Assembly: GCA_013115145.1 (NCBI GenBank)
Contig: JAAPAO010000020.1
Coordinates: 6,845-70,844, forward strand
DNA: 64,000 bases
DNA from: Perkinsus chesapeaki
Lineage: Eukaryota > Perkinsozoa > Perkinsida > Perkinsidae
Direction: 5' to 3'
Under the pieces are notes generated by a model that did not search any database, was not told where the DNA came from, and saw nothing but the letters and a program-made list of their open reading frames with translations. The position numbers were made by a program, and so were the translations under genes. This document shows positions 1-64,000 of this stretch, one piece after another. Numbering within the stretch: position 1 is the stretch's first letter; each line of letters starts with the position of its first letter.

Positions 1-138
1 CACTATATTATATAACAGTAGGCTACTACACTACAGTATTATACTACACTATATTATATAACAGTAGGCTACTACACTACAGTATTATACTACACTATAT
101 TATATAACAGTAGGCTACTACACTACAGTATTATACTA
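1..138. repeat. 46-bp tandem repeat, three copies
   Basis: Three head-to-tail copies of a 46-bp AT-rich unit beginning CACTATATTATATAACAG start at 1, 47 and 93. The copies look identical. The array touches the window edge, so it may be longer. There are no spacers between copies, so this is a minisatellite rather than a CRISPR. Confidence 0.95.
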
Positions 139-291
139 TACCTCCTTGTTCATTCCCATATTACCATTTAAACGGATATTTGCTAGATTGTTTAACAAAT
201 TCCTCAGCACCCCATCGACTCTCAAACCGCACTATACAGCTCTCTTCCCTCCATATAAAATCACGTACACCTTTAACATCCAGCACCTATA

Positions 292-1844
292 TCAAACCGT
301 GTGCATGCGTGCAAAAAGATTCTCAGAGCTCACTCTGAAGTACTCCATAACAACAGGCACTGAATCAAAGTCCGAGTCCATCTCCTCCAACAGTATTGCC
401 CTGGGACGGTTGTCTAGAGTCATCCGATCTTGGGACTGACAAAGTGATGCGTTGAGGAAATACAAGATTTGCAAGATTTCTCAGTGCCTACTTCCTTGGA
501 TTGGTTCTTTTGCAGTGCCTGCATTCCGGCGTACCGCGCTCGAATTGCCGCGTCCCGCGCCTGTTAGAAATAGTAAATAACCCAGCCGAGATTCGAACCC
601 ACAACCACGAGCCCTATACCACCTTAGCCTTCTCAGCCTTCTCTTTCTGCATATCCTCCGACAGGGAGTGCATCTGCTCCTTAACCTTCTCTAAACATTA
701 AGACAATTGAAGTGCCCCACCCCGGAATTGAACCCACGACCTCCCAACCCACCTAGCAATTTCTTGTACTTCTCTTTCTGTGCTTCCGACGTCCTAAAGC
801 ATCAAGCTCAAGCCTATGGTAATCCCCTTATTACTTGTCATCCGTTAGTTTAGCCAAGAGCTGCTTTACTGTCTCAGACATCCTAGACAACACCGCAACC
901 CGCTGCATCTCTTGAGCGTGCTTAGCCTCCCGTGCCTGATAAAATATGAAACGGTTGATCGATTTAACGTCACACGATCACTTCCTTCGGCATATCAACA
1001 TTGCCGGGACTAATTTATTCCACCACTTGTATCGTTCCAAAAATACAGCACATACAATCCAATAAGGACGTCTTTTTTTTTGTGTCGAGAACTGTCCCCT
1101 CTCCCTCCTACCGCTCTCTGTTGCTGATGTTCTGCGTTCTCCAATACCAGATTCCCGGTATGACGCGGCTGTTGCTGTCGGAATCCTATCACAGCTGCTA
1201 AATCCTATCATTGCTCCTCATTACCCTTTCCACCAGGGCCTCCTCCTCCTCCTTTACCGCCCCCAACTCTACCACTGCTCGGGGAAGGACCTGAAGACCA
1301 TAAGCTGTGCTTCAGTAGCATACGACAAGATACTCCACTCTGCAGTGATATTTATAAATATATCTATTGACAAGAAACTACTAAATGAAGTTTATACTCA
1401 TTATTATACCGACAACTCGAAATTTAACTCCGACAAAAACAATACCAAATCTCCTCCAAGTCCAATGTGAGTTCACCTCAATTCCCAAATATCGAAATTT
1501 ACTATTCAAATCGCCTCTCAAGCTCCGTACAAACAATGGGGACTTCTCAAATGCCAACACTCGCGAACAACCATTGTACTATAATATCCAAAATGAGCCC
1601 TCCAAAGTCGAGAGCTCCATGCGACTTTTCATAGAGCCCGACATAACCCAATACTGAGCTCTATGTTATATATCACACCGACCCAGTATTACTACTACCT
1701 CCTCCGATCTGAGGCACCGTCGCTGACGTTGGTGGACTAGGTGGCAAATTAGTGACTTGCCATTTCACCTGACGCAGGTTCGATCCCCGGCAAGTCTGTT
1801 TCTGCTACCTGTATCTCCGGATGACCAAGAACAGGTTCCGCCAT
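292..1844 (-). CDS. multi-exon coiled-coil protein, unknown function
   Basis: The family is not recognised. Exons were joined on the minus strand. The likely start is the ATG at 1842-1844 (MAEPVLGHPEIQ), and a 40-nt intron (1769-1808) leads to a proline-rich exon reading VKWQVTNLPPSPP. A Gly-rich stretch follows near 1240-1300. A highly charged helical part comes next, with segments such as LLAKLTDDKTSEAQKEKYKK, LEKVKEQMHSLSEDMQKEK and ARDAAIRARYAGMQALQKN, then NRPRAILLEEMDSDF near the C-terminus, ending with TGA at 292-294. Introns at 691-752 and 561-622 must be removed because they hold in-frame stops, and splicing them joins coding phases exactly. Both are tRNA-like (see separate entries). 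Exons between 970 and 1240 are uncertain. The role is inferred only as a coiled-coil scaffold. Confidence 0.6.
561..622 (-). other. 62-nt intron made of tRNA-Lys-like sequence
   Basis: A GT...AG intron with an in-frame stop when retained. On the minus strand it contains CTCGTGGTTGTGGGTTCGA, which differs by one base from the anticodon-arm/T-arm part of the tRNA-Lys at 29048-29120. It therefore holds a consensus-like pol III B box plus flanking tRNA sequence. Splicing joins ...KEKAEKAK to ARDAAIRAR in frame. Confidence 0.7.
691..752 (-). other. 62-nt intron with tRNA-Lys 3'-half similarity
   Basis: A GT...AG intron, the same length as the intron 68 nt further along. It contains GGTCGTGGGTTC, identical to the tRNA-Lys at 29048-29120, followed at nearly the same spacing by GGTGGG, which is also in the tRNA acceptor region. 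Retention gives an in-frame TAG. Splicing gives KYKKLLEKVKEQ in phase. Confidence 0.7.
1769..1808 (-). other. 40-nt intron with reverse-orientation B-box
   Basis: A GT...AG intron between MAEPVLGHPEIQ and VKWQVTNLPP. Most of it is GCCGGGGATCGAACCTGCG, the reverse complement of a tRNA T-arm plus B box (GGTTCGATCCCC on the plus strand). Retention leads to a stop codon. Confidence 0.65.
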
Positions 1845-2009
1845 CATTGCTATTGCTGATTGCCGATTACTGAGGTGACATACAACTCAGACATTTCAAG
1901 GGAAGCAATTCAACCGAGGGTTTGATCAACAGTACTGAAGTATCTTATATCCCAGCCACACCGAAGACGCTATAAGGGGTACAATCAATCTCAAATTACA
2001 TGACTCAAG

Positions 2010-2335
2010 ATGAAGGAAGCTCGTAACTACACAAAGGCCTCTCCTCAGTAAGTCTGATCGCGAAATCTGCTCCGTTTCACAGAGAAGGACAAATCCATTA
2101 TCCACCACTGCTAACAATAGCCTTTGCTGCAGTCCCGCAACAGTCCCCCTCCCTTTACTACGTAAACTCCACTGTAGCATTGCCTTCCTCCAGCTTGCAG
2201 TGGACGCCGCTAACCTCCCTAAACACAGCCACTTACCCTTCGATGACCGCCGCCGACGATGGACCTTATATTACCCGTATTTCTGGCAATGTTGAAACAA
2301 AGCTGGCAACGATACATCTGACGGAATATTGCTAA
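2010..2335 (+). CDS. small hypothetical protein, about 96 aa, one 35-nt intron
   Basis: Exon 1 (2010-2047, MKEARNYTKASP) and exon 2 (2083-2335) join across a 35-nt intron, GTAAGT...CACAG, in matching phase. The product ends ...TKLATIHLTEYC before TAA at 2333-2335. It is rich in Ser, Thr, Pro and Ala, with no recognisable domain. It ends 5 bp from the convergent minus-strand gene that ends at 2340. The evidence is the open frame over 250 nt plus a clean intron. An antisense frame is also partly open, so the call is tentative. Confidence 0.4.
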
Positions 2336-2339
2336 GTAT

Positions 2340-4996
2340 CTAATCACCATCATCAGTCCCACAGTCACTGCGCCACAAAATTACCAATGTACTAGGTGGA
2401 GGAGCTCTAGGTGGTGGCGGTGGGGGCTGCTGCTGTTGGACGTAACCTCCCGCACCTGACGAGACTCGGAATAACATTGACATTGACAATGAGTTAAATA
2501 GGACACCCAAAAGCAAGCAGAATGACACTATACTTGGCACGGGCGCGAAGAACACTTTAATTTTCGAAAGACCGGCTTCTGATACAAATCTAAGGCATTT
2601 TTAGAATCAGATTTGAAGTGGCTCAGCGTAATGAGCGGAGATAATGACGATAATACAAACTGTCAGAGACTGACAGAGAAGCTTAATGGAAAAAGACATT
2701 ATAAGAAAAGCACCAGCTAAAGACTTTTGGTAGCACCCATTAAATGAATCTTCGGGAAGTAACCGTTGGGGTGAAATTATACAATACCAAGGTAAGAGTT
2801 GGTAAACGTGATAGTAAAGACATTCCAGATGTGACATACATTAACCACAATTCTATGACGTAGTAGTACTAAGCCAACTGAATATCACAAGATTGCCATA
2901 TTACCAGGAGCTGGCGGCGGGAACTGCGGTGGCAATGGTGCATTCATCTGCCGAGGTTGAAATCTGATTCAATGGCATCAAAAGATACGCCGCCTGCCAC
3001 GTACAACGGGTTCACAGCAGGTTGTCCCCACGGTTGCTGTTGAGCGGCTTGTCCTGCGTATCTGTAGTTCACGCTTCAACTTAAGATACTCTGCTATCCC
3101 TACTGTGCGCTTCCCCAAGTAGTGTTAGCGGTGGCCGTAGGGGACTGTCCGCCAAACGCAGCGGTTAGCTCATCATCGTCATCTCCGTACCTGTCATTTC
3201 CATCATGCATGCATCAAGCTAAGATTCTCCTACCCAAACTGCGCTGCCATATCATCATCATTGCCGACGTCCTGTTTAGGTGGCGGAGGTTTGGCCGGAT
3301 GGAAGCGCTGCCACCATGGAGTGTTGTCTTCTGCTGCTTTGTCTGCCGAGTTACCTGACCCAGCAGAATCAGCAGCACAGTGCAATCTCCGACACCGCTA
3401 ACCATAAACGACGCCAAGAGCAAATAATATAAAAGATTCTCAAACGGATTTGAATCTCTATAAGATCGTAAAAGAGAGATATTAAGTCCTTTATTGTCCT
3501 ACGTTCTTTTCCTTCCCCTTCATCAGCGCCTCCTCCTCCACCACCGATAGGGGAATCTTCTCCATACCCCAGAGGGTCCTCGTCGTCACTTACTCCACTA
3601 TTACCCATTTGATTGTATGGGAATGGCAGTTCGCCATCTGACCTGATCTCATACCGACTTTTCCACAATCTTCCCAGGAATGCTGACTACCCATCGTCCA
3701 TCGCCTCGGTTGTTGGGACCTCGTCCTCTCGAGGAGCCGGTGGCTCCGGTGGGGACGACTTGTCATGGGATCGTGACCGAGATCTGCTGGCCATTCGACC
3801 CCTGTGTCCTCCCCCACCTGGATAAGATTATATTAACGCGCTAGCCTGGATTCGATCCCGATGCCTTTCGATATGTAAAATGCCCCTCTACCGCTCCGCT
3901 ATTACCATCCCTGCGTGACCGCTCTTCTCTGCGATAATCGTCTCGATAATACGATTCTCTATCACCGCCGCCGCCGCCTCGACCTCTCCTACTCCCTCTC
4001 GGTGATGGACTTCTATAATGACGGTCTCTTCTTGAGGACCCTCGAGGCATTACCAAGGAGCCGAAACAACAACAACAGCAAGCAAATAAGATTGCCCACA
4101 TCACAACAGAAATCTCGCGAATGGCAAGGAAACGTTGTTACCACCTAATCTGGCCGCGCGCTTTATTCCCCCTCCGTTTGGATTCTTCCATCTGTGATTT
4201 AACCTGGGCGAGGGTCTCCTCCGTCCAGTCCTGACGTCCTTTCTGCCCCGCAGGAACCACCAAATGTCTCGAAGAACGCCCTTTAGCCAACTTGCGCTTC
4301 TCTCGTTGCTTCACAATAGCTAAGATATAACAAATCATGCACGCATCAACCCAGGATACGGCATTACAAGGGCGCGTCTTCGAAGCGAATTGCTCAGTAA
4401 GTCTTGTGAACCTGAGACGAAAAACTCATCTAGAAGTTTGTCACTGAGAGCATTAACGTCTCATAGACCGTTTGCCTGCGCGGACCAAAGCAACATGTGC
4501 CATCATAGACGTCATTATTTCCCTAACATTGAATTTATTCGTTGAAAGGTTGAACCATTAAAACCATTCAAACGACTACGGCTGAGTATACAATCTCGCG
4601 TTAGTTCAACAAACCACCAATAAGTGCCTAGTTATTCTATACAAGCGTAATGGCGTCCTGCAATCGGTACAACAATTCAGTACAGGTAGCGTCTTGAGTT
4701 ATCTAGTACCACATTTCATACCGCTCTCTCCTCCAAAGTTCCGAGGGACTAAAGCCAATTACATGTAAGCCTTCTCAGCTTTATGCTTCCTTTCTACCCG
4801 CCGCTTCTCAAGCTCACTAGGCGTCAGCTTCGCACTCGATTTTTCTGATAAAGATGAACCGTATGACCGCGCGCCATTAAATTCTCAGACTATACCGACT
4901 TTTCTGTACAGTATTTGTCTGAGCCGCCTCCTGTTGTCGTTCCTCCTCTACTGCCCGCCGGTAATCATTTGATAAGGATGATGACGCACCAGTCAT
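2340..4996 (-). CDS. SR/RGG-rich, P/Q-rich nuclear protein (splicing-related?)
   Basis: A long multi-exon minus gene. The start ATG at 4994-4996 opens with MTGASSSLSNDYRRAV, followed by Lys/Glu-rich exons such as LTPSELEKRRVERKHKAEK. The next exon reads VKQREKRKLAKGRSSRHL and contains GRQDWTEETLAQVKSQ. An Arg/Ser/Gly-rich part follows (PRGSSRRDRHYRSPSPRG, SRSRSRSHDKSSPPEPP), then acidic exons (DDEDPLGYGEDS, NTPWWQRFHPAKPPPP). The C-terminus is Pro/Gln-rich (WGSAQYAGQAAQQQPWGQ, YVQQQQPPPPPP). Several introns of 41-55 nt have matching phases. One at 3818-3905 carries a B-box-like GGGATCGAATCC. RS and RGG tracts are typical of splicing or RNA-binding factors, but no RRM was seen. The exact exon set is uncertain. 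Confidence 0.55.
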
Positions 4997-5757
4997 AACT
5001 CAATTTACTAATGCAACACACACCTCGTGGGAATACCAACTTGCGATCTTATTATCACTTGGACTTCCTCAATGCATCTCACGATCAGACCAACCGCGCA
5101 ACAGCCAGTACGGTGGTCTGAATTAGTTAAACTGAACTAATTTAGTTTTGAAAACTACTGTGGAATTGAATGTGAATCTTGCAATTAGATGATCGCTGCT
5201 CTTCTATCTCGCCACGGTAGCACTCCTATCAACCTCCTAGGAATCTTTCGTCCGGCCCATGGGGAAAAGTACCGTCAACGGAACTCGCAAAATTCACACC
5301 GTAAAGATGCTGATTATCTGATCATATCCATCAAGTGCTAGTCTACGTAAAGTGCATCTGCTCACTACAACGTGGAAATTCGGCCTTCCTTGCGGTGAAA
5401 CGGGCGCGAAATCTGAAGACAACTCGAGATACTTGGGAAACTGCAGTGAGATCGAAACTTGTCTTATCGAACGATCAATGCATGTCACAAAGGAAGGTTA
5501 GCTACAAAGTACTATAAGGACCGCTTTGACGAATCCAATGCCGGGACAGAATTCGAAGATCAGGCGCTGCTAATAACGTTGGGAGACTGGACACCTCGAG
5601 CAAGGGGAATCAAAGCCGAATGAACCCGGGAGTGCAGGACCATTCCGGCCAACCCGGAAATGGGGTTCTTTCCCTCATAGATTTCTATCGCTGTATTGAA
5701 TCACTAAAGTTCGAACCGAGGGTTCGATATGACCGTGTATTTGCCAGCTAATATCCA
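4997..5757. other. intergenic region between divergent genes
   Basis: No convincing gene. Short overlapping frames at 5294-5517 on both strands have no support. AACCGAGGGTTCGATATG near 5715 is another B-box-like string, and a similar one (AACCGAGGGTTTGAT) lies near 1912. The stretch probably contains both 5' regions of the divergent genes that start at 4996 and 5758. Confidence 0.5.
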
Positions 5758-8654
5758 ATGGGTATCATAGAAACAACCTTTCTAGTATTCTGCCTCCTCC
5801 TCAACGGTCGCAGTCTTATAGCAGTCCTCCCTACCCTTGGCTGGGGCATGCTCATCTCATACGGTAATGCGGATGGGACATTCTAGGTGCTAAATTACTC
5901 TATTCAGGCACCTGGGCAGTAGTCCGATGGATACTAGCACCGTTTGAGAAGGCAGCGTTGGTCACCACCCTTGTCTGTCTGACCTCAACCGCAGTCATCT
6001 ACCTCCACTGCGGGTAAGGCTGCCATCTGCTCTCCCTCGGTGTCCCTCTTCTATGTCAGCCTAATAGCAACTTTGGCGTGCTGCGGCTCATGGATTCTGA
6101 CACAGACTGCAGTACTGCCCGCCCAGGTAGTAGTTACCCGCAGTATCGCCGGCCGGTCTGACACTTATTCATTTCAGTTCACCACGGCGATCCTACCCGG
6201 GCTTCTCGCCCTCAGCCTGCCCAATGCCCCATTCGGCCTTCTATGGCTTTTTCATCCTATTGGCCATCTCTGTTTTCAAAGTATCATCACCGTTACCTTG
6301 CCCCCCAATCTCACCGCCCTCACAGGTACTATTCTATTTGTATTCCCCACAAGAACCTTCTGTTGGGCCACGAACCCGGCATCTTCGTGGGTGCCCGAAC
6401 GGCAGCCGCACGTTCTGGTATCTACCTGCTGCCGTTCGTTCCTCTCAGCATTCCCATTGTAGGTTTGCCTACTCCTCTCGGTCTGGTCCGAGTTCTCCAC
6501 CTTATGTCCGGCCATGGCGGTATCGCTAGTAGGCCTGCTGTTAAGGTGCCAACTTTTCATACCACACTTCCGTCAAATCTTGTCTCTGTTTAGTCGCTCC
6601 CATGGTACTGGCCGCCGTAGCATCTATCACAGTCCATGGCCGTCCACTGTAACTGGTAAATCATCCGATAGAAACAAAGGAACAACCTTCATCGTCTTTG
6701 TAAGGCTTTATCGATGCTAATACTGTGGGAGAGATACCTGGCTATTTTTTACACCATCTGGGCCAGGTTTCGTCGACATTATAAAATATCTTGACTATAT
6801 TCCTTCGCCTCTTCGTGGCCCATATTGAGCTGCTGCACTTCTTGGCACCTCCTCGTTGTCAGTGTCCGTGTTGCTAGTGGTATAAAATTCTTATCGAATA
6901 GGCTGGCACCTGTTTTACTGGTATGAAGATTTGATCCGATCTATTTTTTGCCGTTCGATGAGCTCGGCACCTTCGCATTTTGAGGAAGGGTTTCTGTCGT
7001 TCATAACCCTACCTTGGTCTGATCAGGTCCACGGTCTGGACTTCAATGACAGCCAGTGGATAGTAGGTCGTATACTTCTACCGAGGCTTCTTCAATCCAC
7101 CGAACGGAGGTAAGCCGCCTGCATTATGTCTCTGATGAGCTGTCGTTATCAGAATCCATACAAGTGCAATAAATCTCCATGGCGGCGGGTGGTTGGAGAA
7201 TGACCATCAGCCAGACGAGACCGTTAATGATTATATGTTTATCCTCCACGACCATCTCCGATCGCTGAAGGGCAATGCCAAGCTCGATAACATTGTGAGA
7301 TTCGGGAAGGGGAGCGGTTAGAAATTATTGAACTTTAATTGCCTTTGAACTTTACCATTCCGCAGCATGTATTCATCAGGTTTTAATCGGCCACAGTCTC
7401 GGCGGTCTCATCTGCGAGGACTACTGTCGGTCACGTCGATGCCACATGCTTGCCCATGATCGTAACTCAGATCCTGGTGAGATAACTGCACCACTCCTGG
7501 ACGCAGCAGCTTGTGATTAGTCCCGATTGCCGGTGTCATCTGCATCTGCTCTCCCTTCGACGGCGCCAAAGTGGTATCTTTGATCCCACCAGAGCTTCGT
7601 CATGATGTAGGCTCCTGGTCGAGCGCCGTCCCGGCGACCAATGCGCCATCAGGTGCATCTGTCACTGCATCGAAAGCATAGCAAGCTGCTGAGGGACATT
7701 CATAACGACCACAAACGTGGAGGCTCGAAGCTCGAGATGCCTCGTCCGACCCGACCGGTCCCGCCATGGATGGCAGCTAAGAATCCCCCCAAGTAGACTT
7801 TGGGCCACTAGACTCAGATTTCCAAGGGTCAGTTAGGTCCCCGCAGAAGGTCGAACGAAGTACCGCAGCATTGCTGCTGGTATGGATCAGACACCTCGTC
7901 TGTACCGCCATATGGGGTGGTGACTGGAAGGGAGAGTAAGCCTGAGCTGGTCCAGCCTGAACTGCGGACATGCTTCCCCCCCCTCCGCAGCCCGCCACCG
8001 ATACCAGGTGAAGACAAACTAGCCGAGCTCAGTCTCCCTCTCACTTCAACAGAAATGTCAGAGGAGGCCATCAAGATGCGCACGGGTTGGCTGCTTCCTC
8101 CTGACCTGTGGAGTATCATGACCGTTTCAGATCCCGTCACCGGTCTGACCCCACACAATGGCTTCCCAGACGGGCTGGCGATGTCCTTTCACAGAATGCA
8201 CATGCATGCTGTTTGGGATGCATTCTCCGGCACTCGTCTCCGAAACATTGTAGAGCCCTCGGGTAGGCCATCCGACCTTCGGTGAATCTTTAACTTACTT
8301 CTCAGCTGATAAGGCCACACTCATCTCGGGGCCTGTGCCGCTAAAGACAGAAGTCACGGCGTCATCGACTGGGAAGGACGACGAAGGTTGGTCAGCAGCA
8401 GCCTCCACTGTCTAGAACTATAGCTCCCTTTTTCAGATGGTGACAGCATCTGCTCCGGATCTTCTACCCCTCGGATACCGCCCCGACACTTCTCGACCTT
8501 CTCAGATGTTTGCCTATGGCATTGTGGGCATTACAGTGCCGTGGTGAGCTCGACAGCTTGGATCCACATTGCCGAGTTCATTCGTATCCGCATTATCGAA
8601 GGCAAAGGCTGCGTTGTGTACACCAAAGGCTGTCAGCACTTTTACGGTTATTAG
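5758..8654 (+). CDS. membrane-anchored alpha/beta-hydrolase (lipase/esterase-like)
   Basis: The start ATG at 5758 gives MGIIETTFLVFCLLL. Exons to about 6350 encode several hydrophobic, membrane-spanning stretches (TWAVVRWILAPFEKAALVTT, LIATLACCGSWILTQ). The C-terminal half carries hydrolase signatures: an HGGGW oxyanion-type motif near 7180, then, across an intron, LDNIVLIGHSLGGL near 7380-7410 (the nucleophile elbow G-H-S-L-G). IAGVICICSPFDGAK follows. Later exons continue to TAG at 8652-8654 (VVYTKGCQHFYGY). Introns are 37-56 nt with matching phases. The layout (N-terminal membrane domain plus lipase) resembles sn1-type diacylglycerol lipases, but the substrate cannot be assigned. Exon choice in 6200-7000 is uncertain, and the part after 7796 could be a second gene. 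Confidence 0.6.
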
Positions 8655-8848
8655 CCGTTACGAAGTTTAGCATGCAATTTATAATCCTTACCCGGTTAAT
8701 GTGGGCTGTTATGATGAAGATGATGCAGCACGAACAACATGAAGTCGTGAATGTTACGCATACGCTGTTGAGTTCACCCACAGTGGGAGGAAACGTCACG
8801 CGCCGTAAAATTACGCCAGGCCCGTTGTTGCCACCATGATGGTCTGGA

Positions 8849-9689
8849 ATGTCGTCTAGTGATTCGCCGCCGTCGGCTGGCCACTACGATCGGCGTATCG
8901 ACTCTCTCAAGATGGAACTCAACTTGGCCAGACTTCGCTTGGCGCGAGTATCAGCGCGCTCTTTCCCCGCCCATCCCGAGGCCGGTATCTGCTAGCACCA
9001 AGGCCACGTATGAGCTACCGAAGTTAGGCCGTCGGGTTAGCTTATCGATTTCTGTGCGAGGGAGACAGCGGGCGAGTTTCAGCAGCGATCGATGCTCATA
9101 CTGATCGAACGGCTAGACCTGAACCTGTAAGGGATCGCCAAACCAACACCTTCGTCTCCCTGTCATGTGGTGCCTGTTCTCAGTGTCCTCGGCCTCCTCT
9201 CAAAACTCGTCACGTGCCCTCTAGAAGCCGGCAGCGTTCCGAGCGCTGCGCTGAGGCTGCTTACTCCCAGGTAGGGTGGCGCCATAAGTGGATGTCCAGT
9301 CATCCTTTTAGGCTTATCATGAGCATATGTCGGCAACTGAAAAGGTATATACAACCGAAGCCAATACTGTGCTGAAAGTGAGGTAGCTGTGAGATCATAG
9401 CCATCAGTTCGGCATTGTCAGCCACTGCGAGATGCCGACCGAGCCAGAAGAGCTATACCGTGATTTGATGAGTCATTGGGATGCGGGTCTTCTCGGTAAA
9501 TGGTGGTAGATATGACCAAGAAGACCCGAAAACGGGCAGATGATGTCGATGAAGTCTGGAAGGTCGGCTGTAGCATTCGCTCTGATAGGTAGCTCCTCTG
9601 CCACTCGTCTGTCTAACAACGGTGAAATAGTCTTCTATTGTGTTCTCGCCGATGACTGTTATGATGATGTGATCATGTTTGATTGTTAG
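8849..9689 (+). CDS. hypothetical protein, multi-exon
   Basis: The start ATG at 8849 opens MSSSDSPPSAGHYDRRIDSL, followed by KMELNLARLRLARVSARS, a short amphipathic helix. Removing a 56-nt intron gives AYRFLCEGDSGRVSAAIDA in phase. Later exons read EAAYSQAYHEHMSATEKVY, MPTEPEELYRDLMSHWDAG and KTRKRADDVDEVWKVGC, and the last ends with FYCVLADDCYDDVIMFDC before TAG at 9687-9689. No domain is recognised. The middle joins (9380-9540) are not all phase-consistent, so a second short gene starting near 9432 is possible. It lies on the same strand, 92 bp upstream of the NSUN gene. Confidence 0.45.
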
Positions 9690-9780
9690 GTGTCCATACC
9701 GCTCTTTCGTCTAATCTATGTTGAGTTACCTAGTCGCCATACACCCAGATCCACGCAGATCGCCAGTACCCGAACGTTCG

Positions 9781-11128
9781 ATGGCATCCACAAGCAGCCC
9801 ATCGTCCGCGTATCGGTTCCCAGCGGATATCGTGAGCTTCCTCAATGCTAATGGCATTCCACTGGAGCTATACGGTGCGTGCTTGTAAGGGAATCTAGCG
9901 TTATTGAGCAGCTCAGATCCTCATCACCAACCGACTGTTAGAACCGTTAGACAGCGATTCGACAAGGGTAGTGTCGAAGATGAACTCAACAAGGAGCTGG
10001 AACGACAGAACGATTCCGCCGAGCCGTCAGGTAGGACGTTTCTTTTGTCTTAGCAAAATTCCGCGAGCTTTGAGAGCTCAGTGATTAGGAACTGCCGAGC
10101 GTAGCAGTAAGGGTCTGGTCACACCTATCCAGTGGCTTGAGCCATTGACGAGGTCTCGTTTCGGGCCAGGATCGAAGTTCTTCTCGATACCAAAGGACAC
10201 TCAGATGAGCAAGTTGGATCTGTACAAGTCCGGTAGCTCTCCGTCCCTCCTTCCTTACTGTATCCTCGTTTATTCAGGTAAACTCTTCGGCTTGGACGTT
10301 TCCAGTGCTTCTGCTGTATTTGCCTTGTTAGGCGAAGACGGCCCTCCCCCCGGCTCTAACGTGCTCGACATGTGCTGTGCTCCCGGTACCAAACTCCTCA
10401 TGCTCTCCGAGCTTTGTCCCGGCAGCCGGGTCGCTGGTGTAGATGTGAGTCGGGATCGTCTAATGGTTTGTCGGAGTCTCCTCACCAAGTACGGCTCCAA
10501 CGATGTCGAGCTCTATCACGGGGATTCCCGATACATCTGCACCGCGGCTGTGGAGAGGCTTCCAATTGCGAAAAAGAAATCGCGGGGACGTAAGCGGCAG
10601 CGGCGGGCAAGTCCCGAACAGCAAGCTGACAAGTGTCTCCTCGGCGGCGAGGGCAACTGGGACTTCGTCCTATGTGATGCCGAATGTACTCATGATGGCA
10701 GTGTGAAGCATATGTTGAAGCATCTTGAAGGCGGGTCGGGAGATGGTGTCGTAGGATTCTGGCAACAGCAAAGCCAAGGCAGTCACCCTATGCCTTGGCT
10801 CGATAAGCTGGACGAGCTGGAATCCCTCCAACGAGCGTTGATAACCGCCGCATTTGACGCTCTCAAAGCCGGTGGAGTTATGGTGTATTCTACTTGTAGC
10901 ATGGCAAGAAGACAGGATGAAAGCATCGTGGAGTATCTACTGGATCATAAAGGAGCCGCTGCCGCTCTTAGCCCATTGCCATTCGATCTCTCTATTGTAC
11001 CAGCCAAGGCTGCTACTAAGAATGTTGGTGGTGATGTATGTGCGTGTAGGTTTGACCCAGCTGATGCTGATATGACTCGGGTTGATGCTGGCGGGCTTTT
11101 CATCGCTCGGATACGTAAAGTTCTCTGA
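9781..11128 (+). CDS. NOL1/NOP2/Sun-family RNA (cytosine-5) methyltransferase
   Basis: S-adenosylmethionine-dependent RNA m5C methyltransferase. Exons 9781-9874, 9917-10030 and 10089-11128 join in phase to a 415-aa protein. It has the KLFGLDVSSASAVFALL entry motif, the SAM-binding loop VLDMCCAPGTKLLMLSEL, motif IV with a cysteine (LCDAECTHDGS) and motif VI with the catalytic cysteine (MVYSTCSMARRQDES). The DAEC-THDGS form marks one NSUN subfamily rather than bacterial RsmB. An insertion of basic residues (KKKSRGRKRQRR) lies around 10570-10600 and could be a nuclear or nucleolar localisation signal. The target (tRNA or rRNA) cannot be told from sequence alone. The gene converges on the ammonium transporter gene. 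Confidence 0.85.
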
Positions 11129-11871
11129 TGGACGTTTGTCTTGTGTTTTATTACCACCCTCTTGAAGAGGACAGAGACATTTGTCCACAAGGACAGGAAG
11201 AGAGAGGTTCTTTCCCCCCTAGGGCTACGTCGTTATATCCACCCTCTGGTCTCACCATTAATTCGACACACAACGGCCAAGCGTGACCAGACATATCGTA
11301 GTAACTTATATAACTTGTTTAGTATTCATGGCATTCGTTCGAATGCCGAACGACCAACAGTAGTGCCGTGACTTGATACTCCAACCGCGAATTCGAGCGG
11401 CAGGAGGATCACAAGAGAGCTCATTGCTAGGACACGCAGTTAGCACTGTGTAACACAACTCCTATCAAACTTAATATCCATGTACTCCCGTAGCTTATAC
11501 AAGCCACGGCTGACAGACAATGAGAAGACACTACTTATTCGTCCGATAATATCTACCATTACTACAAGGACACCAGTTAGCACTGAGCCTTATCGATTGT
11601 TGACATATCTTTGGGCCCGAAGGCTATGACCACAAATCTCTGCAAATGATGCCGAGTAAAATCTCATCATCCCTATGAGGGGCGAGATGGCATCATTACG
11701 ACAGCGGACGAAAGGAAAATATAGACCTTCTCTAAAACTACGTATCATAGCATATTAATAGTAGACAGAATCTTTTACGAGCAGCTAAAATAAGCTACAC
11801 ACCACCTGTAGTGAATGCTTCCATCAAAGGCATGTCACAACAACTTCAATAATAATGACGACGGGAAAAGA
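11129..11871. other. convergent intergenic region with hairpin
   Basis: No gene recognised between the NSUN gene and the ammonium transporter gene, which converge here. It probably contains both 3' UTRs. The only structured element is the inverted repeat at 11645-11697. Confidence 0.6.
11645..11697. other. inverted repeat/hairpin between convergent genes
   Basis: The arms AATGATGCC (11645-11653) and GGCATCATT (11689-11697) are exact reverse complements. Inside, ATCTC pairs with GAGAT and CCCT with AGGG, giving a nested imperfect hairpin of about 53 nt. It could fold in either transcript near a 3' end. Function unknown. Confidence 0.6.
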
Positions 11872-13392
11872 CTAGATTCCTTCGACGGAGACATCACCGG
11901 CCTCGGCTGTACCGTGGTCAGTGAGAATGGACTCCTTAGAGATGGTTGGAGAGAATCTGTAGGCCTGGGAATGGTAGTGCTTGGCAGCGTCAGCTCCGGT
12001 CATCTCGTGGTGCTCTTCAATACGGAATATTTTGAACAGGCGCATGATTCCGAAGATAACGGCACTGCTTGCACCGACGAATGAGATTATAACAACCACA
12101 CCAAGGAGCTGAATACCAAACTGATAGCCAACAGTGACATTTGGCGAGGCACTGAATGCACCAAAGCCAGAATGAAAGTCCCACAGAGGGGCGGCCAGGA
12201 CACCCCAGATCCCACAGGCACCGTGGACAGCAAATGCATCGATGGGATCATCAATTTTGAGCTTCTGAACTGCCCACGAAGCGAACTGATAAACGAGCGA
12301 ACCGATTGTGGCAATGGCTATAGCGCTGCCCGGCACGACATTGGCGCAGCCAGCGGTGATCGATACTAAACCAGCCAGAATTCCATTGCACACACCGACA
12401 ACGTCGTACTTCTTAACGAATAGGAAGCGGATAAGGAATGTTACAAATCCACCAGAGCCAGCAGCCAAGGCAGTGTTGACAGCCGCTAGAGACGCCACCC
12501 AGGCATCCTCGGATGATTGCATAGCCAAGGTCGAGCCAGCATTGAAGCCGAACCAACCGAACCAAAGCACAAACGTACCGAGGACAATCAGAGGGATGGA
12601 ATGAGGATGGAATTCGCTCTGGTCGTGACCGTTCTGGAAGCGGCCACAACGAGGGCCCAGGATGAGCGCACCAGTGAGAGCGCCGACACCACCAGTGAGA
12701 TGAACAATACCACTGCCAGCGAAGTCGTAATAGGGCGAATCGAAAGCGGTGGAAAGCCAGCCTTCGCCGCTCCACGTGAACTGGACCACTGCGGGGTAGA
12801 TGAAGGCGCTCATGACAGCAGAGTAGACGAAGTAGCTGCTAGAGCGAACTCTTTCGGCTACGCCACCTGACACGATGGTGGCCGCAGTGGCACAGAAGGC
12901 CCATTGGAAGAACCAGTCCTTGAAGGAGTATTCCCCTGGCGAAGGGAGAGAGCTGCCATCCTTGTACTCATAGAGCCCATTGCCGAAGAAGCCATGAGCA
13001 TCGCCGACACCGTAGGCGATAGCGAATCCGAAAGCCCACCAACATAATGTACCAACAGAGACGTCCAGAAGATTCTTAAGTAGAATATTCTGAACGTTGG
13101 CAACTCTGACCGAGCCGGCTTCCAAAGCAGCAAAGCCAAACTGCATAAGCATAACCAAAGCACCAGAGAAGATGAGCCATATGGTGTCAGTAGCGTCGGC
13201 GAGGCCCGTAACCGAGGGGCCATCGTCGAGGGACCGAGGAGGGGCGGTTGAGGCACTCTCAAGGAGTCTCTCCAGCTTAGCAGCCTTCTCCTCGAGCTCT
13301 AGTATGCGGTTCTCCAGGGGGCTACTGTCACCAGGAGCAGCCACAACTGCGTAGGCGGAGACGGCGAATACACTCGAGCGGAACAGCTTCAT
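11872..13392 (-). CDS. ammonium transporter (Amt/Rh family)
   Basis: Moves ammonium across a membrane. A single uninterrupted exon encodes 506 aa from the ATG at 13390-13392 (MKLFRSSVFAVSAYAVVAA, a signal peptide). An upstream in-frame codon adds 11 residues but breaks the signal peptide. A short helical linker (RILELEEKAAKLERLLES) precedes about eleven membrane spans. Family signatures are visible: the Amt motif around DWFFQWAFCATAATIVSGGV and the two pore histidines in IVHLTGGVG and VHGACGIWG. Length is normal for the family. The lack of introns is unusual beside its neighbours and may point to retroposition or a different ancestry. Confidence 0.93.
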   Translation of the reverse strand: MKLFRSSVFAVSAYAVVAAPGDSSPLENRILELEEKAAKLERLLESASTAPPRSLDDGPSVTGLADATDTIWLIFSGALVMLMQFGFAALEAGSVRVANVQNILLKNLLDVSVGTLCWWAFGFAIAYGVGDAHGFFGNGLYEYKDGSSLPSPGEYSFKDWFFQWAFCATAATIVSGGVAERVRSSSYFVYSAVMSAFIYPAVVQFTWSGEGWLSTAFDSPYYDFAGSGIVHLTGGVGALTGALILGPRCGRFQNGHDQSEFHPHSIPLIVLGTFVLWFGWFGFNAGSTLAMQSSEDAWVASLAAVNTALAAGSGGFVTFLIRFLFVKKYDVVGVCNGILAGLVSITAGCANVVPGSAIAIATIGSLVYQFASWAVQKLKIDDPIDAFAVHGACGIWGVLAAPLWDFHSGFGAFSASPNVTVGYQFGIQLLGVVVIISFVGASSAVIFGIMRLFKIFRIEEHHEMTGADAAKHYHSQAYRFSPTISKESILTDHGTAEAGDVSVEGI

Positions 13393-13919
13393 GAGCAGCA
13401 ACTGAGGGAATAACGAGATAACCAATAATTTCCCCTCGAGTGGATTGGGCTCGTCTTTTCAGAAATGCACGCTTGCGGTACTGAGAAAACACATTGGGCG
13501 TCGAATGGTGAGTGGTTCAACAGATCGATGCAACGACAACCGTCGAGGATTGACAACCCCGCGATGAGTATCGTATTATTAATTTCGATTTAATTACTGC
13601 AACATGCATTCGGCATCTTCGTCCAATACTAATCCGTATAAACCTTTCCCAAAACGCCATCTCCGAAGAGATCATGCACGCAGCACAAGTCGTTTACACC
13701 TGGGCGAGCGAAACGACAAAGAAACGACCAAGAACGCTTCTCCTCCTCCTCCGACCTCCATTGCATCACGCTCTCACCATAACTGAACGCAGATCTACGT
13801 GGATAATAGAGAATGCTCATAAATGATGATATACCCGGTCAGCTACGACCAAAGGATTACGAATATGTTAAGCAAATAATACTCAGGCGGCGAGGGCGGC
13901 GGGCGCCGCAGGACAGGAC
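13393..13919. other. intergenic region
   Basis: No supported gene. It includes the 5' flank of the ammonium transporter gene. Short frames on both strands at 13600-13820 overlap each other with no domain or splice support. Confidence 0.5.
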
Positions 13920-14557
13920 TCAGTGGTTACTGCTGTTAAGCTGCTGGTGATGATGATCGCTGCTCTTCGATTCCTGAGATATCCTCACCAAGTCGATGAG
14001 CTCTCGTGTCTTATTCGTCGATGCAATCCATTCACGAAAGTAACCTTCCATGAGCTCGGATACTTGCTGTCGTCTTGTGCTGTCGGTGATTTCATCCAAC
14101 TGCCTGCACACCTTGGCATGAGCCTCTCGTCGCTCCTCCTAAACCAGCAGCCCCATCATTAATCCATCCCGGGCACGGGCAACAGCCTACCAGTGCGTTG
14201 TAGTAGACCTCGGGCAATGCTAATTTCGGTACGCTGTCTTCCGCATTCAGGCCTCCCCCTAAAGTTGCCTTTCGCGGCTCCGGGAAACTAACCGTATTGA
14301 AGTTCTCGGGTGCCATCTGAGACCGACAAGATATTCTAGTTGAAACGCTTGCTGACACAGATGAGCCGTTCGAGCTTCTATGTAGCAGCATGTCGATACT
14401 CACGGACGGCGGTTACACAGAGGCAAGGGACACTTACCAGATAGTATCCTTGAGCTGAGGCATCAGTAGCAGCCGAGCCTGTAGATGTCCTGTTAGAGGC
14501 TGCACTAGCCGAGGACGTTCGATCCCCTCCTCCTCCACCACCATTGCCATCTGCCAT
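13920..14557 (-). CDS. small hypothetical protein with helical C-terminus
   Basis: Not recognised. The start ATG at 14555-14557 gives MADGNGGGGGGDRTSSASA. Introns of about 40-60 nt lead through KLERLIC, then MAPENFNTVSFPEPRKA to LPEVYYNAL, then EERREAHAKVCRQLDEITDS and EGYFREWIASTNKTREL, ending LNSSNH before TGA at 13920-13922. The N-terminus is low-complexity Gly/Ser and the C-terminal half is predicted helix. All joins are in phase. Confidence 0.5.
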
Positions 14558-14575
14558 CAGGGGGCACCACACTGG

Positions 14576-14782
14576 ATGGGCCCATATGCCGGCCTAACGC
14601 AAGTTAAGGAGGACACAGAGGCGAATCTCCCTACTGCGTATCGATTTGGTGGCTCTTTTTCCGTTCCAATCAAATCCAGCATCCCTGCCGATTGCAGCAA
14701 GGGCGCGCTTCTACTGTACAAAACATTGAACGGGGCCAGCTTGATGCCGCGGCAATCGCCGGTGACGACGGGAGGGTTCTAA
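14576..14782 (+). CDS. possible small protein, 68 aa
   Basis: An uninterrupted frame, MGPYAGLTQVKEDTEANLP... to TAA, starting only 18 bp from the divergent gene start at 14557. The same frame stays open after the TAA from about 14783 to 15037 (EVNIDATLEPGEKVTRFSHR near 14850), so a longer spliced gene may be present, but no intron with the right phase was found. No domain. Confidence 0.25.
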   Translation: MGPYAGLTQVKEDTEANLPTAYRFGGSFSVPIKSSIPADCSKGALLLYKTLNGASLMPRQSPVTTGGF

Positions 14783-15330
14783 GAGGAGCAAAAAGCAGCA
14801 TGCGGACTCCCCACCTGTGCGAGGGCTCACCCTAGTCAGCGTATAGAGGTTAACATCGACGCCACTCTCGAGCCTGGAGAAAAGGTGACCAGATTCTCAC
14901 ACCGCTGTCTCACCTCGTCGCAGTGGCAACAGCATGGACATTACACCGCTCACAGTTGGCAACGGAGACTTGACAAGTGCAACAGAGTAAAACTATATCA
15001 CAGTCAACACAGCCGACAACAGCAGCAAATCGTATAGGACCTGAACGACAAATCGCATTATACGAACATAATACTTAGTAGTAACTTTTTATATTAATAT
15101 TAAGTGCAGTTACTTTGTTTAACTTATGGGCGTATATATAAATTGCATTATTGAGGTATTTCCTCAGTGTATTGGATGACAAGCGCCTTTATCGCATCAC
15201 AGAAGAGAATGTCAAGGCCGGGGATCAACGGAAGCGTAGGACACGTTGGTCAATTCACCGGCCTTCTTCCGATAAGCCATCATAATATATATGACATGCC
15301 TCTATTTATGTCTGGATGTAATTATTCAAA

Positions 15331-17068
15331 TCATTTCCTCATCGAATGGACGCAGTACGGATCAGGGTACGCTGGAATTAATCCCAGTTTTCTTGCTCGC
15401 CAAAATGTATAGGCCATCACACTCACATACTGTGCGACCCAAACTGTTATGCAAATCAGTTATCATAATGTTTTCATTCAGACGAGTAAGAATACGAGAT
15501 TTGTAACATATGACCAACACTGCCGAGACACCAATGCGGTGAGCAGCTGTCCTGTGGCAAAGGGAAGGGTTGATGCTCACCCGATAGGTAAATGATGGTC
15601 TCATTGCAGTTAGAAATATACAACAGGTCAGTCGGGGCAGCAGCGTCCCGCCCAGCATCCCGAAGGACTGTAGTTTTAGATAGTCCAGACAGCGTCAAAG
15701 ATCGATACCTAACAAGTCTGATGATGTAGATAATAGACTTGGCTGCTTACCCAATTGCACAGGTAGCAGGGCTCTCGATGCTCATAGGTCCTGTTTTATT
15801 AGTGCCAAGGGTTGGAGGGTAAATAACGTCATTCCACACTATATTAGATTCGATGAGTGCCTGAAAGAACCGAGGACTCAGCAACATAACCACCGTGCAG
15901 GGCTGAGAGCTCTATTGGAAAGATACTGAATGAGAAAGTCAATGAGAAATATTTTCCTGCCCATAGGAACCATTATAGTTCGACGAAGTTGTGGTTTAAT
16001 AAACTATTGCTCACGGGGAAGGACATCATAGGCTTATTGCTATCTGCAATATCGTTGACATTAACAATGGACTAGAGGGAGTTCTACGTGATCGATGCGT
16101 GCTCCCCAGTAAGGACACGAGGCCCCTTCATTTCACCAACCCATAAATACTTTTATACAGAGCTTTAGACAGTAGTATCAAGTGAGCACCGACCGCCTTG
16201 GTGTTATTACCTGTAGTTTATCAAAGGCAATACTCGGCGTACTGGACAGCCGATTCCGAAATGAAGATGCGCCACTTAACGCAAAAACGGCCTCATGGAG
16301 CGTCTTGCACGGCGAACCAAATGATGGTCCGCCAGCAATTAATATCCTAAATCAACCCATTAGTACCCCACCCCAGACAATACGGCGGCGGCATTTACCC
16401 AAGACTGTCAAGGGCCTCTGAAGAGACCTTATCCACCTTCATTTCCTTCCTCGGCGGCGATGACTTCGGAGATGAGCCTCCATCAGGTGCTTCGTACCAC
16501 TGACAGACTATCCGCAAAAGACTGCAGCTATGTGTCCTGAGCGAAGGATACTTCCAGGATACGTAATTGCCTACCACCTTATGAATGCAATTGCCTGTTG
16601 ATTGTCTCTACCAATCCGGCCACCACTGAGCTGTGACGACATAACCATGGAAGCTCTCGGGGATTGCTGGAATAATTAGTAAACCAAGCTCTTCCGAATG
16701 CCCACACTACCTGTGATTGCGATCGAGGTGAGTGAGCAGCTGCCGAAGCTGAAAAAAGGCGAAATTAGCGGGAATCGATTCCATTCCAAAAGTCCGTGCA
16801 CCGTTACAGAGCACTTATCAGCGTAAATTATATCATATAATTATACAGCACATGTTGAAAGCGAGACGACGAGGTAGGAGGTATTACCATCAGGTAGAGC
16901 TTGAACCCAAGATTCACCAGCTGCCGTTCCTCTACGGAAGGACTCCTGTCTTAGGTTTCGCGAGTACGGCAGAATCTGAGGGCAAACTATAGACAGTGGG
17001 GAAGTTAGAACTTCAGCAACCTCAGCGAAAACGTCAGTTATATGCGTACAGAGGTGATGGATGAGCAT
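15331..17068 (-). CDS. TBCC/CARP beta-helix-like protein (tubulin cofactor C domain?)
   Basis: Exons on the minus strand begin about 17068 (MLIHHLCTHITDVFAEVAEV) and include WAFGRAWFTNYSSNPRELP, LCRHSSVVAGLVETINRQL, SPPRKEMKVDKVSSEAL and LIAGGPSFGSPCKTLHEAVF. Further exons read IVWNDVIYPPTLGTNKTGP, then PTDLLYISNCNETIIYLSGQ with LLTALVSRQC. The last part follows the CARP/TBCC repeat pattern (hydrophobic-x-hydrophobic-x-x-Cys, then IYLxG), as in tubulin-folding cofactor C or TBCCD1. Those families act in tubulin folding or in centrosome and Golgi positioning. The assignment rests on pattern only. The exon 3' of about 16590 contains a TAA I could not splice out, so the model is imperfect. The region 14800-15330 holds nothing else convincing. 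Confidence 0.4.
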
Positions 17069-17339
17069 GAAGCAAACGGATGGGGTTAAATAACGACCAT
17101 AATGGATACAATACCTTGCAGCACAGTGATGAACGGCAAGCCGACTAATGATGGAGCTGCTATTGCGAAATATCCATTCGTGATGCTTATCCGATATAGT
17201 TTAAACTATTCCTGTTAGCTATCATCTAATTCACCATACTAACTACCCCTATTACTACACAAGCTGACTGGGTTCCCATTACCGAGTAAGTTCCCATCTC
17301 CCGCCCGTATTACCTGTAGAAATAGCAATACCCCCAATA

Positions 17340-18028
17340 CTCTTATATCGCACCAATCGCCGCCACCATTAGCCCCCTCTGCCGACTTAAGCGATGTACT
17401 GGTCCCACTAGGAAGAGGAAAGATTGCTCTGTTTATATTGGAGAAAACCGTCCAATAGCTGACATCATAGAAATGCCTGTCAATAGTAGAGATGTCCCTT
17501 ACGCAAGAGCCTCGGTCTGCGTCAAATGCGGTAGATGCTCTCCAGGCTCAGCGCAGTAGTCCAGAAACCGTGACCGCAATACGGCCGTCCCCGGTATCGT
17601 CCGTCTGAGGGCAGAATAATAAACGGCCGCTGAATAACTGCGTAACTTGGCCAACCGACCTTAAAACTTATTTTTAAAGCCGAATACGATTTTCGAATAC
17701 ATTTGTACGTTGCATGACCAATAAAAAGCGCCCTGCAGTGTGACTTATAGTACATATTCCGCACGATGAATCAATAAACTTCTCCGGCGGATTGACGAGG
17801 CTATGAGTGGTAAGATGGTTCCCGTTAGTACTTGAGACCCTTCAAAAAGTCCATGACGTCTCTGACGGACCATCGTACTGTTGTATGGACTGTGGCATGG
17901 TCGAATACCTCCCCTCTAGGCCACAACATTACCACAACAAACACTTACTTGGTATATCAGAGACTAACACAATACTTCTAGTGGCGATGGAAATGGATAA
18001 TAATATAGGCCATCCCATAGGCCGATGA
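17340..18028 (+). CDS. Cys-rich gene fragment, unknown
   Basis: Two plus-strand exon-like stretches. The first (about 17340-17530) encodes CRLKRCTGPTRKRKDCSVYI and ends with ASVCVKCGRCSPGSAQ at a GT. The second (about 17815-18028) encodes VLETLQKVHDVSDGPSYCCM followed by DCGMVEYLPSRPQHYHNKHL and stops at TGA 18026-18028. CxxCxxC and CCxxC clusters suggest metal binding. The intron between them and the true ends are not resolved. Confidence 0.35.
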
Positions 18029-19359
18029 CCATCAGATGATCGATGCTAGTAGCATACTGGGTATTCAACGGGCACATATCACATAAGAAGCTGCAATGGG
18101 AGGATCAATCTAATGGAGCTTGCTCAATGGGCTGCTCAAGGATATTTGAAGACTATAAGGCGGGTTCGAATAAGTATCTATTTCGAATGTACGGTACAGT
18201 TTCATGATGCAAGATACACAATAGGTTGATAGACAACCCTTACCATGGAAGACATCCTAAGCCTAAGCTGAAATAGATTTCCTTTCATAGACTATGTAAC
18301 TGACACCATCTCTAATGCGTTCACAGTCCTATCTGTAATGCTACTATATTCCTCCCATCGATGCTTATAACGTGGTTCAAGCTAAAGATGCTGCCAGACA
18401 CATGTAGACGTTCCTTTGGATAACATTCCATGGTCAAGGTGAGGGCATTTCAATCGAAATCCTCTCACGTCATTTACAACTCAGAATCGATCCCCACATG
18501 CTTCATACAGTATACCGTCGAAAGGAGGAGGCAGGTGGTGATGAACACTATTTTTCTCGCGCGCCACGAAACTCCACTCGCGTGAAGGAGGGCGGAGATA
18601 GTCCTTAGGCATCTGATGATGATAACCTCGACAATGATACCAGCTCTGGGTAATATGCTCATACCGCTCCTTCATCAGTATTCATCGATCTATGGGTTAC
18701 CCTCTCAGGTATCTTCACAGTAATTACTCTGTTGGAAGGCAATGAGGATGGTGTCGTATACAAATCGGATGACATAACGGTAATATATACGTTATCGGAT
18801 GGTCCTTACTCTATAATGGAGATTGAAAAGTATAGTGGACAGTGAACGGAGTCGCTGAATTTCACTGCTAATTTGCGCTATCTCCATCGCTTTCAATTAC
18901 CATGGCGGGACCTTTGCTGTGCTACCTTATCTGTGGCGCTTCGTTGAGCGTTCGAATGACGTTTTTATGGTGGCGAGGTCGTCGGCCTGGAGGCTGCCCT
19001 CCTCCAGAACCCCTTGAATCAAGACAATCTTAGACGGCCAGAACCGATCAAAACTAATTGAGCTAATATTTGGCCGTCATTGCGGCCCGACTTAAAGCTT
19101 GAATAAGTACTAAGTAAATCAAAACCTGTGAAAATCAAGGCTAAAATCAAGTGTGAATTAGCTCTACAGTATACCATGATCCGTATGAATGCATCACTCG
19201 ACACTGTTATATGGGTACGGAGTCGCAAGTCTACTTTATACAACGGAGGCTTTGGAGGGGTCTGTTAGTAAACAATGAGGTGTGCGAACCTACGTACTAA
19301 ATAATATTAGCATACTGAAGTGATAACCTAGGCTACGGTGAGTACACCATTTAGTTACC
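18029..19359. other. region with scattered plus-strand exon candidates
   Basis: Exon-like pieces on the plus strand include YRRKEEAGGDEHYFSRAPRN (about 18520), DLWVTLSGNEDGVVYKSDD (about 18690-18780, across an intron) and, at about 18902, MAGPLLCYLICGASLSVRMT, a possible signal anchor. The last could be the N-terminus of the downstream STELLO-like gene, since that family has a single N-terminal membrane span. I could not join the pieces consistently. Confidence 0.3.
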
Positions 19360-21489
19360 TATTTCTGGATCAACGGCAGATCTAGATGCCCTACGAGCCA
19401 GGATACGGGACCTCGAGAATGGTCCAGCTCGAACGGCTCTCGAAGGTGTTACCGGCAAACTATTCACTGAAGATATCAAGCGGGAATATAATGGCAGACG
19501 GTTATACGATCAGTGGTAGTATCCAACACAGAGGGACTCTGTATAAAGATTTGTAGGTCGGATGAAGAGGTAGTGGACGGGGAGACAAATTGCACAAAGG
19601 ATCCTTGCTGTGAGTGGTGGCAGCAGTGTTGGATGTGATCTCTTTACCTAAGCTTTAATAGGCTTATAGAAATTCCATGCTCTAAAGCAGGCCGGGATCC
19701 TGCCAAGTCAGTAATTTCCTTCCCTAATTTAGGCGAGTCTTCGTGTATCCACACGAAGCGGACCGCTGCATACACCTCTGCCAGCGGTGTATGACTACCC
19801 CGTAGGGCCCCATGGGTTACTGCTGTCAGTCTTTAAGGATACCAAACACTTCGATTGCAATTGCAAAATGAGCATTTGTTTTTCGATCTGCATCGTGATG
19901 GAGACCGTGACGATCTCTTCATCGATTAAGGTACCAAGTGGATAGCAATTACGACCATAGCGGATGCGACACCAGACGGTGTCAAAGTTGCCGCTGATGT
20001 GATGCTATCTACGGGGGAGTGGTAGTAGGCGTGGGGCACCGCCTGGCTTGGGTACCCACCGTAGGTGCATGGTCATTGCCGGGGACAAGAAAGGTCCTAG
20101 GGAAATGTGGGCAGATTTGAAACAGCATCCTATGGGATCGATGATAGTCTTCTTGAGTGATGATGAGCAGGTGGCTGTCGGGGGCGAATTTGCAGTAGGA
20201 AGTCGGCCAAGGGGATCGTGAAGACATGGATGTCAGGAGAAGCTACCTTGGAAGCATTTTGGGCGGAAAAACGTGGCATACTTGTAGACCTCAAACGAAT
20301 ATTTTTCGAGGACCACGGTTCAACCTAAGATACGCACTGGTTCATGGAGCGGAGAAAATCCTGGATCTCGATGACGATAATATAGTCTATCCCGATTCCA
20401 TCGATGACATCACCAATGGCACCTTCACCAGCCGCTGTACCCCCCCCCCCTCCTACCCTATCACGCCGCCCACTCTCCCAACAGGTTGTCCAGAAAACCA
20501 TGCTTACACGGTTTCGCCGACAGCAGCCCGCCCAAGCGTTTTTAACCCCTACAGTGAGCGGCCAAGGAGCTTTCGTGAGTAGGAGTGTGTTAGGCACAGG
20601 AATGGCAAATCTAGAGGGGGAAGTATTGTGGCCGAGAGGCTTCCCTTTGCGATACATTAAACGGCCACACGCGACAAGTATAACGAGGCGAATACCGCTG
20701 ACTGGTGGTGTAGGAGGCTGAGCGCTAAGAGCATGAGTGAAGCTTAGATACACCCAAGGTCGCTGTGGTGCAGACACTAGCCGACCATGATCCTGATTTC
20801 GATGCTATATACAGGCTAACTCGTACCGCTCCTTCCTCAACTCTTAGGTTCACCCCCCCCCATCAGGCCCACTGCCAGCCGATTTCCATCAGCTAGCCGC
20901 ACCTGCATTTATCCTTCAGTCAACAGTCTTCACTCCACTTAACGCTCAAGCATGCCTATTTAAAGACTATGACGCTCTATGGGGCCTCTATCTCCCCGTT
21001 ACAGTACTCGCGTCACCACCCTCTATCACCACCCACAGTGTCAGGTCCATGGCCGAGTTAGTGACATCTGGCGTGGTTTCGTAAGACATTAACGATTGTG
21101 CCACCAGTAGGGCTGGAACAGGTCCTTCAGAGGCTTCTATGGGACATAGGAGCTTCGGTGGCAGTAGCTGGGCGAACTTGGGTTAAACAGATTAGAAACT
21201 CTCATGACTACCTTGGTGACTTCATTGCTGAGGAGAATGTAGAGATATTGGCAAGGAGGGGCTGATAGGCAGGCGATAGGTATATGAGAAGTCTGAGGTT
21301 ATGATGAGATTCCTCACCACGTGGCAGCCGACTGCCAGTAGCACCCCATTCATGTCCTTCCCGATGCGTATGACAGATACACTGCCCGGCAGGCTAGAGG
21401 AAGCCTATATTGAGCTCTTCAGTAGAGGATTTGTAGAGGAAGATGAGGTAGTAGCCTTGTGCGAGATTACTGCTATTGGCAGCCATTAG
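19360..21489 (+). CDS. STELLO/DUF288-family glycosyltransferase
   Basis: Golgi type II glycosyltransferase; in plants STELLO proteins act with cellulose synthase. Exons join in phase through short introns: a stalk (LDALRARIRDLENGPARTAL), KWIAITTIADATPDG, CMVIAGDKKGPREMW, LPWKHFGRKNVAYLYALVHG, then AEKILDLDDDNIVYPDSI with the acidic DxD-type metal site. LWPRGFPLRYI, QTLADHDPDFDAIYRLTR, FTPLNAQACLFKDYDALWGL, VHGRVSDIWRG and RNSHDYLGDFIAEEN follow. The C-terminus ends LCEITAIGSH at TAG 21487-21489. The motif order matches the family throughout. The N-terminus with the membrane anchor is not certain (see 18029-19359). It sits just upstream of a nucleotide-sugar epimerase gene on the same strand. 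Confidence 0.85.
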
Positions 21490-21978
21490 GAAGTACCGAG
21501 ATAATCTCCCTGAATCTCGCTGAAATTTCGGCGAGATTTCATACCTTTATGGTTGGTATGAAAGTAGGCGTGAAGTTATATGGCGGGGTAGGAAAGTACT
21601 TCTTTTCTTATTACCGAAAAGCTGTAAAAGAAGGCGCTTAGAATTTCCCTCATCGAAAGCCCTTGTTCCTAAGCCCCCTGCACCACCACCTATTAACATG
21701 GCCTGTCAGGTCTACCACGTTCAGCGATGGATCAATGCCTTCACATCAGCAGGGTATAAGTAATGTCTGCACAGTCCTAATCATACCAAGACAGGTATCG
21801 GTGGCCATCAATAGTGGCATTCCATCACGGTAAAGATGCGACTAATGAGACGGGAGCTGCCCAGGCCCAGCCCAGTGGACCGCCTCCAGCTCACTTCTGC
21901 GATGGTACGTCGTCCAGGGGTGCTCGTCTACTTGCTGCATTTCACGGCGTTTCCGGGCGTTCTGGGAGTTCACATACG

Positions 21979-23632
21979 ATGAACGCTCGGGAGGTTTTGG
22001 ATGGCAAGAACCTTTACGGTAGTTATTCCAGGCACAACACGTCGAACAGTGCGAGTATGGATAACAGGGATCAATGGCATGATAGGCTCCAGTCTTGCCA
22101 AGGCTTTGGTACACCGCTGCACCTTAACGCTGTTAGCGGTCCTCCCTTACAGATCGGCCTTACGAAGGACCCTAATGGCCCATGTTACGCTGTGTTTGGT
22201 ATGGTACGCTATCGGGCCAATTTGGGCAATCTAGCTGGTGTTATGGACAATGTCACTCTTACCTATGGTGATCTTACAGATGCCCAACGAGTTGGCCAGA
22301 TCGTTCGGGGTAGGTAGGATATGCCGTAGGGGCGGAGGGTTTGGTCAGAGGTCCGCCCTCATTTGGTGTTCCACTTCGCCGCCCAAGGCATCAATGGGGT
22401 ATCTTTCCAGTCAGAGTCGTTGACATACAAGTCCAACGTAATGGTGACATACACACAGAAATGGAGGACTTGCCTGGTTCAGGTGGAGGGCACATCAAAT
22501 GTTCTCCAAGCCTTAAGGCGCACTGGAGCTCGGGTTCTAGTCGCCAGCAGTAGTACCGTGTACGGCAGTAAGCTGCATTGTGAGCTGTTCGAAAGTTAAG
22601 GCGTTAATAGGCACCTCTGATAGCCCTGAGTATATTGGTAAACCCATACCAGAGTCGGCACCAATGGGACCAGTATCGCCCTATGGTGTCAGTAAGGCGG
22701 CCACTGAGATGATATGCCTACAGCAGCATAAGGCCCATGGTACACTATCCAAGATTGGGCCTGCTGCTGCTGCTGCTCGGAGGCCCCCCTCCTCCTCCAC
22801 CACCTCGTCAGGCACACACTGTGTGGCAGTACGGCTGTTTATACATGTGTCGCCGGGCGGGACTGAAGCTCTGGCCCTCCAGGAGTTCTGTCGGCAAGTT
22901 GCCATGATCGAAGGAGGGAAGCAGGAACCTGTTATCAAGTCGGACAGCCTTCCGCCCATTGCGAGTATCGTCCCTAAGGGGATGATGCCTCATCAATTCG
23001 ATGCTCTCGGATAGACCGCTTCCATAGGGAAACGTCCGTATAACACTATGGCAGGCACGGCTCCCTGAGCACCCGACGAGACACTACCGACATAAGGGAC
23101 TCTGCAATACAGCTTATCAAAGTAACCTGAAGATTAGGTTGCTTGGCATCACCATTACCTAGCTCCTGGAGGCCTCCGATCCCGGTGAAGTTTACAATGT
23201 AGGGAGTTACCTCCCTGAGACGAGCGACGAGCGAGAGCCAGGCCCGCCACGCCACACTGGGGTTTGCTCGTTCGACTTTGTGGTGACGGCAGACTAGTCG
23301 CTCAGGTGGTATCCACGGAGGAGCTGCTGCACCTTGTACTGTCCGAATCTCCAATTGGGGGAAGGATCGAGCTTAGACAGGATGCGAGTCGGATGAGAGC
23401 CTATGATGAGGCTGTGCTCATCGCTAATAACACAAAGGTTGAACGTCGCCTTGTCGATTGGAAGAGAATAAGAATCTTTCAGCTGCGTAACTTGACTGGG
23501 TGGGTGCCGGCCAATGATATACGGCAGACCGTACGGGATGTCCTGGAGTACTGGCGAGGGGAAGTGTCACGGCGATACCCGGACGCCAAGACAGACCACT
23601 GGGAATCATCTGTAGATCCTGACGACCTGTAG
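21979..23632 (+). CDS. NAD-dependent nucleotide-sugar epimerase/dehydratase (SDR family)
   Basis: Rossmann-fold sugar nucleotide-modifying enzyme. From MNAREVLDGKNLY a 31-nt intron leads to VRVWITGINGMIGSSL, with the GxxGxxG dinucleotide motif. In-phase exons give YAVFGMVRYRANLGNLAGVM, TLTYGDLTDAQRVG, LVFHFAAQGINGVSFQSES, RVLVASSSTVYG, and the catalytic YxxxK in SPYGVSKAATEM. Further pieces are RRDTTDIRDSAIQLI and GEVYNVGS, and it ends ...LTGWVPANDIRQTVRDVLEY and TAG at 23630-23632. The pattern is closest to GDP-mannose 4,6-dehydratase-like members, but the substrate is not certain. A low-complexity insertion (AAAAARRPPSSSTTSSG) lies after the active-site helix. The start could be upstream at about 21814. 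Confidence 0.8.
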
Positions 23633-23885
23633 TCACTAGTTTGCTGCCTCTAATGGGCGGGTCATGCAATATTGCTGCCGGTAGAGTCTCTAGTTGTATG
23701 TGGTGTGGCAGTTGAGTTCAGTTAAAGGTGGCTAGTTCTAAGATGGGGCACACCGTACTTGCAGTGGCAATACAGTAGAGTTCCATCTCCAGTTCGCGGA
23801 TAGCTATCTCTCCAGCTCCTGCGCAGTAATGGCTTCGACTGCGCTTTGATTGGGTCTAGTATGTCTTGTAGTACTTCCATAACGA

Positions 23886-24632
23886 ATGGCATTGCTTCTG
23901 CAGCGCCGAGTGACCCTTCCTCTGCGTCCACTAGGCGCCCGATGTCTGACTGATGGCCCCCTGCCCAGTCATGGCAAAGCTGTATGGATGTTCAAGGACA
24001 AGCCACACACGATGGCTGACAGACGCATACGGCCGTCGACACTTAAGAACAGATCCACCCAGAAGAAGTACGTCTTCTAGGGCGGACCGTTGGGCCTACA
24101 GCCGGTGATGTCAGTTGGCCCTACCACAAGACCAAGTACTTTTCAAAAACTTTCTATCAGACAGACTTCAACAACCCAACTCTCGACAAGTCCAATACGA
24201 AGATCCACATTGTTTATGAGCCCTTTGTCGGTAGGCGGCGGCGCTCTCACCAACGATGCCTACCAGACCGATCCTCCCTCAGAAACCGATGTCTACTTCA
24301 CCTTGCGGAATGCCCTCCAGCGTGCCTACCCTGGCATAGGAGTGACAGGTGCGTGATAGCTGCACTGGTGTTGTAGAGAGCTGTCAGGTGAGGGCTTCTC
24401 GACATCATCGGATAAGGGATGGTTTAAGATCTATCGAATGAATGACAAGAGAGTCCTCTTCTGCGCACAGCCACAGTCGATGACTCCGGACAAGGTAACT
24501 GAGTGCGCCTTTGCAGCTCGAATTGTAGGTCCCTTCAGGCCAAGGAAATGGGCCGGACCTATGATAGAGATTCGCCGGTCATTGCCGGGCTCCAGCCAGG
24601 TAACTCACGGCATCACTGGCACTCCGACCTAG
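23886..24632 (+). CDS. probable mitochondrial protein with SelW/Rdx-like C-terminal region
   Basis: The start at 23886 encodes MALLLQRRVTLPLRPLGARC, an Arg-rich amphipathic leader typical of mitochondrial import. In-phase exons give WPYHKTKYFSKTFYQTDFNN, TKIHIVYEPFTDPPSETDV, TLRNALQRAYPGIGVTGEGF and SSDKGWFKIYRMNDKRVLFC. The last part resembles the Rdx/selenoprotein W pattern (beta strand, helix, FPG, GEG, GWFEV) but the CxxC/CxxU redox site is absent (EPFTD instead). The frame ends at TAG 24630-24632. The similarity is weak and the function unknown. It lies 97 bp before the SNAPC3 start. Confidence 0.5.
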
Positions 24633-24728
24633 GCCTTGGCTCATTCCAGATGATTTAGTGACGGACATGCAAGCTTTCCGTAGACTTCTCATGGCTGTCG
24701 GGGAGTGGTGACAGAAGCCTGTGCTTCC

Positions 24729-26341
24729 ATGGTGACGTTTCTGCAATCTCGTGGAAGCCGTTGTGTTTTCCTACACGAGGATCACTTTCCCCTCAGCATG
24801 GACAGATCTCATTCCCTTACCCATGTGGTGCCCCAAGAAGATCTCTTACAGCAGCAGCAGCAGCCGCCCTTGCATGCCGAGCAGCGGCGGCACCCAGTCT
24901 TGGAGGAAGGGGGACTGACGAAGTGGGCCGCAGATGCCCGAGCGGCGCTTTCGGCCTTCAGCGGTTTCTCCAAGAACGTCACGGTCCCCGCGGATCCAAC
25001 CATGCGGATTGATACACCAGATACTGCTGACGATATCCAGTTCCCCTCCCTCATGACCGAGGCGGTTAGAGTCGTTGATCGATGTATTGAAGACGACACC
25101 GAGCCGCCCACCTTGGCCGAGCTCCGACAGCAGAGGGCGCGGAGAGTAGAACATCTCGCCTCGGAGAGACTCAAGCGAAAGCACGGCGGCGGGGAAGGTG
25201 TGCAGCCATTCCGTCACGATTATACCGTTCGAGGGACAGTAAGGAAGACTACGCTGATCAAAAGGATTAAGAGTGCACTGCCGTCGGAGTACAGTAGTAT
25301 AGTTAAGAACGCCGAAGAAGATCTTTCTGTTGAGGAGGGCCTGCACAGGATGCCTGATAAAAGCGAAGTGATAATATCGGTGGATGTTTACACAACTGAT
25401 CAGAGGAGTTTCCGACGGAACGACCACTACGAGTCGATAGACATCCTAGGCAGTCAAACGTTAAAGGAGCTCCGAGACTCCTTCTGCTTCACATGCGATG
25501 AACTTTACGATGGTCCGTTCTACGCCAGGTCTGCTTGTTTTGTGATAGGCCATTGGGTCTATACTGATTTGCCTGATAACCCTGGAAGGCGAGAGAAGTA
25601 AGTCAGTCCCTCCGCCACAAGGTGCCCGTGATGATGCTGATTCAGGGTGGTTAATTATGAGGAGCATATCCGAAACTGGCTGCGAGTCCATGACGACTCC
25701 ATCGAGCCTGAAGCACGACAGTCACTCCCCGAGATCCATTTTGCCGAGATGCAATCGACGACCGTTAGTCAAGCGTAAGCGGCTTTGATGGCGTACCGTT
25801 GCAGGATATTTTCGTCAGCGTGGAGCGGCTGTATCGGTTGTCCCCAAATGGCCACTCCCAGTGTTGCTTCTATCTCCATTATACCGACCAAGAGGAGAGG
25901 ATCTACTTCACAAATGTCACATTGCTTGACAGTCGTGTACATTCCCTAGTAGGCCTGTATCACTGCTATGCCTGTTCATCGACAAGTGGCATTCAGATTC
26001 GCCAAGTTTACCCGCTGAAGACTTTCCGCCGGCAGAAGCTCAACCTGACTTTATGCGCGGTTAGTAAGTGTCGTTTAGTCCTATTAATATCTTTGTTGGT
26101 CTCAGTTATGCAATGCAGCCTACGCTAACGTTGTGGTGTTGAATGACCCTATACTGTCCAACAATCCCATGTACTGCTGTCAAAAATGTTACCAACACAT
26201 TCGGACGGATAGAGACGGAAGGATTATTCCACCAAACTTGAGAGGTAACACCGCTTGCTTTTCTCCCACTAATAATGGCTCGTCATTGAAGGTCCGGATA
26301 CAACTGGCCAGGTGGTGAGCACCTTCAGATACGTTCAATAG
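24729..26341 (+). CDS. SNAPC3: snRNA-activating protein complex subunit 3 (SNAP50)
   Basis: Subunit of the complex that binds the proximal sequence element of snRNA genes and recruits pol II or pol III. The first exon (24729 to about 25600) has an unconserved N-terminus, then SQTLKELRDSFCFTCDELYD and GPFYARSACFVIGHWVYTD, the family core. In-phase exons continue VVNYEEHIRNWLRVHDDSIE, ERIYFTNVTLLDSR, QVYPLKTFRRQKLNLTLCA, and the C-terminal zinc-binding part VLNDPILSNNPMYCCQKC. It ends VVSTFRYVQ at TAG 26339-26341. A weaker in-frame start lies at 24705 (GTG). Exon choice around 25940-26000 is uncertain. Confidence 0.8.
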
Positions 26342-26738
26342 TTTAATATTTCTTCTTATACGTTCAACCTGTTGGGTTTGAAGTAACCTAAAAGCATGCT
26401 AATCCAAGAGTTGGTTTATCCAGCATAAGTGGCAAAGTTGGATTCCAACTCTGCCAACCAAGTCCTGTTATTCTCGTATATACATGTATCCTATCTCACA
26501 TACACCATACTCACTCAAACGTGAGTGCGAGCGATGCGTTACCAAAATAAGATGTAGTTGCGGTTTAGACTGCCAATATTCGAACTCTGAACGAAGATAG
26601 TATCTTCGTTTAGTTCGACGTCGGAACTTCAAGCATGTGATTCTTCATCTGTGGGATGCCGGTCAAGGCATTTGCTCATTAACGCAATAGCAGAGAGAGG
26701 GAAACCGAAGCGCGTGATGCTTTTAATTAACCGTAAAG
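26342..26738. other. convergent intergenic region
   Basis: No gene between the SNAPC3 gene and the OFD1-like gene, which converge here. AT-richer than the flanks. TATTCGAACTCTGAACGAAG near 26578 is a weak B-box-like string. Confidence 0.5.
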
Positions 26739-29700
26739 TTACCAGTCTGAATCGACCACTTCAGAATCCTGATGGCTGGCGAATTCATCCGAGTCCCAAC
26801 CATCGGGGTTCTCCTCCGCGACTTGGCGGGGCATGTCATTCGTCAGGCCAGAACCAGCGGCCACACCAGAGCTGGGAGATGGTCCCCTCTCGCTTGTTAA
26901 TTCTGCAGAGCCATCTTGAATGCCTCCATCGTTGATGTGGCTGTGGGAAGCACTAGACGAAAGCCCGATAGATTCGAGTGATGCTTCTCCGGGCGGGGAG
27001 GCTGCAATCCTGATCTGACGAGCAAATACTCGAGCCACTCTGTAAATATCTTACATGCTGTTCTTTCATATCCACAGCTTCAAGAATATCCTGCCCGCTA
27101 CTAACACCCGGCGCAGGTCCGTCTGACTTCTTAGGCACTACTGAACCCTCAATAGACCGCGCTGAGTCCTGAATGAGTGTGAGCTTCGAATACCTGCAGG
27201 TCCACTCACGGCTATAGGGGGGTCCACCTGGACGGTTTTGGTAGGTGGAATAGTGAAGTCAATTTGATGACTCTCGTTGCCGACACGCGAGTTTGCTATT
27301 TTATCTTCTTCGCGAAGACTGCCGACTATCTGGAAGCTTCCAGTGGAGCTGGGAGAGCTCTTCGTTGGACGTGCGATCTCTTGCTCGTAAGTGTGGTCGT
27401 CCTGAAGGACTCAGTTGGTTCTAGTTATGCGCGAATGAACGACAGACACTGGCGCACTTTGCGTTCATGCGACGACGAACTTGAAGGAGCAGCAGTCCAG
27501 TGAAGCTCAGTCGAGGAGTGACCTCCAATCTCTCTGTTGTCGGGGTGGTTGCTCTGTTGGCTACTTGCCGGTGAGGAACCAGCTGTTTGAGTAGGAGATT
27601 TCCGGATAGACACATGGGACCATCCGGGAGCACCCTTCTCTGAACTTGAAGCCCTCCCTGGGAGCCCTTTGGCCTTCTCCACCCGCAGCTGCAATTCAAG
27701 TTCATCTATCTGAAATGAGAACAATTCGTAATAGCGATCAACAATTCGTAATCCCCAGTCACCTTATCGAGCAGGAGTTGCCTCTCCTCCTCAGCAAGAG
27801 CAAGGTGCTGATTTGCTTCCAGTTGTGCCGCTTGAACACTCTGCAAGCGAGCCTACTGCAGAACATCTACACACTAGTATGGGAACTTCCCATTGGGAAG
27901 TTCGGAGTGCTACTACCTTCCAGGCTTGTAGCTTAGCCTTCTCTCTTTCGGCTTCTGCCAAGGCCTCCCTCGCCTGTCGCTTTTCTACCTCGACTTCAGC
28001 CCTCATACGAGAGCATGCAGCCTCAACCTGCACTCAGACTAAAATGATCGTAGAATTGATAATCGTATGATTGCATATCATTTGTAAAATAACTTGCAAT
28101 TCGATAAGCCAAACGACCCCAGCAATGTGGCCAGGAGTGACTTGCCGCTAACCCGGAGGAGAGTCGGAATTCTGGTACTTACGTACTTGCTCGTGGCTCT
28201 TACCTCTTTTTGCTTATCTACGGCAAGTTTATCTCTCAAGGCAGCCACAGAATCAACTTGATGTTTGATCTCCAGAGCTTTACCTTGCATCTCAGCCTCC
28301 CGTGCAGTAACTACCACATTGTTCTCTACAGCGACTTGCATTCGTAAGTCCCACCATTCACGGTATCAATGGGGACTTTAGGGGACAACAGCGGGGCCTA
28401 CGCGACTTTAGTTTTTCCTTGAAGGACTCTCGTTCCGACTCCAGCTCCCTCAGCAATCGATCCTTGGCTGATATTTCTCGCCTCTCCAGCTCGGTCTCTC
28501 TCTTCCTCAACTTGTCAATCTGATAAAGTGTTTTCCGACTACTATCATCATCACTGCACAACACCTCAGCATGTTGCTCTTTAACCTCTTCAAGGCGTCT
28601 CTTGGTGATCGTCAGCTCATGATCGATCCTCTCATTAGCTCGTCTGTCGGTCTCTATCGTGGCCTAAGATAATTGTCGCCAGTCGGGCTCGGGCAAGTGT
28701 GATAAGGAGGACCTCTAAAACACGGCTCTGTCTTCGCGCTTCCTGTAGGCTTTCTTGCAATTGCTCCACTTGCGCTGCCAATGAATCCCGTTCCTTTTCA
28801 ACAGTCATTAATTGTTGTCCAGTACTCATGTGGGTGGTGTGGACCGACTGTAGACGAACCTACTGTTCAATGCTGGCCTTCGCTTGCACAGGTACTCGTT
28901 GGATGTGACCTGCTCGCTATCTAGACATGCCCTCATCCTGTCAATTTCATTCTGTTTGTCAACCAATGAGCGCCGTTCAGCTTCCATCTCTGCCCTTAGC
29001 TTTAGGGTGGCAAGCTCGACCTGAACGACGAAACGGAAAGGATGAAACACCCACCGTGGGGCTCGAACCCACGACCACGAGGTTAAGAGCCTCGCGCTCT
29101 ACCGACTGAGCTAGACGGGCAACTTGGTCTATTAGATCAGGCGACTCCGTATAGAGACCCACACCGCCCATAAAGCACTGCACGATCACACCCATTTACT
29201 TCTTTATTTTTCAGGTCTTCGAATTGTTGCCTAACAGTCCGTAATTTATCCTCTCTCTCCTGGACTTCACGCTTCATTGCCTCAATCCTCCTCTCCAACT
29301 GCCCCAGTTCACTTTCCCTCGCGGCCACTAACATTAAACCATCACAACCCCCTCATCCTACCATCCCTCACATGCGCGGGCCTTCTCTCGTACGGCGATG
29401 CGTTCATTCTCGAGCTCTCGAAGCAGCGACTCTTTCGTCGATATAGCTCGTCGATCAAGTTCGGCTTCTTTCATTCGCAGCCGATCAACCTGTTGAGGGC
29501 CTCAACTAAACATATAAACCCGAAGTTCCCCCACCGTCCGTTGCTCCTGTATTCTGAATTTCGCTTCGCGTTCTTTGGCTTCTCTCTCCAAGTCCTCCCG
29601 AGCTGCGCGTAGCTCGGTTCGCAACTGCGCTGCGGCTTCCAGTCGAGCATTGGGGAGCTCAATAGACCTACCACAGTCTGCTGCCCCAACGGCTACGGTT

Positions 29701-30478
29701 AACGTACCTTATCCTTTCAACTTGCGCCTCCACCTCTTCTTTTACTCTCCTATCACACTCTCGCTTGTACCTGGACTCCTGGGGTAACATGCTTCCTCAT
29801 ACTCCGGGGCTCGCTACCGTATCATCCTCTCCTCCAGCCTCACATGGCGATCGTTGTCGTTGGCCGATGACATGGAGGCCGCTGCATTCTCGAGCGCCCG
29901 TAGTTTATCTTCAAGAGTCTGAGATGGCTCAGGAGGTTCAGTCTGGACCGAGGCGGCGGCCGTCCTAACGAGGCTGATCGAGGACGAAAGCCACACAGCT
30001 TTCACCATTACCCCGGAGGGACCATGTGGTTTCTTGGTCTACTGGCGGCCTGTTTAATTGCATCCACTATGCTGGCCAATACAGGGGACTGCTCATCAGT
30101 GGCCAAAGGGACTTCCTGTAAGCCAAGAGCTTGTATGATATCCTCGCCAGTGAGCAAGTCTGACGACGTAAGACCATAGTCAGGAAGGATAACCTGAATT
30201 CCGATGGAGCAGTGTCACTCGCTCCGGGGGCCCACCGAAAGGCTCAGATCTTTCTTTGTTTGTTTGAGGTAGTCTCCAATAAGCGAGATCATCGCCTTCG
30301 TTCTTAAGCTGTGATCATTGGCCTTCACTTCATCACCGTTTCTCTGCCGTCTTCTGAACTCTTGAACAAGCCTCGTCCGCAAAAGGCTCTTCAGTTCTCC
30401 AGCCAAGCCTCGGGATTTGACAAATTCCCTGAACTCGGAGGAGACTTCTCTCCGCACATTCTCGTTTGTGGTTGCCAT
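26739..30478 (-). CDS. OFD1-like LisH/coiled-coil centriolar protein
   Basis: The start ATG at 30476-30478 gives MATTNENVRREVSSEFREFV. The N-terminal LisH/OFD1 region reads AMISLIGDYLKQTKKDLSLS, joined by a 42-nt intron to VILPDYGLTSSDLLTGEDII, the pattern of OFD1/FOPNL-type centriole and basal-body proteins. Ten or more short exons of heptad-rich coiled coil follow (ESELGQLERRIEAMKREVQE, LATLKLRAEMEAERRSL, KERDSLAAQVEQLQESLQEA, ETELERREISAKDRLLREL, IDELELQLRVEKAKGL). The tail is Ser/Pro-rich and strongly acidic (GWDSDEFASHQDSEVVDSDW), stopping at 26739-26741. Perkinsid zoospores carry flagella, which fits. The gene starts 93 bp after the SUV3 stop codon on the same strand. An intron at 29021-29199 holds a complete tRNA gene. 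Confidence 0.7.
29048..29120 (-). tRNA. tRNA-Lys (CUU), inside an intron
   Basis: A 73-nt cloverleaf starts GCCCGTCTAGCTCAGTCGG, with an A box, anticodon loop CTCTTAA (anticodon CTT), T loop GGTTCGAGCC (B box) and an acceptor stem that pairs with G-U wobbles; the discriminator base is G. No internal intron. It lies within the 179-nt GT...AG intron 29021-29199 of the OFD1-like gene, on the same strand. Confidence 0.93.
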
Positions 30479-30570
30479 TTCTCCGAACGTCCCTGCCTTC
30501 CACAACGACCACATTTAATTAACAACACTGTTCAGGCCGCGAAGGTGAAACGGTTGAGGTCAGAAACATT

Positions 30571-33131
30571 TCACGTGACAGCGCCGAGCTCTATGCTCTT
30601 GAATTTTCGTCGGCTACCGGGCAGGTCATCGTCCATTAATTTCTCGGCAACCTGTGCGGCCACGTCCTCAGTGGAGTCTATGTCGAGCTGCCCTCGTATC
30701 GCTCTGGTGATGGCTTCAACCACCTTGGTTCGAATCTCTCGGACCTCCGTTTCTGACGTGTAGACCTGTGAGCTGCTCCTCCGAGCCAACCATAAATAGA
30801 GGTCATAAATTTGACACACTCTTTCCAGGTGGAACACAGCAGAGACCGTCGTCGGCACTTCGGCGTCGAACACTAAACTCTCCGGCAGAGGCACCTGCCT
30901 TGTCGCTACCAAGGACTGCGCGAATGTTCTGAGGCCACTGAGGACGATTGGGTCATTGGGGTCAGCTGGAGATGAGCAGAACTCGACTATCTGTTGAAAC
31001 GTGAGCCCCTCGATGTCAGAGAGGCCCTTGGCAATGTTGACCATCCGGGCCGACCAAGTCCCCAGGTAGCAGATCGGGTCTGTGTGAGCGACCTCAGCGA
31101 AGGTCTGGAAGATCTTGGCTGCTGGAACGTCTCTCTGTCCTAAGGCAGCTTCCGCCTCGGCACTAAACGCGTTGAGCACGCTGCTTTCGGGAAGTATGGC
31201 CGCTTGGGTGACCTCATCGGTAACCATCAGGTGAGCAGGCACCTCGAGCTCAAAAATATCTTTAGACCACTCCAGGCCGAAGCCTTGGAAGAGTGGAGCA
31301 AGCTGATCCTCATGCATGCAGGCGACAACGCCTCCCTCGGCCCCAGCAGCCAGGCCGTAGCGTCCCGCACGACCTCCAATCTGTCTGAACTCGGTGGGCA
31401 CGAGCTGCCTTGTCTCTACTCCGTCGAATTTGTGAACGGTTGAAAAGATGACTCGACGAATATTAAAATTGAGCCCGAGCCCGATGCAGTCGGTGGCCAC
31501 GAGGACATCAAACTCTTGCCGATTGAAGCTGTTGATTTGGTCACGGCGCGTCTCCGGTGGCAGAGTCCCATACACCACACAGACGCGCCATCTAGTGGAT
31601 CGCTCAATGTCGGCCTTTACTCTGAGATGATGGGAATGAACGAGCACGTGCGTTCAAGCTCACCTCATAATGTCCCATCGACTGAAGACAACGACACAAT
31701 CACCTCGTCGGAGACTGCGGTAAGACCCGATGGCTTTGCCAGAAAGGAAGAGCGGACTTAACCGAGAGTATCTGAACTTCGATGACGTTCGTTTGGTGGA
31801 GTGGATGCGGGGCGCTACGGTTTGTGGCGAAGCACAATGTCGTTCGGACGGTACTGCCCCAGGAGGGCCTCCACAAGTCCAGTGGCTCTCCCGTCACCAC
31901 ACAGATGTATCTCTCGGGCTGGGAGGGCCAATATTGCCTACATGCCAATACTAGTCACGATACGCCAATACGCCTTACTCGGGTCCAAGCACCACCGCGC
32001 TCGCGATCACCAACTAGTTGAACTTCGTCGATGACGCCAATATCGTACTCGACGCTGCCCGGGCCGGGAGACATCTCGACCGTGCAAGACAGATGGCTGC
32101 CAACACCAGCCTCGCTGTCTTCAGTTGCCCTAACGGGTTCGGTCTCTGACGCCTCTGATTGCTGCCCACGTATGTGCTCCTGGAAATACCATGAATAGTG
32201 ATATGGGCTAACTGACCTGGCCGGTGAGAAGGTCAGCATCGAGCCCCATCGCCAGCAGGTCCTCATAGCATTGCCATGCCAGCAGTCGAAGCGGACCGCA
32301 GTATACACCACGTCTGAGTAACAACAATATACCGCGGCAGTGTAAATCAATGATCACTACTCAGCTTTCCTCAAAGCCTGCATGGCACTATACGTCTTGC
32401 CACTATTAGTAGGTCCTTCGTGGAAATGTATAACGCGGGGGAAGGAGGGCCTGACCGACCAGGGCTGATTCATGATAGGGAGATGGCATGTCTTACGTCT
32501 TGGTCTCCAGTTTCCGAAGGTCTGCCAAATGGCGAAGATTCCTGTGGGCAAAGACTTGTCCCTGGCACTTGTCTTCAAGGAAGCTGGTCACGGCCTTGGC
32601 CACCTCTCTCAACTTCACCGGCAGTTCGGATGAGCGAGTATCACCTTGGGCAAAAGTATCATCAACCAGGCTCGCTCGGAGGCCTGCCACAAGCTGCTGG
32701 CCCTGCTGATACCTGCATGGTCGGAGCAAATGGAGATCCGTCCGCTGGCGATGGGTTTACCTGAGGTAGAGGTCGAACCGTTCCCGGGTATTCTTGTCCT
32801 TCATAAGATGCATGGGGACACTGTGGAGGTCCTTTGTGCCGCCGGCATCACCAAGACTGTCATACAGACGCACCAGCTGGCCTATCCTCGCATGCAAGGC
32901 TTCAGACTCGATGTCGGTGAGCTCAGGACTACCACAGTAACTACGCGGCTTACCTTGCTGGGCATAGGCTTACACTTCCGAGATGCTATAGTAGCTAGGG
33001 GCAGACGACTCCCACAAGCTTTCAACGGGCTGTGCCGCAGCAGCTGATACCCGCCCCCGAGGCTGAGCGCGAGAGGATGCTACTGCCGTGGCTGCTGCCC
33101 GACGCATCAGTGCCTTACACCGCACTATCAT
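30571..33131 (-). CDS. SUPV3L1: SUV3 mitochondrial ATP-dependent RNA helicase
   Basis: Degradosome-type DExH RNA helicase of mitochondria. The start ATG at 33129-33131 opens MIVRCKALMRRAAATAVASS, a clear import leader. In-phase exons give VIHFHEGPTNSGKTYSAMQA (Walker A), VYCGPLRLLAWQCYEDLLAM, IGVIDEVQLVGDRERGGAW (DEVQ box), LALPAREIHLCGDG and YSRLSPLFLSGKAIGSYRSL. RRGDCVVVFSRWDIMR, VLVATDCIGLGLNFNIRRVI and FRQIGGRAGRYG (motifs V-VI) follow, and it ends FKSIELGAVT at 30571. The motif order and spacing match SUV3 fully, apart from an insertion between GQ and the DEVQ box (EASETEPVRATEDSEAG). Introns are mostly 37-55 nt. Its neighbour upstream ends 79 bp before its start. Confidence 0.93.
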
Positions 33132-33209
33132 AGTAATGATGATGACCCTGTCGTCATAGTGGGGGACTTTGAACGCAACGAGACCGGCTTTCTTAAACCA
33201 CATGGTGAT

Positions 33210-36200
33210 TCAACACATCTTATTAATTGCAAGTTCACATGCACGACCTGTCATATTAGATACGATCCAGGTCTCCCAATCAACCTTCGGCGAATCATTC
33301 TGCTTCGCTGCAGCTGGTGAGGGAGCGCTACTAGCGAGCTGTTCAGAGGGAAGCAGGTCTGACGCCCATTTGGCGAAGCCCCCGTTGAGGCTTCTACGAT
33401 ATTGACTCGGTTGATCTTCAAGAAGGGGTGCTACTAGCTCAAAGAGATGCAGGAAGTGGCCTGGATGGAAGCGGTACCACACGGGCCGGTACCGTGCTAA
33501 GGCTAGAAGTAGACATAAGTGAGGAAGCCCATCCGAAGACAAATGAGGGAGGCATCCGAACAGCTGGGAGAAGGCAAGGTTATCTCGAGAAGATCTGACG
33601 AACACCAATGATACCACGAGTACTACAAGCGCGCTGTTGACGTCCAACGCCGATTCTGCCAGGATCGCTCGCTCAACCGCTTCAACGATTAGGCTAGACA
33701 TTTCGCTCGGAGGAGGTCTAAGAAGACCAGTAGAGATCCCTATGGCACAGTAAGCGGCACGAATGCAGAACTCGACCTTAAGGGAAGAGGGCACCACCGC
33801 TACGCCAGCAGCAGCAGCGAACACTACAGATTCTGGTCGCTCCTCGACCGAGGACTCCGCACAGGCGCAGAGCCAAACACATTTGTGGGTTATATTGTGA
33901 GACCGAAGGAGCTCAAATACAACAGCAGCAAGCTTCAGGCAGCTCTGAGTTAGGCGGTGATCGGGCCGAACGCTACATGTGATTTGTGCTGCAGCAACAC
34001 TTTCGAGAGAGCTGGCGAGCTCGCTTAAAGACGATGCCTTTACTTGTTGCGTCATCGCGACCACAACGGCGATTTCGCACAATAGGGCGCATTCAGGCTC
34101 TTTGGGTTGAGAGTTGGACAATGATCGCCTACAAGCCGATAACAGTGCCTCTACTTGCCAGTCGTCCAGGGGAGCCCTAATGACCGGTAGCAACTTAATC
34201 GTTGATTGGAGAATGCGCAGTGTGCAGAAATCATCCTGTTGACTGGCAGCGGCCAGCACGGCACGCACCAGTTCGGTGAAGCCAGTCTCGTGCACGTCGG
34301 TGGATGTGGAGGCTAAGGCAGCCAGAAGCTCCATTATTTCCGGTTGAACCTCTTCACTGTCCTCAAGAAGCCATGCCAGGGTGACCGTAAGCTCACGTAA
34401 ATCATGAACTTTTGCTGCTGGGTCGCGCACCCACTCACGACAGTGCGCTCGACCGAAACAGGTAAGAAGCCGATGCTTCAAGTGCGGCAGCATACGATGG
34501 TTACCCTGGCTCGAGACCAACCGGAATGTGTGAGAGGCTACTATAAGGCCTTCCATAAGAAAACGAGGCTCCCAATCGGAGACCACCAGTCCAGAGAGAG
34601 GATCGACCGATGTCAGCAGTAGGCTGCTGCCGAGGCAGCTTCTGTCCAGGAGAGAGGTGAACAGAACAGTTAGAGGAACGATGCTCGAAGGGCCTTCGAG
34701 TCGGAGTGCTGTACGAAACAGTTCTCCAGTGTTCCCACGAAGCTCATCAACTGGAACTTTAGCAAGCAGCCACCGAGGTAGAACTCCCAATAGGAGGAGC
34801 CGGACCACCGACCCTGCCGACCCTACACTGAGGGCTGGTGCAAGGACGGCCGCCGAACGTAGGCGGCACTGTAGTGCCCTTAGTCGTGGCGATTCGTAGG
34901 AATCGCCGATTAGAATTGACATTGCTTGCACGAACCCCTCCATTGCAACTGGACTGGAGATGAAGCCATCCAGGAACACTGACGAGAGTTGCTCGATGAC
35001 CGCCACTGACGGTGTCGACGGCGATGATGGAGATGCTGCCACGATCAGGTCACATATTCTGTTGAAGGCCATATCTGCCTCAACCACAACACCGGCCCAG
35101 TTAGGGGCAGACTTCAGCAGCGACATAACTTCGAGTTCAATATGAGTAAGCTCCTCGTGACTCAGCGAGGGGATGACGAAGTCCATAACAGCAATTGCGT
35201 GAATCGGCAAGTTTGAACACAAAAGTATCTCGGTCGACTCTATCATAGCCTTCAAGCAAGTGAGGCTGTTTCTGTTGCCCACAGGCACCGACTTTAGTAA
35301 CGTACTGAGCAGATCCGCGAAGGGGACTTCGTGCACGCTTGGTTGAATTATAGTTACGAAATCGGCACCCCATATACGATTAGCAATTCCTTCGGGACAT
35401 GCCTCAGCAAAATCCTGTAAACACACAGCAGCAGCCGCACCCATGTTAGAGCCTGTCCGGACCAAGTCCAGCAGCCAGTCGGTGATCGAGAGTGTCCGAG
35501 GCCCGCTGACAACAAGCGGCGGGGCAGGCACTAGGAACACTCGGCACAGTATGATGCATGCTTCCTGAAGGTCCTCCTCGGCGGACTGCAAAACATGGTA
35601 CTCAATGGCAGCCTCGAGCTCATGAATGAACGATTGGAAACCCCCTATGTCGTCCTCGTGTGCCAAGGACCTAAGTGAGCTCGGGTATCCCAGAACTGCA
35701 GAAACCTGTATGCCTACCCCATGAAGAGGGCGTCCACTGCCTCCTGGCAGCCCGCTATCATCAACAGTATCCTTATAGAGCAATCACAGCGTTTGCCTCG
35801 TGCAAAGCGAGATACTAGTCCTCTGCACAGATTAACATCGACAAACCACAAAGGGGAAGTAGCCGCGACTTGATCACGTTCAAGCAAATTAGTAGTGATG
35901 CACTCGATAACTTCACAGGCAGCACCAACTACAACTTCATTGCTACCATCGCTCTGGGAGACCATCTCCACACACTTCCCCAGCAAAGGGTTATCAGCCT
36001 GTGCTAGAGACGAGATATAACAGCCCATCAGCGCAGGTATGTTCAACACGTGTCGGAGAGTGAGCACCACGGCTTCCTGTGGAAGGTGCGGCCAAACCTC
36101 CTCCTCCTCGTCGTCGGCCTCCTTCCTCACCGATACAAGCAAAGCGAGCAACTCGCAAAGCAGTTCTGAAAGCCCATCGCCTCTCCTGTCAGCCACGAGC

Positions 36201-36577
36201 TTCGAAATGCAAAGGACTACTTGAGCCCACACAGGCTTGGAACCTGCCAACGCCTCCTTGTATGCCCTGCTCCCACCAAGAACCCTCAGAATGCATCGCG
36301 CTTGGGAAAGGAGAAATCGAGAAGGCCTTTCATGAGAAATGCAGTCGGTGAGAAAGCAACCAAAACAGAACTCTGTCAACTCGGATTGGCCGAGTTGCTC
36401 ACTCGAGCCAACAGCCACTGGGCAGTACCACAGGTGGCTGGATCTGCATTTACCAGTAGGGCTGAGTATTGGCACCCCCACAGGCACCCTCGGTTGGATG
36501 CCAGAGAGTGAGTCTACTCCTCTTTGAGATGATGCTATGGTTGAAGAAGGCATCTCGGGGATTCCAACTGGCATCAT
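33210..36577 (-). CDS. large HEAT/ARM-repeat protein (karyopherin-like?)
   Basis: A helical-repeat protein of more than 1,000 aa. The main exon (33210 to 35705) is unusually long for this window and joins an upstream exon (to about 36350) across a 32-nt intron (35706-35737), giving ILLMIAGCQEAVSAVLGYPS in phase. Repeated amphipathic helix pairs with Leu/Ala/Val patterns run throughout (AAAAVCLQDFAEACPEGIAN, IIQPSVHEVPFADLLSTLLK, LPHLCLLLALARYRPVWYRF). There are no transmembrane spans or catalytic motifs. Helical repeats, length and an N-terminal acidic stretch (KEADDEEEEVWPHL) resemble importin-13/transportin-3-type karyopherins, but no diagnostic motif is seen. The N-terminus above about 36350 is uncertain. 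The stop at 33210 is 79 bp from the SUV3 start. Confidence 0.55.
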
Positions 36578-37568
36578 ACCGCCTCTTCGATATACCAGGA
36601 TTGCATTCGACTAGCACTGTATACAAAGCTAATTTCACTACAAAGTTTGTAGTTTGTAGTACAAACTTGGGGCAATTGAACAATCACTGGAAAACCCCCA
36701 TCCAGTACCCCAATAACACACTACAGTAGAACCCCCCACTATAGCTGTATCAATAACAACGCAATAAGGCAAGTACAGAATCCTTTCAGCTAACACACAG
36801 TTTGAGCTAGTCGCCTATGAGCACTCCTACCATAAATGGTGAACACATACGAGCTTCCACTGGAAATTCTCAACACCATCTATGGTGGCGGAGACGGCAG
36901 CTCAAACAGCAACGATGCAATAGGTAATAAAAGAATCCAGTGAACTATAACAAGCGAAAGTGTGCACACAGTGTTGTTTCAAGCAGGGCAGGCGCGATTT
37001 GACAGTCGAATGTATCGAGGCCAATCACGCACCAATACTCAATTGGTGGGGGACTGAGCTATGGCTTAGTCTACTAAGGAGATGGTCACAGTTCAACAAC
37101 AAGAGATACTACAAGAAAGCGGTAATAATAACTGATCGTCTATAACTAAACGGGTATGACTTTGTCATGCAGTGCGGAAAGGGGCAGTGAAAGAACATCG
37201 AAGGTTGAGAAAAGCTACGCTCTAACTCGCAAGCAGCGAGAGCACAGTTTGATGCAGTCTCAATCACCTCCAAGGCTTAAGCTAAAAACCGGATCATAAC
37301 TTCTAAGCACGAACTGCGCACTCAGAAGGATAACAGTATCGCTAATTGCACTACAGCATACTACGAAATAGTCTGTATAGATAAGTCAGCGGGGGGCAAG
37401 ACTCGAGCCAGAATTGAACGACAAACTGCTCGATTAGGGACAGAATAGAGAGATGAAACAAATAGAACAGTTCGTCGTCAAGTCAGAGAGATGACTCGTG
37501 CTCTAGTAGGCAACCACATCTGCACAACCGTAGAGCGATTCTCAAGAATAAGACTAAGGTAATGACGT
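36578..37568. other. intergenic region, no gene seen
   Basis: Only short frames of no consistent composition on both strands. It probably holds the upstream region of the HEAT-repeat gene and the 3' UTR of DAHP synthase. Confidence 0.5.
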
Positions 37569-39298
<1,730 letters not shown>

Positions 39299-40303
39299 AT
39301 CTCTACTCGGGAAGGGGCACGACCGCCGGGACTGTCGGACTGTAACATACGCGAAAAACTTGACTGCATCAAGAGGTATACTCAAGCACGGACAGTTGAC
39401 CCTAAATAAAGGCAAAGCAGCACAACCAACCGCCACCACCGAGGGACTGGAGCACACGAGAGCGGGAAGAATAGCAGATTACCCCCGATAGAGACAACAC
39501 AAGGGAAGCGAATCTCAAGAAAGTAGTGTAAGCTAATTGCTTGGGAAAGTCTTGCTGGTGTGTGGAATCATCCCGACGTTTCAATCGGCACAAACTGTGC
39601 AACGATACAGCGCGCGCCACCTCGTGTATTCTGTCGTTGCCTTTTGCCTACCGGAAAAGCACAGTAAGCCCGCTGCAAATTGAGGGACACCATATGGAGG
39701 CATTCACCCCTAAGATTGGAAGAGGACCAACGATATTACCCTAGTCAAGTAGACCTAAGACCAAAGGCTACTGTGCATTACGAAGAGCAAGGGCCGTGGT
39801 GGGAAACACTGGGCTCTCCACAGGAACATGCCCCAATCAGATAGCAGACTACTTACGGACCACTAAGTGCTTCTACTCAGGACAATAAGACGACACACTG
39901 ACTAAAATGTCTAACTCTGGCGAGTAGCTTGAGCGAGCTCTATGTAGCACACTTGAATCACCTCCCAACTCCGAACCACCAAAGCCGTTTGCCTACTTCA
40001 GACCAAGTACCAGGATAAAGCATCCGGAAAACTCAGAACTCAACAACGTCCAACAGAAGCTGCTTGCAGACAGTGCAGAATGGCAATTTTAATAATGTGG
40101 TAAATGTTGATCTTGTTGTTATTGGGGCGAATGTTATATTCGAAAGATACAATGTAACTAAACTCCACAGCACCCTCCACCACTAGAGGACTCCTTTTCC
40201 CCAAAAGGGAGGTCAAGCCTGAGAAGTAAAGAAACAGACGTACGTTATATGACCATGAAGTAGTGCTTGTTTAGCACTCTTAACGCATAGCCGATAAGGG
40301 CGC
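39299..40303. other. intergenic region, no gene seen
   Basis: No supported coding region. Frames at 39400-39744 on both strands overlap and lack splice or domain support. Confidence 0.5.
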
Positions 40304-41743
40304 CTACTTTATAGGTCTATCATAGTCTCGGGCGACAGCTACTCCATAATCAGTTCCTTCTGTTGGCACTGGCGCCCCGAAGCTCGAGTGTTGCGTCTGC
40401 TGTTGGAGCATTTGCCGCTGAAGCGCTATTCGGACCACCTGAGTCGGGGCATCACTACTAGACGCCACCAAGAGCAGCAGTAAACGAGCCCTTAACGGCC
40501 ATCAACCGCCCCGGCAAGTACCTTCTCTGCAACGGCATGAAATAGGAACTCAATCTGCTCCCCACCAGTTAAAGAGGAGGTCAAGAAAAATGGGAAGCCC
40601 TGAAAGAATGTAGCAGTTTCAACCAGATCGCATTAGCTGCTTAATAAGGGAGCCCTTGAAGTGGCAACAAGTATAAGGCTTGCGCCCTAATCCACCCTAT
40701 TACATTCTCATTCGCATATCTCCGAGCGAACGACACGTCCAGCTTAGGTGCTAAGTCCTGCTTAGTTCCGACCTGAAATGGGAGAATAGAGAACTGTGTC
40801 AACACACGAGAGATATGCCACACGCGCCACTCTTTGCCCCAACCTCCGCTAGTATTAAACACCAGTCATTTAGCCAACAGCAATCTATCCACAACAATGC
40901 CGGATGTAGTGACCCACGTGAAACGAGCTACGAGGTTTATTCGGCAATATGGAACCGTCCAACCTCTCCGTATCTCCGTTGCATTATACTTCCGATTAAC
41001 AAAGACTAACCCAAACTACTACCAAAACAAACTCCGCTCGGTCATTGTGTTGGGCGACTTGGTTCTGCCACCATTTTATTTGATCAAAAGACGCTGCATT
41101 GGACAAATCAAAACATAATAGACATATCTGAAAACCACGACAGACACACTACAGAGCCTATGCCCCGAAGGGTATATATTTACTACATCAGCTTGTCTGT
41201 AGTAGCTCCCTGCTAGTTGGGCAAACCGCTCTTGGCCAGCTGTATCGTACAGAATCAATTTCACTGGCTCGGCTACACCTGAGCGAAGTTGACAAATACG
41301 CAGTGTATCGGCAAATATCTGTCGCATACCGGTGACGTTCAGCGTTTTTTCCTTCGAGTCGCATCCGAGCGTAGACTGTGTGTTGGCGTCAAATACGTCA
41401 TCGACAAAACTGAACACCAGAGCTCTCTATCATAATAACGAGATAAACTTAAGCCGTAAGATACGGCAACCAAAGACTTTGTCAAGAAACGCCCAGAAAG
41501 ACTGGCATCCTAAGCCCGCCGCCAGATGCCCCCTACTACCGAGTAACCAGGCAGGTCTTGCCTACACTCGCAGGCCCCACTACGATAACCTTCCCCACTA
41601 ATACCTTGGGAACAGGCATAAAGAGGGCAAACAACCAACTGAAATAAATGGGAGACGGAACACAGGGAATGCACAGCATCAACAAACGCAAGACACGCAT
41701 GTTCAGCTAGAATCTCATTTGGTGTAGCATCATCATACAGCAT
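40304..41743 (-). CDS. Rab-family small GTPase without C-terminal cysteines
   Basis: The start ATG at 41741-41743 gives an N-terminal extension (MLYDDATPNEILAEHACLAF). After an intron the GTPase fold begins: KVIVVGPASVGKTCLVTR (G1), LILYDTAGQERFAQLAGSYY (G3 and switch II), ICLLCFDLSNAASFDQIKWW, VGTKQDLAPKL (G4, TKQD in place of NKxD) and PFFLTSSLTGGEQIEFLFHA (G5 region). The tail reads VRIALQRQMLQQQTQHSSF and DYGVAVARDYDRPIK, stopping at 40304-40306. The usual prenylated CC/CXC end is missing, as in some Rab-like proteins. The G2/switch I region (VDDVFDANTQSTLGCDSKEK) keeps the conserved Thr-x-Gly. Membrane trafficking is likely, but the subfamily is not identified. Confidence 0.82.
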
Positions 41744-42342
41744 GGTTTAATAATCGCAGTATAATGAGTTCCCAGTCTAAGATTGTGGTGGTAACACTGC
41801 TGTAGGCTATAAAGCCGAATGCAGTAAAACTCAATACCGAAGGTGTGCGCATAGAGGCGCAAAACAGCCAAGCCGGCTGAGGCAGTATGTCACTAATCGC
41901 TGTGTGGGATAATCCGGATCTCTTCGCCGCATCACTATCCTCTGGAGAGCTAACATCGTACCTTTACTTTAAAGTACTTGAGTTTAAAGTAGGCGTTTAA
42001 AGGCTTCAAAGGTTTCGCGTTCTCACCACAAGAATTTCGAGTCGAGACGACAATTATTATTAATAATTTATTATGATGAGCACCCTACCAGCCTATTACT
42101 ACCTATCCAATATCCTGCTTTACTTGACAATCTTAATCCTTCATAGATGTCTCGGAGGACTCCTGTAGAGGCGCTTCCATCATGACCCATGCATGGAATT
42201 TGTGCGCGGCGAGCGAACCGCTCCGGGGACTTGATCTCTCGACTCTACTAGAATCCCGTGCTACGACCATCATCGTCCAGTTGGCGTTCACCCGAGATGT
42301 AGCACTATTCATTGTTTATGTCAGCTTAAATTCCACTTCCAA
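41744..42342. other. divergent intergenic region
   Basis: No gene seen between the Rab-like gene start (minus) and the membrane protein gene start (plus). AT-rich near 42045-42080. It should contain both 5' regions. Confidence 0.5.
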
Positions 42343-42988
42343 ATGTGCATCCTCGCTGCCATGATTTTCTGCTTCGTCGTGAAGCTCGTTGAAGGCGACT
42401 TCTTCAGCGGGATTGTCGTAGAGCCTCCGAGTGTCTGGGAAAACCAAGTGACGGAGAAGCCGGACACAGAGGGGTTCTTCGACGGGTTCGAGCCAGATCT
42501 GCCTGGTATGTTTGACACGTCGTCTGAACAAACCAGCAGTCCGAGCACGATCGACCTGAGCTGGGTATCGCTGGAAGAGTAAGTCGATATACTATTTCCC
42601 AATTCAGTATCTTATCTTAGGCCTTTGACGACCACCACGGTTCCACCGCTACCCAAGATCGAAGGTGGCAACGAGATGGAGCAGCAGCATGAGTCTGCCG
42701 AGGATTACTCGGCAATTCTCGTTGCTCTCTTGATCGTTGTTTCTTTGATCTTGGTCGTAGTGGTCGCGCAGCTCCTTGTCCTCATTAAGCTTTTGACAAG
42801 GAGCCCGAAGAAAGAAGCAAGCCAGGACCTAGAAGAAGGGTAAGCAAGCGATTACATAGCTCTACATCGCGCCATATGTGACTCACTATCAACCGTGGAG
42901 ACTTCCTCCTTTCAGGTGTAAAGCTGGCGAGACTTCTGGTGGGAAGGCAGCGGCGGCGGTGACTGCACAGGCGGTAATGGGATCATGA
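42343..42988 (+). CDS. small type I membrane protein
   Basis: Unknown family. The start at 42343 gives a signal peptide (MCILAAMIFCFVVKLVEG), then a short acidic, Pro/Ser/Thr-rich outer region (DTEGFFDGFEPDLPGMFDTS; TTTTVPPLPKIEGG). A single membrane span follows (YSAILVALLIVVSLILVVVV), then a short basic and acidic tail (LLTRSPKKEASQDLEEG) and an Ala-rich end (GGKAAAAVTAQAVMGS) at TGA 42986-42988. Two introns (about 42 and 76 nt) join in phase. The outer region has several possible O-glycosylation sites. Only this plus gene interrupts the minus-strand block on either side. Confidence 0.65.
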
Positions 42989-43123
42989 TGAGTAACGTGT
43001 TGGAGACCATTACAATATTTAGTTGTTGAAAATCATTCAGAATTGTAGTGTTGCAAGTTACTTACGAACTTCAGTTGTTGTCGTTGACGTACAAGGATGT
43101 AAGTTACACCCTGAGTTTAACTC

Positions 43124-43660
43124 CTAACTCAGTGAGTTAGGGTGCCGAACTAGACTGTAAGAGTCAGGATTCACCCAAGCAGCTCCACAGCTAATGCCGA
43201 TCTGGATCTGCCAGCTGTCAGCTGCCGAAGCGATGAAACACACATGACAAGCTCCACCAGAAAATACATTTAAAATATCTAATGTTTGGATCGAACCTGG
43301 GATTACACCGAGTACGAGTCCAAACATCAAATTGCAACTTGCATCATGCAAGTTGCATGTGCTGCGGTAACATCAGTATTGAACGAACCTCAAGCAAAGA
43401 TTGTGGGCAACTGCCTAACGAGAGACTCTGAGTTGATGATGATTTTTCTGACCGGTACTGACAGGTACCACAGGTACTGCAGGTACTGCAGGCAATGGAT
43501 GGTTTCTGACCCACAAAACTGTACTGTATAGTGTAAAACGATGGAAATCCGATACTCGCGTGCAGGAATCTACGTAGAGCCATCCAGTGTTCGGCGAACA
43601 CAGGAACCTGCGTGAGCAGGTCATGCCGGAGGCACCATGTGTGAATCTGAAACCACGGAG
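43124..43660 (-). CDS. partial paralogue of the neighbouring propeller-like gene
   Basis: The minus frame reads IHTWCLRHDLLTQVPVFAEH, nearly identical to IHTWCLQHELLTQIPVFG in the gene at 44478-46943, and further on SEKSSSTQSLSLG against SEKSSTQSLSL. The last exon encodes VFSGGACHVCFIASAADSW and stops at 43124. An insertion of short GGTACYTGC-type repeats separates the conserved blocks. No start or upstream exons were found before 43660, so it is probably a truncated duplicate, though the last exon still looks coding. A candidate intron at 43279-43325 is tRNA-like. Confidence 0.4.
43279..43325 (-). other. candidate 47-nt intron with B box and matching ends
   Basis: GTTTGG...TTAG on the minus strand contains AATCCCAGGTTCGATCC, a B-box-like string. 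Its ends form an inverted repeat, ATGTTTGGA (43282-43290) against TCCAAACAT (43319-43327). The frame is also open if it is retained, so its splicing is less certain than for the others. Confidence 0.45.
43333..43357. repeat. perfect 12-bp-arm palindrome
   Basis: TGCAACTTGCAT (43333-43344) and ATGCAAGTTGCA (43346-43357) are exact reverse complements around a single C. It lies 6 bp from the 9-bp inverted repeat flanking the B-box-like candidate intron. Confidence 0.8.
43452..43494. repeat. short tandem repeat of CAGGTACTG type
   Basis: Four to five imperfect 9-bp units (GACAGGTAC, CACAGGTACTG, CAGGTACTG) lie inside the duplicated segment and are absent from the related copy near 45860. Confidence 0.7.
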
Positions 43661-43869
43661 GTCTATGAGGCTTTCAGAGAACTCCCAACAGAATGTTTGA
43701 GTGCATGCATAAACATGTGGCTTCTATCGAGAACGTCAGAGAAGCTCTCCAAGAGTTATTAATATAGTAACGGCGTTACCATATTGATAACTCTAATAAG
43801 CCGAAGGCCGCCAACGACCAGCGCAAAAGCCGACTCACCGCGTACATGGAGAGAGATGTTAACGATTGG

Positions 43870-44180
43870 TACACATAAAACACGTACACTTAATGACATT
43901 GAACATTGTTCAATCTCCATAAATCACGTTCATACTCAACTCGATCGCTTGAAACACGTACACAGTCAGCTCGTTCGCTCCTATTCAGATCATCGGCAGT
44001 TCGACCACCAAAAGTACGTTCACTATTATCTCGTATCCATAAACTCGGTACACTTGCATTCAGTACACTAAAAGTTCGTACACTTTCATTCCGTTCACCC
44101 CTATTCCAAGCACCAAAATCTCAATCCACACCTTTTCATACACGCATATCTCGTATACTTTCATTTCGTACACTCCAAAA
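43870..44180. repeat. degenerate pyrimidine-rich repeat region
   Basis: Recurrent variants of CGTACACTTTCATTCCGTTCAC and CTCGTATCCATAAA-like blocks, spaced about 18-35 bp, run across some 300 bp. It ends near an AAAAATTTTAAAATTTTT palindrome (about 44177-44194). No coding support; the frames through it are repetitive. Confidence 0.5.
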
Positions 44181-44477
44181 ATTTTAAAATTTTTCGCCCC
44201 GGCTCCGCCGGCGCTTCAATTCCCAGCTTACTCACCCCAGGCTTTCAGCTCCTCACACTCCCATGAACTGAACATACCCCGGGTTAGATTCTAACCTAGA
44301 ACCTTGCCCATGTCAGGTAGCCCTTATAGCACTAGAGCAATCTGGCTACACAATTCGATGTCGCATCGACTCAATACTTATATTACTTATAACAATATCC
44401 ACGCGAATCACAGAACACGACTCAGTAATTTCAAGCAGGGATCACATCTCAATGAGAGAACAATCTTATACTCCTCA

Positions 44478-46943
44478 TTAATGAGTCATTAGCAATCTTA
44501 TACTTGGCGTGCGACGGGCTGGTTCTGCATCTCCATGAGCCTGACAGAATGTGCGCGAGTTTATTGTAGTCAATGTGGCCCGCCTGGGTTAAGGGCAAGC
44601 AGCCTCCAATCACCTTGCCCACTTACCGGCGGATAGCTGCAACATCAGCACCAATCTTGTTCACCTAACAATTGGTCGCAAGCGAGCAGCGGTAGCAACA
44701 ACTGCTGCGTGGAGCCTCCTACCGTGTCACGCATCTGGTCCATCTCCCATCTGAGCGACGCTACCTCTGCGAAAAGCTGACTCGTTGTGACATCTGCCCC
44801 TGAAATACCACTACAACTCTCGCGGGAGCCACGAAGGAACTCTCACTATTGGCATCGGGCGACACCGAATTTGTGGGCTCAACCTGCAGGGCGTCTTCCG
44901 AGCTGCCTAACTTGCCACTATCCAAGGTGACCGTAACTGCATCCCATTGTACGGGAGCCTACCCACAAAACGTATGAGGTCGAACTGCATTTTCAGGACA
45001 ACAACAGTGAAGTACAGAGAGGCTCAGGAGACCACATCACACATACCTTGATTTTATTTGCCCACACAAACGCTTTGTTGGTTTCTTCGGCACCACTGCT
45101 GTCTTCAAAAGTTGAAACCAGCATCAGAATTTGCCGATCTCCCAGCACTGACAGCCCGCGCATTCGACAGTTCGCCTGGACAAAGAGTGACAACATTTCC
45201 AGAACCAATGACATAATTTCCGCTGCGACTCACTTCCCAATGTGGAGCATGTGCTTGTAGATCAATAGTATGCAACACAGATATCCCACCGTTTTTGTAT
45301 CTGACGAATATCTCCACATCAAGCGAACTACCGGGTCGACCCTGCGGCAGCGATCGAGGGTAAGCCCTCAGAGCTTACTGATAGATCTGGACTTGAGCTA
45401 GGCCAAACCCACCCATTGCGAAAAGTGGTCCACGAGAACCGTATGCTCCTTCTAACCATTTCTGGAAGGAAAGATTTTCAATGCAGTGAGGGCTGACAAA
45501 GACGATTACGGAAACCATGTAAGTATAACTCATTAGATTAAGCTTACGTAGCGATGATCAATCCTCTTTCTCGTTCGCTCGACAAGAGGCAGCGATGCGC
45601 TGTTATGGTCAGATTGGTCTGCCAGCTCGAATACACATAGGAAACTGAGCGACAACAGTGGTTGAGCTGTCTAGTGCAGGTGCTGCCCCACACTGTTGTA
45701 GGCAACGTAATTGCCAATTCTCTAGAGTTATCCGGCAGCAACGATGGGAGCGCCGAGCCATCAGGCATAAGCAGCCTAGAAGAAAAATGACAAATACAGT
45801 AAAACATCTTTAATGAGGGTTGTCACCTGTCTAACGAGAGGCTCTGGGTTGATGATTTTTCCGACCTGTACAGCGATGAAAATCGATACTCTCGCGCAGG
45901 CACCTACGCAGAGCTGCTCTGCACCTGGTCTTCGTGCGCTTCTATCCGACACACAATGACGCCTGAGCACATATACGCAGTTATGAGAGGGTCGCCATTT
46001 CGGTGTAGCGGAGACAATCGAACCTACCTCCTCGAAAATTGATAGCGGAAGTTATACGACCCGAACACAGGAATCTGCGTGAGCAGCTCATGCTGGAGGC
46101 ACCATGTGTGAATCTGAAACCAGGTAAGATACTCTGGCAGGAGTGTAGGTTCCAGGATACTCTACACACAGTGTCACGAGTTTTTATCCACAGGCGAATA
46201 GCTTGTCTTCAGAAGACCCCCAATCTTCGAGAATGCTTCATTTGTAAAAGGCCGAGATCAATCGGAGGCCGCCAGCGATGACAGCTTAAGTCGACTCACT
46301 ACGTACATGGAGAATCCACCAACACCGTAAATGAGGACCTTTTCCAAGTCCTTCGCAAGCTCGATGCAACAAGTTTGTGGATGCCTTGGAATTTCAGCAC
46401 GAATTCTCTGAAGAACCACCAGCGGGTCAGCGCTCAGTTCCCTGAGGAAGGGAGATGACTCACAGGGGAAATCTAAGATGGCTACATTATGCTATCTTCA
46501 GTGACCGCCACGATCATACTGGCTGATACCCATTCGATGCACCTTACATCGCCGTCGACTGCGCACCTACCAGCAGCTTGCTCCCGGAAGATCCTCGGCG
46601 AAATACCGTGCGGAGTCCTCAGTGTGACCATCTTCTTCGCTGATGGAACCTACCCTGAGCTCCTTTGACGGCGCGGCATAGTAACAGAAGCGGACGACCT
46701 ATCGAGTGTCAACAGAATTGGCGATACGGTATCACTGATACCGAGCTTCATCAGGCCAGTTACGTCGTTCACAATAGGATCCAGGGAGAACTTATTCCCA
46801 GTCAATTGCGGTAAATCAATCTTCTTCGTATAAACTTCATCTCCTTCGGAAAATCTGAAAAGGTCTCCGTTGTCAATCTGTGAGCGACTGGCCACGGCAC
46901 GACTTGGTGCGAACAAGCAACGCACCCAGCTAAATATCCGCAA
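44478..46943 (-). CDS. beta-propeller-like protein with C-terminal helices, unknown
   Basis: Exons from about 46930 downward: AVASRSQIDNGDLFRFSEGD, KKIDLPQLTGNKFSLDPIVN, TVSPILLTLDRSSASVTMPR, DVRCIEW joined to HNVAILDFPCESSPFLREL, and ELAKDLEKVLIYGVGGFSM. These are followed by IHTWCLQHELLTQIPVF, SEKSSTQSLSLDRLLMPDGS, TVWGSTCTRQLNHCCRSVSY, VEIFVRYKNGGISVLHTIDL and GLSVLGDRQILMLVSTFEDS. A Ser-rich linker and helices (FAEVASLRWEMDQMRDTVGG) come last, with a stop at 44478-44480. Strand-rich pieces with periodic Trp/Gly suggest a WD-type propeller, and a propeller-plus-helix layout recalls EDC4 or nucleoporins, but no match is firm. The start lies upstream of 46943 and is not resolved (46944-47626 has further exon-like pieces). 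A partial copy lies at 43124-43660. Confidence 0.5.
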
Positions 46944-47626
46944 TTAACAGCCGGCTGTATGAGCTGGTAGGTAACGCTTCTACCAGCAGATCCCTAATTG
47001 AGGTAACCGTAACTGGGGTAAGCAGGCAAAGCTTATGCTACCTTTCTGGCTGCTCGTCGAGTACCTAGCAGATTGTAATTTGGGCTCGTTGGCGAACACA
47101 GGCCAGGAGATGTGAAGAGATGATCAATTTTCATTGTTAGTTGCAACCTCTCAGAAAACCTATAAACCTGTGAGCAAATGCATTAGACCCACACCGAAGT
47201 TATCGACCGATAGCTGCCGTACTGGTGTGTACGAGTTTGTCCCGATTGGAAGGGCCCTAAAGGCTGAATGGCAACATTACTGTCGGAGGCGAGGCATCAG
47301 GCTGCGCTCAGATTCGGTATTCGCTTGTGCACCCTTGAACGTTATTGCCCGGAACCAGGCAAGTATGCATGGCACGCTGTGTGTGTTCTCGCTTGATAAA
47401 TCTTCGGTCCTTCCATGCACTTGAGGCACGATGCCCGCGGTACTGGAGAATGTGCTTGCTCAAGGCTTTCGTTACCAGTTTACTGTAAACGAAACATATC
47501 ATCTGCCGACGTAAGCAATCACAATTACCAATAGTAAACTTTGGTAGGAAACGAACAATACAGCAACCGAGTGATGATGGTGGTGATAAGGCAAGTCTAC
47601 AGCAAAGGTGCAATAAGAGCGCATCG

Positions 47627-50600
47627 TCACCGATTTGGAAGGCAATGGTCAGCGCGTTCCTGGTAGTCTCGTGGATGCTCCTCTCCGCGGTGCTTCGCTC
47701 CTCGGCATTTATCCTTCAACTTCCTGAGTTGTTCCCGAGAGAAGAACACTTGCTTCCATGCCCTAAGTGAAGCAATAAAACGCCCAAGCCCAACGCGGAT
47801 GCTCACATTAAAGCTCGTCGCTTCCGCAACAGATTTTGAACGAGATAAGAGTTCATCTCCTGCATGTGCCGCGCCTCCTCGACTCTTTCCTCCTCCACGC
47901 GCCTAGCCGAGTCGTGATCTGAAATGTCGTCAATGCGCTGCTGATTGCTATCACGACCGCTGCGATAGCTTACCGATCCAGGAGGATATATCATCCTGGA
48001 GAGATATGTGATCCAATCTGTCAACAAGGCCATTAGGCAAATCCGCCATCATCAGCTCATCATCGAGTATAGCTCTTCGCTCCCCCACAGTGGGCTGAGC
48101 TGGCTCCTGAAATATCTCTTCGTAAGATCAACAAAACTGAGTCCGCAAACCTCTATCCGGCGCTTCCGCCGAGGCCGCCGGCTCCAAAGCTCTGATTCGT
48201 CACCACTGAAAACTTCGCACTCGTCGCGCACAATGCTCGGAGGCACGGGTAATGACGGGGCAGCAGGAAACGGTTGCTGCATTTCGGCTACTGTGGTCCG
48301 AGGGACAGCCTCAATAGAGGGCTGCGGAGTGACGGGTTCAGGAGCAGGGGCCTTTGATAAAACAGCTTGCGCCACTGTCGGTTCCACCGGTGCGCTGGGC
48401 GTAGACGACTGAGGAGGAGAGACTAGTGATAGACGGGCCCGTCAACAAGGGGAAAATCACCCCCAGCCTCGGCAATGCCCACGCACGAGCTTACCGTGAA
48501 AATCGAGGCCCCAAAGAGAGACGTAGATGGCTCGTCCGGCTCTACGGGTCGTGCACTATCGGCAGGCGTTGGTTTGATAATATTTGTCGGAGCGAATAAC
48601 GGCGAAGCGGGAGCTTTGAGCTCCTCAGCCGCAACGAGATGCTCTTCCACAGGGCCTTTCGCGTCTTTCGAGATAAGCGCTATCTTCGGAATTACTTGTG
48701 CCTTGGCCTCGGGAGGCACCACTGGCTTGAGGCCTAGGCAAAGCACCGCAGGTGCTCGGTGATAGAGGCACCTGCTTACCTTCGAAAATAGGAACCTTTT
48801 CTGTAGTCGGTTTCTTCGCAAGTCTAGGCGACTGGGCACCCGAGGACCGCGACGGAGACAAACGCGCTGCCGGGGACGTTGCCTTTTCACCTTCAGTCGC
48901 CTGCAAATAGAACATGGGAACCAATACGCCAGGCCGTTCAAGCACTTACAGCAAACGGCCCGGTGGTAAGTGGTGGAGCCGCGGCTTTGCTCATGACAGG
49001 TTGGAAAGGCGATACAGAAGCCTTGCTAGTAGCTACATTCTTCGCACCAAAAGGGCTTGAGGAAGGCGCTGCCACAGTCTCGCCAGATACAGCTCCGAAG
49101 GGACTGGTGGAGGACCCCGAAGCGGGTTTACTTGCCGCTCCGAAGGGCCCGCTGGTAGTAGTCGGAAACGCGCTTGCAGTCTTGGCAAATGGTCCCGAGG
49201 ATGCCACCTTCGCGCTAACCCCGAAAGGGCTACTGGACGGTGTTAAGGCTGTCACATGCCCAAATGGAGATTTACCCTACAACGAGTGGCGAACAATCGC
49301 TGAAATTGCACCGCCACTATGGCCTACCGTAACTGCTCCCGGATGCACCGCACCGAAGGGAGTAGCTCCTCCGGGTTTTATCGCTCCAAAGGGAGTAGCT
49401 CCTGCTGATTGCGCCGCACCGAAGGCAGTAGCTCCTGCTGATTGCGCCGCACCGAAGGGAGTAGCTCCTGCTGATTGCGCCGCACCGAAGGGAGTAGCTC
49501 CTGCTGGTTGAACAGCCCCAAATGGAGTAGCTCCAGCCGGTTGCGTCGCAGCAAAGGGGGTCACGTTCGCCTTGGGCAATGCGGTGGCTTTATTGGGCAT
49601 CAGTACAGCTATTTTTTCCTTCAGGGGTTGGGGGGCCTTAGTCGGTCGAACGGGAGGTGGAAGGGACCGTCGGACTGGAGGAGCCGGTCGCATTGGCTTC
49701 ATCACAAATGAGCCAGCAAGTCTGAAGCAGCAGACATCCACACCGCAGGGCAGTGAGGTTTTCCATCACCCCGGGTCTATGGCGCCGATGACGATATCCT
49801 TCAAAGTGACACCCGAGTCCAACAGTTGATCGTACTTCCGTGCTAATATAGGGTCGACCTACAAGGAGAATGAGATTGCATAGAAAATACAAATCGTAGT
49901 TCGGAGTGGCTCGCAATACGGAAAAGGCAGAATCCGAATATGATACAAATGTAACGAAGTACGAACTACAAAGCTTATGTAATGATACAACAAGGGCAAT
50001 ACCCGTCATCTAGTCTATACCTTTCAGAAACATTTTTCGCGCACAAGGCCACCAATTCAGAGAATAAAGAAATCACTTTCGCGAAGAAGGATTACAGCTC
50101 CACGGATAAAGACAGCTATTTCACTTTTTTGAGCTCAGCTAGTTTCAATGTATACAATATAGGTCGGTTTTATATAGGAGCCTTACAGTTTGAGGGAAAG
50201 TGCACCTCATGACGGTGTGATCAGCATTGACGTTCTCTCCCAGACGCTCGGTAAACTCTTTACGAAGTCCCCAAGTCCACGATTCTGGCACTTCCTGATG
50301 GGTCTGGTGCACCTGATATAACATAATCTATACAAGGAAGATTAATCTACTTACCCAATCATCGCTAGATAGCCACCATTTATACGGCAGCCGTAGCATC
50401 CTCGGCGGTAGAAGGCACTCGATCCCCTGCGGAGAGAGGAGCTCGTCGGCAGAAGGGTCAACGTCGAGGTTGGTCGTCGAATCCATCACCTACACCGTAC
50501 AGCTGACCTAGTCAGGAAAAAGGGGGCTCACTCGGCAGCCGTGGTACTGCAAGAATTCAGCGCACATCGAGGGGTCCTCCAAAAACAGCATCTCTTGCAT

Positions 50601-52153
50601 CGACTGAACAAGGAGTACGTCTTGTAGTATGCATAGTTTGGACATCTACCTGTAAAGATACTCTCTCGGGCCTCGGAGCTCTTGCTGGATGCCCCTCTCC
50701 TTTAGGAAGTAAAAACGGCCGGTTAGTTCGGACAACGTCATATAAGACGCGGGAACGGCAAAGGAAGGCGATCTGCAAGAATAGCGATACTCATCATCAC
50801 AGGTTACTCAGACGTTAGCCTTCTACTGGCATGAGAGCAGTTGCGGTGAGGAAGTCCGTCGATGTGCTTGCATACGTTTGGAGCACTCGAGACCACTGAC
50901 CGACTCGAAACCAGTTCACCACGTTTAATGCAAGCCTGAAACAGGTAAGTCAGAACAGGCCGAGTTCCGCGAATCTTCCTCAGATCTCACCTGACATTAG
51001 GGTGGGCGAAGACCTCAGGCTGCTGCTTTGCCAGTTTATCAATGTAGAAGAGCACGCGAGTAGTGTCACCGTTACATAGCAATATTAGTATAATGTACCT
51101 AAGGGCAATACTGCTGATGGATAACATACCGTTAAATCCCACCTGTGGATGGCTGCCTCTCGCGCCACTGTCCTATCGTCCGCCTCTCGATCGTCGTTTT
51201 GCACAACATAGCTGAGCGTTAGAGGATCGATGGTTTGCGCGATCGAGTTCAACGACAGCTGCCAATTGAACTTCCTGTCCGCACCTACATAGCGGACATC
51301 AACACAGGGGCCAATAGGCAGACGGCGGCATACCCTCTCCAAAGTTGCGGCCCCAGAGCCGGAAAATGCTAAGTATCTCGAACCGAAGACACCACTCGTG
51401 GATATCCGTGAAGACCTGGGAGTGGACGAGGTTCTGCACGTGAAGGTCGACCCTCACTGCGCGTGTTCCTGAGCAGGACAAGGATTCATGCTGCTTCACG
51501 CCTACGTGGGGCCTCACGGTCTCGAAGGAAGGAATAAATGTCAAAGTAAGTAGCAAGCTGGCAGTCGGGATGATATCCTTCTTTGGGGTTGATGTCGAAA
51601 TCCAACACATTGTCCAGAAGATACCTGAGAGCAATATCCGTCACGCGCCATGAAATATGGATGCTGACATCATTGAGTCGTAGCATGCCCGCTCGGTCCT
51701 GATATCCGATGCCGAGTACACCTTGTCCGCAGACGACCGCTGGTATCTGTCAAGGAGGGGATCGTTGAGTGATCTAAGAGAAAGTCGGTATCAGCTGGTC
51801 GCCGCCTACTTCTTCACCATCAGACTCGGGTTCGCCTTCGGTCGTCCCTCATAGTCTTCGACGGCTCTCTCAAACTTGTCAATCTGAAACCCGAGTCACC
51901 AATGCCCGTCTCCAAAACGCCTCTTACTTGTCGGGTTTGTTGTCGGTCTAAAACCTCCTTCTCCGAGCAATTGGTCTCAAGTTCCCCAACAGTTCCCCCT
52001 GTTCCTGCATAAACCATACCAACCCGCACACAACGGCTGTCTACCTTCATCAGCACTGCCATCCATGGGGGGAGGTGGCGGTGTCATCACCTCGCTCGAA
52101 TCACTCGTATCAGTATGCCGGCGCTGATGCTGTTGCCGGCCGCGGTTAAGCAT
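47627..52153 (-). CDS. SAC3/GANP-family mRNA-export scaffold with C-terminal FG repeats
   Basis: TREX-2 scaffold linking transcription and mRNA export at nuclear pores. The start ATG at 52151-52153 (MLNRGRQQHQRRHTDTSDSS), then IDKFERAVEDYEGRPKANPS. The SAC3 domain follows in phase-matched exons: VTDIALRYLLDNVLDFD, LATYFDIYSFLRDR joined by a 49-nt intron to TRAVRVDLHVQNL, HEWCLRFEIL, LFYIDKLAKQQPEVFAHPN and QEMLFLEDPSMCAEFLQYHG. Then KWWLSSDDWVHQTHQEVPES, a long intron and VDPILARKYDQLLDSGVTLK. The C-terminal half holds PFG repeats (48955-49560), Pro-rich parts and a helical end (AWKQVFFSREQLRKLKDK), with TGA at 47627-47629. In yeast Sac3 and human GANP the FG repeats precede the SAC3 domain; here they follow it. 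Whether 47627-49740 is one gene with the SAC3 part rests on in-phase joins. Confidence 0.75.
48955..49560 (-). repeat. FG (PFG) nucleoporin-type repeats
   Basis: About six units of a 33-bp repeat encode GAAQSAGATPF variants at about 49345-49545. About seven more divergent PFG/PFA/PFQ units with Ser/Ala/Thr spacers (SSPFGAKNVATSKASVSPF) lie at 48955-49255. Such FG repeats bind transport receptors at the nuclear pore. Confidence 0.85.
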
Positions 52154-52232
52154 ACCCGCAACCACCAGCGGGAGAACTACATCAGGTAGCGCTCGTCGTC
52201 CCCGAACACAACAACAGTGAAGACACTCATGC

Positions 52233-52863
52233 TCATGGCAAGTATTCACTCAGGCGATCTCTGACGCCTTCTTGAAGGGCCGCCATGATCGGCGGCCAGG
52301 CCTCCTCCGTGTAGGTGTATGGATCAGGAATGCTCTCCAGTGTAAGCATCTCGATACGCGTGCCAGCCTAAGCAGGCAGCTGCTACCAATTCGTTCCTCA
52401 GATGAAAGCACGCACGCCGCACTGCTTGGCTAAGGCCTTCAAACGCTCGACGTGTCCCTTGTCCATACCTTAAGCAACTCGTGATCGAGCTAAGATATCT
52501 CCGGTGAGCTGATTCAAGAAACCAATCACCACCATCATACGGTTGTACGCCGGTAAGAACTCGAAGCGAAGAGGACCGCACCTTCCTCGACGCATGTTTC
52601 CGTTCCTGCGTAGTATCGTAACCTTGCGCAGATAACAACTTGATCGCCAAAGGGTTCATGGGCTGGCCCGGTTGAGCATCGAGACCAGCTGACCTGATGA
52701 TTCCAGCTCCTTCCCGCAGACCTAGCCACCTGCCCTACTCGATATTAGGTATATCCTCCGATGATTTGGCGAGAAGATGGTATGAATAATACTGGGCCAC
52801 AGCTGACCGACAGGTGTTCCCTGTGCAGACGAATAGTATGTCTATCGGGGCGGCGGCGCTCAT
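52233..52863 (-). CDS. low-molecular-weight protein tyrosine phosphatase, possibly broken
   Basis: The start ATG at 52861-52863 gives MSAAAPIDILFVCTGNTCRS with the P-loop CxxGNxCRS. A 46-nt intron leads to ESAGLDAQPGQPMNPLAIKL, then QERKHASRKLTGDILARSRV, GMDKGHVERLKALAKQCG and, after a 48-nt intron, RIEMLTLESIPDPYTYTEEA, with the acid-loop Asp-Pro-Tyr. It stops at 52233-52235. Order and spacing fit the bacterial-like (YwlE/Wzb-type) group. A TAA sits in frame between ARSRVA and GMDKGH (about 52470). An alternative acceptor (LDHELLK) instead needs a one-base frameshift at the same place. So the gene is either damaged, affected by a sequence error, or recoded. Neighbours lie 80 and 111 bp away on the same strand. 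Confidence 0.75.
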
Positions 52864-52973
52864 GAGAACGCTGTGCGGCCGCAAGGTGCTAAAGTACCGC
52901 AACACAAGGCGTATTAAGTGTCAGCTCCCATTGGAAATCAATTTCATGGCGCGTGACGTCGCCGCTTCATCTA

Positions 52974-55900
52974 TTAATCGAATTCCACCTCATCATCATC
53001 ATCCCAATCGTCATAAGATTCCTCTCTCTCCAGTGTTGCCTCCCTCTGAAAAGTGATTACCATACAACCAGAAAAGGCGCGGAGACTTCGGCGGTACCCC
53101 CCAGCAGGCCACCCTAGTTAACAAGCCCTTGAAGTAGCTGGTTCGTAGTCTTTAACAGCTCAACAGTTCCATTGCCAAACAGTCTACTATCTTCTGCCTA
53201 CCTTCCCTGTTGCCAACCCCGTGCTTGTACGCTGTACTGCTGCAATCCTATCATCATCTTCACTGCCCTCTGACGGCGGTGTAGGACATTCCTCTGGAAT
53301 TGACTCTTCATCGCACTCTTCTTTCGGGGACACTGAGCAATATCTTCACTCAATCCACCGAGGCCCTACTTCCTACAGAGATCTCGCTGGGCGACCAGTG
53401 CTAGATGGGACGAGGCCGGCAAGGGCTGAAAGACAGGACCCACGATTGCGCCCCAACTAGGCGGTTACCCACCGCCGCCGTTGGCTTCTGGCTGGCCTTC
53501 TGTTGAGTGTCTCCTTCAGTGCCGAGGTTCACTACAATGCGCGGCTTCACGTCCGAGTCTCCTGCGCCGGAAGAGACGGTATTGCTCGCAGAGCGCTACT
53601 TCGCCCTACTGGACCTGTCTCTATCCTCGTTAGCTCGGGAACACTCTGCCGCACCAGAGCCAGTTGGCTTGGATGGCTGTGAGTCCCGAAGCGACGTGGA
53701 GAAAGTCATAGGAGCGTCGGCGTCGTAATTCCCCCGCGAGAGGTCCAAGTCGCTACTCAGCCCCGAAAGTTCATCGCCGTTGCTCCACCGTGGCACTGCC
53801 GGAGTAGCCGGTGACGCGGATGTAGGACTCTCTTCTATGAAGTATGCGTGCTTCTGTTGTGCCCTTACACCCTCGACAGGCGATACAGCTTTCTCTGCGC
53901 TCGAGCCACGATCGACTGACCCAGTGGGCGCCGCAGCGGCGAGTGGCTTCTCACCATCCTAGGAGGAGTTGGTTAAACTACTCTGTAATACACTGAGAAG
54001 CAACGTACCTCTTTAGAATTGCCAAGAGCTGCCACACGCTCCTGCGGCTGCTGCTGCTGCACCCTTGTGTTCGGTAGCGCCACTGTACTCTTATCACTGA
54101 TTGGGGCAGCATGAAGCCGCTGGTTCATCTACAATGGCTCGCGTGGTGTTGCTATCCACTGACGTGATGCATTTACTTCGCTTGTGGAGCCAGCTTCGCC
54201 AGAAATAACATCATCGCTTCCCTTCAGCTTTCCCAGCATACCAATTTTCGCCTAATAATGCGGAACTTCCAACAGCTAGCATCCCCAAAGAGAATCACGG
54301 CAATAGTCGTCCACCTGTGCCTTATCATCAACACTCTGCCATCGACGCAGACGGTCCACTTCCTCGAGCAGTTTCTCTGACTGTCCCCTCAAGTCCCTCA
54401 CCTCCCCTTTCACGCTATCAACGACCCCCTTCAACTTCCTCATCTCTCCCACAGCACCCTCTACGGTGGTGATGCCCTTAACCCTATCGACCAAAGCCCT
54501 CTCATCAACCTCCAGCTTATCCACTCTCCTCTCAATTATCTCTTCCCATCCATCCTCCTCAGTATACCTCTGCCACAACTCCCCCAGCTTCTCTCTGTCC
54601 TGCACCAAGCTCTCTTCTATCATCGCGATGACATCTTCTCTGCCTTTGTTCCTCCACAGTTCATCAACCTTTTTGCCGTCCCTGGATATCTTCGCCTCAG
54701 CCTCCTCGAGCCGGTCTGCCAACCCATCAACTTTTTCCTCGATTTCTGTTACTCTGCTGCTTCGCTCCGCTGTAACCGACGACCTCATTTGCTCAACGCT
54801 ACGCTGGAGCCCCGAGAACTTCCGCTCCAGCTCTTCGCCTACCATACCCACTTTTCCGCCGCACTCCTTGTCCCCCAGCAATTTTCTCAGATGCGCTTCC
54901 ATCTCTCCCAGCTTGCCGTTGCGCCTATTAACATCCTCAACGACCCCCGCCAAATTGGTGGAGAGCTCATCTGAAAGTATCAACGTAACCACGAGACCCA
55001 CTCGGGTCGAGATCGGAATACAAATCGGTAAAGAATACAATACACAGATTGTTCGTTTTTGAAGAGCCCCACCCTGCAGCTCCTTACGACGAGCGAGTTA
55101 GGGCTCGAGCCTCATATAGCGCTCGAATTCAAACTACTTTGCAACAAAAAGTTACAGTAGAGGAGTCCCTCCATGGACCATAAATTCATAGACTGAACCT
55201 TTACATACTCATTTACATTCATAATGAGTATGTAAAGTACCAGAGAGTATGGTGGGAATAACAGGCAATGCGGGAAAGAGATGGTATGTGTCTCCAAGAC
55301 AACGGACAAGATAGAGAGCTTATACAGTAAGACCTTTGGAAAACTCCCCAACGACGAGCTGCGAGAGGTTTCAACGCAACTGCAGTAACTTCGAAGAGTA
55401 ACTCGTAGCTTACCTATCATTGCCCTTTGCTGAGCACTCTGTGTCTCCAATGCCTCCACCGCGGCCTTCACCTCGCCCACATTCACGGCTGCTATATGCC
55501 TCCCCCCTCCTCCTCCACTGTCCATCCTTCTCTGCAACCTTTCTATCGCTTCCGCCTGTCCACTGATAGCCTTCCTTAATCTAGCCATTGAGTCCTCAAC
55601 ACACTCTATAGAGGACCCCATCCGTGGCGATATTCCCTCCAACTTCTTCTCTATTTCTGATATCCTCATTAACATTGACCTCTCCACGCTTTCTTGAAAC
55701 CCATCAAGCTTCGCATCCAGCGCCTTCTCAATGCTCTCCAGCCTAACCCTGAGTGCACTGTCCACCGTACTGAGTTGGTCCCTAGTAACACTCTCGCCAG
55801 AAGGACCACGGTGCCCCCAGGCATCACTGGTGCAGGGCGACCTGTCGCCTTCCACGAAGCCATCCATCCTAATCGACTGTCGTCTGCACTCGTTCTTCAC

Positions 55901-56225
55901 CGCTTCCATCTCCCTTTGTATCAGAGCCACTTCGCTGGCCATTCTCCTCTCCAGAGCTGCAATGGCATTCCCCGCTTCACTCGAGGCCCCTCTAGCAGCT
56001 GCCTGCTGAGCCTGAGTATGGAAGCTGCGTATCAAACTGCTTCTGTGGGGCCACTTCTTTTATTCGATGGAGCTCGTGTATAAGACCATCTATCGCCTCC
56101 TGCTGGCGTAGCATAGCCGAGGCCACATCGTACCTGAGCCGCTTGAGGACTGCCCTCAGCTTGCCCCTCGCCCAGGAGACGTAGCTCATCACTGCTTGCG
56201 AATGACTACAGTACCAACGCACCAT
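52974..56225 (-). CDS. long coiled-coil protein with acidic tail
   Basis: The family is not identified. The start is possibly the ATG at 56223-56225 (MVRWYCSHSQAVMSYVSWAR), then KLRAVLKRLRYDVASAMLRQ. A 42-nt intron leads to ARGASSEAGNAIAALERRMA and heptad-rich segments (ALDAKLDGFQESVERSMLMR, DSMARLRKAISGQAEAIERL). The second half (54276-54960) is dense coiled coil (EEKVDGLADRLEEAEAKISR, VDSVKGEVRDLRGQSEKLLE). Later exons are Ser-rich (LSSDLDLSRGNYDADAPMTF) and acidic (EECDEESIPEECPTPPSEGS). The end is EESYDDWDDDDEVEFD at TAA 52974-52976. The acidic Trp-containing tail resembles that of the OFD1-like protein. Exons between 53000 and 54276 are incomplete. Confidence 0.6.
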
Positions 56226-56285
56226 ATCCGTTCGCAATCAGTAAGTATCAATTTTTATTATATCTGTCGGATACAGCAATATTAA

Positions 56286-56709
56286 CTAATTAGGAGGGCA
56301 GGAGCACAAGGAAGCCGGGACCAACGAATGCCAAGCCGTCGCTCTATCTGTCTCTAGTGGATAGCGGTGCCCGTCGCACAGTAGCTCAGTACGAGACTGT
56401 TGGCAAGCCGTAGGAGGGAGATAACATACGTCGCGTTCCCTGGTGCTGATGCCGATCTAGGGGAATCAATTGAATGACGTCGAGTATAGGAGCGATGGAC
56501 CTGCAGCAACCCTTGCACCCGGGTTCGATCCCTGGCACAGGCACCTCGACAAAAGGCATTTTAGAAGCTGCCGCCCCGCCGAAGAGTGACGTCGGTAGGT
56601 CTCTGGATGATATCGACCGCGGAGGTGACCGTCCAATCTCCATCAGGTGCTTATCAGTCTCTGCCAGTATTTTGGCCACAGCATTCCTATCATACCTGCA
56701 GTCCGACAT
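56286..56709 (-). CDS. hypothetical protein, Ser/Arg-rich, with tRNA-like intron
   Basis: The ATG at 56707-56709 lies one base after the TAA of the upstream gene. It encodes MSDCRYDRNAVAKILAETDK, SPPRSISSRDLPTSLFGG and SKMPFVE. After the 44-nt intron 56501-56544 it continues with VHRSYTRRHSIDSPRSASAP, then a 33-nt intron, SRTELLCDGHRYPLETDRAT and CPPN at TAG 56286-56288. No domain is recognised. It may belong to the coiled-coil gene downstream if a further intron removes the stop. Confidence 0.4.
56501..56544 (-). other. 44-nt intron with reverse-orientation T-arm/B-box
   Basis: GTGCCT...CTGCAG. The plus strand reads CACCCGGGTTCGATCCC across it, and the same 17 bases occur on the minus strand in the intron at 57462-57506. 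The unspliced frame is also open, so removal is likely rather than certain. Confidence 0.6.
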
Positions 56710-56710
56710 T

Positions 56711-57656
56711 TTAGAGGCAAAACTGGCTAACTCCTACATAGACGATGCCAGTGAAGGCGAAAGGCCTAAGTTCGGGGAATATTGCATAAACGGGCTGCTC
56801 TTCCCTAGGGAACGGTCGTCCAACTAAAATCACTATTTGTTCGGAAACAACGTCATCCCATCGGTAGCTTCGCCGTGGCGGCCGCTGACCAGCGTATTCT
56901 GACACCTCTATCCATGTGGCTATCAACGACATGTTCTCTATGTAAAACTCTTGCCAGTAGGCGTTCCCTTCCTTCGTCTACTGCTGCCTCTTCTTCCCCA
57001 GTCTCAGCCGTCACCGTATTCCTCCGCTGTGCCCCTCGCTCCCTCAATGGTCTTGTACCCTCCATCTTTCGCTGGCCAGTCTGGTGACCGCCGCCACCAG
57101 TAGCCGTTGCCGTTCGTTTGTGTTGCTGCAGCGCTATCGGTTTCGGATCTTTAGTGTTATCGAATGTCCTTCGCCAAGTGTTAATTGCTTGCTCCTCTCC
57201 TACATACCCAAATTCCTTCACATTCGGCATCGTTCGCGCAAAGTCCTTCGCCCGCGGGCAGTCTACACCGATAAGGTCACTATCTTGCCACCTCCCATGT
57301 ATCCTAAGCGACCACCTCGGCTCCCCACAGGAACTCGATCCTTACCGGGAGAGTACGTCTTTGGCAGCCTCAGGAAAAATCTCAGACGGAGGCTCTCTGT
57401 TAGTTCTCACGAACTTCGTGCCGATCTCAACACGCTTGTAGAAGGTAGTCCCCAAAGCCTGCTAAAAATGCATGCTGCGGGGATCGAACCCGGGTGGATA
57501 ATTCACCTTGGCCATCGTAGATAGACCGACCAACTCCGGCACTTTGTCATATGCATATACCCTAGGCTGTTTCTGGTTCACCAAGGTCGCTGGGACCTCC
57601 TCGCCTTCCTTCAGTGGATACAGTGAATGTTGCACTTTGTACCTCCCTCTGGCCAT
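56711..57656 (-). CDS. hypothetical protein, about 290 aa
   Basis: The start ATG at 57654-57656 gives MARGRYKVQHSLYPLKEGEE, then YDKVPELVGLSTMAK. The 45-nt intron 57462-57506 (in-frame stop if kept) leads to QALGTTFYKRVEIGTKFVRT. A second intron leads to LIGVDCPRAKDFARTMPNVK, then INTWRRTFDNTKDPKPIALQ, a Gly/Arg-rich stretch (ATGGGGHQTGQRKMEGTRPL), YAGQRPPRRSYRWDDVVSEQ and PELRPFAFTGIVYVGVSQF, with TAA at 56711-56713. The basic N-terminus could be an import leader. No family recognised. Confidence 0.5.
57462..57506 (-). other. 45-nt intron made largely of a T-arm/B-box
   Basis: GTGAAT...TTTTAG. On the minus strand it contains CACCCGGGTTCGATCCCC, a perfect B box with the T-stem 5' strand. The length is a multiple of three but an in-frame TAG at its end forces removal. 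Splicing joins STMAK to QALGTTF. Confidence 0.75.
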
Positions 57657-57680
57657 AAATGGTAACCCATGAGCGAGTGC

Positions 57681-58767
57681 CTAAGCAGACTTGCCTATAG
57701 CAGCAGAAGCATTGATAACATAGAGTTCTATCATCAAGACATATACGATGTCAGTGGCTAATATGCCACTCAGTAAGAGCTTCTTACCGCTATCCGAGGC
57801 TATGCTTGGGCACAGTAGCCTTCTTACTAAGAAGGTAACATGTACCGAAGTTACGGACAGGTGCCTTCTCAATTACGGCAGTCTGCATTGAACAGAATTT
57901 AGAACATTCTCATCAGCATTACTCAACGACGCACACCGTAGGCGACATACGCGCAGGTGAGTCGACCGAAGCTAAGATATTCACTCACAATGTCCTTCTC
58001 CTTCAATCCAAAGTAGTTCAGGGCTTTCACAGCACTGTTCGCCAGACCTATTGGATCAGTTGCCCAAGGCCTCAACAGTATCATTATCTCCGACTCTGAG
58101 ATGTCACCTGCCTCAGAACTCTATCCAGATCTTCCACTGACTACTAGTTCACTTACCAAGAACAGGTGAGGTACTAGTCCAGGACGTGAAGTCCTCAGGG
58201 CCCCGCTCTAGCCCATCGCCGTGCCTGTCAGTAGAGCCAAATGGCAAAGCCTCCAATGGAGACCTACATTCGTATCCACTCCACGAACTGTCTGCCTACT
58301 GTACACCGTGGATGGGCCAAGCCAAGGAGGATAAACCGTGGCCGCGAATAGGAGTAAATACTCATGACAGAGCAACTGAGAAGTCTCCAGCAAGCCAGAG
58401 GCGCAAAGCTGGGTTCTCTACAAAACTCAGCGCGCTCAAATCGTAAGTCGCTACCGATACACTGCGACAGCGCGAGCCTACTCCTACTGGCTCCTTACTT
58501 GTGGGTAATAAAAAGACTGCATCGAACGGAGACACCCTTAGACATGTAATTCAGGGTTAGGGGTGACAGGACTATGCAAAGTACCCGCCTGACTTTTGCA
58601 TAGTCTCTCGTATAGGCTGTGCGATAACAATGGCGACGGCGGCGGCCTATACCGTATATCCCACTAGTGTTATCCACTAACTCGAGTTCAATATGATAGG
58701 AAAGATAGTTGAGTATAGTCATTAGTATCACAGCGGCTGCCAAACAGAACTGAGTAAACTGTGGCAT
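57681..58767 (-). CDS. hypothetical protein with N-terminal membrane segment
   Basis: The start ATG at 58765-58767 encodes MPQFTQFCLAAAVILMTILN, a signal peptide or anchor. The frame continues through a basic stretch (GRRRRHCYRTAYTRDYAKV) to LFITHN. In-phase introns give VSVATYDLSALSFVENPALR, DSSWSGYECRSPLEALPFGS, EDFTSWTSTSPVLGDISESE (across a GTAAGT intron), IMILLRPWATDPIGLANSAV and LNYFGLKEKDI. It ends ELYVINASAAIGKSA at TAG 57681-57683. The family is unknown. It ends 25 bp before the next gene's start on the same strand. Confidence 0.5.
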
Positions 58768-59044
58768 ATATTTAAGACTTGATATTGCGCTTCTCTGCCA
58801 TTACTTTACGAAATCCAAAAGGTGGCAGAGCTGGGACACCATGGGGTACCTGTAAGTGACCATGTCGATCGACTGAATAGTAAAACCAGAAGGAAATGGA
58901 GTTCAAATCTAAAGGCCATTAGTAACTTTCGCTGAGGTGCATGGACCAGATGCAATGCAATGAGCCATACTCGTTCCAGTGTGGAATACAAATAGGTAGG
59001 CCAGGGAGAAAACCCGCCAGGATCGAGCTCCGCGAACCTACCCT

Positions 59045-59484
59045 ATGGGTCCAGGGCTTATCACCCCACGGGTCGGACATATTACGGCCATCTTCACCGA
59101 CCTGACGCAGGCCAATACTATTAAGTACCAAAGCCATTGCCCTACCACAACAGGAGTGGCCTTAGCCTGCTTCGATGACAGGGGCTTGCCATCAAGTCGC
59201 TGGCCCTTCCCTTGGAACAGCACCTGAAAGAATCCTCGCCTGTCGGCCTCGAGTCGCTGTTTTACCGTCTTTCCGGCAAGAGACGCGCTTTCGATGTTAT
59301 CAGCTACGGACTGAGTATCTGTCACGGCACAATCACGGACCAAACCAGCTCTATCTCCACAGCAATACGGCGGGAGAAGTCGGAGCGCTCAGGACTGTTA
59401 CGCAGAGAGCGCCTTATTGTGCAAAGTAACACGGACTTCTCACTTTTCCGCTTTAACACAGAAACACGAGAGCATTTCACGTAG
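59045..59484 (+). CDS. possible plus-strand gene, unresolved
   Basis: One plus frame at 59045-59227 reads MGPGLITPRVGHITAIFTDL and GVALACFDDRGLPSSRWP. Another from about 59200 to TAG 59482-59484 reads ALPLEQHLKESSPVGLESLF, RRAFDVISYGLSICHGTITD and VQSNTDFSLFRFNTETREH. Both look protein-like and converge on UFD1 12 bp away, but no GT-AG intron links them in phase. Antisense frames are partly open too. 58768-59044 holds nothing else I can support. Confidence 0.3.
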
Positions 59485-59495
59485 CACGACATTGT

Positions 59496-61060
59496 CTAGT
59501 AATAAGATAGTTTATAGCCTCCTGAGTGAAAGTTGCCCAGCTGGAGCTCACCGCTGCTAGCTATCGTTCCCGGCACACTGGACCCCACGGGCGCCTCTGC
59601 TTGTGAAGATGTCGACGGCGATGGCTCGACGTAGTCCTTGGGTGCCAGGAACTCCACCTGGAAAGCCATACCATACTTCGCACAAATCACACCGCAAGGA
59701 CCCACCGAGACGTCCGCTTCAATAATGCTGATAGCATTGGCCGGCTTGCACTCGACGACCTCTATCTCGTATCTGTCCCAGTGAGCTGCCTTCCCATAGC
59801 GTTCACTAAGGCCTACGTCTTGTCGTTATATTGAATCGCAATGTTATCTCCAGCAGTAAGGCAAGCGAAATTTCTGAGTGAAAAAATGACAAAGTAAGGC
59901 GGTGAATCTGCTGAATACCTGAGAGAGTTCTCCAGCACCGCTCGAGGGTTATGAATATCCAAAAAGTCTTTGGTGACAGGCTGAAGCTTGACCGATCGCC
60001 CTTTAGGCAAAGATACGTTCTTAACCCGAACGAGATCGCCTGTACAGTGGAGGTTCGGACTGCGTCCTGGTTATGCCTTACCTTCCTGTAGAACTAAGTT
60101 CTGCATCATCCAGTAGGGTATATAACAGAACCCTTCTTCAGCTGTGAATTCGAGCACACCACAGTGAGTGGTACGGGGCTACCCGAAGAGAGGCGATAAC
60201 CGAGGACGTGAAATACATGTCATTTCAGACGCCAGCAACCATAAGCAACGATAAGCAGTCTACACCAGAGGAGGGGAAGCCTACAAGGCGTTCTATTTTT
60301 CATTTATCATTTCTTCCACATTTATTCTGACCTACATTCTGTCATAGTTATTTACCGGATGCAGGACATTGTGTAGGATGTGACATTCTGCTGCCATAGC
60401 GATCAGAATTATTAGCAATTTATGCCATAGTCGAAAAAGCCACTGAAGTTGTTAAACCACTTGAGGGTGAATCGCCAAGCGTGAACAGTAGTTTCTAACG
60501 CTAGCGTCGGCCACACTTCTTGAAGATGCATCCTCAACTTACCTCCTTCAAATTTGATATCTGAAACAGCATGGGGTAGCTCACATTAAGTCTTGCTAAC
60601 TGGTCCAAAGCCGATTGAGGCAGAAGTATCTTGTTTCCCTGATATCAATTCGAGTCGTATACACCCCCTCACACAAGGAGACATCGTTACCTTCTCGAGC
60701 TCTTCTCTACCAAGGAAGCTCACCGGATAACAATGATACTGCACGTCGAAGGTGCCGCCTGCTCCCTGATCGGCAAACCCATCAGACCGTACCCACTATG
60801 AGTTAAAACTGCACATTCCACTACTACGTACTATTGCCAACTTAACTAGTTAAGGTTGTATTTCCTGGCGCGCAAGAAATCAAAATGAAAAACAAGCGAT
60901 CGACTAACAAGCCAAGGCCGTGGGAGAAATGGGGCAAGGCCGATTCGTCGAGCCAAGGCTGTGACCTTACCATTGCTCCGAAGAAGCCCTGCAAGAATCC
61001 ACCCATCTGCGGGTTCACAGGGTCATCACCACCATTATGTGGACCACCGAAGGAGAACAT
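59496..61060 (-). CDS. UFD1: UFD1, ubiquitin fusion degradation protein 1
   Basis: Cofactor of the Cdc48/p97 unfoldase with Npl4, in proteasomal degradation. The start ATG at 61058-61060 encodes [20 protein letters not shown]. Across a 270-nt intron it continues [35 protein letters not shown], then [20 protein letters not shown] with PMLFQISN. After a 350-nt intron come [60 protein letters not shown] and [20 protein letters not shown], then [20 protein letters not shown], then [14 protein letters not shown]. It ends GGYKLSYY at TAG 59496-59498. The double-psi barrel UT3 domain is complete. The region after APKDY is short, so the p97/Npl4-binding tail seen in yeast and human seems reduced. Confidence 0.93.
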
Positions 61061-61168
61061 CGAAATTGTTGAAATAACACAAACTGAACAAGGCAGACGA
61101 TCCCATTTCTGACAAGCCCTCTTGAAACACTGCCCAGAGTAAAAGTCACGTAATCAATTTGTGTAGTG

Positions 61169-62274
61169 CTATTTGACATCATCTGAGGTTGGTATAATAT
61201 CTGATATCCTCGCGTCCAGCTTAGCCTTCACATCTCGAGCCTCAGCCTCCACCGTCTGTAGTTCCTCCAGCAGCTGCTCTCTCTCCGCACCCAACCTACT
61301 GCACTCCTCTTCGACCTCTTTGTCCTGAGACACATGCAACAGAGTCGCCTTAGCTTACCTGCATTCAGTAGAGTTCCACTGTAAAGTAGCAACGTATAAC
61401 ATACATACTATTAACAGTACTTTATCATCGAACAAGGTAAGATAGGTGTACCCCTACTACCCCTCAAATAGTAATATCTGCTATCCCCTATATTAATATG
61501 TTCAATACTACTATAAAGTATGCAAGACAAGTCCCTTAATAAAGCCACAGTATTATCAATGTGTGGAATCGACGCTAGTAGTGAGCAGGCAACACAGGCC
61601 CTCCATCAACTGCCGAACCGATAGCTACTGTACGGGAGCCGTAAGTAATACCATTTTCAAAGGGAAAGTCCTTTAGGCATTACAACCAATAACGCTTTCA
61701 AATTTGGCAGGCATCGCTACAAAGTGGGTATGCCACCCGGAGACGAGAGGCACCGCTCACTACACCTCTAGCATAGCCGTCTTCTCACGAGTTCGAACCG
61801 CCTTCCGCCTGACCGCCAAATCCCCTCTACTACTGTTATATTATCCGGAAGCCTCCCCGCGAGTTCCTTCAGGCTCTTCAAAGCCTTCGCCACATCCCTG
61901 GCATACTCCGCCGGATTCACCGTCTGCTGCTCTGTCTGACTGGGTGCCCGAGGCAATATCCAACTGGTCAACAGAGAAAGCATATCCAGTTCAGAGTGGG
62001 AATAAATGTCAGTCTTCCCCACAATTCTAACAGCGTCCTAGTAAACCATTCCCGAGCGCTGGCACAATTAAAATCAACCGGATTCGTTCGTGAATTCCCC
62101 CATTTCGCGCCATGCGGTTGGTCCCACGTTATAATGAACTTTGTAGTTCCTCCTCCATTATTACATAGCATCATGCAGCCTCTCGGTTAGGAACATAAGC
62201 TGATGCTGCATCGCTGTAATAACACTCTTAGGAGGGGTTGGGCTGGTGTATACTACTGCTGGAGGGGTTGCCAT
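61169..62274 (-). CDS. Mediator subunit 21-like coiled-coil protein
   Basis: The start ATG at 62272-62274 gives MATPPAVVYTSPTPPKSVIT, then AMQHQLMFLTERLHDAI. A 130-nt intron leads to IVGKTDIYSHSELDMLSLLT, WILPRAPSQTEQQTVNPAEY, and ARDVAKALKSLKELAGRLPD. A last exon reads DKEVEEECSRLGAEREQLLE, LQTVEAEARDVKAKLDARIS, with TAG at 61169-61171. N-terminal helix, Gln/Pro linker, a helix ending in LPD and a long C-terminal coil is the MED21/Srb7 layout. The similarity is structural rather than by a diagnostic motif. Exons between 61340 and 61760 are not resolved. It ends 109 bp before the UFD1 start. Confidence 0.5.
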
Positions 62275-62316
62275 AATATAGAGGTAAACGACATACTAAT
62301 AAAATTCACGTAGCGT

Positions 62317-62664
62317 GTGTGCTGCCAGCAGAGTACTGATCTGTACAAGGCTATAGTATTTTATATTCCCTTTTCTGTCTTCAGTGTTAGAGTTACACTC
62401 GGTAAATACTTCCCAATGATCATCACTAGGCTAATACTAATAAGAGCTTCCCTGGTAACATTACAGTCCTTCCGCGGAGTCATGCGACCTCGCAGAAATG
62501 TGCTCTTCGAAGATCAAAACGTGTCCTTCATGGAGAGGAGATATATTGGCAATTTTGCTACAAGATATGTTCCTAAGGCAAGCCTAACATCTGATGTTCC
62601 TCCACGCCCCCCTGGTCTGTTCTCCCAGCTCTACCAACCCAACCCAATCTTCCTCTACAAGTGA
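62317..62664 (+). CDS. hypothetical protein, 115 aa
   Basis: An uninterrupted frame; a more probable start is the internal ATG at 62479 (MRPRRNVLFEDQNVSFMERR, then YIGNFATRYVPKASLTSDVP and LYQPNPIFLYK). Upstream residues 1-50 are hydrophobic. It lies between the divergent MED21-like gene start and the convergent membrane protein gene. Unknown family. Confidence 0.4.
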   Translation: MCCQQSTDLYKAIVFYIPFSVFSVRVTLGKYFPMIITRLILIRASLVTLQSFRGVMRPRRNVLFEDQNVSFMERRYIGNFATRYVPKASLTSDVPPRPPGLFSQLYQPNPIFLYK

Positions 62665-62721
62665 CAGCAAAGAGCATGATCATCCAGCAGGAACTTCGCC
62701 CACCAGACTTGGCCGTCTGAT

Positions 62722-63744
62722 CTAAATCACAGCAGATCCCCCAGTGTAGTGATGCTGCTGCTGCTCTCCTATCACCTCTGCCGCTATCACAGCCCGAGCC
62801 TGAGCCTCCCTCCGCTGGGAACGGCGCAGCTCTTCCTCCTTCAACTCTGCTTCCTGTTCTTGATGCTCGGAAATAACTAAATCACCAATCCATCAGTATT
62901 GACAAGGACATCTCTGACTAGTGTCCAGCAACATGTCCATATACCAGTCCATCAGACATGGTACTACTATGGATAGGGCTGCAAAGGTGGTGAAGAGGAT
63001 ACCAATGATACCAAGCAACTTGTACCTTAGTCAACGCTCAAGTTCAACCACCGAAGATAGGAGCCATCCAGCTATCTACGAATCAACCTATCGCGCTTAC
63101 ACACAACTGTTCAAGTAACACTGATGATAGCAACTCACCACCCAGTAAGCAAGCCCTTAGGACGGAGCTAAACTGAGTGGATAAGATAACTACTTAGAAT
63201 ATCAACCTTTCCGCCGACGTGCCTAACTTGAACTCCAAAGCACTGCGCTGTACTGTGAGAAGTAGAACTCGGAATGTATTTTTTTGAAGGGTTCCTTCTT
63301 GAATGCATCAATCGATGCTGCCCACTCAGCACGAAGTTGGCATATTTTCCCTCCATCCGATGGATTACCTTTTCTCACACCCCTGAGGATAGGACACACA
63401 TTCCCTTTCACTAACATCCAGCCAGATATCCGGTGGAGCATTCTCAGGATACCCCCGATCCTCGCTGAACTCCCACCCATCCTCTCGGAACCTGCTCCTC
63501 GGTCAAAAGAGGTTTTTATTCAGACGTGAAAAACGAAGCCTACAGTAAATCAACTCCAAAATGAATGCGATGCCGAGACCAAATTTGGAACGGGTCGCCT
63601 CGGCCATCTATCGCCCAGCACCGGTGGCTACCTTCTGAAGATCTCCTGTTTAGCATCTTCAGGTGGAGGCCAAGTGACCTCAGCACACAAGCTGGTACTG
63701 TTAACAGATGGATCGATCTCCTCTATCCTCCCTCGATCTGACAT
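62722..63744 (-). CDS. single-span membrane protein, unknown
   Basis: A possible first exon at 63742-63744 (MSDRGRIEEIDPSVNSTSLC; VTWPPPEDAKQEIF). Later pieces include SKFGLGIAFILELIYC (about 63560-63605) and a Cys/Pro-containing exon (GYPENAPPDIWLDVSEREC). One clear membrane span follows (YKLLGIIGILFTTFAALSIV) with VPCLMDWYMDMLLDTSQR, then a charged coil tail (EAELKEEELRRSQRREAQAR) and YTGGSAVI at TAG 62722-62724. Frames among the upstream exons conflict, so the model is rough. The stretch before the first exon (about 63745-63810) has a B-box-like GGCTCGATTCCC within a possible GT...AG intron. Confidence 0.4.
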
Positions 63745-64000
63745 CTCACAGTTATATGCCGGGTCTGGGAATCGAGCCTGTGCGCTTTATCATGCAAGAG
63801 TGTCGTACGTCGTGGTATCTCGACTGCGGTCTTTGTTGAACATGCTGTCATTTGTAGAGCGTGACAAAGGCTACTGCTTCTAGTGATCGCCCATGCCCTT
63901 ATAGTGTTAGCGCTGCTACATGTGATGTGGACCGGTGGTGGCTGCGATAGACACCAGGCGTATCTTAGGTTGAAGCGGGTAAGATACGGAAATACTCAAA

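What the first reader, a model, noticed from the sequence alone, without database searches (positions are those of the whole stretch)
561..57506. Short introns built from tRNA T-arm/B-box sequence: possible tRNA-derived introners
At least four short introns that must be spliced (in-frame stops or forced phase) consist largely of tRNA-like sequence: 561-622, 691-752, 1769-1808 and 57462-57506. Three more are likely: 56501-56544, 3818-3905 and 43279-43325. They occur in five different genes and in both orientations. The shared core is GGTTCGANNCC with T-stem bases. Introns 56501-56544 and 57462-57506 share CACCCGGGTTCGATCCC in opposite orientations. Introns that descend from a mobile element are known as introners; a tRNA or tRNA-derived SINE source, with B boxes kept at 40-62 nt, is not one I know described. 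Inference: tRNA-like fragments were inserted into exons and recruited as introns, or B boxes are being kept for a function.
Basis: partly seen in the sequence, partly recalled or inferred. Interest (0 to 1): 0.88.

Follow-up and report, generated by a model that had tools for sequence, protein, structure and literature searches.

The report
tRNA-derived introns spreading in Perkinsus
In a Perkinsus genome, hundreds and perhaps over a thousand very short introns are made of the back half of a tRNA-like sequence, and in two gene families only the copy carrying such a piece has the intron, which suggests that a tRNA-like mobile element makes new introns.

Summary
The window is from a Perkinsus genome (35.4 Mb). 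All seven stretches carry the T-arm/B-box sequence; my gene finder calls four of the seven introns. Genome-wide, GGTTCGANNCC occurs 1877 times against 287 for the reversed control; 2 of 30 sampled strict hits are tRNA genes.

GTAAG lies on the side a splice donor should (160 sense, 117 antisense) more often than on a wrong side (28). In loci with a called gene, 12 of 14 motifs are intronic, against 21% of control positions. Conserved proteins support splicing for three introns. PFOR and K+ channel paralogs read through the site, so these introns were probably gained.

One element end is fixed at the tRNA 3' end plus a T-run, like a pol III terminator; the other varies. CCA follows in 0 of 78. 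The B box is intact, but T-stem pairing is random and A boxes are rare, so the sources are not working tRNAs. Best reading: a tRNA-derived, SINE-like retroposon acting as an introner. RNA-seq, clear target-site duplications and a full-length source are missing.

The parts
561..622 (-). 62-nt intron with sense T-arm (core 589-599 on -, GGTTCGAATCT, 1 mismatch)
   Evidence: called exactly, phase 0
691..752 (-). 62-nt intron with sense T-arm (core 724-734 on -, GGTTCAATTCC, 1 mismatch), same predicted gene as 561-622
   Evidence: called as 691-737; acceptor the same
1769..1808 (-). putative 40-nt intron (GTAGCAG...GCGTCAG on -) with antisense element (core 1777-1787 on +)
   Evidence: motif; not called by the gene finder
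3818..3905 (-). 88-nt intron with a longer tRNA-like sequence (A-box-like TAGCGGAGCGGTAGAGG; core 3848-3858 with 1 mismatch)
   Evidence: called exactly, phase 1; both frames that read open when spliced meet a stop if the intron is kept
43279..43325 (-). possible intron GTTTGGAC...CATTAG with GGTTCGATCCA (1 mismatch)
   Evidence: motif; not called
56501..56544 (-). possible 44-nt intron GTGCCTGTGCCAGGGATCGAACC...CTGCAG with antisense element (core 56522-56532 on +)
   Evidence: not called; reads open both spliced and, in one frame, unspliced
57462..57506 (-). 45-nt intron with sense T-arm (core 57480-57490 on -) ending CATTTTTAG
   Evidence: called with acceptor 3 nt further, 57459
29047..29121 (-). 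tRNA-Lys(CTT) gene, the only tRNA gene in the window that Rfam supports: comparison, not part of the system

Best explanation
These introns are copies of a tRNA-derived, SINE-like retroposon population that behaves as an introner. A pol III-type transcript with a B box and a 3' U-run is copied into DNA, usually truncated at its 5' end, and lands in exons in either orientation. The insert, often only about 35-45 nt, is then spliced out. In sense, the donor often falls in the old anticodon-loop or variable-loop register (GTAAG), and the terminator T-run serves as the pyrimidine tract before AG. In antisense, the donor lies at or just beyond the old tRNA 3' end. Shown here: the sequence family, its place in introns, the fixed 3' end and variable 5' end, the intact B box without stems, and absence of the intron in paralogs for two genes. 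Inferred: pol III transcription, reverse transcription, and splicing itself, for which there are no RNA data.
For: Counts: 1877 v 287 and 539 v 17. Donor on the right side 160 and 117; on the one wrong side tested, 28. Motif in an intron in 12 of 14 loci with a called gene v 21% of control positions, p=5e-7; in 12 of all 27 loci v 11%, p=1e-5. Junctions lie in gapless alignment to solved homologs: PFOR L070, K+ channel L007, and USP7-like L073 (an 8-residue gap ends 5 residues upstream). CCT-theta L098 is compatible, with a 2-residue insertion just upstream. Intron absent in all six PFOR paralogs found, four checked as DNA, and in two K+ channel paralogs. Flanks-only pattern AGGTC-N21-GGYATTTT: 75 hits v 1; after dropping one 4-copy sequence, 70 of 71 have the T-arm in register. 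Fixed 3' end: TTT after base 73 in 36 of 78, CCA in 0 of 78. GT-to-G52 spacing peaks at 17 (18 of 87) and 10-11 (18 of 87). Related copies: 23 pairs with >=13/15 identity v 3.9 shuffled, at most 12, in flanks that look unrelated by eye. The genome has reverse transcriptases: 56 RVT_1 matches.
Against: No RNA-seq. No clear target-site duplications: identity runs through the junctions are only slightly longer than in other introns (>=5: 6 of 45 v 21 of 583; p=0.017), and no other offset stands out. The A box is seen in few elements (16 of 113 v 8 in the downstream control at 4 bits; 3 v 1 at 8 bits), and no full-length source family was found. One 82-nt element is single-copy by BLAST. Rfam's tRNA model finds none of the elements in the 20 loci and the window tested. 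Elements are discrete, with no decayed tail, which an old neutral family should show. In 13 of 27 loci no gene is called at all, so their intron status is open. Of 81 non-tRNA cores in all loci, 48 are called intron, 10 exon and 23 neither.
Confidence: 0.6

Rival explanations
1. Capture at double-strand breaks: fragments of tRNA genes or of their transcripts were stitched into exonic breaks by end joining and became introns, with no dedicated mobile element.
For: Variable 5' ends, no clear target-site duplications, diverse sequences, and no relative found for the one long element searched.
Against: Fragments of working tRNA genes should keep paired T stems: 49:65 pairs in 19 of 71 v 23.3 shuffled, and the other outer pairs are no better. 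Subfamilies exist. The 3' end is strongly preferred.
Confidence: 0.15
2. B boxes are kept in place: TFIIIC or another DNA-binding factor uses these intronic B boxes, as at extra-TFIIIC (ETC) sites, and selection in situ preserves them.
For: B-box core 93-99% intact at G53, T54, T55, C56, A58 and C61 in a set not selected for it, while the T stem is random. Both orientations are common, which suits a DNA-level role. No decayed tail. Mostly no A box.
Against: C48, GGYA and the T-run sit in fixed tRNA register without being part of a B box. Does not explain why paralogs lack the intron.
Confidence: 0.12
3. Ordinary SINE or tRNA-pseudogene insertions into introns that already existed, later trimmed to the usual 40-60 nt.
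For: Introns here are mostly short (median 47-48 nt), and insertions into introns are tolerated.
Against: The element can fill nearly the whole intron, down to 41 nt (GTAAGTGGTCGTGGGTTCGAATCCCGGCTAGGGCATTTTAG). Paralogs have no intron at the site in the two families tested.
Confidence: 0.09
4. Artefact: chance T-arm-like words and miscalled introns.
For: My introns come from a home-made gene finder trained partly on the loci it was tested on. One 'T-arm intron' of 45 is a miscall inside the window's real tRNA-Lys.
Against: Genome counts against controls, wrong-side donor control, conserved proteins across junctions, and YAG|G inside the T stem in 1 of 20 sense v 16 of 22 antisense introns (part of this could be gene-finder bias).
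Confidence: 0.02

Closest known systems
Introners (Gozashti et al. 2022 survey, PMC9860276; section 7 and term passages seen)
   Same: A sequence family dispersed as introns of many genes, with element ends near the splice sites; survey families run from 5 to >2000 copies with median lengths 30-654 nt.
   Different: The survey heads its section 'from DNA transposons'. It reports TSDs in 49 of 130 and TIRs in 72 of 177 families that could be judged, while others lack both. Its main text has 0 occurrences of 'tRNA', 'SINE' or 'Perkinsus'. Here the body is tRNA-like with a B box and a pol III-like terminator; TSD evidence is weak and TIRs were not looked for.
Amoebophrya introner elements (PMC7789003; passages seen)
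   Same: Short repeated introns in a related alveolate parasite lineage.
   Different: Those have 8-20 nt inverted repeats, 3-5 nt direct repeats and non-canonical splice sites. The introns here were called as GT-AG with tRNA-like bodies.
tRNA-derived SINEs (recalled)
   Same: tRNA-like B box, T-run end, dispersed and diverged copies, truncation.
   Different: No consistent A box, no identified full-length master or LINE-related tail, and many copies lie in introns that they largely constitute.
Extra-TFIIIC (ETC) B-box sites (recalled)
   Same: B box without A box.
   Different: These have a fixed tRNA-like 3' terminus and lie in introns; occupancy unknown.

Membership tests
Introner | Introns of many unrelated genes share one sequence family | tested here: met
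Introner | Element ends coincide with or lie near the intron ends | tested here: met
   Sense: acceptor 6-11 nt past base 73 in 14 of 23. Antisense: donor 0-13 nt from base 73 in 16 of 22 (also 64). Distances are partly shaped by the GTAAG/CTTAC search patterns for some loci
Introner | Creates a new intron at an otherwise uninterrupted coding site | tested here: met
   PFOR: 6 of 6 paralogs found read through, 4 of 4 fetched gapless. K+ channel: 2 paralogs gapless; of 3 remote ones, 1 alignment stops at the site and 2 have a gap at or near it. CCT: of 3 remote hits, 1 reads through (31% identity), 1 begins at the junction, 1 does not reach it. Direction (gain, not repeated loss) is inferred by parsimony
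Introner | Target-site duplication and/or terminal inverted repeats (present in only part of known families) | tested here: inconclusive
   weak excess of identity at the junctions; second exon starts GT in 22 of 45 v 169 of 583. TIRs not tested
Introner | Spliced from mRNA | not testable with these tools
   no RNA-seq; protein homology supports it for L070, L007 and L073 and is compatible for L098
tRNA-derived SINE | Internal pol III promoter: B box | tested here: met
tRNA-derived SINE | Internal pol III promoter: A box at tRNA spacing | tested here: inconclusive
   16 of 113 v 8 downstream control at 4 bits; most copies lack it, as 5' truncation would give
tRNA-derived SINE | Many recognisable copies of one full-length consensus | tested here: inconclusive
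   the one 82-nt element searched is single-copy; short subfamilies only
tRNA-derived SINE | Partner LINE and shared 3' tail | not tested
   RVT_1 matches exist, not classified
Functional tRNA gene (RF00005) | Cloverleaf with paired stems | tested here: not met
   no element in 20 loci and the window matched RF00005 even at E<=10 (weak tmRNA matches at E 5.9 and 7.4 touch two of them); outer T-stem pairs at or below shuffled
ETC/TFIIIC site | TFIIIC occupancy without pol III | not testable with these tools
   sequence only

The most novel reading that the evidence does not exclude
A pol III, tRNA-derived retroposon is an intron factory. Its reverse-transcribed, 5'-truncated copies land in exons and are spliced because the tRNA body itself offers splice signals: GTAAG in the anticodon-loop or variable-loop register as donor, and the terminator T-run as pyrimidine tract. 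Hundreds to over a thousand introns of this genome arose this way. This would be an RNA-mediated origin of introners, besides the DNA-transposon origin now described.
Probability: 0.5. Interest if true: 0.9.

Novelty: new variant of a known kind. Interest (0 to 1): 0.82.

Why it matters
How spliceosomal introns arise is an old open question. Where the origin of introners has been shown in the survey I read, it is DNA transposons; other families have none assigned. A large intron family with a tRNA-like body would add an RNA-mediated route and show how a common cellular RNA gene can be pre-adapted to become an intron. With many copies in one small genome, the steps (insertion, donor recruitment, orientation bias) become directly testable by comparing Perkinsus species and strains.

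Tried and rejected
Working tRNA genes inside introns: rejected for the elements tested. cmscan at E<=10 gives no RF00005 match to an element in 20 loci and the window, and T-stem pairs are random.

Mature tRNA (CCA end) as source: not supported. CCA follows base 73 in 0 of 78, TTT in 36.

A recent homogeneous repeat: not supported by BLAST of one 82-nt element (the tool skips very common words).

RNA-level T-arm function in the pre-mRNA: unlikely, since both orientations are common (160 and 117 donor-side hits; 13 of the 100 printed sense hits are exact tRNA-Thr).

Ortholog check of the window's 561-752 gene: none of 158 candidates reached E<=0.001, and there is only a sub-threshold DUF1978 match.

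Limits of the counts. One search scored 63 of 3361 tRNA candidates, so 62 tRNA genes is a lower bound. Only one of the two possible wrong-side donor patterns was run. Palindromic cores (18 of 78 rows) are read on both strands. One search stopped with an error after printing part of its gene list; the genes for the protein checks came from that part.

Rows dropped before counts; 4 identical copies, which I take for a real tRNA (not tested), leaving 71 of 75; 60 of the 100 printed antisense rows used; rows that looked like real tRNAs, palindrome mirror reads or too short were left out by eye; 8 introns matching real tRNA genes dropped from 53; one miscall in the window tRNA-Lys stayed in the 45 (and in the 20 sense introns); 13 exact tRNA-Thr rows dropped from 100; the antisense lengths were typed by eye from the 100 printed rows. 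L057 (a real tRNA) dropped from 28 loci; a slip in my script left window elements out of the profile, while two tested elements (L023, L028) were in it; one search repeats the test without any of them, with the same five hits. The same slip makes 78 rows of 81; 3 palindromic cores dropped.
Full report
ORGANISM AND SETTING. The window's ammonium transporter is 80% identical to one of Perkinsus marinus, and the next best matches are other Perkinsus proteins, so the genome is taken as a Perkinsus. It has 35.4 Mb in 884 contigs; the window is C113:6845-70844. One tRNA gene in the window, a tRNA-Lys, is found by ARAGORN and Rfam; ARAGORN with introns allowed adds a 117-bp tRNA-Asn at 32271-32387 that Rfam does not support, and I ignored it.

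THE OBSERVATION. I wrote a small gene finder (codon usage, donor and acceptor matrices, intron length; it does not score intron interiors) and trained it on loci of this genome. It settles on MAG|GTRAG ... YYAG|G with median intron length 47-48 nt. 1769-1808, 43279-43325 and 56501-56544 are not called.

MORE THAN CHANCE. Whole-genome counts: GGTTCGANNCC 1877 v 287 for the pattern read backwards; GGTTCGANNCCNGG 539 v 17. Palindromic sites are counted on both strands; I see 5 such pairs among the 100 places printed. Of 30 strict hits in the 28 loci sampled, 2 are tRNA genes; one search gives at least 62 tRNA genes, a lower bound. My estimate is of the order of 1,400 intact cores beyond chance and tRNA genes (arithmetic, not a call); how many are introns is known only from samples. 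With a profile built from other loci, 3 of 174 introns in the window and 2 of 112 beside tRNA genes score 14 bits or more, and the next best score is 6.7; shuffles of the same 286 introns give 0.1. Low-stringency scanning of the same 135 kb shows no excess.

THEY ARE INTRONS. GTAAG within 30 nt upstream of the core: 160. CTTAC within 30 nt downstream (antisense donor): 117. GTAAG on the wrong side: 28 (the other wrong side was not run). In 27 loci fetched only by the strict motif, the motif centre is intronic in 12, exonic in 2 and without a gene call in 13, against 11% intronic for positions 80-390 nt away (p=1e-5). In the 14 loci where any gene is called it is 12 of 14 v 21% (p=5e-7). Over all loci, including those fetched by donor patterns, 48 of 81 non-tRNA cores are called intronic, 10 exonic and 23 neither. 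Proteins spliced at T-arm introns align to solved homologs without a gap at the junction: pyruvate:ferredoxin oxidoreductase (L070), a K+ channel (L007) and a USP7-like protease (L073; an 8-residue gap ends 5 residues upstream). CCT-theta (L098) has a 2-residue insertion just upstream. The 44-nt L070 intron would shift the frame if kept.

GAIN. Searching the genome with the PFOR segment finds six further copies, 60-71% identical, all reading through the site without a stop. DNA of four was checked and aligns gaplessly; one has AAG|GTT at the empty site. For the K+ channel, two copies (61% and 57% identical) read through. Of three remote ones, one alignment stops at the site and two have a gap at or near it. 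Of three remote CCT hits one reads through at 31% identity, one begins at the junction and one does not reach it. One gain is simpler than several losses, but the direction is inferred.

ANATOMY. In element orientation the profile reads AGGTC(44-48) ... GGTTCGA..CC ... GGYA(70-73) TTTT in fixed register. A pattern made of the flanks alone, AGGTC-N21-GGYATTTT, gives 75 hits v 1 in the control. After removing one 4-copy sequence, 71 are left: 40 have the perfect core, 24 one mismatch, 6 two, 1 no core. G53, T54, T55, C56, A58 and C61 are 93-99% conserved. T-stem pairs are no better than shuffled (49:65 19 v 23.3; 50:64 32 v 34.4; 51:63 25 v 26.6; 52:62 49 v 49.9; only 53:61, 69 v 68.0, is slightly above), and positions 66-69 are near random (28.7% mean pairwise identity). 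So the sources keep a B box and a terminator-like T-run but no cloverleaf. Rfam's tRNA model finds none of the elements in 20 loci and the window. A boxes at tRNA spacing are rare. The longest forms (78 nt in L028, 82 nt in L005, 88 nt at window 3818-3905) look to me like whole, degenerate tRNAs.

ENDS. The 3' end is fixed. In sense introns the acceptor is 6-11 nt after base 73 in 14 of 23. In antisense introns the donor is 0-13 nt from it in 16 of 22, most often 6 (5 of 22). CTTAC is flush with base 73 or one base off in 23 of 100 printed rows. The 5' end varies, but GTAAG donors cluster at 17 nt before G52 (18 of 87 rows), the anticodon-loop register in which tRNA-Thr reads GTAAG, and at 10-11 nt (18 of 87), the variable loop. 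Sense introns rarely have YAG|G, a ready acceptor, inside the T stem: 1 of 20 v 16 of 22 antisense. Part of this could come from the gene finder ending introns there. Target-site duplication evidence is weak.

FAMILY STRUCTURE. Near-identical pairs exceed column shuffles (23 v 3.9, on 60 rows chosen by eye), and a GTAAGWTGYNNGGTGCCGGGATCGAACCTG subfamily sits in contexts that look unrelated. Introns are either clear members or not: of 587 introns without the exact core, 8 score 14 bits or more and none lies between 8 and 14. Recent spread or continued constraint could both give this.

MECHANISM AND RIVALS. A retroposed pol III transcript, truncated at its 5' end, explains the fixed T-run end, the variable other end, both orientations and the B box without stems. 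The genome has reverse transcriptases. Break-repair capture, in-situ B-box function and insertion into old introns remain possible at lower probability.

LITERATURE. In the held library, introner + tRNA + intron gain gave 6 papers, Perkinsus + introner 1, Perkinsus + introns + tRNA + genome assembly + splice 14, intron gain + SINE + tRNA-derived + spliceosomal intron 1, introner + retrotransposon + dinoflagellate 6, Perkinsus + genome + transposable elements + introns 12, introner + polymerase III 1, introner + SINE 4. I saw the listings, read section 7 and term passages of PMC9860276 and passages of PMC7789003 and PMC11782384. None of what I saw describes tRNA-derived introners. The dinoflagellate introner paper of Roy et al. 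2023 was not read (seen only in a reference list), and subscription journals are mostly missing from the library.

Noticed in passing
window 1-138: Three perfect copies of a 46-bp tandem repeat at the window's left edge.
   Followed up: no
window 49344-49558: 6.5 copies of a 33-bp repeat, partly inside a 227-codon open frame.
   Followed up: no
G000 C145, C61, C664, C315, C25: Pyruvate:ferredoxin oxidoreductase segment in seven places, three of them on C145.
   Followed up: partly
L015-L017, L025, L027 (C440): Cluster of tRNA-Arg genes, mostly TCT, on both strands.
   Followed up: no
L061, L062, L071: tRNA-Thr genes carry GTAAG in the anticodon loop, a near-perfect splice donor; 13 of 100 printed hits of the donor pattern are this exact sequence.
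   Followed up: yes
L028, L029, L032, L033, L036, L037, L071, L090: Sequences of real tRNA genes fall inside predicted introns of 89-148 nt; these may be gene-finder errors.
   Followed up: no
L005, L007, L008, L063, L076, L085, L099: Several predicted genes hold two T-arm introns at different positions; in L008 one is sense and one antisense.
   Followed up: no
window 32271-32387: ARAGORN with introns allowed proposes a 117-bp tRNA-Asn that Rfam does not support.
   Followed up: no
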